Source of the DNA: Cochliopodium minus
Taxonomy: Eukaryota > Discosea > Himatismenida > Cochliopodiidae
Assembly: GCA_024220525.1 (NCBI GenBank)
Contig: JAMYWO010000007.1
Coordinates: 193,675-251,503, forward strand
Reading direction: 5' to 3'
DNA: 57,829 nucleotides
The position numbers and the translations under genes are program-made. Below the pieces are notes generated by a model that was not told the origin of the DNA, made no database searches, and worked only from the letters and a program-made list of their open reading frames with translations. Of this stretch, positions 1 to 57,829 are shown in pieces. The stretch's first letter is position 1; the number at the start of each line of letters is the position of its first letter.

Positions 1-115
1 TTTTATTTTTTATTTTTTATTTTTTATTTTTTATTTTTTATTTTTTATTTTTTATTTTTTATTTTTTATTTATTTTTATTTTTTAAACATTTTATTTTAT
101 TTATTTTTTTTTAAA
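1..115. repeat. T-rich heptamer microsatellite
   Basis: The window opens in tandem copies of a 7-base unit (six T and one A) that degenerate into general T-rich sequence. Similar runs recur inside introns throughout, for example around 2100-2160. It is most likely the end of an intron of the first gene. Confidence 0.85.
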
Positions 116-122
116 AAAAAAG

Positions 123-1908
123 AGTGTTGAAAACTGATCCAAAGGGAACTTTTGTCATCATAGATGCAGTCGGAGAACCAAATTCTGTTTACACCGTCAC
201 CAGATTCTGTGGATACTTTGACTTGAAACAATTAGCACCAATAGAAGGTAAAAAAAGAAAAACATTTTTTATTTTTTATTTATTTTTATTTTTTATTTTT
301 ATTTTATTATTTTAATTATTTTTTCACATTTTTTCACATTTTTTTTATTTCTTATTTTCTATTTTTTAGATTTTTATTTTTAGAATTTTATTTTTAAATT
401 TTTTATTTTTATTTTATTTTTTATTTTTATTTTTAAATTTTTGATTTTTTATATTTTAGATTTTTATTGTTACAATTTTTATTTCATTTATTTTTTAATT
501 TTTTTATTTTAAGGTGTGATGGTAACTGATGAGACAGTCTACAAGGGAACCTTCAAAGATGGGTCATTTGATGGGGAGGGAACTTTCCAGTTCAGCAATG
601 GTGTTTACTTTTCCAAAGAATGGAAGAAATCTCAATTCAGAAATGGAATTTTGGCTATGAGAGATGTAAAGATAATATTTTGAATTATTTTCAAATTAAT
701 TTCAAATATTTTAAATTATTTTAAATTATTTTTATTTAACAATTTATCAATTTAATTCAAATCATTTTTTAATATTTCAATTTTTTTCTTCATTTAATTT
801 TTTTCATTTTTTTTATTTTATTTTATTTTTCTTTTTTTAAAAAAATTATAGGGAGGATACTATGAAGGAGAATTTGAATAGTAAATTTTTTTTATTTTTT
901 TTTATTTTTTATTTTTTATTTTTTATTTTTTTATTTCTTTATTTTTTATTTTTTTATTTTTTTAAATTTGTTTTTAAAAATTCAATTGTTTTAATTATTT
1001 TATTTTAATATAACAATTTCTTCATAAAGCCTTGAGATGTGTGGAATGGGAAAATATGTTGCTGGAACGAATTACATCTTGGAAGGATACCACGAATGTA
1101 AAAAAATAAAAAATTATAAATAATAAAAAAATAAAAAAATAAAAATAAAAAATAAAAAATAAAATAAATAATAAAAAAATAAAAAAATAAAAATAAAAAA
1201 ATAAAAAATAAAAATTAAAAATTAAAAAATAAAAAATAAAAATTAAAAATTAAAAATAAACAATAATGAAATTATTTACATTTTTAAAAAGCTGGAGGAG
1301 GGGGAGAATGTTCTGGAGTGTGTAACATTACTGATCCTTCTGGTTTCAAATTAAAAACAACCTTTGAATTTGGTAACCATTTTTTTTTTTAAAAAATTGA
1401 AAATCAAAAAAATCAAATAAAAATTAAATTCTTTTTTAAATTTTTTTTTATTAATTTTTTTTTTTTTCATAAGGAAAAATTTCTGAGCCTCATGAGATCT
1501 TTCACCAAAAAGTGAATCCTTCTCTAAGAAAATGCAGTGAATTAAATTTATGGTAAATCTTTTTTGATTTTATTGTTATTTATTATTTATTTTTTTAATT
1601 TTTTTAATTTTTTTATTTTTTTAATTTTTTTTTGTTTTTTTTGTTTTTTTTATTTTTTTTATTTTTATTTTTTATTTTTTTGTTCAGTACCAGAGCTTAC
1701 ACCACCAAAGTCTTCTTTCCTCAAGTCATTCGTCACTGCGAGACTTGCAACATCACCATGGAACAAAACATGGGTTTGTGTGAAACTTGTATTAGAGTAA
1801 AAAAATAAAAATTTATTTTAATTTTTGTTTATTAATTATTTTTTGAAATTTAGGTTTGTCATAAAGGACACATAATTTCTGATGAAATTACTATTTCATA
1901 TGCGTACA
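123..1908 (+). CDS. MORN-like repeat protein with UBR-type zinc finger (partial)
   Basis: At least eight exons are visible: about 123-249, 514-666, 852-879, 1029-1097, 1292-1370, 1475-1552, 1687-1797 and 1855-1908. The second exon encodes a MORN-like unit (YKGTFKDGSFDGEGTFQFSNG) and the third GGYYEGEF, typical of beta-hairpin repeats that bind membranes or act as spacers. The last exons encode TRAYTTKVFFPQVIRHCETC, then CETCIRVCHKGHIIS, which resembles the start of a UBR-box finger that recognises N-degrons in E3 ligases. The 5' end lies outside the window. The 3' end is lost in the T-rich repeat holding the N at 2097; the expected later cysteines of the UBR box are not found. The domain calls rest on motif resemblance only. 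Confidence 0.6.
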
Positions 1909-2096
1909 TTTTTATTTTTATTTATCTTTATTTCATTTTTTAATTAAATTTTTATTTTTTAATTAAATTTTTAATTTTAATTTAACTTTATTTTTTTTAC
2001 ATTTTTTTATTTTTTTTACATTTTTTTATTTTTTATTTTTTATTTCAAATTTTTTATTTCAAATTTTTTATTTCAAATTTTTTATTTCAAATTTTT

Positions 2097-2097
2097 N
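2097..2097. other. Ambiguous base, likely assembly join
   Basis: A single N sits inside heptamer T-rich sequence exactly between the end of the MORN/UBR exons and the first visible GH30 exon. Both genes are incomplete on the side facing it, so sequence has probably been collapsed or lost here. Confidence 0.6.
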
Positions 2098-2213
2098 TTT
2101 TTTATTTTTTATTTTTTATTTTTTATTTTTTATTTTTTATTTTTTATTTTTTATTTTTTATTTTTTTTATTTTTATTTTTATTTTTTATTATTTTATTAT
2201 TATTTATTTTAAG

Positions 2214-4174
2214 CAACTCTCCGATGTGGTGGCAGCTGAAGAACAACAATCCCTCAGGAAATTTGATAGGAGCATACAACAACTTGGAAAGCAAATACGC
2301 CGCAGATCATGCAAGATATTTGGCCACTATCGCAAAATGGTCACAAAACTCTGATTGGGGATTCAATTTTACTTCAATCGAGTAAAACAAAATATTTTAT
2401 ACACAAATTTTTTTAATTATTTTCCTTTAAATTATTTTAAATTTTGTTAAATTTTTTATATGTTCTTTATTTTTTAAACTTAAATTATTGAAATCTTTTT
2501 TTTTTTTAAATTTTTTTTTAATATTTTAGTTAATTAAAAAAATTTATTTAAAATATTTTTAAATTATTAATTTTTTTCATTTTTAATAATTTTAATAAAG
2601 ACTTTTTAATGAACCATCTTCTGTGACTTGGTCAGCACTTGGAGCACAAGAAGGATGTCACTTTGGAACAACTTTCCAAAGCGAACTACTAAATTTTCTA
2701 AAAGAAGTGATGGAATCTCTTCAACTAGACACCAACTTACTTATCCCTACTTCCTCTGATGAAAACAATTATGACCAAGCACTTACCACTTGGTTTGAAT
2801 TAAACAATAATGCAAAAAAGTTTGTTTTTCGAAAAAATAGATTTCAAAATTTTCATTTATAATTTAAAATTAACATTTTTGTTTTATTTTAAATTTTTTT
2901 CTTCTTTTATTCAGTGTTTCAGTATATTTTTTTTTTGTTTAAAAAAAGGTTTCATTAAGATTTTTTCAATAATTTCTTTTAATATTTTCTTTCTATATTT
3001 TTAAATTTATTTAATTTTATTTTATTTATTTTTTTTATTTTCATTAAAATATTTTTATTTTACATTTTGAAAAAAGGTTTATTTTAAATTATTTAAAAGT
3101 TTCATAAAGAAATATAATACCCATGGTTATCAATATCAAGGAGGTCCCCGTGAGTCCATTCATTACGAAGTGGTAGAGTTAGGAGGGAAAATCCTGTGGA
3201 ACTCTGAATTTGGAGATGGAGATTCAACTGGTTCTAACCTTGCCATTTGTCTTGCAATGGATCTCAATTTTCTTCAAGTGTAAAAATAATAAAAAATTTA
3301 TTTTTAATCTTTATTTAAACTTATTTTTTAATTAACTTATTTTTATATTTTTAAATTTAATTTATTTTACTATTTTTATTTTTATTTATTTACTATTTTA
3401 CTATTTTTATTTTTATTTTTTAATTTATATTTAAATTTAAACTTATTTCTTTAAGATCTGCTTGGGTTTATTGACAAGCTTTGGTATTTGGTTTCTTTTT
3501 TTTCAAAAAAAAAAAAATTAATTTGATTTGATCGAAGGACATTCCTGGTTGGGGATTGATTGAAGTAAAAAAAAAAAAAAAAAATTAATTTCAAATTTTT
3601 TTATTTATTAAATTGGTTTTTTAGTCAGACATTTCTAATAAGACAATATACAAAGTTTCTCTAAAATATTATGTTCTCTGCCAATTTACTCGCCACATTC
3701 GCCCAGGAATGACCATTTTGACATCAAAAGATATTCCCTCCGTCTCAGAAACACCCTCCAATCTCTCCAAAAAGAAATACAAACAAAATATCTTTCATAA
3801 CGACTCTCATCCTTACAAAATTGGATTTTTTTCGAGATGGAAAGATGATTTAGATGTCTCTCCTATTACTGTAGGTGAAAAAAAAAAAAAATTTATTTTT
3901 TTTTTTTACATTTTTATTTTAAATAGGTGCAATGGACAGTTCGAATAAAATTTTGGTTGTTATTTTCATCAACAAAAATTCTGAAGATAAATTGATGCGT
4001 TTTGATTCTCAGTATCCATTTATTCCTGGAACACATCCTATGTACATCACTTCTTTCAATGAGACAAATAAATTAAGGTATCAAAGAAAAGATTTCACTG
4101 TATTCAATTCCACATCTTTTTCTTACAATGTTCCATCCAATGTTATAATAACATTTTCTGTTTCAATCAAATGA
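2214..4174 (+). CDS. GH30 family endo-1,6-galactanase-like hydrolase, 5' end missing, in-frame TGA
   Basis: Seven exons keep frame with each other: 2214-2381, 2601-2823, 3110-3279, 3456-3483, 3538-3564, 3625-3874 and 3927-4174. They carry the landmarks of subfamily-5 GH30 enzymes: NSPMWWQLKNN, LFNEPSSVTW with the acid/base Glu, ALGAQEGCHF, THGYQYQGGPR, ILWNSEFGDGD with the nucleophile Glu, then SAWVY-x-QAL, GWGLIE, CQFTRHIRPGM and a C-terminal beta-sandwich. The likely role is secreted hydrolysis of beta-1,6-linked galactan or similar polysaccharide. The N-terminal third, including any signal peptide, is missing. A TGA at 3472-3474 replaces the Trp expected in the AWVYWQ motif. Because TGA is the normal stop of many genes here, this copy is either a pseudogene or carries a sequencing error. 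Subfamily is from memory of the family. Confidence 0.7.
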
Positions 4175-4480
4175 AAAAAAAACATTTAAAAAGGATTTAA
4201 TGAAATTTCTTTAAAATTTCAAAGTTTTTAAAAAAAAAAAGCAAATAATGATCCTAGAAAATAATTAAACTAAAATTTTGAACATTCTTGAAAGATTGGT
4301 GATTATTATAGGGATATTTAGGTTGATATTAAAAAATTTTGTACCCCAATGACCAAGTGAAATCCCAAAATACTTCGCTTCTCTTTTTCGGAATATTAAA
4401 AAAAAATATATCACTTAATTTTAAAAATTATAAAAAATTATAAAAAATTATATAAAAAAAAAAAGATTCAATAAAAGACA
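4175..4480. promoter_or_regulatory. Spacer upstream of C1
   Basis: AT-rich spacer with no gene. A CGG triplet at 4389-4391 and A-tracts just before the C1 start codon are the only marked elements. Confidence 0.35.
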
Positions 4481-5601
4481 ATGGATATAATAAAGCCCAA
4501 AAAAGAAAAAAAAAGAAAAGAAATAGTTGCATGTCTCAATTGCAGGAAAAATCATAAAAAATGCGATGGAAAAAGACCATGCTTCCTTTGCATCAGAAAC
4601 AAAATAGAATGTGTTGAATTTGAAAAGAGGAAACCAATTGGGAGACCTTCCAAATCACTTAAATTAGCTGAAAATACAAAGAAATTCAATAATGGAAATA
4701 TCTTGAATGAATGCATCAATAAGACCTGTTCTAAATGTAATACTGTGATGGAGATAAGATCTAATTATTGTATAAATTGTGGAAATAATTTTAGAAGCGG
4801 AAATGGATCGGAAGATGAAAGATTAGTGATGGAATTGAAAAGATTGAGAGAAAAGAATATCCAATTGATGAATATCATCCATATTGATCACTTCAAAAGT
4901 AAAAATTTATAAAAAAAAATTAAAAGATAAATTAAATTTGAAAATTAAAAAATTGAAAAAAAAAAGCTAACCAAGTTTGGATGATGATTAAAATAGAGTA
5001 CCCCAAACCAGGAGAAATCGTTAAATACCCGATTTCATCATATGTGAGTCACGTAACACCCTTGTTCTCCAATTTACTAGGATATGATAATCTTAATAAC
5101 CTCTATTATCCTGATTTGCTTCCTAAAATGCATCATCAGGTGGTGGACTTTAAAAAAGCAAATATAAAGATAGAGTTGGTCGATGGACTTCCTACTCCCA
5201 AAATGGTTTATGTTGATCACATTTTTCTAAGGCATAAAGAGGGTCACTATGTAAAAATTGATGTAGAAACAAGCACTTACTTTGTAAATAATTTTTTTTT
5301 TATAAAAAAATAATCTTTAGAAGCGGAATTAAAAATTAATATTTTTTTGATTTTTTAGGATAATGAAATGGGTTTGCCAAGTTTTTGTTTTCTAAAGGTA
5401 AATCAAATCTCTTGTATGCGTGTAGAAGAGAAATTTCTCCCACCTAGAATATTTCCAGCTGATTTCAATTTCTATGGAAACCTTAACGTACCCGAATTCA
5501 TCAAACAAAACAAAAATTATGATCCTTTAGAATTCAATCCATGTCTTTCTTTAAATGATAATAATTTTGATGATCTGTTTGATAATCTTTTTAATAATTA
5601 A
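4481..5601 (+). CDS. C1: zinc cluster-ribbon-coiled coil-PAS regulator
   Basis: Predicted transcription factor of 325 residues, first and most canonical member of the array. Three exons: 4481-4898, 4967-5283 and 5359-5601. Residues 18-44 form the Zn2Cys6 cluster (Cys 18, 21, 28, 34, 37, 44, with His25 and KKCDG in the DNA-contact loop), followed by GRP at 54-56 as in AT-hooks. A ribbon CSKC...YCINCG lies near 83-101 and a coiled coil follows. Exon 2 is the PAS-like core (NQVWMMIK, LLGYDNLNNLYYPDLLPKMH, FLRHKEGHY) and exon 3 completes it and ends in NNFDDLFDNLFNN. Intron 1 is phase 1 after the coiled coil and intron 2 is phase 0 after TYF; both positions recur through the array. Nuclear DNA binding follows from the family; the ligand of the PAS domain is unknown. 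Confidence 0.85.
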
Positions 5602-5808
5602 TTAAAAGTGATCTGTATTTTTAGAAGAGTAAGTTTTTGCTAGTCATTAAAATCGATTAATTATCTGAAAATTTCTCTTTGAAGCGGAGTTTATTGTAAC
5701 TGATTTCAAAACTTCCTCTTGAAGGATGTATAAAAAAAATCAAAAAATAATAATTTTTTAACTATGATTTAAAAAATAAAAAAATACATTTGTAGAATTA
5801 GTTTCACA

Positions 5809-6940
5809 ATGTCCAAAATTAAAGATAAAAAGAAAGAAATAGTTGCATGTCTATATTGCAGAAAAAATCACAAGAAATGTGATGGAAACAGACCTTGTTT
5901 TCATTGCATAAGAAACAAAACAGAATGTGTAGAAAATGTAAAGAGGAAAGCAGTTGGAAGACCATCGAAATCACTTAAATTAGATGTTGAAATTACAAAG
6001 AAATTTAAAAAAGGAAAGATCCCCTCAAATAAAAAAGAACAAAGGAAATTGTCTTGTTATCATTGCAATATTGAAGCGCATCTTGGATCTTTTTATTGTA
6101 TAAACTGAGGAAATACAATCAGAAGCGACAGCGAAATAAAAAATGATAGATTGAAAATGAAATTAGATAAATTAAAGGATAAGAACAGAGAATTGATGAA
6201 TACAATCCAAATGAACAAGTCATACATAAGAAAAAATTTGAATTAAAAATTAATTTTTTTATTTTTTTGATTTTAGATACCAATCAAATATGGATGATGT
6301 GTCAACTAAATTTTCCTAAAGAAGATAAAATTATTTATCCAATTTCTTCAAAAGTTACTGATGTGTATCCTCTCTTATTGAACATGCTCGGTTACACAAA
6401 TTTGAATAATCTTTATTATCCTGACTTGCTCCCAAAAATACACCACAACCTTATCGATTTCAAGGAAGCGAACCTTACAATCCAATTTATAGATGGATTG
6501 TTCACTCCCAAGATCATATTTAATGATAACGTCTATCTCAAACACAAAGATGGTTACTTTCTTAATTTTGTTACAGAAACAAACTTTTACTTTGTAAGTT
6601 TAAAATTATTTTTGTTTTTTTTAAAAAAAAAGTTTTTAATTCATAGGATAATGTCAGTGGTTATCCAAGCTTTAGAATTTTGAAAGTAAATCAAGTTTCA
6701 AACCTTCATATTGATGAGCAAAGTCTCCCTAAAAAACTTTGTCCTTTGAAATTCCATTTCTTTGGAAGCAATACTTTGGAGATACCTGAGTTCATCAAAA
6801 GATACACCAACTTCATCCCAAATGATTTGAATCAAAATCTACAAACAAACTCTAATAGCAAATTTGTTGGAGAATTCAATTTTTTTGATCCCAGCTTTTT
6901 TTTTGAAAATATCTTTGATGATGATGTGAATTTTTTTTGA
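5809..6940 (+). pseudogene. C2: array member with disrupted first exon
   Basis: Exon 1 starts at 5809 with an intact zinc cluster (CLYCRKNHKKCDGNRPC) and VGRPSK patch. The ribbon then reads YCIN-stop-GN because TGA at 6106-6108 stands where Cys is encoded in the paralogues. The coiled coil continues in frame after it, but the usual splice donor (tcaaGTAAAA) is also gone near 6235. Exons 2 (6277-6593) and 3 (6647-6940) are fully open, with LLNMLGYTNLNNLYYPDLL and the tail ENIFDDDVNFF. The two lesions sit in the same exon, so the C-terminal half may have decayed little yet. A truncated product holding only the DNA-binding part is possible. The first ~168 bases are almost identical to C3. Confidence 0.75.
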
Positions 6941-7271
6941 ATCTTTAAGCCATATTAAATGTAATTTAGTTTAATCCATTTTAGAATTTAAATTTTTTTC
7001 AATATCCATCAAAGATCCAAATTTTGCAATTTTTATTCATTTTTTTCATATTCTCCTTTAAATTTCAAAATGTTTTTGGTTTTCTTATTTTTTGGTGGAA
7101 CGATTTTAGCTTAATATATTTTATTTTCTTTCCGTTTCTATATAATTTAACACTAATTTAAAAACCTCCTCTAAATATTCAGTGAAAAAAAAAAAAATAA
7201 TTTTAAAAAAAATAAGTGGAAAAAGATTAAAAAAAAAAAAAAAAATTTAAAACTAAACAAAAAAAAATATA
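6941..7271. promoter_or_regulatory. Spacer upstream of C3
   Basis: No gene seen. It holds a cctcctct pyrimidine box near 7165 and poly(A) tracts directly before the C3 ATG. Confidence 0.3.
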
Positions 7272-8458
7272 ATGTCTACCAAAATTCAAGATAAAAAGAA
7301 AGAAATAGTTGCATGTCTGTATTGCAGAAAAAATCACAAGAAATGTGATGGAAACAGACCTTGTTTTCATTGCATAAGAAACAAAACAGAATGTGTAGAA
7401 AATGTAAAGAGGAAAGCAGTTGGAAGACCATCGAAATCACTTAAATTAGCAGATGAAAAAACAAAGAAAATAAAAAATGGGAAATTTCCTGCAAATAAAA
7501 CAATTTCAAATACTAAGACTTGCCATCTTTGCAATTATGATATCCTTGTAGGATCTACTTATTGTATAAACTGTGGAAATACATTCCTCAATGAAAATGA
7601 AAAATTGAAAATGGAATTGGAAAAAATGAAGGAAAAGAATAGGGAATTGTCAAATATCATCGAAATGAATATGTTATCAAGTAAAAAATAAAAAAAATTT
7701 TTTTTTTATAATTTTTCTAAATAATTCAATTTTTAAATTAAAAAGCATCACAATTATGGATGATGTGTAAACTCAATTTTCCTAAAGAAGGAGAAGTTCT
7801 TACCTATCCAATTTCCTCATATGTTACAGATGTATCTCCTGTTTTATTGAACTTGCTTGGTTACAATAACTTAAATAATCTTTATTACCCTGACTTGCTC
7901 CCAAAGATTCACCAAAACGTAATCGATTTAAACAAAGAAAATATCACTATCGAATTCGTTGAAGGACTTGTCACTCCAAAAATGGTTTTTATGGATAACA
8001 TTTATCTCAAACACAAAGATGGTTACTTTGTTAATTTACTCACTGAAACAAACATTTACTTTGTAAATTCATAATTTTTTTAAAAAATTATTTTATTTGT
8101 AAACAAACTAAACTAATTAAAAAAAAAATTAAAGGATAGTCAAAATGGTCTTCCAAGTTTCCGAATTTTGAAGGTTAATCAAATTTCTAACTTTCATGTT
8201 GACGAGAAAAATCTCCCAGAAAGACTCAACCCTCTTACTTTTCATTTTTATTGTAACAGTTCTCTAGACTTGCCAGAGTTCATTAAAAGATACACAAACT
8301 ATGCTCCCTATGATTACAATCAAAATATATTTTCGAATACTTGTAATGGTGTGGCAACTACAATGGAAGATTTGAACTTTTTCAATAACTTTTCTTATGA
8401 TAATCTCTTTTTTGAAAACAACTTGTTGGAAAATGAAAATCTCTTTAATCTGTTTTGA
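7272..8458 (+). CDS. C3: zinc cluster-ribbon-coiled coil-PAS regulator
   Basis: Intact 349-residue member with the three-exon plan of C1: 7272-7680, 7746-8062 and 8135-8458. Cluster cysteines are at residues 15, 18, 25, 31, 34 and 41, followed by AVGRPSKSLK. The ribbon is CHLCNYDILVGSTYCINCG, and the coiled coil runs LKMELEKMKEKNRELSNII. The PAS part reads LLNLLGYNNLNNLYYPDLLP and YLKHKDGYF. The protein ends LLENENLFNLF. It is the closest intact relative of C2 immediately upstream, so the pair probably arose by local duplication. The start was chosen as the first ATG, which follows an A-rich leader as in the other copies. Confidence 0.87.
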
Positions 8459-8560
8459 AAGAAATTAAAAAATAAATTGTAAAATAAAAAATGATCCTTT
8501 ATTTAAAATTATTTTTTTTGTTGATTTTTAAAATCATTTTTAGTTGAAAATTATTTTATA

Positions 8561-8561
<1 letters not shown>

Positions 8562-8627
<66 letters not shown>
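8562..8627. repeat. 66-base poly(A) tract
   Basis: An uninterrupted run of about 66 A is followed by an AAAAG-type repeat, ending about 45 bases before the C4 start codon. Such tracts exclude nucleosomes and could mark the C4 promoter. A retroposed tail is less likely because the gene upstream keeps its introns. Confidence 0.85.
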
Positions 8628-8645
<18 letters not shown>

Positions 8646-8673
8646 TAGAAAAATAAAGAAAAAATAAAAAAAA

Positions 8674-10540
8674 ATGTTGAATACTAATGAAACAGTCGAT
8701 CAAATAAAAATAAAGGAAAAAAAAGAAATTGTTGCATGCTGTAATTATTCTTTATATTTAAAGTTTGATATAACCTGAATAATTCTCAAATTTTAAATAT
8801 AGTGAAATGCAGACAAAATCACAAGGTATTTAACTTAATTCATTTTTTTTTTTTCACTTTATAATTCTATTTATCGATAGAAATGTGATGGACAAAGGCC
8901 ATGTAAATTTTTTTTTTGGATTATGTTGAAAATATGATTTCTAATATCTGTTTATAATAGGTTATTTCTGCAAAAGAAAAGGATTTGAATGCTGCGATAA
9001 TTTAAAAAGAAAATCTGTAGGAAGGCCAAAAAAAGGTATTCAAAAAAAAAAACAATTCTTTTTTTGTGTATATACAGTATATCTAATATATTCAAAGAGA
9101 TGGATACTAATAAGACCAAAAGCAAAAAGATCAAAAAGATAATTTTGAAATGTATTAAATGCAATACCCCATATGATGAAAAGAAAGCCCAATTTTGTTA
9201 CAAATGTGGATTTAAGGTGTCAGATAAAACAGGATTGGAAAATAATAATAATAATTTGTTGGAGAATGAGAATAGGATGTTGAAGGAAAATAATGAAGAG
9301 CTCAAGTATTTGCTTCAATTACGAATGTTTGCTTGTAAAAAAAAAAAAAAAATTGAATGTGGAGGAAAAATATAAAATAAAAAATAATATAAAAGTTCCT
9401 CAAAAAAAAATTTTTTTTTTCAGCTAATTCATATAAATTATAATTTTAGCTAATCAAATGTGGTTCATAATGAAATTGTAAGATAAAATATGATTGTTTT
9501 AATAATTTCAAAATAATATTTCAAAATCAGAGTTTATCCACTTGATGGAGTGGTATCATGTAAAAAAAAAAAATTCTTGACAAACCTCAACCTTGATAAT
9601 TTTTTGTTTTTTGACAAAAAAAAATACAGATCCCATTCCTTCTTTTGTTTTGGAAGCTAGCAGTGCCTTATCGAATTGTAATACATTCCCAAACTAAATT
9701 TTAATATTAATATAAAACAAAACTTAAAGTGTTAGGATATCAAACAATGTCGAACTTGTAAGAAAAAAAAAGTTTGTCTTAAAATTCTTCTTTTTTTTGT
9801 TTAGTTATTTTATTTTATTTAATTTTTTTTTTAAAATTAATTTTTTTTTTAAAAAATCAGATATTATCCGAGCTTGGTCGCAAAGTGTCACCACACAATC
9901 CTCAACAAATCTAATTTCCTGATCAAAGTGGAAAGAGTTTCAGGACTATTGAACCCTAAAATGAGCTACAAAGACAATCTCTACTTGAAACACGCAAAGG
10001 GATATTTCATAGAAATGGAGATAGAATGTTCTATTTATTTCGTAATTATTATGTTTAATTATTCAATTAAAAAAAAAAAAATTTTTAATATTTTGATAGG
10101 ATTGTTTCACAAAATTGCCAAGTTTTAGAATGGTATTACAATATTTCTTTTTAAATAAATCTATATTTAACTAAATTTTTTTCTTTTTTTTTTTTTTAAA
10201 AAAGATTTACGTTCAAAAAATCAACAATTTATCTGTTGAAGAGAAATTGATCCCTAACGAACACATAATGGAAAATCTCACCTACTTATGCGATCAAAAC
10301 GATACCCTCCCTGACTTTGTCGAAAAATTCGTTCAAAAGCCACCATCCAATGACGATTGCTTGTCCTTTTCCAACAAAGACATTGTCAACACTCTTGACA
10401 AGTTAAGATATGAAGTCGTTTTGTACAAAGATCCCTCTCCTGTTGAAGTTCCTCAACAAAATTCTAATGGATTCTCAAAGGTTTTGAATCTTGATGGTGG
10501 TGATTTATTTGATGTCGAGAACTTTTTCAACTTTTTTTGA
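8674..10540 (+). CDS. C4: zinc cluster-ribbon-coiled coil-PAS regulator, 12 exons
   Basis: 368-residue member split into 12 exons: 8674-8740, 8803-8825, 8881-8902, 8961-9035, 9098-9334, 9450-9477, 9531-9559, 9630-9677, 9730-9757, 9861-10041, 10100-10132 and 10205-10540. Three introns cut the zinc cluster itself (CL, then KCRQNHK, then KCDGQRPC, then YFCKRKGFECC), and the second and third exons are only 23 and 22 bases. SVGRPKK follows. The ribbon is CIKCNTPYDEKKAQFCYKCG. Further introns split the PAS core before YPIPSFVLEASS, before LLGYQTMSNL and before YYPSLVAKCHH. The protein ends DLFDVENFFNFF. The extra introns are at positions shared with C10 and C14-C17, suggesting the three-exon copies lost them. 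Confidence 0.82.
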
Positions 10541-10904
10541 AAAGATTTTCTTTTTTTTTCTTGTAATTAAATTAAATTTCGTAGCATATATTATGGATTG
10601 AATTTAATTGGAGCATATCTTGTTGGTTTTATTTACTAAATTTTTATTTTTGGATATTTTTTTGAAGGGATGTTTTGGAGACTTTTGGAAACTTTTTCTT
10701 TTCCGGCAATTTATTAATTTATTATACTCCGAAAATGCCCGATATGTAGAAATTTGACAAGATAATCTATAGGGATTACAATAAACATTTTGGGCTATAT
10801 AAGTCTTAGATACCCAAAGTAGAAGAATGTTTATTCGAAAAAAATAACATTGATTGATAAAAATATAAAAAAAAAATAAAATTGAAAACAAAAGAAAATT
10901 ATAA
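10541..10904. promoter_or_regulatory. Spacer and likely TATA promoter of C5
   Basis: No gene. TATATAAG at 10796-10803 lies about 100 bases upstream of the C5 ATG. Three CCG/CGG triplets occur between about 10700 and 10750 (ttccggc, tccgaa, cccgat), which is notable in such AT-rich DNA because Zn2Cys6 factors typically bind CGG triplets. Confidence 0.45.
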
Positions 10905-12409
10905 ATGTCTAATAAACAAGATAAAAAGAAAGTTATTGTTGCATGCCTCGATTGCAGAAAAAATCATCGTAAATGTGATGGAAAGAGACCATGTTATCAT
11001 TGTTACAGGAATAAAACAGAGTGTGTCGAAAATCCAAAAAGAAAGGCTGTGGGTAGGCCGAGACATGATGAATGCATTAAAGAGCCAAAGAAAATCAAGC
11101 CCAATCAAATTAAAAAAATCATAAATCAATTAAATTGCACAAATTGTAACTCCATTGTTATTGGAGGATCTGTCTTTTGCAATGATTGTGGATTCAAACA
11201 AAAAAAAAATAAAAAGGATTTGAATAAGGAAAAGATATGCTCCAATTGTCATAAAAAGGGAAAAAACAATTTGACGAATGTACAATATTGTATTGATTGT
11301 GGAAATAGCTTTGCTGATGAAAGTGATCCAAATCTTATGCAAGAATTTGAAGCATTAAAGCAAAAAAATGAATTATTAAACAACATAATACAAATGAGCA
11401 TTAAATGTAAATAACACTTTATTTTCTTTGAAATTTCCCAAGCCAATTTAATTATTTTTTTAAATTAAAATAAAAAAAGCACCAATGTGGGTAATGAGCA
11501 GGGTCTTAATGTCTGGAAATCAAATTCAATACCCTGTACCTAGTTATATTGTTGAATCAAGCAAAAGGTAATCTTGATAAAATAAAATAATTAAATTCAG
11601 TGAATTAATAAATTTTATTTTTTATTAAAATTTAGTTTTCAAGATTTGTTAGGATATCCAGATCTAATCAACATGTACTATCCACATCTAGTAAGCTTGA
11701 AACATCACAAGTATCTAGACTTTAAAAACTTTCCTATGAAAATAAAAAGAGTAGCAGGATTAAAAAGTCCCAAACAATGTTTTGAAGACTATAACTACGT
11801 TCGCCATGCAAATGTAAAATTCTATTCTTTTAAATTTTTTGTGTTAATTTTTATTTTTAATTAACTAGGGTCATTACATTTACATTCAAACATCCAATAC
11901 CTTATATTTCGTAAGAAATTAAAATTTTAATTTTCATCAAATTTTGAATATTTTTAATTTTCATTTTTTTGTAATTTTTTTTAATTTTTTAATTTTTTAA
12001 TTTCATAACATCTCAGATTTTAACTTTTCAAAAGATTAATTAAAATAAAAATATTTTAAAGGATTCAATAAGTGGATTACCTTCTTACAGAATATCTTAT
12101 ATCAACCAAGCCATAGACTTGAAACTAGAAGAAAAAGATCTCCCTCCCCACTCTTTCGAAGGAATAAAGTTTACCTACTACTGCAATGAAAACGACAAGG
12201 CTCCTGATTTCACCAAAAGGTTTAACCACAATGTCAAAAAGTACATAAAAATAGATGATCAGCTGCAATCTCAAAACTCTCTTTCCATTATCCAATCTTC
12301 TGATTTCGATCAAACAAACTTTTTCCAAAACTATGATTTCTATCCTAACTTTGACATCGAACATGTTGATGATTTCAATGAATTCGAAAATATTTTCACC
12401 AATTTTTGA
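10905..12409 (+). CDS. C5: array member with two tandem zinc ribbons
   Basis: 385 residues in five exons: 10905-11406, 11480-11567, 11636-11813, 11869-11910 and 12062-12409. The zinc cluster (CLDCRKNHRKCDGKRPC, six Cys) and AVGRPRH patch are standard. Uniquely, two four-Cys ribbons follow: CTNCNSIVIGGSVFCNDCG and then CSNCHKKG...YCIDCG. A coiled coil (FEALKQKNELLNNIIQ) comes next. The PAS part (YPVPSYIVESS, LLGYPDLINMYYPHLVSLKH, YVRHAN|GHYIYI) has two introns not found in C1-C3, including one inside the RHAxGHY motif. The tail is NEFENIFTNF. The doubled ribbon probably arose by internal duplication and may widen protein or DNA contacts. Confidence 0.85.
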
Positions 12410-12985
12410 ATTTTATTTTTCCTTTTTTCTTCCCTTTTTCAATTTTTGAGTAAAAAAATTAATAAAGTTAATTTTTGATTATAAAATGATGTAAATTTTA
12501 ATTTAATAGATGAAAATTATCTTTTCATAGATTTCATTAACTCAATACAACTTTATTTGTTTTTTTGCTTCTCTATTAATATCTTTTATCAAAAAAATCA
12601 TTGGGAGGAAATATGCGGAAGATTAAAAATTACTAATTGAAAACCTTTCAACGATCCATATCAAAGGAACGATTAAGATTATCAAGATTTGAGATCTTTT
12701 TAATATTTTTTTTTGAGCGGAATTTTATATTCATATATTACGATAGATTTTCCATTTCTAATTATTTTGAGGAGGGAATTTTTAATATTAAAACCCGAAG
12801 GTAATATATTTACTTCCGTTTTTTTTTTTCAAGAAAAATTATCCATTATAATTTGAGGATTTATTGGTTGCGTAAATTAATTAACTTCCTATTCACCATC
12901 AACATTGATAAAAAATTTAAAAAAAAAAAATAAAAAAATTAAAAAAAAAAAAAATACTTTGATTTCAAAACAAGTGAAAAATAAA
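12410..12985. promoter_or_regulatory. Spacer upstream of C6
   Basis: No gene. Contains gagcgg at 12715-12720, gaggaggg near 12770, cccgaag near 12795 and ttccg near 12813 among otherwise AT-rich sequence; these may be regulatory boxes. Confidence 0.35.
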
Positions 12986-14392
12986 ATGATGGAAAATACA
13001 TCAATATTAAACTCAACAACACCCTTAATCCCTCAAACAAATTGTATAAATGGGAACTTAACAAATAATGAAGGAAATATTAATAATGAACATCTTAATA
13101 TTAATACACCAAAAAAAATAATCTCAGCTTGCTTAGCATGCAATAAAAATCATAAAAAGGTATTTATTGAAAACATTAAATAAAATAAAAAAAAATAATT
13201 CTTCCGAAATGTAAATTTTAATCTAATTTTGAATTTAAATATTAAAGTGTGATGGAGAAAGACCTTGCTCCTATTGTTGTCACAGAAAATTGGAGTGCGT
13301 TGAAAATAACAAGAGAAAATCAGTTGGGAGGTAATTTTTAATTGAAAAATAAACTCCCACGTTGAAATTAACTTTTTTAAAAAATCATTTAAAGACCCAA
13401 AAAAACCGAACAAGAGAAAAAAAAGAAAACAACAAATAACAATAACTCAAATTATAGTTTTGAATTGATTTGCGAAGGATGCAAAACTAAAAACGGATCT
13501 GATGCAAAGTTTTGTAACAGTTGTGGACAAAGATTGGAAGTGAAAAACAACCATGGGGAATTGTTGAATGAGATAGATGTTTTGAAGAAAAAAAATGAAG
13601 CATTAACAAGACTGCTAGACATGAAATTTGGTAAGATTTATTAATAAATGTAATTGGATTTGAGATTTCTGATTAATAAACGATTAATTTAAATTTTAAT
13701 TGATAGGAACAAACCAAATGTGGATCATGTTGAAGATGATCTTTCCACTGGACGGCATAATTTGTTATCCAATCCCCAGTTTCTTGCTGGAAGCATCCAG
13801 CAATTTTCAAAAGCTAATGGGATTCACAAACATGCAAAACATGTATTACCCCGACTTGGTTCCAAAACAACACCATCAAGTTTTGAACATGATTATCACA
13901 GTTGAAAGAGTACAAGGGATGTTAAACCCAAAGTTGTGCTATGAAGACGATATCTACATGAGACATGCTAAAGGTCATTATGTTCACCTTGGCATCAGCT
14001 CTTCCATTTACTTTGACACCTTTACTAAATTACCCAGCTTCCGAATCACTTTCGTTGAAAAAATCATTGAGTTATACGTTGAACCTTCAATTCTTCCTCC
14101 TCAACAAAAACAACCAAAGTCAATTAGATTTTACTGTAATCATAATGACGAAATCCCCGAAATCATCAAGAAGTACTTGTACCAACCTCCCAAAACTTTG
14201 TTGCAAAACTTTTATCTCCAGTATCAAAACCAACACCAACATCATCATCAACTTCCTCCTATCCAACAAACTCAAGGTTATCCCTTGATTTATCAAGATG
14301 TGAAAAATAATTCTCAAGTAAACGCCATTATTCATCATCCCCAAGTCCAACCAGATCCACAAAACTATCCTAAAAATGAAATTGAAAATTAA
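12986..14392 (+). CDS. C6: array member with intronless PAS half and Gln/His-rich end
   Basis: 392 residues in four exons: 12986-13159, 13248-13330, 13395-13630 and 13707-14392. I chose the ATG at 12986 (MMENTS) because the upstream in-frame sequence is lysine-only low complexity. The cluster is CLACNKNHKKCDGERPC split after NHKK, and an intron falls inside the SVG|RPKK patch. The ribbon is CEGCKTKNGSDAKFCNSCG. The whole PAS domain and C-terminus lie in one 686-base exon: the otherwise universal intron after SIYF is absent and the text runs SIYFDTFTKLPSFRITF. The C-terminus is Gln/His/Pro-rich (QHQHHHQLPP) and lacks the aromatic tail, ending NEIEN. Loss of a clean intron suggests recombination with a spliced transcript. 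Confidence 0.85.
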
Positions 14393-14792
14393 TTCTCAGT
14401 TCTATTTCGGAAGTTTTTTTGTAAAATTAGTATTATGTAAAAAGAGAGTCCAACACTAAAATATTTAAAAAAATTAATTTTTTATTCTTCCACCCATATT
14501 TTAAGATGAATTCGTTTTTAATTGATCCGTTTGGTAAATGTAATTTGAAATAACCAATTTCTATTTCAAATAAAATTAAACTTCCCTTTTGGAGGAAGTA
14601 TTTTAATCATTTTAAAACGTGGAAATTAAAAAATTGAAAAAAAATTTTGGTTAAAGGAAGTATCCTATATCGAAGGATTGAATAAGTAAAAGTTTACCCT
14701 CAATCTTTTCAAAAAAAAATTTGTGTTTCGAAGTGAAATAAATATTTCCAAACTAACCTCAAAAAAGATTTTAAAAAAAAAAAAAAATTTAA
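14393..14792. promoter_or_regulatory. Spacer upstream of C7
   Basis: No gene. Has ttcgga near 14407, a ggaggaag box near 14590 and aaaggaagtatcc near 14655. Confidence 0.3.
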
Positions 14793-16046
14793 ATGATTAA
14801 TAATGAAGAAAATATCATCAGATCATTTCAATGCACAAACTGTAAAAATAAAAATCTTGTATGTGATGGAATAAAAGGAAAGAAATGTTCTTTTTGCAAA
14901 GATATTAATAAAAAATGTGTTGAAGAAATAGTCAAAAAACAATCAATAAAGCTAGCTGCGAAAAAACTTCCTGTGAGAAAAAAAAACACACAGAAAAAGA
15001 AAATTACTGAAACAGTTTGTAAAAATTGTGAGACCAAAAATTTGATAAAATCAAAATACTGCCAGGAATGTGGAAGAATAATGAATCAAATCAAGATTGA
15101 AGAAAAAAATAATCAACTTACTAAAGAGATTGATATTTTGAAAAATAAAAACGAAGAATTACAAAAGATTATACAAATGAGGATGTTTTCAAGTAAAATC
15201 TGAAAAATTGAATTTTATTAATATATTTTCAGTGAATTTTTATTTTTTTTAAAAAAGCGAATCAAATGTGGATAATTTCAAAATTGGATTATAGGGTGAA
15301 TATGGAAGACAAAATGACATATCCTATCAAGAGTTATATAATAGAAGTATCCCAATCATTCCAGAATCTTTTGGGATATGAAAATCTGATCAATAAAAGT
15401 CTAGATGAACTAATTCCCAAGAATCACCACCAATCAATCAACAAAAATAATATGCCTATAATAGTTGAAAGGATAAAAGATTATAAAACTCCCAAACTCA
15501 TTTATACACATGATTTATACTTTAAACATGCATCTGGAAATTTTGTTCGTGTTCTATTCAATTCTGCAATTTACTTTGTAAAAATTTGCTTAAAATTTTG
15601 TTTTTTTTTTTTTAATATTTTTGTTACAGGATTATCATTCAAATACACCATCTATCAGAATAATTTATGTTAATAAAATTCTCGATTCAAAAGTAGAAGA
15701 AAAATCTTTACCAGAAACCCACTCAAAACCTCAACAACTAGTTTACTACACAGGTACTACCAATGAACTTCCACACTTTATAAGTCTCTACCAAAGTCCA
15801 ATCACACCTGAAATCTTGCAAAAAGAAGTTATGGTCATTGAGAACAATAGCATAAATGAAAATAAAAGTAATTTTAACCAAGAGAACCATTTCTTCCAGC
15901 CTAACAATCTTTCTCCAAACAAACATAACAATTTTACTTTGAACCAAGAGGAGGTTTTCAACAATAATGAAAATAACAATTTTAATCTGTTTTTCAATAA
16001 CAAAATTAATTTTCAAAGCTTTCATAATAGTGAGTTTGAGAATTAA
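14793..16046 (+). CDS. C7: divergent zinc cluster member lacking the AT-hook
   Basis: 378 residues in three exons: 14793-15192, 15258-15577 and 15630-16046. The N-terminal cluster is altered: CTNCKNKNLVCDG then IKGKKCSFC and KKC, giving x7 rather than x5 between Cys3 and Cys4 and no His in the loop. There is no GRP patch, only KKLPVRKKN. The ribbon is CKNCETKNLIKSKYCQECG, and the coiled coil LTKEIDILKNKNEELQKIIQ is long. The PAS part is recognisable but loose (FQNLLGYENLINKSLDELIP, KHASGNFV). The C-terminus is Asn-rich with NFNLFFNN near the end. All six cluster cysteines remain, so metal binding is likely, but the DNA specificity is probably different. Confidence 0.82.
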
Positions 16047-16407
16047 CTTTTTGCTACTTTTTCCTTCAATTTTGACAATAATAGATTTTTCCATTAAACA
16101 ACATTTTTTGAAGAGTTTTATTGTTCTTACCAATCTAAATATTCAATCATTTTCATCTTCAAAAAATTTAAAAAATTATCAATAAAATGTTTCTTTTAAT
16201 TTTAAAACATTTTTCCTCGTAACTTTAATTTAAATTTCACTCTTATAGGACTTATAATTAAATTATTTAAATTTTTTTAAACTAAAAAAGTATCCAAGAT
16301 AAATTTTTTTCTTAGTTGAAACTTTGAAGAAGAACATTGTTGGAGTTTCCAACAGTCATTTTTTATTACTTAATTTAAGATTTAAAAAAAAAAAATTTAA
16401 GTACAAT
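16047..16407. other. Spacer with no visible gene
   Basis: AT-rich sequence downstream of C7; nothing recognisable before the C-terminal fragment that follows. Confidence 0.4.
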
Positions 16408-16780
16408 CAGATCCAAGATCAAGATACCCTATCCAATCAAAATATGATCCAAATGATGAAATAACAATCAAATCATCCATCATAATCAAGTTCCCAAATC
16501 GAAATGAAGGATAATATCCTACTTAATCTTATTCCTGCCAACTCTATCATTCCTCAAGATCTCTTTGTTTTCAATCATTCCTATCAAATGATGAATAACA
16601 TTCAACTAACAATCTTATCCCAAACAATCATAATCACGACAACTCAATTAATCTTCGTGATCTCTGTGTTTCTTCCTCTGTTACTCCAAATACCTCCTTC
16701 TTTTATAATATCTCTTCTAATTCTATCTTTGGGAATGATACCGATTGTCTGAATCTTTAAGAAGATATCTTCAATTTCAT
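16408..16780 (+). pseudogene. C-terminal fragment of a C8/C9-type member
   Basis: The DNA closely matches the last ~330 bases of C8 and C9: cagatccaagatcaagata, then the HHNQIP and NLIPANSIIPQDLFV coding region, then the end equivalent to NNEDIFNF. The frame is broken by small length changes and stops, and no zinc ribbon or PAS exons precede it. It sits 0.8 kb upstream of C8, so it is a leftover of a duplicated unit or of unequal crossing-over. As a host-gene relic it shows the array has lost as well as gained copies. Confidence 0.75.
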
Positions 16781-17552
16781 TTAACTTTCCTCTTCTTTTT
16801 TTCTTTTAAAAATTTTACATTTTTATGAAACACTTATCGCTTTCAATTTTTGTCAAGAAACAAAATTTTTTCTAAAGAGAAAACTTTAATCCTTTCATTC
16901 AACTCTCAAGGAAACAAAAAAAAATTTTAATTCTGCTTGAAAAAATCATCAAACATTACATACTACAATAAATGGTTTAAATTCTTTCAATAATTTTCCT
17001 TTGGAGAGGAGTTATTTTTTAACAATAATTAAAAAGAAGAGGATATTAAATTAAAATTAATAAAATATTAATCATTCAAAAAAAAAAAAAAAAAAAAAAA
17101 AAAAGATTAATCATTTTCTGAATGAAGAAAGATAACTTTATTATTGCCACCCATCTAATTATTTCAATCATAAAACCAAATCACTTTGGAATTAATTGAA
17201 ACAATCAAGATCCTTAATTTCATAAGGTAAAATATTTAAACAAATCATTTTATTGCCATAAAGGATTATATGAATTCTTTTGTCAAAAATTGATGCTTTT
17301 TGAAGATCTTTAAAAAATTTTTAATGGAGGAAGAAAATATTATTAATAAAATTGAATTTATAAAGATTGATACACGAAATTGCACGAAATTACAAAAATA
17401 ACTAATGAGATTTTTGATCTTTAATTGAATTAATTTGATCATATATATTTTGATGGAGGAGATTTATTTTTCCTGAAATATATGAAAATAAAATATTTTA
17501 CTCCAATATTTCTCATTTTATATAAGCTCAATTATAAAAATAAAAATTTCAA
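16781..17552. promoter_or_regulatory. Spacer and likely TATA promoter of C8
   Basis: No gene. A run of about 26 A ends at 17104. TATATAAG at 17519-17526 lies only about 30 bases before the C8 ATG, consistent with a very short 5' leader. Confidence 0.4.
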
Positions 17553-18904
17553 ATGAATAATAATAGACATACTTTGCTCCAACATAATGTTTATATGATC
17601 AACAACAATGATAACAATCTGGATATCCTCAATGGAAAAAAATCCAATCCAAATTCAAAAATTCAATCACAAATGATCGATAACACAAATTGCAAAGTTA
17701 ACAATAAGAGAAAGATATCTCCATCAGTGACAATTGAACTCCAAAAGAAAACAAAAAATGAAATAAACAAAAAAATAGAAAAGATAAAATGCCCCAAATG
17801 CAAAAAGAGCCAAGATTCTGAGGATAGATTCTGCAATGCATGCGGAAGCAGATTGAAAAATGAAACCAAAAATTTGGAGTTGATGAAGGAAATAGAGTTC
17901 ATGCAAAAGATGAATCATCAATTGGAGAGTTTCATACAAATGAGAATGTGTTGTAAGAAAAAATATAAGCTCCTTATTTAGTCATTTAATATATTTAATA
18001 TTCAAAATTTTTTTATTATACAGCAAAAGAAATATGGTATGCTATGAAATTGATATTCCCAAAGAATGGAGTAATATGCTATCCTATGGAATCTTTCATT
18101 ATCGAAGCAAATAAGGAGTTTAATCATTTGTTGGGATATGAAGATATGAATAATGTGTATTATCCTGATCTATTCCCCAAAAATCACATTGTGGAATTAA
18201 CACAAAAGAATTTCTTCATAAAGGTGGAGAGGAATTCAAAAATCACAAATCCCAAGATGATTTATGAACATGATGTTTATTTGAGACATTCAAGAGGTCA
18301 TTTTATACATGTTGCATCGTCAGGAACCTTTTATTTCGTATGTTTTCTTCGTTCTATTTGTTATATCAATTTATATAAATCTTCCTTTTAATATTAGGAT
18401 ACCCATACAAGAATGCCAAGTGTAAAAATGATCTATATCAAAAAAATTTTGAATGAACATGTTCTTGAAGATCAATTGCCACCAAAACATAGTCATCCAA
18501 CCACCATCAAGTTCTGCACCGATAATTTCAATGAATTGCCAGATTTCATCAAGAAATTTTGCCATAAACCCTTTGAAAACGATCAGATCCAAGATCAAGA
18601 TACCATCTCCAATCAAGATTTGCTCCAATTGATGTATAACGATGATATCATCCATCATAATCAAATTCCAATCGAAATGAACGATCATATCCTACATAAT
18701 CTTATTCCTGCCAACTCTATCATTCCTCAAGATCTCTTTGTTGATTCTCTTTCAACAAAGCCTAATACTTTTGGTTTTCTCCCTTCTCATCCCTCCCCTT
18801 CCAATTTATCTTCTAATTCAATGATCTTTGGGAATGATAATTACATCTTTGACCCTGATTCTGATTGTTTGAACAATAACGAAGATATATTCAATTTTTT
18901 TTAA
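17553..18904 (+). CDS. C8: zinc ribbon-coiled coil-PAS member without zinc cluster
   Basis: 406 residues in three exons: 17553-17952, 18024-18337 and 18398-18904. The N-terminus (MNNNRHTLLQHNVYM) has no Zn2Cys6 cluster and no GRP patch; it begins with Asn-rich sequence and a basic stretch (NKRKISPSVTIELQKKTKNE). The ribbon CPKCKKSQDSEDRFCNACG and coiled coil (LELMKEIEFMQKMNHQLESF) are intact, as is the PAS part (FNHLLGYEDMNNVYYPDLFP, VYLRHSRGHFIHV, GTFYF). It ends NNEDIFNFF. Lacking the DNA-contact module but keeping the pairing module, it could dimerise with other members and block or redirect them; that role is inference. Confidence 0.85.
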
Positions 18905-19425
18905 AACCATTCTCTTCTTTCATTTTTTCCTTTTTCCCCTTTTAAAGTATTTTCTTTTTCCTCCATTATGGATTGTTATTTTGATGTTTATTAAAAATTT
19001 TTTCCTTTTTCAAATTTTTTTTTTCACCAATATTCAAAAAAAAAAAGTAATTTCAACATGATCACATTTAGGTATTCTTTTATATACTAATGAGGAAAAT
19101 ACCCAAAATCTCCCTTCTTCAATATTTGATTTGAATAGGTTTTTATGTTCAAAATTCTAAGAGGATAAATAATAAAATAAAAATTCTCTTAAAAATAAAT
19201 ATTTCTATCTTTAAAATTCATCTTAATTTAGGTCAATATAATGAGATCAATGAATCCATTCGAAGGAAATTGTGAGGCAATATTGGTCTTTTTTCAACTT
19301 CAAATAGAATTTTACAAAGGGGAATTATATTTTATCGAAATATTCAATAAAAATTGATTTGAAGTCCAATATAAAATATTAAAAAAAATTTTATTTTGGA
19401 TTACCACAGTTCATCAACATAAAAA
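18905..19425. promoter_or_regulatory. Spacer upstream of C9
   Basis: No gene. Contains tatatact near 19081 and otherwise AT-rich sequence. Short stretches look similar to the region downstream of C9. Confidence 0.3.
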
Positions 19426-20751
19426 ATGAAAAATGTTGAGATGTACAAAGATAACACAAAATGCAATCAAGAAACTTGTATTGGAAAAAAATCAGGTTCA
19501 AATTCAAAAAAGAATTCAAATACAAATTTCATAGTCAACAATAAGAGAAAGATATCTCCATCAATAACAATTGAACTCCAAAAGAAAACCAAAAATGAAA
19601 TAAACAAAAAAATAGAGCAGATAAAATGCCCCAAATGCAAAAAGAGCCAAGATTCCAAGGATAAATTCTGCACTTCATGCGGTCGCAGATTGAGAAATGG
19701 GATAGAGGATAAAAATTTGGAATTGATGAAGGAAATAGAGTTCATGCAAAAGATGAATCATCATTTACAAACTTTCATACAAATGAAAATGTTATGTAAG
19801 AAAAAAATAGAAGCTCTTTCGATATAAACATGCTTAATTAACAATATTTTTTTTTCAATGCAGCCAATGATATTTATTATGTGATGAAAGCTGTCAACCC
19901 TATGAATGGAGTAATATGCTATCCTTTGGAATCATATATCATAGAAGCAAATCCAGAATTTAATAATTTGATGGGATATCAACAACTCAATAATGTATAC
20001 TATCCAGATTTGGTTCCCAAAAATCACCATGTCGAATTGACGAGAGATAATTTTACTATAAAGGTCGAGAGGAATTCAAAAATCACAAATCCCAAGATGA
20101 TTTATGAACATGATGTTTATTTGAGACATTCAAGAGGTCATTTTATACATGTTGCATTGTCAGGAACCTTTTATTTCGTATGTTTTCTTTGATTTTCTTT
20201 TATATTTAATCTTTATTATCTCTTCCTTTTAATATAAGGATACCCATACAAGAATGCCAAGTGTGAGAATGATCTATATCAAAAAAATTTTGAATGAACA
20301 TGTTCCAGAAGATCAATTGCCACCAAAACATAGTATTCCAACCACCATCAAGTTCTGCACTGATAATTTCAATGAACTGCCTGATTATATCAAGAGATTT
20401 TGCCACCGATCCTTTCTCACCAATCAGATCCAAGATCAAGATACCCTATCCAATCAAAATATGATCCAAATGATGAATAACAATCAAATCATCCATCATA
20501 ATCAAATTCCCATCGAAATGAACGATCATATCCACCATAATCTCATTCCTTCCAACTCTATCAATCCTCAAGATCTCTTTGTTGATTCTCCCATAACGCC
20601 CAATCCCTCTATGTTTGATAATTTTCTCCCATCTTTCCCATCTCCTTCTAATTTCTCTTCCAAATCGATGGTATTCGGGAATGATAACTACATCTTTGAC
20701 CCTAATTCTGATAATCTAAAAAATAACGAGGATTTTTTCAATTTTTTTTGA
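19426..20751 (+). CDS. C9: zinc ribbon-coiled coil-PAS member without zinc cluster
   Basis: 398 residues in three exons: 19426-19795, 19864-20177 and 20239-20751. It is the sister of C8: same basic stretch (NKRKISPSITIELQKKTKNE), ribbon CPKCKKSQDSKDKFCTSCG, and PAS motif NNLMGYQQLNNVYYPDLVP. Exon 2 shares an almost identical ~120-base segment with C8, reaching into the following intron, while other parts differ more. The C-terminus has the HHNQIPIEMNDHIHHNLIP segment shared with C8 and the upstream fragment, and ends NNEDFFNFF. As in C8, the first exon starts with low-complexity sequence where other members have the zinc cluster, so the loss predates the duplication. Confidence 0.85.
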
Positions 20752-20999
20752 ACATCATCCATTCTTTTCTATTTTTCCTTTTTAAATTTTTTTTCCTTTT
20801 TCTTTTCTCCATTATGGATTGTGATTTAATTTTTTGTTTTTATTAAAGATTTTTTCCTCTTTCCAATTTTTTTAATTTCACTCATTTATTATAATTCAAG
20901 AAAATCTGACAATTATAATTGGTTTACATCTTATATCTTTAAATTCATCTTTAATCAAATCAATTGATTGAGTGGAAAAAAAATTATAAAAAAAAAAAA

Positions 21000-23053
21000 A
21001 TGAGTTTTTTTGTAACGAGCGAAACTATTAAGGCAAATTTGGGAGATATAATTGATAATAATGAGACAGATAAAGACACGAATGATATAAAAGAAAAGAA
21101 AGAGATAATAGCATGCAGTAAAATAAACAAAATTGACTTTTGTTGAATATAATTGTTTAATCGCAGTTTATATTTTACTTGATCAGTGAATTGCAGAAAA
21201 TATCACAAGGTAAAAAAAAAAATTGAATCATTTGGGAATCGATCTTTAATTATGTTGTTCTATTCGAAATAGAAGTGCGATGGGAATCATCCTTGCAGTT
21301 ATTGTATGTATTCTTTGATTAAAGAATCAAATCCTTTGATATCATTCATCTATTCCGATTGTTCATTCAAAATTCAATTTCTTTTCAATATTTCATAGGT
21401 ATACAAAGAAAATTAGAATGTTTGGAAAACAAGAAAAGGTGAAAAATAAGCTTTACTTTTGTTTTTCAAATATATACCCCCTATTTAAATCTCCTCCATT
21501 TATAATCACATATTTGTTTAGAAAACCAATTGGAAGACCTCCAAAATCGAAGAATGCAATCCAAAGCAAAACCAAGAAGCCAAGAGAGAAAAAGAATGCG
21601 ACAGCCGAGAAGAAATTGGCTACTAAAAAGAATATAGACAATGAAAAAGTATTAAATTGCGACAAATGCAATTCTATCCAACCCAATGCAGCAAAATTTT
21701 GTAATGAATGTGGTAAATAGAATTTATTTTTTAATATTGTCAATAACCTTAAAATATTGATCGATATATCGATATTATAAATTAAATACTATCATGATAT
21801 TCTATTGATCCTATCATGATTATCATCTATCCTCAATATCTTTAGATCAATTAATCTGTTTGAATTCATATAGGAAGTAAATTCCCAGAAAAGCCCCTAA
21901 CCGATCATATTCAACTCATCAATGAAATCGAAGAATTGAAAAAGAAAAACAATGAATTATCGGGGATTATCGAATCAAAATTATTATCAAGTAAAAAAAA
22001 AAGAATTTTTTTTTTCAGTGAATTTTCTTTAAAGAGAAAGAATTTTTTATTTTTTAAATTCATTAAAATNNNNNNNNNNNNNNNNNNNNNNNNNNNNNNN
22101 NNNNNNNNNNNNNNNNNNNNNNNNNNNNNNNNNNNNNNNNNNNNNNNNNNNNNNNNNNNNNNNNNNNNNAAAAAAAAAAGAATTTTTTTTTTCAGTGAAT
22201 TTTCTTTAAAGAGAAAGAATTTTTTATTTTTTAAATTCATTAAAATCCACCATTTTTTTTGAAAAGGTTCACAAATGTGGATGTTGAAGAAAATGAGTTT
22301 TGATAATAAGCCAGAAATGGAATGTAAACTTTTTTAATTGAAGAACTTTTTACTTCTTTGTTTGTTCTTATTCTAAAATTTTTTTTATATCTTAAGATCC
22401 CATTCCAAGTTTTATTTTGGTAAATTCAAAAATTAAATAAAAAATTTTTATTGAAATAAAACAATTAATTTCTTATAAAAATTAAATTAAAATTTAATCG
22501 ATTTTTTTTTTTTCGTGGAAAACAGGAAGTTTCTCCTTCTTTTCAAAAGCTTTTGGGATATGAAAACTTGTTTAATGTATATTATCCTGATCTTTTGTCC
22601 AAGAAGCATTTCAAAAAACTGAGCAACACCAATTTGTTTGTTAAAGTCGAAAGGTGAAAAAATCTATTTTGTTCATTTTTTTTCATATTTTTATTTTTTT
22701 ATTTTTTTAATTTTACATTATTTTTAGACTTTTTATTTTATAATATTTTTTTATTTTTCTTTTTATTTTTCATTTTTTTAAATCATTTTTAAATCATTTT
22801 TTAAAGAATCAAGGAATTAAAGATCCCAAATTTTTTTCACGACAATGTATTTTTGAGGTATAAGAAAGGACTACATACATTTTTTTTTTTATTTATTTTT
22901 CATAAATTTTTCATAATTTTTGTAAAGACATGCGAAAGGGCATTACGTAAATCAAATATTTTCTAACACTTTTTCACAAAATTAATTTTATTTTAAATTA
23001 GGTATAAAAATTTTTTATTTTTATTTTATTTTATTTTTATTTTATATTTTATT

Positions 23054-23086
<33 letters not shown>

Positions 23087-24038
23087 ATTTTTATTTTTAT
23101 TTTATTTTATTTTTATTTTTATTTTATATTTTTATTTTTTATTTTTATTTTTATTTTTTTTTTTATTTTTATTTTTATTTTTTTTTTTTTTATTTTTATT
23201 TTTTTATTTTTATTTTTTTCAGTTGTATGTCAATGTCACTTTTATTTGGTAAAATTTTTTTTTAATTCTGGTTTCAAACCTTTTTATGAAAAAAACTTTT
23301 ATCATCAAAATCAGGATTGTTACTCGACTTACCTTCTTTAAGTTATGTAAAAATATTTATATTTTCTTTTTCTTTGTTTTTATTTTTATTTTTTTTTTTT
23401 ATTTTTTATTTTTTTAAATTTTTTTTGTTTTGAAGGTATGTAGAAAATTTGTAATTACAATATTGAAGAAAACATTTTGCACTTCCTCCCAAAGGACTTC
23501 ACTTACTACTGTGAACCAGAAGCGATAGTACCTGTAAAATAAAAAATTAAAAATATTTTAATTTTAATTTTTTTAGTAGATTTTTATTTTTTATTTATTT
23601 ATTTGTTTTATTTTTGATTTTTGATTTGATTTTTTGATTTATCTTTTTTATTGTATAATTTCCATTTTGTCTTTTTATTTTTATTTATGTAAATATTTAT
23701 CAATTTTTTATTTTTTTTATTTTTCATTTTTCATTTTTCATTTTTCATTTTTCATTTTTCATTTTTCATTTTTCATTTGTCTTTATTATTTCATTTTTTT
23801 ATTTTAAATTTATTTTTTTATTCAGGATTTCATTCAACGATATTCTTCCAATGAGCAAGACGAAGCCTCAGATATGTCTTCAGAGTCGAAGAAAGAGGAT
23901 TTCCTTTCTTTTTCAACGGATCTTCAGTCCTCTTTCTTTGACAGCTCTTTTTTCAAACAAGACGGCAACAGTATTGTTGTTAAAAATCCTAGTAACGATA
24001 AGAGCAATGATCTAGAAAATTTTTTTTCATTTTTTTAA
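21000..24038 (+). CDS. C10: zinc cluster-PAS regulator, about 15 exons, with gap and frame problem
   Basis: Exons: 21000-21117, 21187-21209, 21273-21303, 21399-21438, 21522-21712, 21874-21990, 22267-22323, 22397-22419, 22526-22653, 22807-22857, 22928-22946, 23223-23248, 23315-23346, 23444-23533 and 23826-24038. The cluster (CMNCRKYHKKCDGNHPC) is spread over four exons; PIGRPPKSK follows, then ribbon CDKCNSIQPNAAKFCNECG and coiled coil. PAS: EVSPSFQKLLGYENLFNVYY, VFLRHAKGHY. Ends NDLENFFSFF. Exons 12 and 13 (26 and 32 bases) do not keep frame with exon 14 as read, each about one base short of the paralogue pattern. That is either decay or base-calling error next to T runs. An intron holds a 100-N gap. 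Confidence 0.68.
22070..22169. other. 100-base assembly gap with duplicated flanks
   Basis: A run of exactly 100 N lies in the intron of C10 after the coiled-coil exon. About 75 bases immediately before the gap are repeated immediately after it, identically as far as I can see. The two contig ends therefore overlap and the gap is probably not real sequence. Confidence 0.9.
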
Positions 24039-24806
24039 GGAAGAACTTCTTATCATTTTTTTCTTAAAAAAAAAGAAATTATTTCAAGGAAACAAATTAA
24101 ACTAAAAAATTTTTTTTTTCCTGGTTTTGATTTGTAAATTGTATTTTTCAAATTAAATAAATGTTTTTTTTTTTTAATTTAAAAGATTGATTTCATAAGA
24201 AGGAATGGGTAATTTTGGCGGGTTTGAGATTTACCTTAACAAATTTGTGATCAAAAAATTATACTTCTTTTTCGAATTTAGTGAATCAAAAGATTAAAAA
24301 AAATTTAACTTTGATTTGCTTTAAAAATTTTTTTGTTTTCTCTTTGAAATATTCCAAAAAAAAGATTTCTGGATTCCCATTTTATTTCATAATTGGATTG
24401 ATCATCAAATTTTATCTTTAATGTCAATTAAGAGAATAAAAAAATAGTTTTGGAACTGATTTTATCCATTGTTCATCTTTAACTTAAAATATTAATTTTC
24501 CTGAAAAATATTTTATTTTGCTTTGTGATTTTAAAAGATGGAAATTTGGAGAGGAAAAATTTATAATCTTGTGAGGGAATTTAAATTTAAAAAGGATGAT
24601 TTTAGATTATTTTAATTATTGTTTACAAGGGAACTTTAATATTTTCGCAAGTTTTTTGGGAAAGAGTTTCACTAAAAAAATTACTAAAGAGGATATTTTA
24701 GATGAAGTTCCGACTTTTGAAATTTTTATTGTGGAGGAAAAAAAAATTCCTCTTTAAAGAGAATCAAAAATTAAAATAAAAAAATAAAAAATAAAATAAA
24801 ATAAAA
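24039..24806. promoter_or_regulatory. Spacer upstream of C11
   Basis: No gene. gttccgac at about 24708 and a ggaggaaaaaaaaattcctc inverted repeat at about 24732-24752 lie within 100 bases of the C11 ATG and may be regulatory. Confidence 0.4.
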
Positions 24807-25801
24807 ATGTTCAAAAAACCATACAATCCTACAAAATCAAAAATATTATCAATGAAGGAACAAAAATTGAATGAAGGAGATAAAATTCCTTCAACAGATA
24901 ATCAATTTAACAAAAAAAGAAAAGGTTTTGATTCAGAGAAGACTGAAAATCAAAGCAAAAAGATCAAAGATGTTGAATCAGATTTCACTTGCAATGGTTG
25001 TAAATCTAAAAATACAAAAATCGCAAAATTTTGCTCTCAATGCGGGATTAAATTGATAAATTCCGAGGAAGGAAGTAATTTAAATGAGAGCACAAAACAA
25101 AATAGAAATGAGAAAAAAAAAACTTATAAAGATCAGATTTATGAAAATGTATTAACACAACAAGGTAAATTCAAAATATAGATTTAGAAAAAAATAATTT
25201 TTTTTTTTTTTTTTTTATTTTTTTATTATTTTTTCTTTAGTCAATAAAAATTTTATATTATCAGACTTCTCCATCCAAACAACCAAGAATTTTTCTCTAT
25301 CTAAATCTGTATCACATATATCAAACTCATTGCTAGCCCTGTTGGGTTATACAAATGACTCAAGGAAAATGTTGGCAGATCTGATCCCAATCTGCAATAA
25401 AACTTTGAACAACACAAAGTTTGTGATGAACGTAGTGAGAAACAACACATTTAAGACTCCCAGACTTTGTTATTCACAACAAATGTATCTTAGACATCAA
25501 AAGGGATATTTTATGAATGTTTTGATGAAAATCATTGTTTACTTTGTAATTTTAATTTACTTTTTTATAAATTTTTCTTTTTGAAATTTGTTTTTTTATT
25601 TACTTTTTTTAATATTTAAAGGATATTTCAACTCATGCTCCCCTGACCAAACTTTTAGTTCTTGATAATATCCTCAACATGCATGTGCTAGAAGAAATCG
25701 ACTCCACATATTCTTTCCCTCCCTTCAATATCACTCTTTTTTTAAACCTTTACGATGATATTCCACCAATTTTGAAAAAAATATATTTGCCATACTTATA
25801 A
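24807..25801 (+). CDS. C11: short member without zinc cluster and without C-terminal tail
   Basis: 280 residues in three exons: 24807-25164, 25241-25545 and 25622-25801. The lysine-rich N-terminus has no Zn2Cys6 cluster. The ribbon CNGCKSKNTKIAKFCSQCG is intact, but the region after it is not a clear coiled coil. The PAS part is diverged: it keeps LLALLGYTNDS and MYLRHQKGYF and the YF|D splice point but lacks the NQxW start and the YYPDLxPK motif (here MLADLIPICNK). The protein stops at KKIYLPYL, before the acidic-aromatic tail. It may be a non-DNA-binding modulator or a gene under relaxed selection; both introns splice in frame. Confidence 0.78.
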
Positions 25802-26202
25802 ATAGATTAAAAATAAGGATAAAAATAAAAAAAATTTTTTAAAAAAGAAAGAGTTTTTAAAGTTTTGGAGTTTTCCAATCATTCTTCTTTTAACTTTTTT
25901 TTTTAATTTTTTCAGATGTTTAAAATTTAAAAATGAGATGTTTTTTAAAGCACAATTAGGAAGTTTTAACTCTCAGGAACTTTCAAGGTCAACAAAAAAG
26001 TTCCGGAAAAGTATAAAGTGAGAGGAAATCAGTAATTTAACATCAAAGATACCAAAAAAATCAAATATAAAATCAATTTTTTTAGTTCCTGGCAGATAAA
26101 ATATAATAAAATATAAAAAAAAATTAACTTCCTATTTACTTCCAATTTGACTGAATTTCATAAGAATAATCAACATCTTGATCATCTAAGAAGGAGATAA
26201 TT
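25802..26202. promoter_or_regulatory. Spacer upstream of C12
   Basis: No gene. ttccggaa at 26001-26008 is a palindrome with a CCGG core, and aaggagataatt directly precedes the C12 ATG; the latter is a chance resemblance to a bacterial ribosome site. Confidence 0.3.
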
Positions 26203-28355
26203 ATGGATATTGCAAATTTGATTAATATTGCAATGGAAATTGATGTAGAACAAATTAACAGCGGGAATAAAACAAAAACAAAGAAATCAATAGCAGCATG
26301 TTTGCATTGCCGAGTATCACACAAGAAATGCGATGATATAAGACCATGTACAAATTGTAAGAAATAATTACCAAACAATAATTATGATTTATAATTCAAT
26401 TAATATTATCCTTTCAATGCCAATGGTTTACATGGTCTCAAACTTTACCGATTAATTAAATATTTTGGAGAATTTTTTTTTTTTTTTTAAATATAAAATC
26501 GAAATTTCAAATTTAATAATCAAAGAATCTTTAATCAAATTTCATTTGATTATATTTAGGCGTAAAATCATCAAGAGAATGCATTGAAAACAAAGACAGA
26601 AAATCAGTAGGGCGTCCAGCATCTAAAGTACAAAAGAAAGAAGAAGTATCAAAAAACAAAAGAGTCAAAGTAACAAGTTCAGATCACATTAGGAAAGATG
26701 CCATATGTTTAAAGTGCAACACACAGAATAATGGACAGGCTATCTTTTGCCAGAGTTGTGGTGTTCATTTGGGAAAATCATTGTTTGAAGAGTTGGAGCT
26801 AACAAAGAAGAAAAATGAAGAATTGAATCTTTATCTCCTCACTATCAATGAAACATGTAAAAAAATTAAAAAAAAAAATTGCAAAAAATTATAAGTGCAA
26901 TTCACGGTATTCTAAAATATAAAATTATCTCATGCATAATCAAGATTTTCATATCTATCCATTATCCAAGAATTAAACTTATAAATACATCGTATTAGAT
27001 TAATAAAGATTATATTTCATAAGGCTTTTTAATATGTGTCTGGACCTCCAGACACATTTTTTTAACACGATAAAAAAAATCATTCATCTCTATATTGAAG
27101 ATATAACTTCTAATTTACAATTGATATTTACATACAGTGTATGGTGATTCGCATTATAATGAAAATTATTTTTCCTTATTCTTTAAGGGATATCTTTATT
27201 TAAAATATTAAAGATAATCAAAAAGTAGTATTAAATTAAATATTCCAGATAATTCAATCAACATTTGGTAGACTCCAAATTGGAAGTCCAAGAATGAATT
27301 TTATGGAATAAGACATTTAACTTTAGACAAAATTTTTTTTATTTTTAATTTTAGTGAATAATCAAGTTTGGTTGAGCCTTAAATCAGATATCCTCTTTGA
27401 TGGAAAAATGCTCTTTCCCACATCAACATATCTTCTCGAAATGGGAGCCTCCTTCCTCTATATGGTGGGATACTTCAATGTGAACCAAATCTCCTTCCAA
27501 GACCTCTTCCCCAAAACCCCTCACCTATTTTTTGAGAAGGATACTTTAAAAATTAAGGTGGAGAGGATTGATGGTTTGTTGGTTCCAAAGTTGGTTTCGA
27601 GGAAGAATCATTTGTACATCAAAAACCCAGAAAATAATTATGTTCATGTCGTTATTCACACTTCTTTTTTTTATGTAAGATTTTTTAATTAATAATATAA
27701 ATTCAAAAATAAAAATTAAAATAAATTTTAAAAAAAATAAATTTTAAATCAAATTAATAAATTGAAACAAAAATAAAAAAAATAAAACAAATAAACTGAG
27801 AGAAATAAATCAAACAAATAATTTTAAATAGTTTTTAATTAAATAAAAACAAAATTAATATTCAAAAAACAATAGAATCTAAAAATAAAATAAACCAATT
27901 CTTCCTTTTTCGAAGAAAACAAGCACTTGTTTTCATTTTTTTTTTGTTACTTCAATTAATTCCTCTTTTGAAAATTTAAAAAAAAAAAGAATTCAATCTC
28001 CAAAATGGGAAGCTTGATAGTTGTAAATGTAGAAAAGTTATGCGAATTGCCCAGCAGAGAAATAGAAGAAAAATTCTCACAAATGTTGCCAGAAGACATT
28101 GCACTTTACTGTGAAACCAACTACGTCGTCCCCACCTCCATCCAAAACATTTGCATCGATGAAACAGAAAATAATGTAGTTATTACACGTCAAAAGCAAG
28201 ATGATAATAATTTCTTAAACAAATCTGATAGAGAGGAGGATCAGATTTCCTTGTTTTCTTATCAGCGAGATATTAATCTCATTTCTTCTAATTTTGATTT
28301 TAATAATATTTCTCATACCCTTAAACTTCATTGTATTGATTCCTCTTCGAAATAA
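26203..28355 (+). CDS. C12: zinc cluster-PAS regulator with a long hairpin-bearing intron
   Basis: 378 residues in four exons: 26203-26356, 26560-26856, 27355-27674 and 27990-28355. The cluster is CLHCRVSHKKCDDIRPC with the fifth and sixth Cys split off by an intron, then SVGRPASK. Ribbon CLKCNTQNNGQAIFCQSCG, coiled coil ELELTKKKNEELNLYLL. The PAS part is loose (FLYMVGYFNVNQISFQDLFP, LYIKNPENNYVHV), with Tyr in place of the usual Phe before the last intron. The intron after the coiled coil is about 500 bases, far longer than in other members, and contains a perfect inverted repeat. The C-terminus is acidic but ends CIDSSSK without the aromatic tail. Confidence 0.8.
27034..27057. repeat. Perfect inverted repeat in C12 intron
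   Basis: Eleven-base arms ATGTGTCTGGA and TCCAGACACAT are separated by CC. It is the most GC-rich patch in the intron and would form a hairpin in RNA or a dimeric protein site in DNA. Confidence 0.85.
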
Positions 28356-28533
28356 ATACATAAAAAATAACGAAAATGGTGTTTTCCTCTATTTTTTTTT
28401 TCTTGACTTGTTTAACATATGGAATAACAAAAAATAAGTGTTTGAATGAATATTCCCCCTTTAAATATGCGAGATATAGACAGTGTTTTAATTATCAGTT
28501 CAAAATTTAAATAAAAATTTGATTTCAGTAAAA

Positions 28534-30119
28534 ATGTATCAATTTAAATCTGATAAAAGAAGAGATGATATAGAAATTTTTGTTGGAAAAAGAAATATCA
28601 CAAACAGAGAAAGTAAGAATATAACTTATCTTTGCATTTTTTTTGCAGGAATTTTCCAAGGAGATCAAATATTGTCCATTGATAAAAAAGGTGGTATAAG
28701 AATATGTATATTAGTTCTGATCTCAGAATTTTTAGGGTGCTGTGAATTGATATTTACATATTGATTCAATTATCTTCTTTTGCGAACAAGGCGAATCCAT
28801 TTTTCAGATGATCTTTTTTATTTTGTTTGCAAAATGAAAGGACAAAAATTAAAAAAAATGTCATTTGATAAATATGCTAAAAGATCATTAGTAAAGAAAA
28901 TAAATGATAATGTTATTTATTCTTGCTCTGTTTTGAATTGTGGTTGCTCTTTCGGTAAGTTATTTTAATTGAAAAAAATAATATATAATTCTTTATTTTT
29001 GGACAGTTTAAAAAAAAAATAATCATTAATTTAATTTTTAACAAGTTGGAAAATATGATTACTATTTTAAAGATTATTGGAAAGTAATAAAATTTCTTTA
29101 GAAAATTGTAATTTAAAATGTTTTTTCAATAAATTGTAAATAATTTTTTTTAATCTTGTTTTCAAATTAGTGTGAGTTTGATTGTGGTCATTCGCTTGAT
29201 GAACATCAAATGAAAAGCTTTTCAAAAGAACATTTTTTTCTTAAATTTGTTAATGATTTTTCCAATTTTGCAAAAACCTTCAAAAAACCTGAGGAAAACG
29301 TTAAAGTTGAGGAAAACAGAAATATTGAAGAAATTATGGATCGATTAAACAATGTTGAACAAAAAGAGATTGATAAAGAGGATCATTTCTCGAACTTTTC
29401 AAGAGAAATAGAGAACTTGAAACTAAAAGAGAGAGAAAATGAAAAAAGAATTTCCCAACTTTTTGAGATAATAGAACAAAAAACAAAGACAATAGAAAAG
29501 CTAGAAAATAACAAAGTGGATACAAGGAAAAAAATAAAAGAATTGTCAGAAAAGATAAATTTTGTAAAAAAAATCGAACCAGTAAAACCAACCTTAAAAC
29601 AAAAAGGATTTGTCTTTGTTGGAGAAATCAAAAGTTTCAATCTTTGTCAAGTATGCCAAAAACTTTTAGAAGATCCTCAGTCTTGCTCCGAATGCGATCA
29701 AAAATGCTGCAAAAAATGCTGTGGGGAAAATTCTCTCTGTCCTTTAGGTAACACAAATTTTTATTTTTTTTTTTGGATTTTATTTTCTGTTTTAAATTAT
29801 ATTTAATTTAGAATGCGAAAATTCTTTGATGGTTCCTGACACTACTGCTCAAAATAGAATTGCTAATTTGAACGTGAAATGTTTAGTTTGTCAACAAACA
29901 ATGAAAAACACAAAATCTCAAGAACATTTGAGCACTTGTGTTGTCAACTGCAGATGGAGAGAACTGACAGGCTGCACTTTTCAAGAGAGTGAGGGAATAG
30001 TTGCACTTCACGAGAACGATTGTGAGAAATACAAGGAATACGAGAAGAATCAAAAGCAATCCATTCTCAACACTCTTCCTCAATACTTCCAAGAGCTTCT
30101 CAACATTCTTGATAATTAA
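28534..30119 (+). CDS. TRAF-like zinc-finger protein with central coiled coil
   Basis: 396 residues in six exons: 28534-28612, 28649-28690, 28808-28954, 29046-29083, 29171-29747 and 29812-30119, adding up to whole codons. The N-terminal half has Cys/His pairs (YSCSVLNCGCSFG, then CEFDCGHSLDEHQ). A charged coiled coil follows (exon 5, VEENRNIEEIMDRLNNVEQK onward). Then comes a RING-like motif (LCQVCQKLLEDPQSCSECDQ, CCKKCCGENSLCPLEC) and a TRAF-type finger pair (VKCLVCQQTM, CVVNCRWRELTGC, HENDC). This is the usual plan of TRAF-family ubiquitin ligases or adaptors, but no TRAF/MATH domain follows. It interrupts the regulator array on the same strand and shares no sequence with it. Confidence 0.7.
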
Positions 30120-31458
30120 TACATCTTCATTTCAAAAAAAATATATCCTTAATTAAATTTATGATTTCAACTTTATATTTATTTAATTTACCTATATAAA
30201 TGGATATGTTCATTAAAGATACGTAAATTGGCAAATTTTTATTTTCTATTATATGTTACATTTTCATGATTTGTCTTTAAATATAGGGATATGAGAAATT
30301 ATTTTATATACAGCTTTAAAATAATAATTTATATACAGATTTCATTATAAACATTGTATTTGAGAAATAATGCAGAATTCATTGAAAAACCATGATATGT
30401 TCAATTAATCATACCAATTGGATTCATTTAATTCTCAATTTTATTTGAAGATACTCTTTTAATATAAAATATAAAATAAAATTTTTATTTGAATTTCACC
30501 ATGAATGTATCATAAATTTTTTACCTTTTTGATGGTCCATATTTGAAAAATTACATGTATATTTCACGATGAGCTATATTCATTGAAAGGTATCTTTTCA
30601 TTTAATTCTTTTTTTTATATGATTTTGTATGCCTTTTATATTTTATTCCACGCATGTCATACCAATGAAATTTGAATATGTTTGTCAATATAAAAATCCT
30701 ATTGTTGTAAAAATATTGGTTAATTTATGGTTATTTATATTGGTTGCTTTGTCAAAAAATTTGAATGCTTCAAAAAATAAATCAAATATGGGATCCACAC
30801 AAAGATATTTTTCAACATATTCTTTTCATATTCTCCTCACAAATATTAAAGGAGGAAATTATTAGAAGAGGAATTTTTTTTTCTTCTTCACTGAAATAGT
30901 ATTTTATAAAAAATATATAATAATTCATATAATTAATTTTTCTTCTTTTAAAATAAAAAATAATCTTTAAAAACAATGAATTTAACATTTTGATTGATTA
31001 TTGATCTATTTTTAAGATAAATGTTTTGCTTATAAAAAATAAAAAAATTTCGGAGTTAATTTATATTTTTCGGCGAGAAATATAAAATATAAATCCAATA
31101 TTGATTAAATAAAACGTGTTATTTCAAAAATATATCTAATGCTTCTTGCTTATTGTTTTGTCTCTTTCATTGGATTATGATAATTTGTTATATTTAAGCT
31201 TTTTTCCATTTTTAAAAAATTTAATTTAATTAAATTTTGATAATTTAATTTAATTAAATTTTGATTTAAAATATTATTTATATACTCCAAGAAATCTATT
31301 ACCCACATACATTGAAATATAAATATAAAAATATATATGTTTCTTATTCAACAATAGGATCAATAAAAAAAAATTCAAGGATCTTCAATATATTGGCTTA
31401 AAATATAAAAAAATTTTCAACATTGTACCCAAATAAAAAAATAAAAAAAAATCAATTG
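30120..31458. other. 1.3 kb spacer without recognisable gene
   Basis: Very AT-rich. A 78-codon open frame near 30629-30865 has no low-AT bias, domain or splice context and is probably chance. Two short repeats of attttgataatttaattta lie near 31225-31265. ttcgg occurs at about 31050 and 31070, upstream of C13. Confidence 0.4.
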
Positions 31459-32797
31459 ATGCAAAAAAAGGATCAAAATAAAAAAGATAAAATCGTAGCT
31501 TGCGTGAACTGCAGAAATAGCCACATCAAATGTTCTGGAATCAAACCATGTCCAAACTGTGTAAAAAAGAAAAAAGAATGCATTGTAGAAACAAAGAAAA
31601 GGAAAAAAGATCACAATCACAACCATCACCATTATAATGAACATGAAGATGGTGTAAAAGAAAAAAAATCAAAATTAATGAACATAAACATATGTTTATC
31701 TTGTAATTCTAGCCTGAATGAAAATTGCAATTTTTGTTTTCATTGCGGCATCAAAGTCAACGGAAAATATAACCCAAAAATCAATTCTCATTTGGAAAAG
31801 GAGATGCAATTCGTAAAAAAGAACAACGAGGATCTAAAGGAGATTATACAGATCTACAAATGTAAGAAAGAAAAGAATTCAAAAAAAATAAAAATAAAAA
31901 ATTATATATCCTTTTAAAAGAATGTTATTAAAATTAATAAATATTCAATTTTATAGCTGCACAAATCTGGTTCATGTTGAGATCTGTCTACTCACAAGAT
32001 GGAAAGCTAAATTATCCTTTTCAATCTTTCATCTCAGATGCATCGAGCAACCTGAAGAACCTCCTTGGGTACTCTGACATGGCCAACATGTATTTTTCTG
32101 ACCTCATTCCAAAGGCCCATCAGTGTATATTGAACACCAACAACTTTCACATCAGAGTTGAACGTGCAGACAAACATGTGGTACCAAAACTCGTCATGTT
32201 CGGAAAAAACTTGTATCTTAAACATTCTTCTGGAGATTTCGTCCATATTTTAGGACGTCTTGAAATATTTTTTGTAATTTATTTCAAAATATTTTTGGCT
32301 TCTGGAATAAATTCTCATTTATCTATTAATTTCTATTTTAACCAATTAACTTTTAAATTTCAACCTAAAACCACTAAAAAATTTAAACTCACAAAAACCT
32401 AAAAATATTGACCCCCTTTTTTTTTAAAAAACAAAAGGACGTACTGACTAAGCTCCCTTCTTTCAAAGTATTCACGATCGAACATATTGTGAGTTTAAAA
32501 ATCGAAGAGGATTCCATCCCGCCACTCGAAATGCCAGAGTCAATATTTTGTTGTTCAACATTTAATGAAATACCAAATGCTTTGAAGAACAATTGTTACA
32601 TCCCTAATGGTAATATCAATGTTTTTTCTGTACAAAATGAGGTTCTTCTCAAGAAGGAGAATGCTCCTAGTGAGTTTTTCAAAATAGATCTCACAAGTAC
32701 TTTGAACAAGATGAATACCATGAATTCAAATAATGATTCCAAAATCTTTGAAAATACCATGGATGTCGATGATTTTTTCAACGACCTGTTAAAATAG
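31459..32797 (+). CDS. C13: zinc cluster-ribbon-coiled coil-PAS regulator, His-rich linker
   Basis: 359 residues in three exons: 31459-31861, 31957-32273 and 32438-32797. The first true ATG gives MQKKDQNKKDKIVAC. The cluster is CVNCRNSHIKCSGIKPC...C, with Ser in place of the usual Asp after Cys3. Instead of the GRP patch there is a lysine/histidine run (KKRKKDHNHNHHHYNEHE). Ribbon CLSCNSSLNENCNFCFHCG. PAS: NLKNLLGYSDMANMYFSDLI, NLYLKHSSGDFVHI, IFF|DVLTKLPSF. It ends VDDFFNDLLK. The His-rich stretch could bind metal; the missing AT-hook suggests a changed minor-groove contact. Confidence 0.84.
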
Positions 32798-33477
32798 AAA
32801 GTATAAAATATAATAAAAAAATTTGTTTTATAAAATCATCTCTTTATCCTCCATTGTTATCAATTATTTTCACCTTTGACCATCCCAATCAATTATTCGA
32901 AAATATGTTGGCATAGTGGTTTATAGAGGTTCAAATTCTCTACAGAACATTAGAACAATCAAGAAGATAAATGGATTTGTTGAGTGCAAGAATAAAATGA
33001 TAATGAATTATGACAATAATAAAGATCAAAAATCATCATGATTTTGAACTTCTGACATCCCCAAATATCTGATACCTTCAAAATTATAGTTGAATATTTT
33101 CCATTTCAAAAAAAAGAAATTAGGACATCCTCATCTCCTCTTTCTTTAAATATTTATCCTCTTGATAAAATTATTTTTAAATTTATATTTTTAAATTCTA
33201 ATTTTCAATCAATTCTTTATAAAAGTAAATGATATAATAAATTTGATATCACAACATCCAATTGTTTATTCTTTAAAACTAAAGTGATTTGTGAAGCTGA
33301 TTTAAATCAATTTTAATTAGATGTTTATTTAAAAAAAAAAAGAAAAGAATCAACTTGAAACTCAAAAATCAGTTGGAAAGTACTTTATAAATTGAGATAA
33401 TAGTCTTGACAATTTATTTAAAGGATATTTATTTTTAAGGCGTGAGTAAAAATAAAAATTAAAAATAAAAAAAAAAA
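32798..33477. other. Spacer with tRNA-like relic
   Basis: No protein gene. At 32909-32936 there is a TGGCATAGTGG box (tRNA A-box consensus) and, only 8 bases on, AGAGGTTCAAATTCTCT, which folds as a T-arm (five-pair stem, seven-base loop, B-box-like). The anticodon arm is absent, so it is not a working tRNA. Confidence 0.3.
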
Positions 33478-35312
33478 ATGAATGAAAATAATATTAATCC
33501 AACCACTCCCTCTACTTTGGTCAAATCAAAACCCAAAAAGAAATCATCAAAAGTGGTTGCATGCTGTAAAATATTTGATTTTTTTGATATTATTGAATTA
33601 TTAAGTGTACTCAATTTCTAACATATAAAATAAAGTGAATTGCCGCAAAAATCACAAGGTATATAATTATTGACCCAATTAGACAACATCTTCAATTTAT
33701 ATTGGAAAAAACTAAAATGAAGCTTAAAATTTAAAAAAAAAAATTAGAAATGCGATGGAAAGAAACCCACTTGCACATTTTGTAAGAAAAAAGGATTTAC
33801 ATGCACAGAAAATCTCAAAAGGAAAGCAGTTGGAAGACCTAGATTACCAGAAAATGAAAAAAAGACCAAATGTGAACTTATTTGCACCCAATGCAATGCT
33901 ATTCAAAAAATTGATGCCAAATATTGTGCCGAATGTGGAAACATTGTTCAACAATCCAATAATGACATGAAGCAGATCGTATTGAAGCGGGAGATCGACA
34001 TATTACGAAGGAAGAATCAAGAATTGACTTTATTCATCCAATCAAACAATTTTTTCAAAGGTACAAAAATAACAAATAGAAAAAAGAAACTAAATTTATT
34101 TTATAATTTTAATTTCACATTTTAGTTCATATTGGAACTAATTTTAAAATAATAATTAATTAAAGATCCAAAATCCATTTATTTATTTATTTATTAAATC
34201 CCAAAAAATAAAATTCTTTTATTAACTTAACAATCAATTCAGCTTAATAATCTTTTTTTTTTCTTAATTAATTCTTTCTTTCCTTTTATTTTGTTTTGTT
34301 TTCAAAAATAGTTTCACAGATGTTCTTGATCACCAAATCTACTTTCCCCAAGAACTCACAATTCTTCTTTGGATTCCAGAGCTTTGTAATTGAAGCAGAG
34401 AGATCACTATTGAATCTTTTGGGATACAACAAGACCACCTTTTTGAATCAATCGTATCCAAGCTTGTTGCCCAAGCATCATGTGATGCCTTTGGATAAAA
34501 ACAATTTCAAGGTCAAGATTGAGATGAATGATTCCATCATCCCCAAGTTGGCTTGCAAGAACAACAATCTCTACTTGAAGCATTCGCATGGATCTCATTA
34601 TATCCATTTTCTTGTGGATATAATCATCTATTTCGTAAGAAAACCCCTTCTCCTTTCTTTAGATTCATTAATCAACATTTCTAAATCTATTATAAATACA
34701 ATTTTCGGAGATCAATTTTAAAAGCACAGAACATTCCGTCATTTTATTTTATTTTAAAATTAATATAATTCCTTTTCGTAAATATATAAAATTCCCTATT
34801 AATAGTTTCTCTTCATTTTTTTATAGGATTCTGCCACCAATTTGCCATCTTTCAGGGTAGTCTACCTCAACAAAGTCTGTAACTTGGCAGTAGAAGGAGA
34901 CTCCGTTCCTCCGCACATCCTCCCGGAATGCACTCTCTACTGCAAAAACCAAAAAGATATACCTTCGATCCTCAAAAACGCATGTTTATCCCTCCCAAAT
35001 ACCAAACAACAAGTGCAACAACAAATTCAACAGATGGAACAACAACAGTTTAATCCTCAACAGATGCAACAACATTTTAACTCTCAGCAACAACAAGTGC
35101 AGCAACAACAACAACAGTTGAGCATTCAACAGTTTAATCCTCAACAGTTTCTTAACAACAACAACACTTCCACTGTTGTTAACTCTTCGCCTTCTTTTTC
35201 TCAATTTTCCTCCTTTTTGGATCAGAGTGTCGTTCTTTCTAACTCTAGTGTTACTTCTCTTTCTCTTTTCCCTGAGAGCAATTTGGACAATGATCTCTTT
35301 TCCTTTTTTTGA
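33478..35312 (+). CDS. C14: zinc cluster-PAS regulator with polyglutamine C-terminus
   Basis: 410 residues in five exons: 33478-33565, 33636-33658, 33748-34060, 34312-34634 and 34827-35312. Introns split the cluster after AC and after CRKNHK; the middle exon is 23 bases. The cluster reads CLNCRKNHKKCDGKKPTC, so it has x6 between Cys3 and Cys4, shared with C15 and C16. AVGRPRLPE follows, then ribbon CTQCNAIQKIDAKYCAECG and coiled coil. The PAS part has a two-residue insert (LLGYNKTTFLNQSYPSLLP) and NLYLKHSHGSHYIHF. The last exon has a long Gln-rich region (QQVQQQIQQMEQQQF and repeats) typical of activation domains, then NLDNDLFSFF at the end. Confidence 0.85.
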
Positions 35313-35765
35313 AAAAGTTTGTTTGGTGATTTCGGATTGAGTGTGCGGGGAATCAAATTCTATTTTTAATTTCTTTTCTTCCTCTCTTTTTCTTTGATCA
35401 CTTTAACATCCTTTTATTTTTCTTTTTTTGTAAATTTCTTTTTCTTTTTTTTCCTATCGATCTTTCTCGCTTCATTTTTTCAACTTTGTTAATTTTTGAA
35501 TAAATATTTTTAAATTTTTGAAAATCTTTTTTTTTGATTTTGAAATCTCTTAAAGAGCTTGTGCCTATTAAGAATAGTTTCTTACAACAAAAAACAAAAC
35601 TTGTTTTCAATCAAAATATGGTTGAATAGTTGAAAGAATTTTCTCAAACAAAAATAAAAAAAATTGTTGAGAGGAAAAGATTGAAAGATCCTCCGAAATC
35701 CTCTTTCAAAAATTTTCTTTTGATGAAAGATGAAAGAAGAAAAATAAAAAAATAGCAAAAGGAAA
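35313..35765. other. Spacer upstream of SnoaL-kinase gene
   Basis: No gene recognised; pyrimidine-rich at first, purine-rich just before the next ATG. Confidence 0.35.
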
Positions 35766-38039
35766 ATGGAAAATATCATTAAAGAGAAGATCAAAAACTT
35801 GTACTCACTTTATTCAAACGGAAATTATGAAGTGGAAGATTATTTTAATACAGAAAACTTTTTGAATTTCACCAAAATCAGATTCTCAATGGGTGATAAA
35901 GAAGTAAGATCTTATCTCAATACATCAACAACTCAAATAATATTCAAAACAAAATTTTCATTCGTTTTTAGTCCTATAATTTTGTACAATACAAAAATTT
36001 GTTGAAAGATAGCAGAAGTGGATTTCCAGATGCGAGATATGAAATCGAAGATTTGATCTATGATGGGAACATCAAGGTTGTAGTGAGAGGAAAATTCATT
36101 GGGACCTACAAAAACACAATTGCATTTAAAAAAGGTAGAGTGAAGTTTGAAAAAATTTTTTTTTTTTTTTTTTTTTTTTTTCGCGTTTAAAATGAATTTA
36201 ATTTAAATTAAATATATTATCAATAAAAAAAATAATTAAATTTATTATTGATTTTAATAAAAAAAAAACAGCAACAAATGAAGTAGTAGAATTTGATTTT
36301 GTGCATATATATGAGATCAACAAAGAGTCATCCAAAATAGAAAAGATGTTCTCCATTACTGATGAATTAACTCTTTTCCTATCAATAGGTTTGGTAGTTT
36401 ACGACATGGGAAGTAAATCGGAAGACACATCAGGAACGAGAATAGAAAATAATTTCCCCACCAAAATCTCAGAGCTAACCAAAGAGTGGATCCAAAAAAT
36501 TCTTTTACAAAATGATGTTATCACTCAAGATGTTATTGTAGAAAGTTTCATGTCGAAGAGTAACATATTTAAAATATTATTTATCTTTAATTTTTTTTTT
36601 AAAAATTTTATTTAGAAACAAACAAGGCTTCGTAGGTAAAACTGAGAGAATAAAAGTGACTTACAATAAAGAAACAAAAGCAAACAAACAATTTATCGTA
36701 AAGTTTGCGAGTGATGACCTATTTTTGCGTTCTTTCTTCTCCTCAGTAGGAATTTACCTCAAAGAGGTCAAGATTTACCAACTCTTTGGTTCCAAAGATT
36801 TCCAAGAAAAGTTTCCCGTTCGTCTTCCAATTTGTTATTGGGCTGAAATCAATGAAAAATCAGGTAAATATTTTATTTTTTTAAACGTTTTTTGATCATT
36901 TTGTTGTTAAAAAATTTTTAATTTTTATAATTTCTTTAATAAAAAATGTTCTAAAAAAAAAAAATAGGTGAAAACGTTATTTTAATGCAAGATTTGAAGG
37001 AAATAGGTATGAAAGTGGGAGACAGTTTCTTGGGAGCAACTTATGACCAAGTGAAAATAGGTAATTAAAGCACATTTGAATTATTAGTCAAAAATTTTTT
37101 AAATCTTTTTTTTTTTAGTTATTTCTTATATGACAAAATTTCACAGCCATTTTTGGGACAATAAAGCTGAAGAATTTGATTGGTTGATCGAAATAGATTC
37201 AGAAAAAAAAAAAGCACCACAAGTATAAACAAATTTTTAATTTTCATGTTCGTTTTAATTTTAAAAAATAAAATTTTTGAATTAGACTTTTGGTTTAAAT
37301 AAAGAAAAATTTTTCAGCAATTTGTCTGCGTTTATTCCTGAGGCTTTGGAGCTGAAACTGAAAGAATACAATCCTGAAAAATACACCGAAAAGGTTAGAG
37401 AGAGAAAGGAACACAAAACTTTGAATCACGGAGACTCACATATCAACAACATGTTGTTCAGTATAATTTTTTAAAAATTTTTTTAAATTTTTATAAAAGT
37501 TTTTTTATTTTTTTAAAATGTTTTTTTTTTAAGATTTTTTTCAAAAGTTTTTTTTTTTCTTATTATAAGGTGATAATGATGTTATTTTTATTGATTGGCA
37601 AGTCATTCACTATAATGTGGGTGTTAGAGATTTGATGTACTTTCTCATTTTCTCTGTAACTCCAGAACTCACAAACGAACATTATGACGATATTAAGAAC
37701 TTGTATTTTGATGAGCTAATGAAAAATGCAAAAGAAAATAATAACTTAAAAAATGTATTTTTTTTTTTTATTTTTTTATTTTTTTATTTTTTATTTTTTA
37801 TTTTTTTGGTTTTTTATTTTTTTATTCTTTTATGTTTTTTTCTAAAGTACACCAAAGAACTCTTTGAAGAAGATATCATTTTTGCAACCAACCTTGTTAC
37901 TCAATTGGTGATAATTTCTGGCTCACAAACAACTTTAGTAATCAAAGAAAAAGAAACTGAAAAAGATAATTTTATTGGTGTTTTGAAGAGATTTATTAAT
38001 TTGACACAAAAGGTTGGAGTAGAAAAACTTTTTAATTAA
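35766..38039 (+). CDS. SnoaL-like domain fused to CHK/EcKinase-like phosphotransferase
   Basis: 524 residues in nine exons: 35766-35903, 35972-36134, 36272-36559, 36627-36863, 36968-37060, 37119-37222, 37286-37460, 37570-37754 and 37848-38039, with no stop between the two parts. Residues 1 to about 140 look like a SnoaL/NTF2-like fold (IKNLYSLYSNGNYEVEDYFN, FPDARYEIEDLIYDGN, VVVRGKFIGTY). The rest resembles the APH-type CHK/ecdysteroid-kinase family: ELTKEWIQKIL start, FIVKFASDD around the ATP lysine, LKEVKIYQLF, the Brenner motif LNHGDSHINNMLF (catalytic Asp and Asn) and VIFIDWQ as the metal-binding Asp. The likely role is phosphorylation of a small lipid-like molecule. The fusion of the two is unusual. 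No link to the array is evident beyond position. Confidence 0.72.
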
Positions 38040-38375
38040 ACTCAGACTTAACACTTATTTGCTAAATAAAAACTGATAATTTAAAAGGAAAATCTCTTTA
38101 AATTCGACTGAAATCACAATTTTTATGATTCTTTTTATTTAATTGAAACAACCATTATCTCAACTTTTTTCAAACATTCTATCATCTATTGTTTTTTTTA
38201 AAAATTTTTTTTTAGGTATTTCATTATCCAATTATCAATTAAAGGATATCAACAAATTTGAAGCTTTTTCAAAAAAAAAAATTCATTTGCTTAATAAACT
38301 TCTTTATCATTAAAATTGTTAATATTCTTTTTTGGAAATGATAAAACTTTGAGATTAAAAATAAAATAAAAAAAA
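38040..38375. promoter_or_regulatory. Spacer upstream of C15
   Basis: AT-rich, no gene or distinct motif seen. Confidence 0.3.
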
Positions 38376-40318
38376 ATGAAAAAGAAAAATACCAACAAAA
38401 ATAAAAAAGATACCAAACATAAAAAAGATGTTCTGGCTTGTATGAATTGCAAAAGGAATCACAAGAAATGCGATGAAAAAAGGCCTACTTGCGGGTATTG
38501 CGCCAAGCGCAAATTAGAATGCATAATAAATGAGAAGAGGAAGGCCACAGGTAAGCATCATCAATTGAATAAATACTCTATATGGGATTTAATTCGATCC
38601 TAATATTTGAAATAGGAAGGCCAAAAAAAGATGAGAATGCATTAATCGTCCATCAAAACAATACAAACAATAATATCAGTATTAACATTAATAATATCAA
38701 CAATATCAACAATATCAACAATATCAACAATGAAAATATCCCACAAAAGAGACCTAAGATCGATTTGAAAAATGATATTGATCCCAATCGAGGGATAGTG
38801 AATAATATTCAACAGAATAAAATGTATGTGAATGAAAAAAGTATGATTGAGTTCAACAAGGTCATTTGTGATAAATGTTCGAGTCCCCTTGAAGGAATCC
38901 AACCAAAATTCTGCAGCAATTGTGGAAATCAATTATCTGATAAATTGGTGATGAATAATCAATTGGTGATGGTGAGCTCACTTAATCCATTTTTTAGGAC
39001 TATTTTTAAATTCAATTTATAAATTTGTTTAGGAGAATATGATGTTGAGGAGGAAGATACAAGAATTGATGAATATAATGCAAATGAAAGAGATAGATTA
39101 TGGTAAAACTCAAAAAATATAAAATATTATAAAAGTTGATCTTTCTTTGAATATTCAATTTTATAATTTTATTTATTTTTTTAATTTAATAATCAATTTA
39201 ATCTTAAATAGTTTAATTAAGTAAACTTTTTTCTTTTTTCTTTTTTTTTTATTTTTTATCCAGTGTTTGATATGTGGGTCATGTTTAAAGTTGACTTTCC
39301 TATAGGACCAATTGTTTTTCCCTTTACAACATCAGTTTTAGGTTAAACAAAAAAAAAAATTTTTCTTTTCTTTTTTTTTTTAAACAAAAATTTTTTTTTT
39401 CTCACTAAATTATTGCTTTAAATTTGCACTAAATTAAAAATAAAATTATTTTGTAAATTTTTACATTAATGTAATTTAAATTTTTTTTTGTTTTAATAAA
39501 AGAAATATCTCCAAGTTTCCAAAAGATGCTTGGATATGAAAACATGTACAATGTGGATTTCTCTCAGTTTGTTCCCACATCGCAGCACAAAACACTCGAA
39601 TCTGAAAAAATTAAAATAACTAAAATAGAGAGGGTGAAGGGAGTTCAAACACCCAAACTCATGTATGAAGAGGAAGCATACGTGAAGCATGCCAATGGAC
39701 ATTATGGTAAAAATATAAAAAAAAACATTTAAAAATTTTTTTTTAAAAATAAATTTTTTCAATAAAACCTTTTTAAATTAGTTCATTTTTGTGGTAAACT
39801 AATATTATATATGGTAAAAAAAAATTTTTTTTTTGGAATTTCTTTTCTTTATTCTAAGGGTTTTCTTCTTTTTTAAAATTAAAACTTTTTATTATTTAAA
39901 AATTCTTATTTTATTGTTAATGTATAAATTTATTGTTTTAATTTTTTTATTTACTTTCTTATCTTTTTTTGTTCATTTTTTTGTTCATTCTTTTCTTTAA
40001 AAGGATCCAGTGAAACATCTACCCTCAATAACATCTCTCCAAGTATTGAAAATAAGAAATCTCAATCTTCCTTCTACCCACGAATTCCCTCCTTACAAAG
40101 AACCAAACAACATTACCTTTGTATGTGACACTAGCTACGATCTCCCTCCCGTTGTTAAAATGTTCACAGAGAGGACTGTTCTTGGGAATGATATGTTCTT
40201 TCAGATCAATTCTAATAACACTAATCTTGATAATGAAAATACTGCTTTGAATAATATCACTGACAATTTCATGTTTGAAAACGACAACGATTTTTTTTCC
40301 TTTTTTGATAAGCTATAA
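38376..40318 (+). CDS. C15: zinc cluster-PAS regulator with Asn-Ile repeat
   Basis: 409 residues in seven exons: 38376-38550, 38616-38971, 39033-39102, 39264-39341, 39503-39706, 39782-39813 and 40004-40318. The cluster CMNCKRNHKKCDEKRPTC...C is in one exon, with the x6 spacing of C14 and C16; an intron cuts the ATG|RPKK patch. A short tandem repeat encodes NINNINNINNINN. The ribbon is CDKCSSPLEGIQPKFCSNCG, and the coiled coil continues into the small third exon. PAS: FQKMLGYENMYNVDFSQFVP, AYVKHANGHY. The 32-base exon 6 (HFCGKLILYM) is less certain. The protein ends FENDNDFFSFFDKL. Confidence 0.8.
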
Positions 40319-40782
40319 AAATTATAAAAAAATAAAAAATTTTATAAATAAAAAAAAAATTAAAAAAAAAAAAAAAAAAATTAAAAAAAAAAGAGGAAAC
40401 AATTAAAACACCATTTTTTCTCGAGGAGCAGTTGTAAGAATCTTCATTTCAACCACATTTAATCAATTTTTAAATTTTGATTGTGAAAAAAAGAAAATCT
40501 GCAAAAATTTAACGACAATTATATCCTCAATCAGCTGTTATTCATTTTTGTTCTTTGTAGAACATCAAAATTTTGACCATCATCGATTGAGGAAATAAAT
40601 AAAAAAATTCCCTCAACAATATCCTCACTTTCAAAAATATCTTGATTTTTAAAATTGAAGAAAAATAGTCAGACATTCAAATCAACATAACCATTATCAA
40701 ATTTAAAGTTATCACGTTCAATTAATTTGAAAAAAAAATATTTGAAAAAAAAAAAAAAAAATTGAAAGATATAAAGGAAAAA
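40319..40782. promoter_or_regulatory. Spacer upstream of C16
   Basis: No gene. A/T homopolymers at 40350-40392; ctcgaggag near 40420 is the only GC-rich patch. Confidence 0.3.
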
Positions 40783-42858
40783 ATGATCGAAACAAATACA
40801 CCTATTCATAAAAAAGATGTATTGGCATGTTTGGGATGCAGGTAAGGATAATATAATGTTAATTAATTTTGAAATAAAAAAAAAAAAAATAGAAAAAATC
40901 ACAAGGTAAAAAAAAAAAGAATATTCGATAGAATTTGAAAGATTAGATCCATTATCCTTATATATATATTGATTTGATAATAGAAATGCGATGGAAAAAA
41001 ACCAAGTTGCGGATATTGCCTATCTAGAGGGATAGAATGCATCGAAAATACAAAGAGGAAAATTACAGGAAGACCCAGAGTTTATGATTATGATCCATCA
41101 AATGATCAACCAAAAAAACCGAGCACAACAAAAAGAACTACCTCAAAGAAATCATGCAAGAAAACAAGGACCAATATGGATGATGTATTTTGTGATAAAT
41201 GTGATACAAAGCAAGTTAAAAATGGTAAAATTGATATAATCCTCTTTTAAATTGTTTTCAGCGAAATATTATAATATATTACTTCAGCGAAATTTTGTTC
41301 AATGTGTGGAAATAAATTGCCAGAAAACATTATGATCAGAAACCAAGAATTGGTTCTTGAAAATCAACTTCTCAAACAAAAGATTGATGAGTTAATGAAA
41401 ATGATAAAGATAAAGGAATTGCCTCACAGTAAAAATATTTTTTTGTTTTAATATTATTTTTTTTTTTCATTTTATTTTTTATTTTTTATTTTTTTTTGAT
41501 TTATTTATTATTTTTTTTTATTTTATTTTTAATTCTTTTTACAAATAATTTCTCATTTTAGCTTCTAATCTTTGGATGATGAAAAAAATCGTGATACCTC
41601 TTGATTTCGAGAACCTATTATGTAAAAAAAAAAAGTTTATATAACTTAAAATTTACACAATAAATTAATAAGATCCTTTTCCAAGTCATGTGATGCAAGC
41701 TTCTCCTGCTTTCCACCACTTGCGTATTATTTTTTAATTCTTATTTACTTAATTTATTTTTATACATTTTTTATTTTATATTTTTATTTTATATTTTTAT
41801 TTTATTATATTTATTTTTTATTTTTTTATTTTTCATTTAATTATTTTTTTAAATTTTATTAAAAATAAAGTGGGTTATGAAAATCTCTTCAATTTTAGAA
41901 GCACTGACCTTTTTCCCAAACAAATGTTCAAAAACATCAAATCGGAGAACCTCTACGTTAAAGTGGAGAGACTTCCCGGCATCCTTAGTCCCAAACTCAT
42001 TTTAGAGGAAGACATCTATCTCCGTCATTCTCGAGGAAACATCATCCACTTGGTTTCCACCACCACCATACATTTCGTAAAAAAACTTTATTTTTATTGA
42101 TTTTATTTTAAATACTTTATTTTGAATATTTTTTTTTTTTTTTTTATTTTTCTTTTTTTTTTATTTTTTTTTTTATTTTAATTTTACAATATTTTCAAAA
42201 AAGTTAATTTTTTTTTTAAATCTTTTTTTTTGTTTTTGAATTTATAATGTAAGACTAATTTTTTTTGTTATTTTTTTAAATTATTTTTTCACATTTTTTA
42301 ACATTTTTTATTGTTTTATCAAAGAAAGTTTTAATTTTTTTTTTAAAAAAGGATGAAATTACAAAGACACCGAGCGTTTCTACAATTCAAGTCACAAAGA
42401 TCAACGATCTAAATTATGACCTCAACAAACCCCTCGTTTTCCCAAAGATGAAAGAAAGGAACTGTGTCATCATCTACCATTGTGATCTCTACGATAAAAT
42501 CCCTTTTTTTCTAGATGTAAAAATGATTTTTTTTTTAAAATTTTTTATTTATTTTTTTTATTTATTTTTTAATTTATTTTTTAATTTATTTTTTAATTTT
42601 TTTTTATTTTTTTTTTTATTAAAACAGAAGTTTACTGATCCTCCAAAAAATTTCATTTGTGAAGAAATTTACAAAGAGGAAACCGACTCTCTTTCTTTTT
42701 CCCAGGAACTTTGCCTCTTGAGCTCGGAGCATTCCACCAACAATTTTTCTAATATTGGCGGAGATTATTCAAGTGGTATTCTTGCTTCCAACAATTCTTT
42801 TGCTCTTCAAGATGCTTCTTTTAACTTTGATAATAATGATTTTTTGTCTTTGTTGTGA
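40783..42858 (+). CDS. C16: zinc cluster-PAS regulator with a 13-base exon
   Basis: 388 residues in nine exons: 40783-40841, 40893-40905, 40984-41224, 41288-41428, 41562-41621, 41673-41723, 41871-42076, 42352-42516 and 42628-42858. The second exon is only 13 bases and encodes (R)KNHK in the middle of the cluster CLGCRKNHKKCDGKKPSC. ITGRPRVYD follows. An intron cuts the zinc ribbon between CDKC and FCSMCG. PAS: YPFPSHVMQASPAFHHLLGY (across an intron), NLFNFRSTDLFP, IYLRHSRGNIIH, IHF|DEITKTPSV. It ends NDFLSLL. The exons sum exactly to codons, which supports even the smallest one. Confidence 0.82.
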
Positions 42859-43106
42859 CTTTTTTCTTCACACCCTGGTGGATTTTGTTTATATATTTAT
42901 TTTTTAAATTAAAATAAAAAATTTAAAAAATAAAATCAAACATTGTTAAATTATGTTAGAGAAGTTTTTTTTTTCAAAGGAATGAATTTTTTTCAAACAA
43001 CAAGATCTTATTCAACATCTTGTTGGTTTGAAAGAGAAATAAATTTTACAAAAAAAAAAAAAATTCGAAGTTTTATCCACATTTGTGATTAAATTGAGAT
43101 CTAATT

Positions 43107-45226
43107 ATGAAATCCAAGAAAATTCGAAAAGTGGTAATTCACTTTTTCTCTTATCTTCCCTTTAAAATTTAATTCCCTTTCGAAACAAAAGGCATGCAAT
43201 AATTGCAGAAAAGCACATCGAAAGGTAAAATGATATCCTAATATCCACCACTCCAATAAAAATAACCAAATCATAGTGTGATGGAAATAGACCATGTGAT
43301 TCCTGTATATATAGGTAAAGAGATTGGAATTGATTTAAATAAATGATCAAATGGATAATTTGGATCTAATTGATTAATTATATAGTATCTCATATTAATT
43401 AAAAACATATATAACATGTATAATCTGTTGAGCAAAAATGATTGATTCAATCATTTAAGAATATATGATAATTTGATTTCATTGATAAGGAAAATCAATA
43501 TTTAAGAACACATCCATGATAATATAGTTCAATGTCAAAATTGATATAATTATATGTCTCAGATTAAATTCAATAATTGAAATTTACCTTCAAAATTTTA
43601 ATAATACAATTTATTTGATAGAAAGTTTGATTGTGATCTCAATGAGAACATTAATACGAATAATGATAACAATAATACAAAAAAGAAAAATGATAAATCA
43701 ATTAATGAGACAAATAATGCAGTCAAAGAAGATACGAGATGTGATAAATGCAATGGCCTGACAGAATCCATATCGATCTTCTGCAACAACTGTGGAAATA
43801 AGCTATCAAAGAAAACAATTGAGAAAATTAATCAAAATCTCAATCAAGAAAAAGAGATATTGAGGCAAAAAATCCAAGAATTGATGAGCATCATTCAATT
43901 GAAAGATTATTCAAGTAAATAAATTTTTATTCAGCGGAAATTTTTTTTTTAGCGGATAATTTTTTTATAAGCAAGCGATATGTGGCTTCTTCGAAAAATT
44001 ACAACAGAGTGTGATGGAAAGACTCATTATCCCTTAGCTTCTTTTATTCTAGGTAAAAAATTTTTACTATTTATTTTTTATTTTAAATTTAAAATTTTAT
44101 TTTTTAAAATTTTATTTTTTTTATTTTTATTATTTTTCATTTAATTATTTTTGATTTAAAAGAGGTTTCTCCTTCTTTGTTAAAGTTTTTAGGCTATGAA
44201 AATCTTACCAACATCTATTTTCCAAATTTGATACCAAAAAGATATCACAAAACCGTCACTTTTTTTTTAATTTTTATTATTATCATTAAATATTTATTTT
44301 TATTTTTTATTTTTTATTATTTTTTATTATTTATTTTTTATTTTTTATTTTTTATTTTTTATTTTTATTATTATCATTAAATATTTATTTTTATTTTTTA
44401 TTTTTTATTTTTTATTTTTTAAATTTATTTTTATTCAGATTGAAGACGAAAATGTACATTTTAAGGTGGAGAGGATTGAAGGGAATATCAACCAGAAACT
44501 AAGTGGAGAAGAAGACTTGATAATGCTGCAAGCCAATGGGAATTATTCTCACATGATTGCCCACACAACAAATTATTTTGTAAAAAAAAATTTATTATTA
44601 AAAAATAAAGTAAAAAAAAAATTTGACGAACAAATAATAAAAATAAAATAAAAATAAAAATAAGTAAAAAATAAAAATAAAAATATTTTTTTGAAAAACA
44701 GGATGTTGATACTAAAATTCCTTCAATAGGTAAAAAAAAAAAATTTTAATAAATTATTATTTTTTATTAATTAAATTATTAAAAAAGATTTCTTTAATTT
44801 TTCATTTTATCATTTTAATTTTAATTTTAAATGTTTTTGGAAAAAGGAACGTATCACATCACAAAGATAGTGGACGCAAACATACCCGAGGCGAGACTGC
44901 CACCAATAGAAGTGAAAGTGGACGTGACATTCTTCACGGACATCTTTGACGAGCTTCCCGATCTCGTAGAAAGATTCTCCGCCTTCAATATGTCCGATCT
45001 CGTTCACGAGGAGAGCCATCATAACAATGACAAAGAAAAAAATGAAGAAGAAAAATTTCTGGCAGAGAAATCTTACGATTCAAGTTTGTCTCTTTCTAAC
45101 CACCTTGTTTCCGATGTTAATAATGATCAAATCAACAATTATTCTTTTAATAATACGAATAAAAATTATTCGTACAATCCATTTGAGATGATCCAAGAGA
45201 ATGATGATATTTTTAACTTTTTTTAG
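43107..45226 (+). CDS. C17: zinc cluster-PAS regulator with a 27-base first coding exon
   Basis: 370 residues in nine exons: 43107-43133, 43192-43224, 43277-43314, 43622-43914, 43972-44052, 44163-44254, 44439-44579, 44702-44729 and 44847-45226. The first coding exon encodes just MKSKKIRKV. The cluster is ACNNCRKAHRK-CDGNRPCDSC-IYRKFDC, spread over four exons, with all six Cys. No KRKxxGRP patch is found; a 307-base intron lies where it would be. The ribbon is CDKCNGLTESISIFCNNCG, and the coiled coil ILRQKIQELMSIIQL. PAS: LLKFLGYENLTNIYFPNLIP, but LRHxxGHY is replaced by IMLQANGNYSH. It ends ENDDIFNFF. Frame is kept throughout. Confidence 0.78.
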
Positions 45227-45387
45227 ATTTTGGTTTTTTTTTTATTAAAATCAGATTTTTGTTTTTTCAGATTTATTTTTGTGGATAAGTTCAGATCAAT
45301 TTAAAAAAGCTTTGTAATTATAAAAAGATTATTTTTTTTTTTTGAAAGATCAATAATTTAATTTTTTTTTTCTATTTTTTGATTGTT

Positions 45388-46269
45388 TTATTTGGAGAAG
45401 TTGCCATAATCAACGTTGATAAGTTGGTCCTCAACTTTTGTTTGATGAAGTGCTTTTTTTGCGTTGTTTTGGTCATTTTCTGTATTAAAATAAACGTAAG
45501 CCACCCCTTTTTCACTAAACAAATTGAATTTAATTGAAAAAAATAAGTTTTTTAATTATGAAAGTTTTTTAAATAAATAATTTCAAAAATATTAAACCCT
45601 TCAGGAATGAATACATGGTAAGGATGAAATTCGTAAAATATTTCCTTAATTTCGAATAAATCTAACTCTGGCAAATTAGAGACACTCAGGGAAAACCATC
45701 TTTTTTCTATAAATGGTACTTTTCTAATGAAGATAGGAAAACCGTTGACTTCTGCTTGGTGAAGTGCAACACAAGAATCGTTTTGGTTTTTTTCGTCATT
45801 GAACTCCACATACGCAGCCCCAAAAATCCTAAGATTAGAAAAATTTAAAAATTAAATTTTTTTTTTTATTTTTTGAAACAAGAAGATACTAACTCTTTGG
45901 GTATGAAAGAAGATCTAGCATCAAATTCTTCAAAGATTTGTATCATATCATTTTCATCAATATCCAATGGTATATTGATGACAAATATGAAGAATTTCCT
46001 CGTTTTTTCTTTTTATTTAAATTAAAGTTTTTTTTTTAAACGAAATTATTCTATTTTTAATTACCCTTATAAAATTGAAACCAACTGTTGAATTTTTCTC
46101 CTAGATTTCCATTATATTTCAATCTTTGATGGCTCATTTTTTTCCATAAACTGTCATTTTTGAAGATGGTGTTGAATGTTTTGCAAGATAATGAAAATGA
46201 GGATAGATCTTTATGATTATCAAGTTGCAAAAGAATTTCCATCCAAAGAAATTTATTCAAAATCTCCAT
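45388..46269 (-). CDS. F-box protein with two RRM-like domains
   Basis: Minus-strand gene convergent with C17 (stop codons 160 bases apart). The start codon is at 46269 (MEILNKFLWMEILLQL). Residues 1 to about 65 form an F-box (WMEILLQLDNHKDLSSFSLS, WKKMSHQRLKYN), which usually docks to Skp1 in SCF ubiquitin ligases. After introns come two RNA-recognition-like domains: KFFIFVINIPLDIDENDMIQ ... FGAAYVEFND, and FSLSVSNLPELDLFEIKEIF ... GVAYVYFNTEN, ending VDYGNFSK. Aromatic residues at the RNP positions (FIFVINIP, GAAYVEF) fit RRMs. The combination suggests RNA-linked or RNA-binding-protein-linked ubiquitination; substrate unknown. Splice sites were read by eye. Confidence 0.7.
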
Positions 46270-46397
46270 TATTATTTCAAATGATTCAATTTTTTTTATT
46301 TTTGTTTTTTTTTTTTTTTTTATTTTTTTATTTTTATTTAAACTTGATTTAATAATTTTTAAATTGAAAATTAAATAAAGAAGAAAAATCTTTTGTT

Positions 46398-47700
46398 TCA
46401 AACAGAAGCAAGTTTTAAGATATAGTGAATTAAAGGTTTAGGCAATATAATACTATTGGGAACTCGTCTCAAACAAAGCAAAAAGCAGAAAACGACATCT
46501 CTAAATTGTTTGGGAAAAAGATGATGTTCTTCTGCTTTCCATTCCTAAAAATTTTAATAATTTAAATTTTATTTTTTATTTTTTATTTTTTAATTTTTTT
46601 ATTATTTTTTATTTTTTAATTTTTATTAATTTTTATATTTTTTAAAAAAAATTTACAAAGATTATCGGAATTTCCAACCCTTGAATCACAGAAATGGGAT
46701 GATCCAGTTTCACAAGTCCTGCCAATTGTTCTTTTTCACAAGAAGTTCTTCTTCCAAGTGTTCCATGTAAATTGTGACCGCTAGTCAATAATTCTCCTTT
46801 ATCTATTAAAAAAAATTTGTGTCCATTTTATTTTATTTTAAATTTTTTGTTGATTATTTTAATGATTTTTTATTTTATTTTATTTGATTTTTTTTTATAT
46901 TTTCATTTTATTTTTTAAAGTTTTTGTTGGTAATGAATAATTTTTTAATTTTTATAATTTGATTTTTATTTTAATATTTTAATAATATTTTAAAGTTTAT
47001 TATTTTTTAAATTCAATTAAAATAATTTAACTCCTCATTTATTTTACTTTTGATGTTTTTGTTTTTGATTTTTATCATTTTTTAATTTGTTTTTTTAATT
47101 TTTTGTTTTATTTATATTTTATTTTCATTTTTTACAATTAATAAACATGCAATATACTGAACCCGATGAAATGTACCTTATCCCTGTCAATATTTTCCTA
47201 AATCCATAAGCACAAGCTTCTTCACTCTCATAATTCAATTTATTGTCAGTGTTCCAGCCTGTCCCATAAACTTCTCCATTCTCTTTAATTAATTTTTAAA
47301 AAAATTATAAAATAATTAAAAAAATAAAATAAATAACAAAAATTTCAAAATAGATTTAAAATAAAATATAAATCTAAAACAAAAAAAAAAATTAAAAAAT
47401 ATAAAATCTAAAACAAAAAAAAAATAAACTCAAATAAACAAAACAAAAAATAAAAAAATATTAAATAAATAAAATAAAAAACACTATTAATAAAAATAAA
47501 TACAATTAAATTTCTTTTTTTACTTGTCAATAATAAAGTTACTTCACCTGCAGAATGAAGTTGTTTGATATCTTTCACATCGACAGGGAGAGGTATTTTT
47601 TGTGGAGTGTGAACAGTTTGCAAATCATCAGGGAAACCAAGCTGACCATAAGAGTTGTTTCCAAACCCAAGGAGTTCATTTTCTTTTAAAATAAAAAAGA

Positions 47701-47732
<32 letters not shown>

Positions 47733-49212
47733 TAAAATTTAAAAAAAAAAAATGTTACCAGTCAAAATCATGGTATATTCTTCCCCACAAATGATTGTTT
47801 TGACATCCTTTCTATTCATCAATAATTCAAATTTGTCTTTTATTTTTCTAGTTTTTCCCGAAAACCCAATCTGCCCACAATTATTATTTCCACAAACCAA
47901 AATGTCTCCATTTGCTAAAAAAAAAAAGAATCAAAAAAACAAAAATGATTGAAACTAAAATAATAACTTAACAAAATGTAAATTTAATTGATTTAGAAAT
48001 AATTTATTTTCATTTTTATTTTTCCTTACATCTTAATAAAATAATATGTTCAGTTCCTAATGCAAAATGAACAACATCTTTCTCACTGTAACATAAAACG
48101 GGGTTTTTTTCGAACCCAATTTTATCAGAATAACCAGAAAATAATAAACTTCCATCATCTTTAGTAAAAAAAAATTGAATAATTAAATTAAAATGAAAAA
48201 GTTTAAATTTTATTTTCATTTTTTACTTTTTTGTATTAATGTGATGTTGGTTGAAGTTGCGACTTTTTTCACATCATTCATAATAAACTGGAATGTGTTT
48301 CCTCCAACTCCCTCTCTTCCGAGTTGAGTGACATTATTAATTCCTTTAAAATATTATTTTTTAATAAAATTTGTAAAAAAATAAAAATAAAAATAATTTT
48401 TTTACCACAACCATACAAATCTCCATTCTCTTTAATTTATGTTTAATAATTTATTTAAAATTAATTTTTTATTTAATTAATTTTTTTTTTTTACCTTCAA
48501 GATAGAAAGAAGTGTATAATCCCAAATAAATTTTCTTGATTTTTTTGTTGTTCATTATTACTGTTGGTTCAAAATTATCTTCATTATCATTTCCAAGTCC
48601 CAGTTGTCCAGAGTCTCCAAACCCAAAACCAATTAGATCTCCATTTTCTAAAATAATTTAAAATAAATATTAAACAAAATAATTAAAAAAAAATAATTTA
48701 TAATTTATAATTTTAAAAATTTTTTTAACCCAATAATGTAATATTGTGAAACCCTGCACATGAGGATCCAATTTTTAAACTGTCAGTATTAATTGGGGTG
48801 TTATCATTTAAAACTTTTTCTTTTTCATTCTCCAGAATGTGGTTGTCTTTGTTTTGGTTTCCACATCGAACAGAGACTACATTCTGGTTGATATTCGATT
48901 TATCTAATCCCAATATTGCTTTATCTCTATCTTCTTCTTTTTCGAATTCAACATATGCGATTCCAGAGTTCCTATAATTTCAAATTAAATTTTATTTTAA
49001 AAAAATATTTTATTTGAATTCTTCACCCTTTTGGAAAGTAAGATGATTGAGGATGGAAATCTCCAAATGTTTTCAATAAACCATTTTTATCTATCCCAGA
49101 TGGCAGATTAGTAATATATGCGATGAATTTCGATGATTCTTTTTTTTTTAAAAAAAAATATGTTTTTATATTTCAAGGAAGATTGTTAAATAAACTAATT
49201 TTTACTTGACAT
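46398..49212 (-). CDS. RRM domain joined to an RCC1-type beta-propeller
   Basis: Minus strand, immediately upstream of the F-box gene (about 130 bases). The start is at 49212. The N-terminal RRM-like domain reads FIAYITNLPSGIDKNGLLKT ... GIAYVEFEKEEDRDKA. About seven RCC1-type blades follow, one per exon or so: ENGDLIGFGFGDSGQLGLGN, GCGINNVTQLG, LLFSGYSDKIG, ILVCGNNNCGQIG, LLGFGNNSYGQLG, GEVYGTGW and LLTSGHNLHGTLG. The C-terminus is VPNSIILPKPLIHYILKLAS. RCC1 propellers act in Ran exchange, chromatin binding or ubiquitin ligases; which applies is not clear. The RRM closely resembles the first RRM of the neighbouring F-box gene. Confidence 0.72.
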
Positions 49213-49565
49213 TTTTGAAGATGATGATTTGGATTAAAATAGTTTGGTAATTCTTATTTTTTTTTTTTATTTTTTTCATATATTTTCCATCAAAGTTATT
49301 ATATTTATTTATTCTTAATTTAAGAACAAAAAATTTGAAACAATTCAAGATTAATTCAATAGAATAAAATAAAATAGATGTAACAGCATTGATTCCCATT
49401 AGGTTTTTTTTAATCTTCAAAAAATCGATTTAACTTTGAAAATTTATTACTTTGGTTCAATTTAGACTCAAATTAATAAAGAAGAAAATGGAATAGGTCT
49501 TTGAATTAGAAATGATATCTCATTGAGTATTTTAAGAAACAAAATTAAAAATAAAAAAATTAAAA
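49213..49565. promoter_or_regulatory. Shared divergent promoter region of RRM-RCC1 gene and C18
   Basis: The two genes are transcribed away from this ~350-base AT-rich spacer. No clear TATA box or GC-rich box was seen. Confidence 0.4.
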
Positions 49566-51823
49566 ATGAACATAGAACAGAATATAAAAATTACATCCAA
49601 AATTATAGCTTGTTCTGAATGTAAAAAATCACACAGGTAATTCATATCCATCATATAAATCAATGACCACCTTATCTTCATTAGAAAATGTAGCGGAAAA
49701 ATTCCTTGTGATAGCTGCATACAAAGAAAGATAGAATGCACCGAGAATTTGAAGAGAAAGCAAAGAGGTGAAGAAAAAAGAAAAAATCATTAGGCCTTTA
49801 TTTTCAGTATTATAATTTAAATTAAAGGAAGACCAAGGTATGTTATTCCCAAAACAATATTTTTCTAATTTTAATAATAGCCATAAATTTATTACTTTGG
49901 ATAAAATTAATTTTTGATAAAAGGAGATAATTTTATTTATATATTTGGATCTTTCAACGATAAATAAATTATGAAAATTTTTTTGTCCAAAATTATCAAT
50001 CTTCTTTCAATTGAATTCAAAGAGGATATCCTCCAATATATAAACATTTATATTTTAAAGATCATTCAATATATTAAAATGAAAGATAATATAATTCAAG
50101 TTGGAAAGATAATCTGAATCTATTTTTATGTTTGAAATAATTGATTTTGATAAGAATGAAATCAATTTTAACAATTTATTATTATAATTAAATTAATTTT
50201 ATTCAATTAAAAAAAAAAGGAAAGAAGATATCGAAAAAAAGAAAAGATTAGAAAGATTAAAAGAAATAAAGTGTACAAAGTGCGATCATTTCAACCCCTC
50301 TCCAAGCAACTTTTGCATCAAGTGTGGTGCAAAGCTCCCTGAGTCTCTGGAGTCTGTCAACGTCAAATTAGAGGAAGAGATCAATTTGTTAAAATCCCAA
50401 ATTCAACAACTGATTTCTATTATTCACTCGAAAAAATTAATTGAGGTTTCAAGTAAAATTTTAAAAAAATATTTCAATTTAATTTTTATTTTACGTTTTG
50501 TATTTTTCAATTTTTTTATTTTTTTATTTTTTATTTTTATTTTTCAATTTTTGTTTTTTTATTTTTTTTATTTTTTCAATTTTTTTATTTTTTTATTTTT
50601 ACTTTTTTAATTTTCAGCGAACGAAATGTTTTTGATAAAAAAAGAAGTCTCTTCGGGCGATTCTGTTTTTTGTCCTCCTCCTACTTTCATAATTGAAGCA
50701 AGCCCTTCTCTATTAAGAATGGTGAAGAAAAAAATAAAATAAAATATAAATTTTAAAAAATAAAATAAAAAATAAAATAAAAAATTTGAAATAAAAAATT
50801 TGAAATAAAAAATTTGAAATAAAAAATAAAATAAAATAAAAAATAAATAATAAATAATAAAATAAAAAATAAATAATAAAATAAAAAATAAATAATAAAA
50901 TAATTTTATTCATTTAAAAAAATTCAAGTTGGGATACAAAAATTTGGATAATTATTTCTTTCCTGATCTAGTTCCTAAATCTCATTTCTGTAGGAGGGTT
51001 GATTATAACTCTTGTGTTCAAAAGAAAAATGTCGATTTTCATTATAAACTTCTCGTTGATAAAGTTTTGTTCTTGAGACATTCCGAAGGTCATTACATAC
51101 ATTTACAGTCCAGAATAACTATCTACATGGTAAAAAAATTAATATAAAATTAAAAATGTAAAATATAAAAAAATAAAAAAATTCTGTTAAAAATAAAAGG
51201 ATAAAATAAAAAATAAAGAATAATTTATAATAAATAAAAAATAAAAAATAAAAAATAAAAAATAAAAAATAAAAAATAAAAAATAAAAAATAAAAAAATT
51301 CTATTAAAAATAAAAGGATAAAATAAAAAATAAAAAATAAAATAAAAAAAATAATTATTCAAAATAAATAAAAATAAATTAATTCTTTTATAAATAAAAA
51401 CTAAAATCTAAAAATGAAATAATTTTTAACCCCTTCTTTTTTTAATTTTAGGATCAAAACAATGTTCCATCACTTACTACTATGAATGTAACTAAGATTT
51501 TCGAGTTGAGAGTAGAAGAAAAATATTTGCCTCGTGGAGAAGACATTCCCGCAAGCATTTTTTCTTGCGCAAAAATCAAAAAAGCTCCCCATTTTGCCAA
51601 AAAGTATGATTACCTCCTTGAAAATAGTTTCATCGTCAAAGATAACGTCCCCCCAAACAAAAATAAAAAAAACTCTCAAAATTTTTCTTCACAGGTGGAT
51701 GGTATCAATTCCCTTCTTGTTCCTCCCAATAATGATAGTTTTTTTGTGAATGATATCAATGATCCTTTTTTCTTTGAACTTAATAATCAAGATAATGTTG
51801 ATGTTGATGAGTTTTTCTCTTAA
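49566..51823 (+). CDS. C18: zinc cluster-PAS regulator with a 10-base microexon
   Basis: 357 residues in seven exons: 49566-49636, 49685-49767, 49828-49837, 50220-50452, 50618-50721, 50929-51129 and 51452-51823. The cluster is CSECKKSHRKCSGKIPC...C. The third exon has only 10 bases and supplies the G-R-P-R core of the AT-hook, joined as KRKQR-GRPR-KEDIEKKK. The ribbon is CTKCDHFNPSPSNFCIKCG, followed by the coiled coil INLLKSQIQQLISIIHS. The PAS start is altered (CPPPTFIIEASPSLLRM|LGYKNLDNYFFPDLVP) and LFLRHSEGHYIHL is kept. It ends NQDNVDVDEFFS. C18 and C19 form a separate subgroup with the same intron plan. Confidence 0.83.
49828..49837 (+). other. 10-base microexon of C18 encoding the GRP core
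   Basis: GAAGACCAAG lies between AAAG and GTATGT. With one base from the exon before and one from the exon after, it encodes GRPR. The same 10 bases are an exon in C19. Confidence 0.75.
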
Positions 51824-51947
51824 AAAGAAAATATTTATTTTTTTCTTTTTTTTATTTAAGAATGTGGGTTTTTGTTTTGTTTAAAAAAAAATTAAATTTT
51901 ATTGAAAAAAAAAAAATTTTCCCTTTCTTCAAAAAAAACATTTTATT

Positions 51948-53878
51948 TTATTTCATATTTTTCATTTCTTCCTGTGTTTGGTCGATTTGGTCGTTAAATT
52001 TACTTTTATTTCTTTTAAGAATGAGTAAGATGAAAATGACAACAATCATTGCAAGAACAAACGAACCCAAAACAACACCTATTATGATCCAAATGTAAGT
52101 CTTGTCGCATTTTTTATTTGTAGAAGTATTAATCGAAACAGACAAAGAATTTTGTTGATTATTCAAACTTGATTTTATTTCATCACTATTATTTAAACAA
52201 ACATTTTGAAATTTCATTTAAATCAATTAATTAATTCATTTAAAAATTAAAATTTTTTTTTTACCATTTACTATTCTTGTATTGAAGTTGAACAGAAAAT
52301 TGAGAATCAGTTACATTTGCTTTTTCAGGACAAGTGTATGAAATAATTGGATATGAAACATTTCCATCATCAGGTTTATATTCCAAAACAATGGAAATGT
52401 TTCCTTGAACGTTGATACAACCGGTTACATTCAGATTTCCTGATCTATTAGAACCAACAACAAAAATCAAAGTAGAATTGGATGATTGATTAAAATTTCC
52501 AAGGATATATGTTGTTGAAGTACTTTCAAGTGTGATCGTTGATTCTGCAACAACAGTGTTTGATGTTAAATTCGAAATCACCTTTTAAAAAAAAAAAGAA
52601 AAAAAAAAAGGATTAACAACAAATAATTTGTTAAAAAATGAAATGGGAAATACCCATTGCCAACTGTTTCCAACATTAATACAGTTTACACTAACAGAAG
52701 ATGTATCAACTACAACACCTTCTAATGAACATTTTTCACAATTAAGAACATCATACAAACACTTTATTGTAGTGGGGTTAAAAGTGGAAGGAGTTATTGT
52801 TGATGGTATCAAAGAAGAAGGTATAAGTGTGCTGGGAGTATTGGTAGAAGGAGTATGACTTGAAGGAACATTGGTAGAAGGTATTAGAGTAGATGGAGTG
52901 TTTGTTGAAGGAACATTAGTAGAAGGTATTAGAGTAGATGGAGTATTAGTTGAAGGAACATTGGTGGAAGGTATCAAGGTAGATGGAGTGGTTGTCGAAG
53001 GTATGAGAGTAGATGGAGTGTTAGTTGAAGGAGTATTGGTAGAAGGTATTAGAGTAGATGGAGTGTTGGTTGATGGAATATTTGTTGATGGGATCAGAGT
53101 GGAAGGGATTGGAGTGCTTGGGGTGTTTGTTGTGGCAGGAGATGGTTGGAAATCGATCTCCAAGTTATCCATTGCTATCCAATCATTTCCATAATCGAAA
53201 TTTAATGTTGTTATGTCTTGCCATCCTGGAGAATATTTGAGTGAGCTTGTATTACTTAATGCAACATTATCACTATGGATCAATGTTGCTCCATTATATG
53301 CCGTTATCGATAACACTTTTGAATTAAATGCTCCTGTCAAATATACACTCACCAATGAGAATGGATTACTGCTGATTATTGAGGCTGGATTACCGAGTGA
53401 ATTATATGCACTCATTACAGGACTATTTATTGGAAATGCTATAATTTTCAAAATATTTCTAATTATTTCATTGATATGGTCACCTTATCGTTCCAATTTG
53501 ATATCCTAGATTGAATATATTTTTATAAGTTGGAAATTATTTATAATTTAATTGATTTGCCTGGAGAACCAGTTGCTATCCCATCATGAGAATCGAAATT
53601 TGACCAAGTTAAAGAATTATATCCCTTTTTAAATATACTGAAAGAAAAAAAATAAAATTTTATTTGTTACTTCAGGTATTTGAGCTCCACCTGAAAAACA
53701 AAATATTGAGGAATTGGATTGACCATTATTTAATATTTTTTTTACTTGAGGCAGTGAGGTCATCAAAAGTAATTAAAATAGGAGTTCTTTTATTATTGAA
53801 ATTCCTCTCAATATTTTTTGTTCTGATCAAAAGAAACAAATTCAAAATGAGGAACAATCCATAAATTAGAGATCTCAT
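51948..53878 (-). CDS. Type I membrane glycoprotein with PST-rich repeat stalk
   Basis: Minus strand, convergent with C18. The start at 53878 gives a signal peptide (MRSLIYGLFLILNLFLL) and then ITFDDLTAS, the usual opening of a secreted beta-sandwich domain also seen in bacterial and algal surface proteins. It continues with YNSLTWSNFDSHDG, INSPVMSAYNSLGNPASI, WQDITTLNFDYGNDWIAMDN. A stalk of about 100 residues repeats 5-residue units such as NTPST and LIPST, mucin-like. A Cys-containing domain follows (CLYDVLNCEKCSLEG, VTGCINVQGNISIVLEY) with several N-x-S/T sites. A transmembrane segment (WIIIGVVLGSFVLAMIVVIF) and a short lysine-rich tail end at 51948. The junction of the second and third 5' exons near 53640 could not be resolved in frame, so the N-terminal model is provisional. 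Confidence 0.68.
52790..53130. repeat. Coding minisatellite for PST repeats
   Basis: Imperfect 15-18 base units (on the + strand, ggagtattggtagaaggtat-like) are tandemly arranged and encode the NTPST/LIPST units of the glycoprotein on the minus strand. Repeat number is likely to vary between strains. Confidence 0.8.
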
Positions 53879-54396
53879 TTTTTTGATTTTTAATTAACTC
53901 ATTTGAGATAATAAAAATTTTATTGAATAATTTGTTCTAAACTTTTTGACATGAATCAATTGTAAAATAAGATACTATTATTAAAATCCAAATTATCATC
54001 CTATATGTTGATTTTATTCATAAACTTTGAACGATCATTTCAAAGCAAATTTTTGCAACTGATTCCAAAATTAAAGATGGGAATGATATCTTCAATGTTT
54101 CCTATCAAATCACCCCATAAACAAAAATTGTTTTGATTTACCATTTGGTAACATTAAACCATCTATTATCATTCTGAATGAAACTAATTCTCATTAATTA
54201 AAAGCAATTTTAAACTTAAAGAGGAGTTTTTGGGAATTTAAAATTTGATTGTATTCAAATCATTCTGTTTTCATTTTGAATATTTTTCTTTCATTCTTAA
54301 TGTTCTTGATGATAGGATTGGAAACTTATTTTAAATAAAAAAAATTATTTATTTCATAATTCACCAAAAGAAACATTTTTGAAAAATTAAAAAAAA
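53879..54396. promoter_or_regulatory. Upstream region of C19, also duplicated downstream
   Basis: No gene. The part from about 54100 to 54290 recurs at about 56376-56570. Conserved blocks include cctatcaaatcaccccataa and gaggagtttttgggaattt. Confidence 0.55.
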
Positions 54397-56118
54397 ATGA
54401 GCAACACAACCCAAAAAAATGAGCAAGAAAAGAAAATAGCATGTTTGGCTTGTAGAAAATCACACAGGTAATTAAATTCAAAATATATTTTCGAATAATC
54501 ACGAATTTTAATCATGCTCTTCTTTAATTATCAAAATAGAAAGTGTGATGGAAAGAGACCATGTGAGAATTGTGTTCTCAAAAATATAGAATGTGTTGAA
54601 AATTTAAAGAGAAAGCCAATGGGTAATAATGAAAAAAAAATATCCTTAATCATATTTCTATAATTTTTATAATTCACTTCAATTCAAAAAGGAAGACCAA
54701 GGTATGAATGATAGCAAATTAATATATTCAAATTATTATTAGACATGTCCAAAATTTACAACTTTATTAGCGGATAATAATTTATAACTAACAAATTTTG
54801 AACTGTTGTAAAGTTTTGGACATCTCTAAATTATCATGAAATTAATTATTGATAGGAAAGAAGATATCGAAAAAAGAAAGAAATCAGAAATTATGAATAA
54901 AACAAGATGCCCAAACTGTAAAAATTGCAATCCTTTATCAAGCAAATTCTGCAATAACTGTGGTACCAAACTTCCAGAGTCATTGGAGGTTGTAAACATT
55001 CAACTGAAAAACGAAGTGAGCATGTTAAGATCACAAATTGAAGAATTAAAGTCAATAATCAGATCAAAGGAAATGAGGGAGTTTTCGAGTAAAAAAAACA
55101 ATTAAAACAAAAAAATGATTTTTTAGTATTTAATTCAAATAATATTCTATTTTCCATCATAGCAAATGAAATGTATGTTATAGGAAAACAAGTGAATGGG
55201 GGTGAGCCTTATTATTGTCCTCCTCCTTCATTTATCGTAGGTTCTTTCTTTTCTCAAAATTTTTTTTTTCTCAACAAAATACTGAACTTTTATTTTTCCA
55301 AAACCAAAAACACCTTTCAGAAGCAAGTCCTTCTTTTTTGAAATTAGTAAAATTAAAATTAAAATTTTCCTTTATTTTTTAATTTTCCTTTCTTTTATTA
55401 TTTATAGCTTGGATATGTAAATTTGGACAACTTCTTTTTCCCAGATCTCATCCACAAATCGCATTTCCAACGTAGAATATTGGACGTGAATTTTTCCCAA
55501 AGGAATGTGCCTGAGTATAAAGTACTGATTGACAAGGAACTATTCTTAAGACACTCCGAAGGGTATTATGTTCATTTGCATGCCAAAATAACAGTTTATA
55601 TTGTAAAAAAATAACAAAACCAATATTTTGATTTTAATTCTTTACTTCTATTTAAGGATCTAAATAATGTTCTATCTCTTGGAACTTTGAACGTAACAAA
55701 GATATATAAAATGAGAGTTGAAGAAATGAATTTGCCAAGAGGAGAAGATGTTCCCTGCTGTGTCTACACTTGTGAGGAGATTTCTCGCATGCCTTTTATG
55801 GCTCAAAAATACAACTATATGATTGAAAAGGGATTCGTGGATGATCTTCCAAATCGTTACATTTCTCAAAATGTTAATTATTCTCAGAATTTTAATGTCT
55901 CTCAAAGCATGAATTTCTCTCAAAGTATGAACATCAATAATATCAGTCACAATAATAATTCGAAGAACCAAAATATTAACAACAACAAATCAAGTAATTT
56001 GCCAAACGAAATTAACAACTTTTTTGATGATTCTGGAAGCTTTTTGAATCTATCTTCCAATGGTCTTCTTCTTTCTCCCAACTCCAATAATGATTCATTC
56101 TTTTTGGATCTCAATTAG
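54397..56118 (+). CDS. C19: zinc cluster-PAS regulator with a 10-base microexon
   Basis: 385 residues in eight exons: 54397-54467, 54540-54622, 54692-54701, 54856-55088, 55163-55240, 55321-55346, 55408-55602 and 55657-56118. Exons 1-4 have exactly the lengths seen in C18 (71, 83, 10 and 233 bases). The cluster is CLACRKSHRKCDGKRPC...C; the microexon gives KRKPM-GRPR-KEDIEKRK. Ribbon CPNCKNCNPLSSKFCNNCG. An extra intron cuts the PAS part inside FIV|EASPSFLKL. Then LGYVNLDNFFFPDLIHKSHF and LFLRHSEGYYVHL. The last exon is Asn/Ser-rich with SQSMNFSQSMN repeats and ends NNDSFFLDLN. Confidence 0.84.
54692..54701 (+). other. 10-base microexon of C19 encoding the GRP core
   Basis: GAAGACCAAG flanked by AAAAAG and GTATGA, with the same phase as in C18 (one base supplied upstream, two bases left over downstream). 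Confidence 0.75.
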
Positions 56119-56212
56119 GATGAATTGAGAAGAGGAAATAACAATAATACTTTTATTAACTTTTTTATGATTTTGTGAATAAAAATTTATTTATAAAAAA
56201 AAAAAATTGAGG

Positions 56213-56344
56213 ATGATTTCAAGTGAGTTAATGAATTCTTCTCAAAGAGAAACTAGAAAAACTATGGCATGTCTTGCATGCAAATTAGGACATCGTAAAT
56301 GCTGTGGTACAAGTCCTTGTTTTAATTTCACTATAATGTATTAG
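56213..56344 (+). pseudogene. Orphan zinc-cluster fragment
   Basis: An open frame of 43 codons starts MISSELMNSSQRETRKTMAC and encodes a decayed cluster CLACKLGHRKCCGTSPC in which the fifth Cys position is Phe and no sixth Cys is reached before the stop. The intron that cuts the cluster in C18 and C19 is absent. No ribbon or PAS exons follow, so it is a truncated relic of an array member, most like C19. Confidence 0.7.
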
Positions 56345-57204
56345 TTGTTGCAGATGTTTGGAAATGAACTCTTTAATGTTTTTTCCTATCAAATCACCCC
56401 ATAAACAAAACTTATTATGATTTACCATTTGAAAAATTTAACCATCTTTTATCATTGAATGAAACTAATTTCGAAATAATTAAAAGCAATTTAAAACTTA
56501 AAAGAGGAGTTTTTGGGAATTTTAAAATTGATTCTATTCAATTCATTCTGTTTCCATTTTGAATATTTTTNATGATTTAACAAGATTTATATCACAACAG
56601 TAAATGTTAAATACCTGACATAACAAGAAAATTATACTTTAAATATATTTTTTTTTAATTTTCAATTTTTTGATTTTTTTGATTTCTAATTTTAACAAAA
56701 ACAGAATTTATGAAAAAAAATTTCGAAAAACTTTTATTTGTTAAAAAATTTTTAAAGAAAAAAATTTAATTTATTTTTTACTTGTATTTAGGTACTATAT
56801 ATTCTTTTATTTAATTTTTGAATTTTAATCAGACAATTGTTTAAATTATTCTTCAACAAAAAAAAATATAAAATTAATTTTGGTTACAAGAAAATGACAG
56901 TATAAAGAAATTTTTGGTTTTTTAATTTTTTTTGAATTTTAAAACAAAAAAAATTGAAAAACCAAAAAATTTAAAAAAAAATTTATTGAAAAATTTTGTG
57001 TTTTATTTTTTTTTTGGTTGTAATAAGATTCAAAATTTTTTTTAAAAAAATTCTCAATTCAGATAAAGTTTTGAATACAAATATTGAATATTAAATAATT
57101 CTTTTATAATTTGAGTTGTGACTATCCTAATAAAATAATATTTTATAATGGTATAATTTGATTAAAAATCACAATATTAAAAAATTAATGAAAATATTAT
57201 CTAA
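56345..57204. other. Duplicated upstream region, ambiguous base and AT-rich spacer
   Basis: About 56376-56570 repeats the upstream region of C19. It is cut at the single N at 56571. Nothing gene-like follows up to the satellite. Confidence 0.6.
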
Positions 57205-57829
57205 GCTTGGGGACAATCGCACAGAGTAGAATCAATGTTTTTTCAACTTATTAATGTAAAAAAACATTATTATAAAAGTTTTGTTATTTCAAAATCGTGG
57301 AAAATGATCAATAAACTCATAACAACAAAAAATTCAAGATAATATTTTCTATGCTTGGGGACAATCGCACAGAGTAGAAACAATATTTTTTCAACTTATT
57401 AATGTATAAAAACGTTATTCTAAAAGTTTCAGAGTTTCAATATCGTGGACAATGATCAATAAATTCATAACAACAAAAATTCAAGAAAAAAATATGTATG
57501 CTTGGGGACAATCGCACACTGTAGAAACAATATTTATTCAACTTATTAAACTAAATAAATGTTATTCTAAAAGTTTCAGAGTTTCAATATCGTGGACAAT
57601 GATCAATAAACTCATAACACCAAAAATTCAAGAAAAAAATATGTATGCTTGGGGACAATCGCACACTGTAGAAACAATGTTTATTCAACTTATTAAACTA
57701 AATAAATATTATACTAAAAGTTTCAGAGTTTCAATATCGTGGACAATGATCAATAAACTCATAACAACAAAAATTCAAGAAAAAAATATGTATGCTTGGG
57801 GACAATCGCACACTGTAGAAACAATGTTT
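57205..57829. repeat. 147-148 bp satellite array
   Basis: The box GCTTGGGGACAATCGCACA starts at 57205, 57353, 57500, 57647 and 57794, giving periods of 148, 147, 147 and 147. Each unit continues with GTAGAA, a caacttatta block and a tcgtggacaatgatcaataa block. The last two full units differ at only a few positions; the first is more diverged. The array runs off the window end. Confidence 0.93.

Follow-up and report, generated by a model that had tools for sequence, protein, structure and literature searches.

The stretch of DNA analysed here (57,829 nucleotides, hereafter the window) carries a family of paralogous genes with a fixed order of modules: a Zn2Cys6 cluster, a four-Cys ribbon, a leucine zipper, a PAS domain and a tail. 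The genes likely encode DNA-binding proteins, as judged from their sequences. The most probable reading of the family, so far found in one species, is that of dimeric, sensor-linked transcription activators whose modules would be exchanged by gene conversion. The observations behind this model are the module order, a predicted PAS fold, two transcripts, module-wise steps in identity and dN/dS values below 1.

A search of all six-frame open reading frames of at least 20 residues with family profiles confirmed the 19 same-strand (+) paralogues proposed in the initial annotation. The profile of the four-Cys ribbon and coil matched at 19 places, the PAS profile matched at all 19 of these, both on the + strand only, and the Zn2Cys6 profile detected 15 of the 19 copies directly, with G18 as the 16th once its exons were joined (E 1.1e-9). 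The repeated module order is thus borne out. The profiles were built from 13 spliced copies (12 from the window and one from contig C12), of which the 10 with a cluster supplied the Zn profile, and the 12 window copies match by construction; the independent ones are G2, G11, G12, G16, G18, G19 and G20. Complete spliced frames with introns at common positions were obtained for 12 of the 19 copies, in agreement with the shared splice positions and whole-codon exon sums described before. The common introns are a phase 1 intron before a Q-x-W-like motif and a phase 0 intron after a Y-F motif; in several copies further introns interrupt the Zn cluster. Gene models of G11, G12, G16, G18, G19 and G20 are incomplete. 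Scans of the window for tRNAs and Rfam families gave 0 matches each.

Table 1. Members and remnants of the gene family in the window (window positions).
Feature	Position	Strand	Description
G1	4481..5601	+	complete model, 3 exons; Zn2Cys6, KRKPIGRP, ribbon, zipper, PAS, acidic/aromatic tail; transcribed
G2	5809..6940	+	disrupted copy; in-frame TGA 6106-6108; Zn segment 178/183 identical to G3
G3	7272..8458	+	complete model, 3 exons
G4	8674..10540	+	complete model, 12 exons; Zn cluster split by introns
G5	10905..12409	+	complete model of 5 exons, with a tandem pair of ribbons
G6	12986..14392	+	complete model; PAS exon without internal intron
G6 PAS region used for structure model	13709..14206	+	
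G7	14793..16046	+	complete model; lacks GRP and has a variant cluster loop
G8 (tail remnant of a further copy)	16497..16749	+	repeat to tails of G9 and G10
G9	17553..18904	+	complete model; ribbon, zipper, PAS, tail; no Zn cluster
G10	19426..20751	+	complete model; sister of G9, likewise lacking the Zn cluster
G11	21102..24035 (outer limits by eye)	+	partial model; N run at 22070; tail 23808-24035
G12	24807..25760 (end by eye)	+	partial model; diverged PAS; no Zn cluster
G13	26203..28355	+	complete model
G14	31459..32797	+	complete model; Zn cluster without GRP
G15	33478..35312	+	complete model, 5 exons
G16	38376..40318	+	nearly complete model
G17	40783..42858	+	complete model, 9 exons
G18	43107..45226	+	partial model; Zn cluster visible after joining first three exons
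G19	49566..51823	+	partial model; putative GRPR micro-exon
G20	54397..56118	+	partial model; putative GRPR micro-exon; partly within segment duplicated on C40
Zn exon, truncated, from an additional copy at the right end	56210..56341	+	C7:249881-250001 vs C40:186949-187069, 96.7%

For Pfam Zn_clus (PF00172), scores exceeded the curated cut-off in three copies (G1, G3 and G14), and 9 of the 12 spliced proteins matched at E<=10. The cluster is absent from G9, G10 and G12; G7 has the six Cys in a variant spacing and no Zn_clus match. The cluster loop is 5 residues long in most copies, 6 in G15, G16 and G17, and 7 in G7, so that members do vary in spacing and in the presence of the DNA-binding part, as had been noted. 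The KRKxxGRP patch occurs in part of the family: R-K-x-x-GRP was read in 13 of 19 copies (with D as the first residue of the patch in G13), was absent from G7, G9, G10, G12 and G14, and could not be read in G18; in G19 and G20 its GRP part would fall, by eye, in a 10-nt micro-exon. Zn_Ribbon_1 matched 9 of the 12 spliced proteins; the four with scores given all fell short of its curated cut-off. In G2 the in-frame TGA replaces the fourth ribbon Cys, and a donor and acceptor pair for the first intron was looked for in this copy and not found. Selenocysteine was considered at this codon and rejected: TGA is also the stop codon of G2 and G3 themselves and all Rfam families in the window fall below threshold, and we therefore treat the TGA as a nonsense change. 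A leucine zipper pattern with heptad hydrophobics and an Asn at an a position is present in 13 copies and spans three heptads only. A helix was predicted for this stretch; confidence of the fold was low for the Zn part and for much of the zipper. Pairs of CGG are the usual target of Zn2Cys6 factors. Upstream of 17 copies no enrichment of such pairs was detected, and they were rejected as common target sites; both CGG and CCG are rarer than expected in the window.

The structure predicted for the sensor part of G6 was a PAS fold, as the initial annotation had proposed; the outcome it had set as a refutation, lack of such a fold, was not obtained. Among the 12 spliced proteins, Pfam PAS_9 matched one (E 0.0043, the sole match below E 0.01) and PAS_3 matched one (E 0.19); Pfam PAS models gave no match on the folded G6 stretch. 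Identity to the PAS-B domains of HIF, BMAL1, CLOCK and AHR was 3-14% among the matches listed. These domains sit beside bHLH domains, whereas in the window family the partner is a Zn2Cys6 cluster. In every PAS comparison with finite dS, dN/dS was well below 1.

Several pairs of neighbours have Zn and/or ribbon parts that are near-identical, silent sites included, next to PAS parts that have diverged far. In the Zn segment of G2 and G3 silent changes amount to 1 of 25.7, and in a pair from a second array on contig C40 (the a-b pair) to 0 of 21, within a tract of 387 nt at 100% identity. On C40, identical Zn segments occur in the copies at 194.5k and 196.2k. Over most of their length, the flanking modules of such pairs differ at 20% of bases or more. 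G9 and G10 share a stretch of 98-100% identity inside the PAS part, and G19 and G20 are saturated throughout. The mosaic pairs are few and were picked as closest neighbours, and three of them have members in common; of the pairs tested for a step between modules, two, G1-G3 (p 0.13) and G9-G10 (p 0.46), lacked one. The patchwork of identity suggests that modules may have been exchanged by gene conversion between some neighbours.

It is possible, and we give this some but not the greater credence, that the array reflects ordinary tandem duplication and decay of Zn2Cys6-PAS factors, many of them redundant or dying, and that the steps between modules are conversion tracts that arose at random and serve no function. 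The disrupted G2, the remnant G8, the six incomplete models, the grouping of several neighbouring copies in the tree and the recovery of only two family transcripts are all consistent with this. However, the 12 complete frames with common introns and the constraint on the PAS parts argue against decay, as does a dispersed copy on C12 that has no cluster and keeps an intact three-exon frame. The cluster-less copies are under purifying selection and probably act as dimer partners that do not bind DNA. Cluster loss in G12 might have been an event separate from that in G9, G10 and C12; in the tree, the branch of G12 is long and has no definite place.

The two transcripts derive from G1 and from one copy of the C40 array. 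In the G1 transcript (P0001) exons 1 and 2 are joined as predicted and intron 2 is retained. They give only a hint of the variable expression suggested earlier. An arrangement in which the arrays express one or a few copies at a time, like antigenic-variation families, would fit the return of G1 alone from 12 window query proteins, besides the C40 copy; we regard it as unlikely. The search was limited to at most 100 words and in candidate length and covered a transcriptome whose condition is not given, so missing transcripts prove little, and the G1 transcript itself retains an intron.

An assembly artefact, with collapsed or chimeric repeats producing the identical patches or raising the copy number, might be suspected in this AT-rich eukaryotic genome, a draft of 598 contigs in which the window has three N runs and shares a segment with C40 at 89-91%. 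It appears very improbable: given the divergence of the flanking modules, reads of the mosaic pairs should be separable, and each of the two transcripts matches a single copy. Strong purifying selection on DNA contacts, in place of gene conversion, would agree with the slow evolution of the Zn part in general (in G1-G3, dN 0.10 compared with 0.40 for the ribbon), but silent sites would be free to change if selection acted on the protein, and the near-identical silent sites of G2-G3 and of the C40 pair, the 387-nt tract and the Zn silent divergence of 0.86 in G1-G3 make this the least credible explanation.

Under the activator model with exchanged modules, we infer the following mode of action for the proteins as sequence-specific regulators. 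In each full copy the Zn2Cys6 cluster and the basic GRP patch would contact DNA, and the short zipper, with Leu or Met at d positions and Asn at an a position, would hold the dimer. The ribbon between them may serve as a spacer or a partner-binding knob, the PAS domain may sense a small molecule or select a partner, and the acidic/aromatic tail would activate transcription. Points that weigh against the model are the low fold confidence of the Zn part and much of the zipper, the single Pfam PAS match below E 0.01, the lack of upstream CGG enrichment and the small, overlapping set of mosaic pairs. Local duplication would generate copies, and gene conversion would then swap the DNA-binding and ribbon modules at the 5' end between some neighbours; with the PAS modules staying old and constrained, one DNA-binding specificity would be coupled to several sensors. 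A more far-reaching possibility, which we put forward only tentatively, is that conversion passes the same DNA-binding and ribbon module among old, distinct PAS sensors, forming a combinatorial sensor bank with many inputs and few target sets, which cluster-less copies would tune by forming dimers unable to bind DNA. The combinatorial set proposed in the initial annotation gains indirect support from the near-identical modules in neighbours with old PAS parts and from the selection on cluster-less copies.

The cluster itself matched Zn2Cys6 factors of the Gal4, Put3 and Pho7 type by profile. In Gal4 and Put3 the cluster is followed by a linker and then by a dimerisation coil. The window family has the same order; unlike Gal4, Put3 and Pho7, its linker carries the GRP patch and the ribbon, and a PAS domain follows. 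In protein searches limited by word sharing and length, neither full-length relatives outside this species nor matches among fungal proteins were found. A region-limited search in which G5's Zn part was the query yielded 1 candidate and no match, and is uninformative. Zn2Cys6 and PAS in one protein have been described in fungi, in AcuK, AcuM, Ert1, Rds2, Gsm1 and Pas2 (PMC12719309, PMC8092316). In the accessible parts of these sources, the likeness extends to Aod2 and Aod5 and to the presence of several paralogues, and the fungal regulators act in pairs in which PAS residues matter. As far as those descriptions go, a four-Cys ribbon is unmentioned for the fungal regulators; no gene arrays surfaced for them either in searches in which arrays were not a search term. 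A published Zn2Cys6-PAS variant bearing a ribbon was not found in the literature searched. Thus, the earlier view that no described family has this order must be narrowed: the pairing of Zn2Cys6 and PAS is already known, and the ribbon-plus-zipper insertion and the arrays are without match in the literature searched.

The family extends past the window: besides the C40 array there is a third array, on C308, and other copies are dispersed. Zn_clus matched at 59 places in the genome, and other Zn2Cys6 genes (on C110, C77, C196, C274, C149 and others) match the window Zn profile. Some of these have a weak PAS-like stretch (hhalign probability 9.8%); among 24 Zn2Cys6 loci searched, only one on C304 (L044) matched the ribbon profile at E < 0.01, and it bears the Zn, ribbon and PAS pieces of the window family. 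PF04082 (Fungal_trans, the middle region of fungal factors) and Copper-fist had no match in the genome, but the positive controls were equally silent and these two results carry no information; Chitin_synth_2 had none either, with a control matched in 4 of 14 genomes. Locus L049 is presumably an EFL-type factor. The genome further has two EF-1alpha genes that are diverged, with 62-64% identity to human, and both lack the insertion characteristic of the animal and fungal versions. According to the part of the source available (PMC3699394), several groups, fungi among them, carry EFL together with diverged EF-1alpha, so these genes are a weak marker of non-fungal status. The best actin, 94% identical to human beta-actin, is non-discriminating. 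Of the clustered expansion outside fungi that had been suggested, the arrays are confirmed; a non-fungal host is plausible but unproven.

Zn2Cys6 proteins may have been invented in fungi and passed on by transfer, or may form an old eukaryotic family; the accessible part of Shelest 2017 (PMC5415576) describes this question as open. If the genome is non-fungal, its 59 Zn_clus places, three arrays and further Zn2Cys6 subfamilies bear directly on the origin of Zn2Cys6. The module-wise mosaic would be a natural case of a regulator family recombining its sensing and DNA-binding parts.

Gene models for the family were built by ORF listing and a splice search for GT-AG introns in the C. minus genome assembly (44.65 Mb, 598 contigs); the G+C content of the window is mostly 17–30%. 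Complete frames were obtained for 12 copies (G1, G3, G4, G5, G6, G7, G9, G10, G13, G14, G15 and G17) and partial models for G11, G12, G16, G18, G19 and G20. In G2, an in-frame TGA (window 6106–6108) occupies the place of the neighbors' fourth ribbon Cys codon in an otherwise open exon, and the splice search found no junction for its first intron. Family profiles made from 13 spliced copies were run over six-frame ORFs of the window. Ribbon plus coil was detected at 19 places and PAS at all 19, exclusively on the plus strand, in agreement with the 19 same-strand paralogues of the initial annotation; 12 of these copies helped make the profiles and hence match by construction, and seven are independent. 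Zn2Cys6 was found at 15 places, again on the plus strand only, and joining the short exons of G18 gave a 16th; one truncated Zn exon was additionally detected at the right window end. An acidic/aromatic C-terminal motif was recognized by eye in 10 of 13 copies (not in G6, G7 and G13).

An alignment of 12 proteins revealed invariant cysteines in the ribbon, invariant leucines in the zipper and invariant residues in the PAS part. Among 13 copies (G1 numbering), Leu115, Glu118 and Leu129 were present in all, Asn126 in 12, and Leu or Met122 in 11. This pattern fits a predicted zipper of three heptads in which Asn occupies an a position.

Family members were also detected on other contigs (see the table, which includes further features of the window). 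Genome queries with G4 and with P0002, a family transcript, yielded 97 and 96 matching pieces, respectively (E <= 0.01), including other Zn2Cys6 genes. Among 24 other loci, the sole ribbon match under E 0.01 was the C304 locus, itself a family copy. Near the right end of the window, the segment 55019–56331 is 89–91% identical to C40:185.7–187.1 kb. Further Zn2Cys6 subfamilies were observed (L009, L011, L012, L013, L018 and L024), some forming small clusters of their own (C110, C77, C274, C149) and some with members carrying a PAS-like stretch after the coil. In a KKRGRPF-type subfamily (L010, L017; C196 and C7:286–291 kb), several proteins have aromatic C-terminal residues. The genome also contains an apparent EFL-type elongation factor (L049) and two diverged EF-1alpha genes (L047, L048), a dual situation described in PMC3699394. 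A profile search of the genome for Chitin_synth_2 gave no match. This absence and the form of the EF-1alpha genes both argue, weakly, against a fungal host.

Family loci in the genome and other features of the window
Feature	Location	Strand	Details
Family array	C7:193675–251503, the window	+	profile search
Family array	C40, about 120.7–206 kb		profile search; 17 places with ribbon, 4 or 5 PAS only
Family array	C308, 12–29 kb	minus	part of array examined
Single family copies	C12, C201, C304
Single family copies, probable	C16, C33, C195
Exons like phospholipase B-like protein and C-terminal part of glycosidase	window 1980–4171		by eye; no significant Pfam match (one exon searched)
Non-family gene, Cys-rich TRAF-like pieces and coiled coil	window 28492–30119	+	TRAF-like pieces by eye; no Pfam match over cut-off (two exons searched)
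Gene with ecdysteroid-kinase-like domain, breaking the array	window 35748–38039		PF02958, E 1.2e-10, exon at 37569
Exons resembling RRM, F-box and RCC1 pieces	window 45552–48979	minus	by eye
GRPR motif of G19 and G20, seemingly a 10-nt micro-exon	window 49760–49860 and 54620–54720		by eye
Surface-like protein gene	window 51948–53484	minus	PST-rich 15-bp repeats, C-terminal hydrophobic segment
147-bp tandem repeat	window 57180–57829		4.4 copies, 92% matches, reaches window end; open in one frame from 57410

A large protein set searched with full-length family queries returned three proteins. P0001 corresponds to G1, with one residue different across the first 245; it contains the predicted exon 1-2 junction and its transcript keeps intron 2. 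P0002 (401 residues) has all modules, and its pieces match C40:198046–199728 at 84–99%. Both came from EukProt, presumably from the same species as the window. P0003 has ribbons alone in common with the family. A region-limited search with the Zn part of G5 (one candidate compared) gave no match. Within these word- and length-dependent protein searches the family appears to be known from one species; relatives were possibly missed, because such a search needs common words and similar length. Zn2Cys6-PAS proteins are already known in fungi, so the module order is not unprecedented in that part. Among open-licence papers searched for these combinations, we found none that joins Zn2Cys6 and PAS domain with zinc ribbon, or with amoeba.

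Sliding comparisons of copy pairs revealed abrupt identity steps, suggesting a module-wise mosaic. For example, G2 and G3 are identical at 178 of 183 positions of the Zn segment and 64–79% identical elsewhere (Fisher test on rounded silent counts, p 1.2e-4). Two C40 copies (194.5 and 196.2 kb) are 100% identical over 387 nt spanning Zn and ribbon and have a PAS dS of 1.87, and the trio at 199.9, 201.7 and 203.3 kb has ribbon tracts of 95–100% with PAS dS of 1.07–1.66. The C40 pairs gave p values of 1e-10, 8.6e-6, 4.1e-5 and 1.4e-10, the last three having members in common. A blastn self-search of the array loci obtained (identity 93% or more) returned 19 tracts. Seven join family copies and fall on Zn, ribbon or both, although one of these extends, in one of the two copies, into the first exon of PAS; three are upstream, in the tail or just before the ribbon, three represent the C7-C40 duplication and six are other repeats. 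It should be noted, however, that G1-G3 (p 0.13) and G9-G10 (p 0.46) count against the mosaic, as does a 98–100% stretch inside the PAS of G9-G10, which is absent from the tracts passed by the blastn filter. Silent sites of G19-G20 are saturated. PAS dN/dS was 0.11–0.24 across the seven pairs with finite dS; therefore, the sensors are constrained, not free.

With regard to function, the proteins most probably dimerize via the zipper and perhaps also PAS, and the dimer would set two Zn clusters on DNA with the help of the GRP patch, which we take to resemble an AT-hook core. Typical Zn2Cys6 targets are CGG pairs. These were not enriched upstream of 17 copies, thus giving no sign of autoregulation through this motif. 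The PAS domain would tune partner choice or answer to a ligand. A role of this kind has been proposed for AcuK and AcuM, whose function suffers from PAS mutations (PMC12719309), and for Pas2, which is mislocalised when its PAS core is deleted (PMC8092316). The tail would activate transcription.

As initially proposed, members differ in the presence of the DNA-binding part, the cluster being absent from G9, G10 and G12. G9, G10 and the dispersed C12 copy form one clade (support 100/99, the bootstrap being not fully settled), and therefore cluster loss is common to these three; the branch of G12 is long and unplaced, and its loss may be a separate event. G9, G10 and the C12 copy all keep ribbon, zipper, PAS and tail, and dN/dS is 0.30 between G9 and G10 and about 0.16 between G9 and C12. 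The natural reading of these sequences is that cluster-less copies may serve as dimer partners that do not bind DNA.
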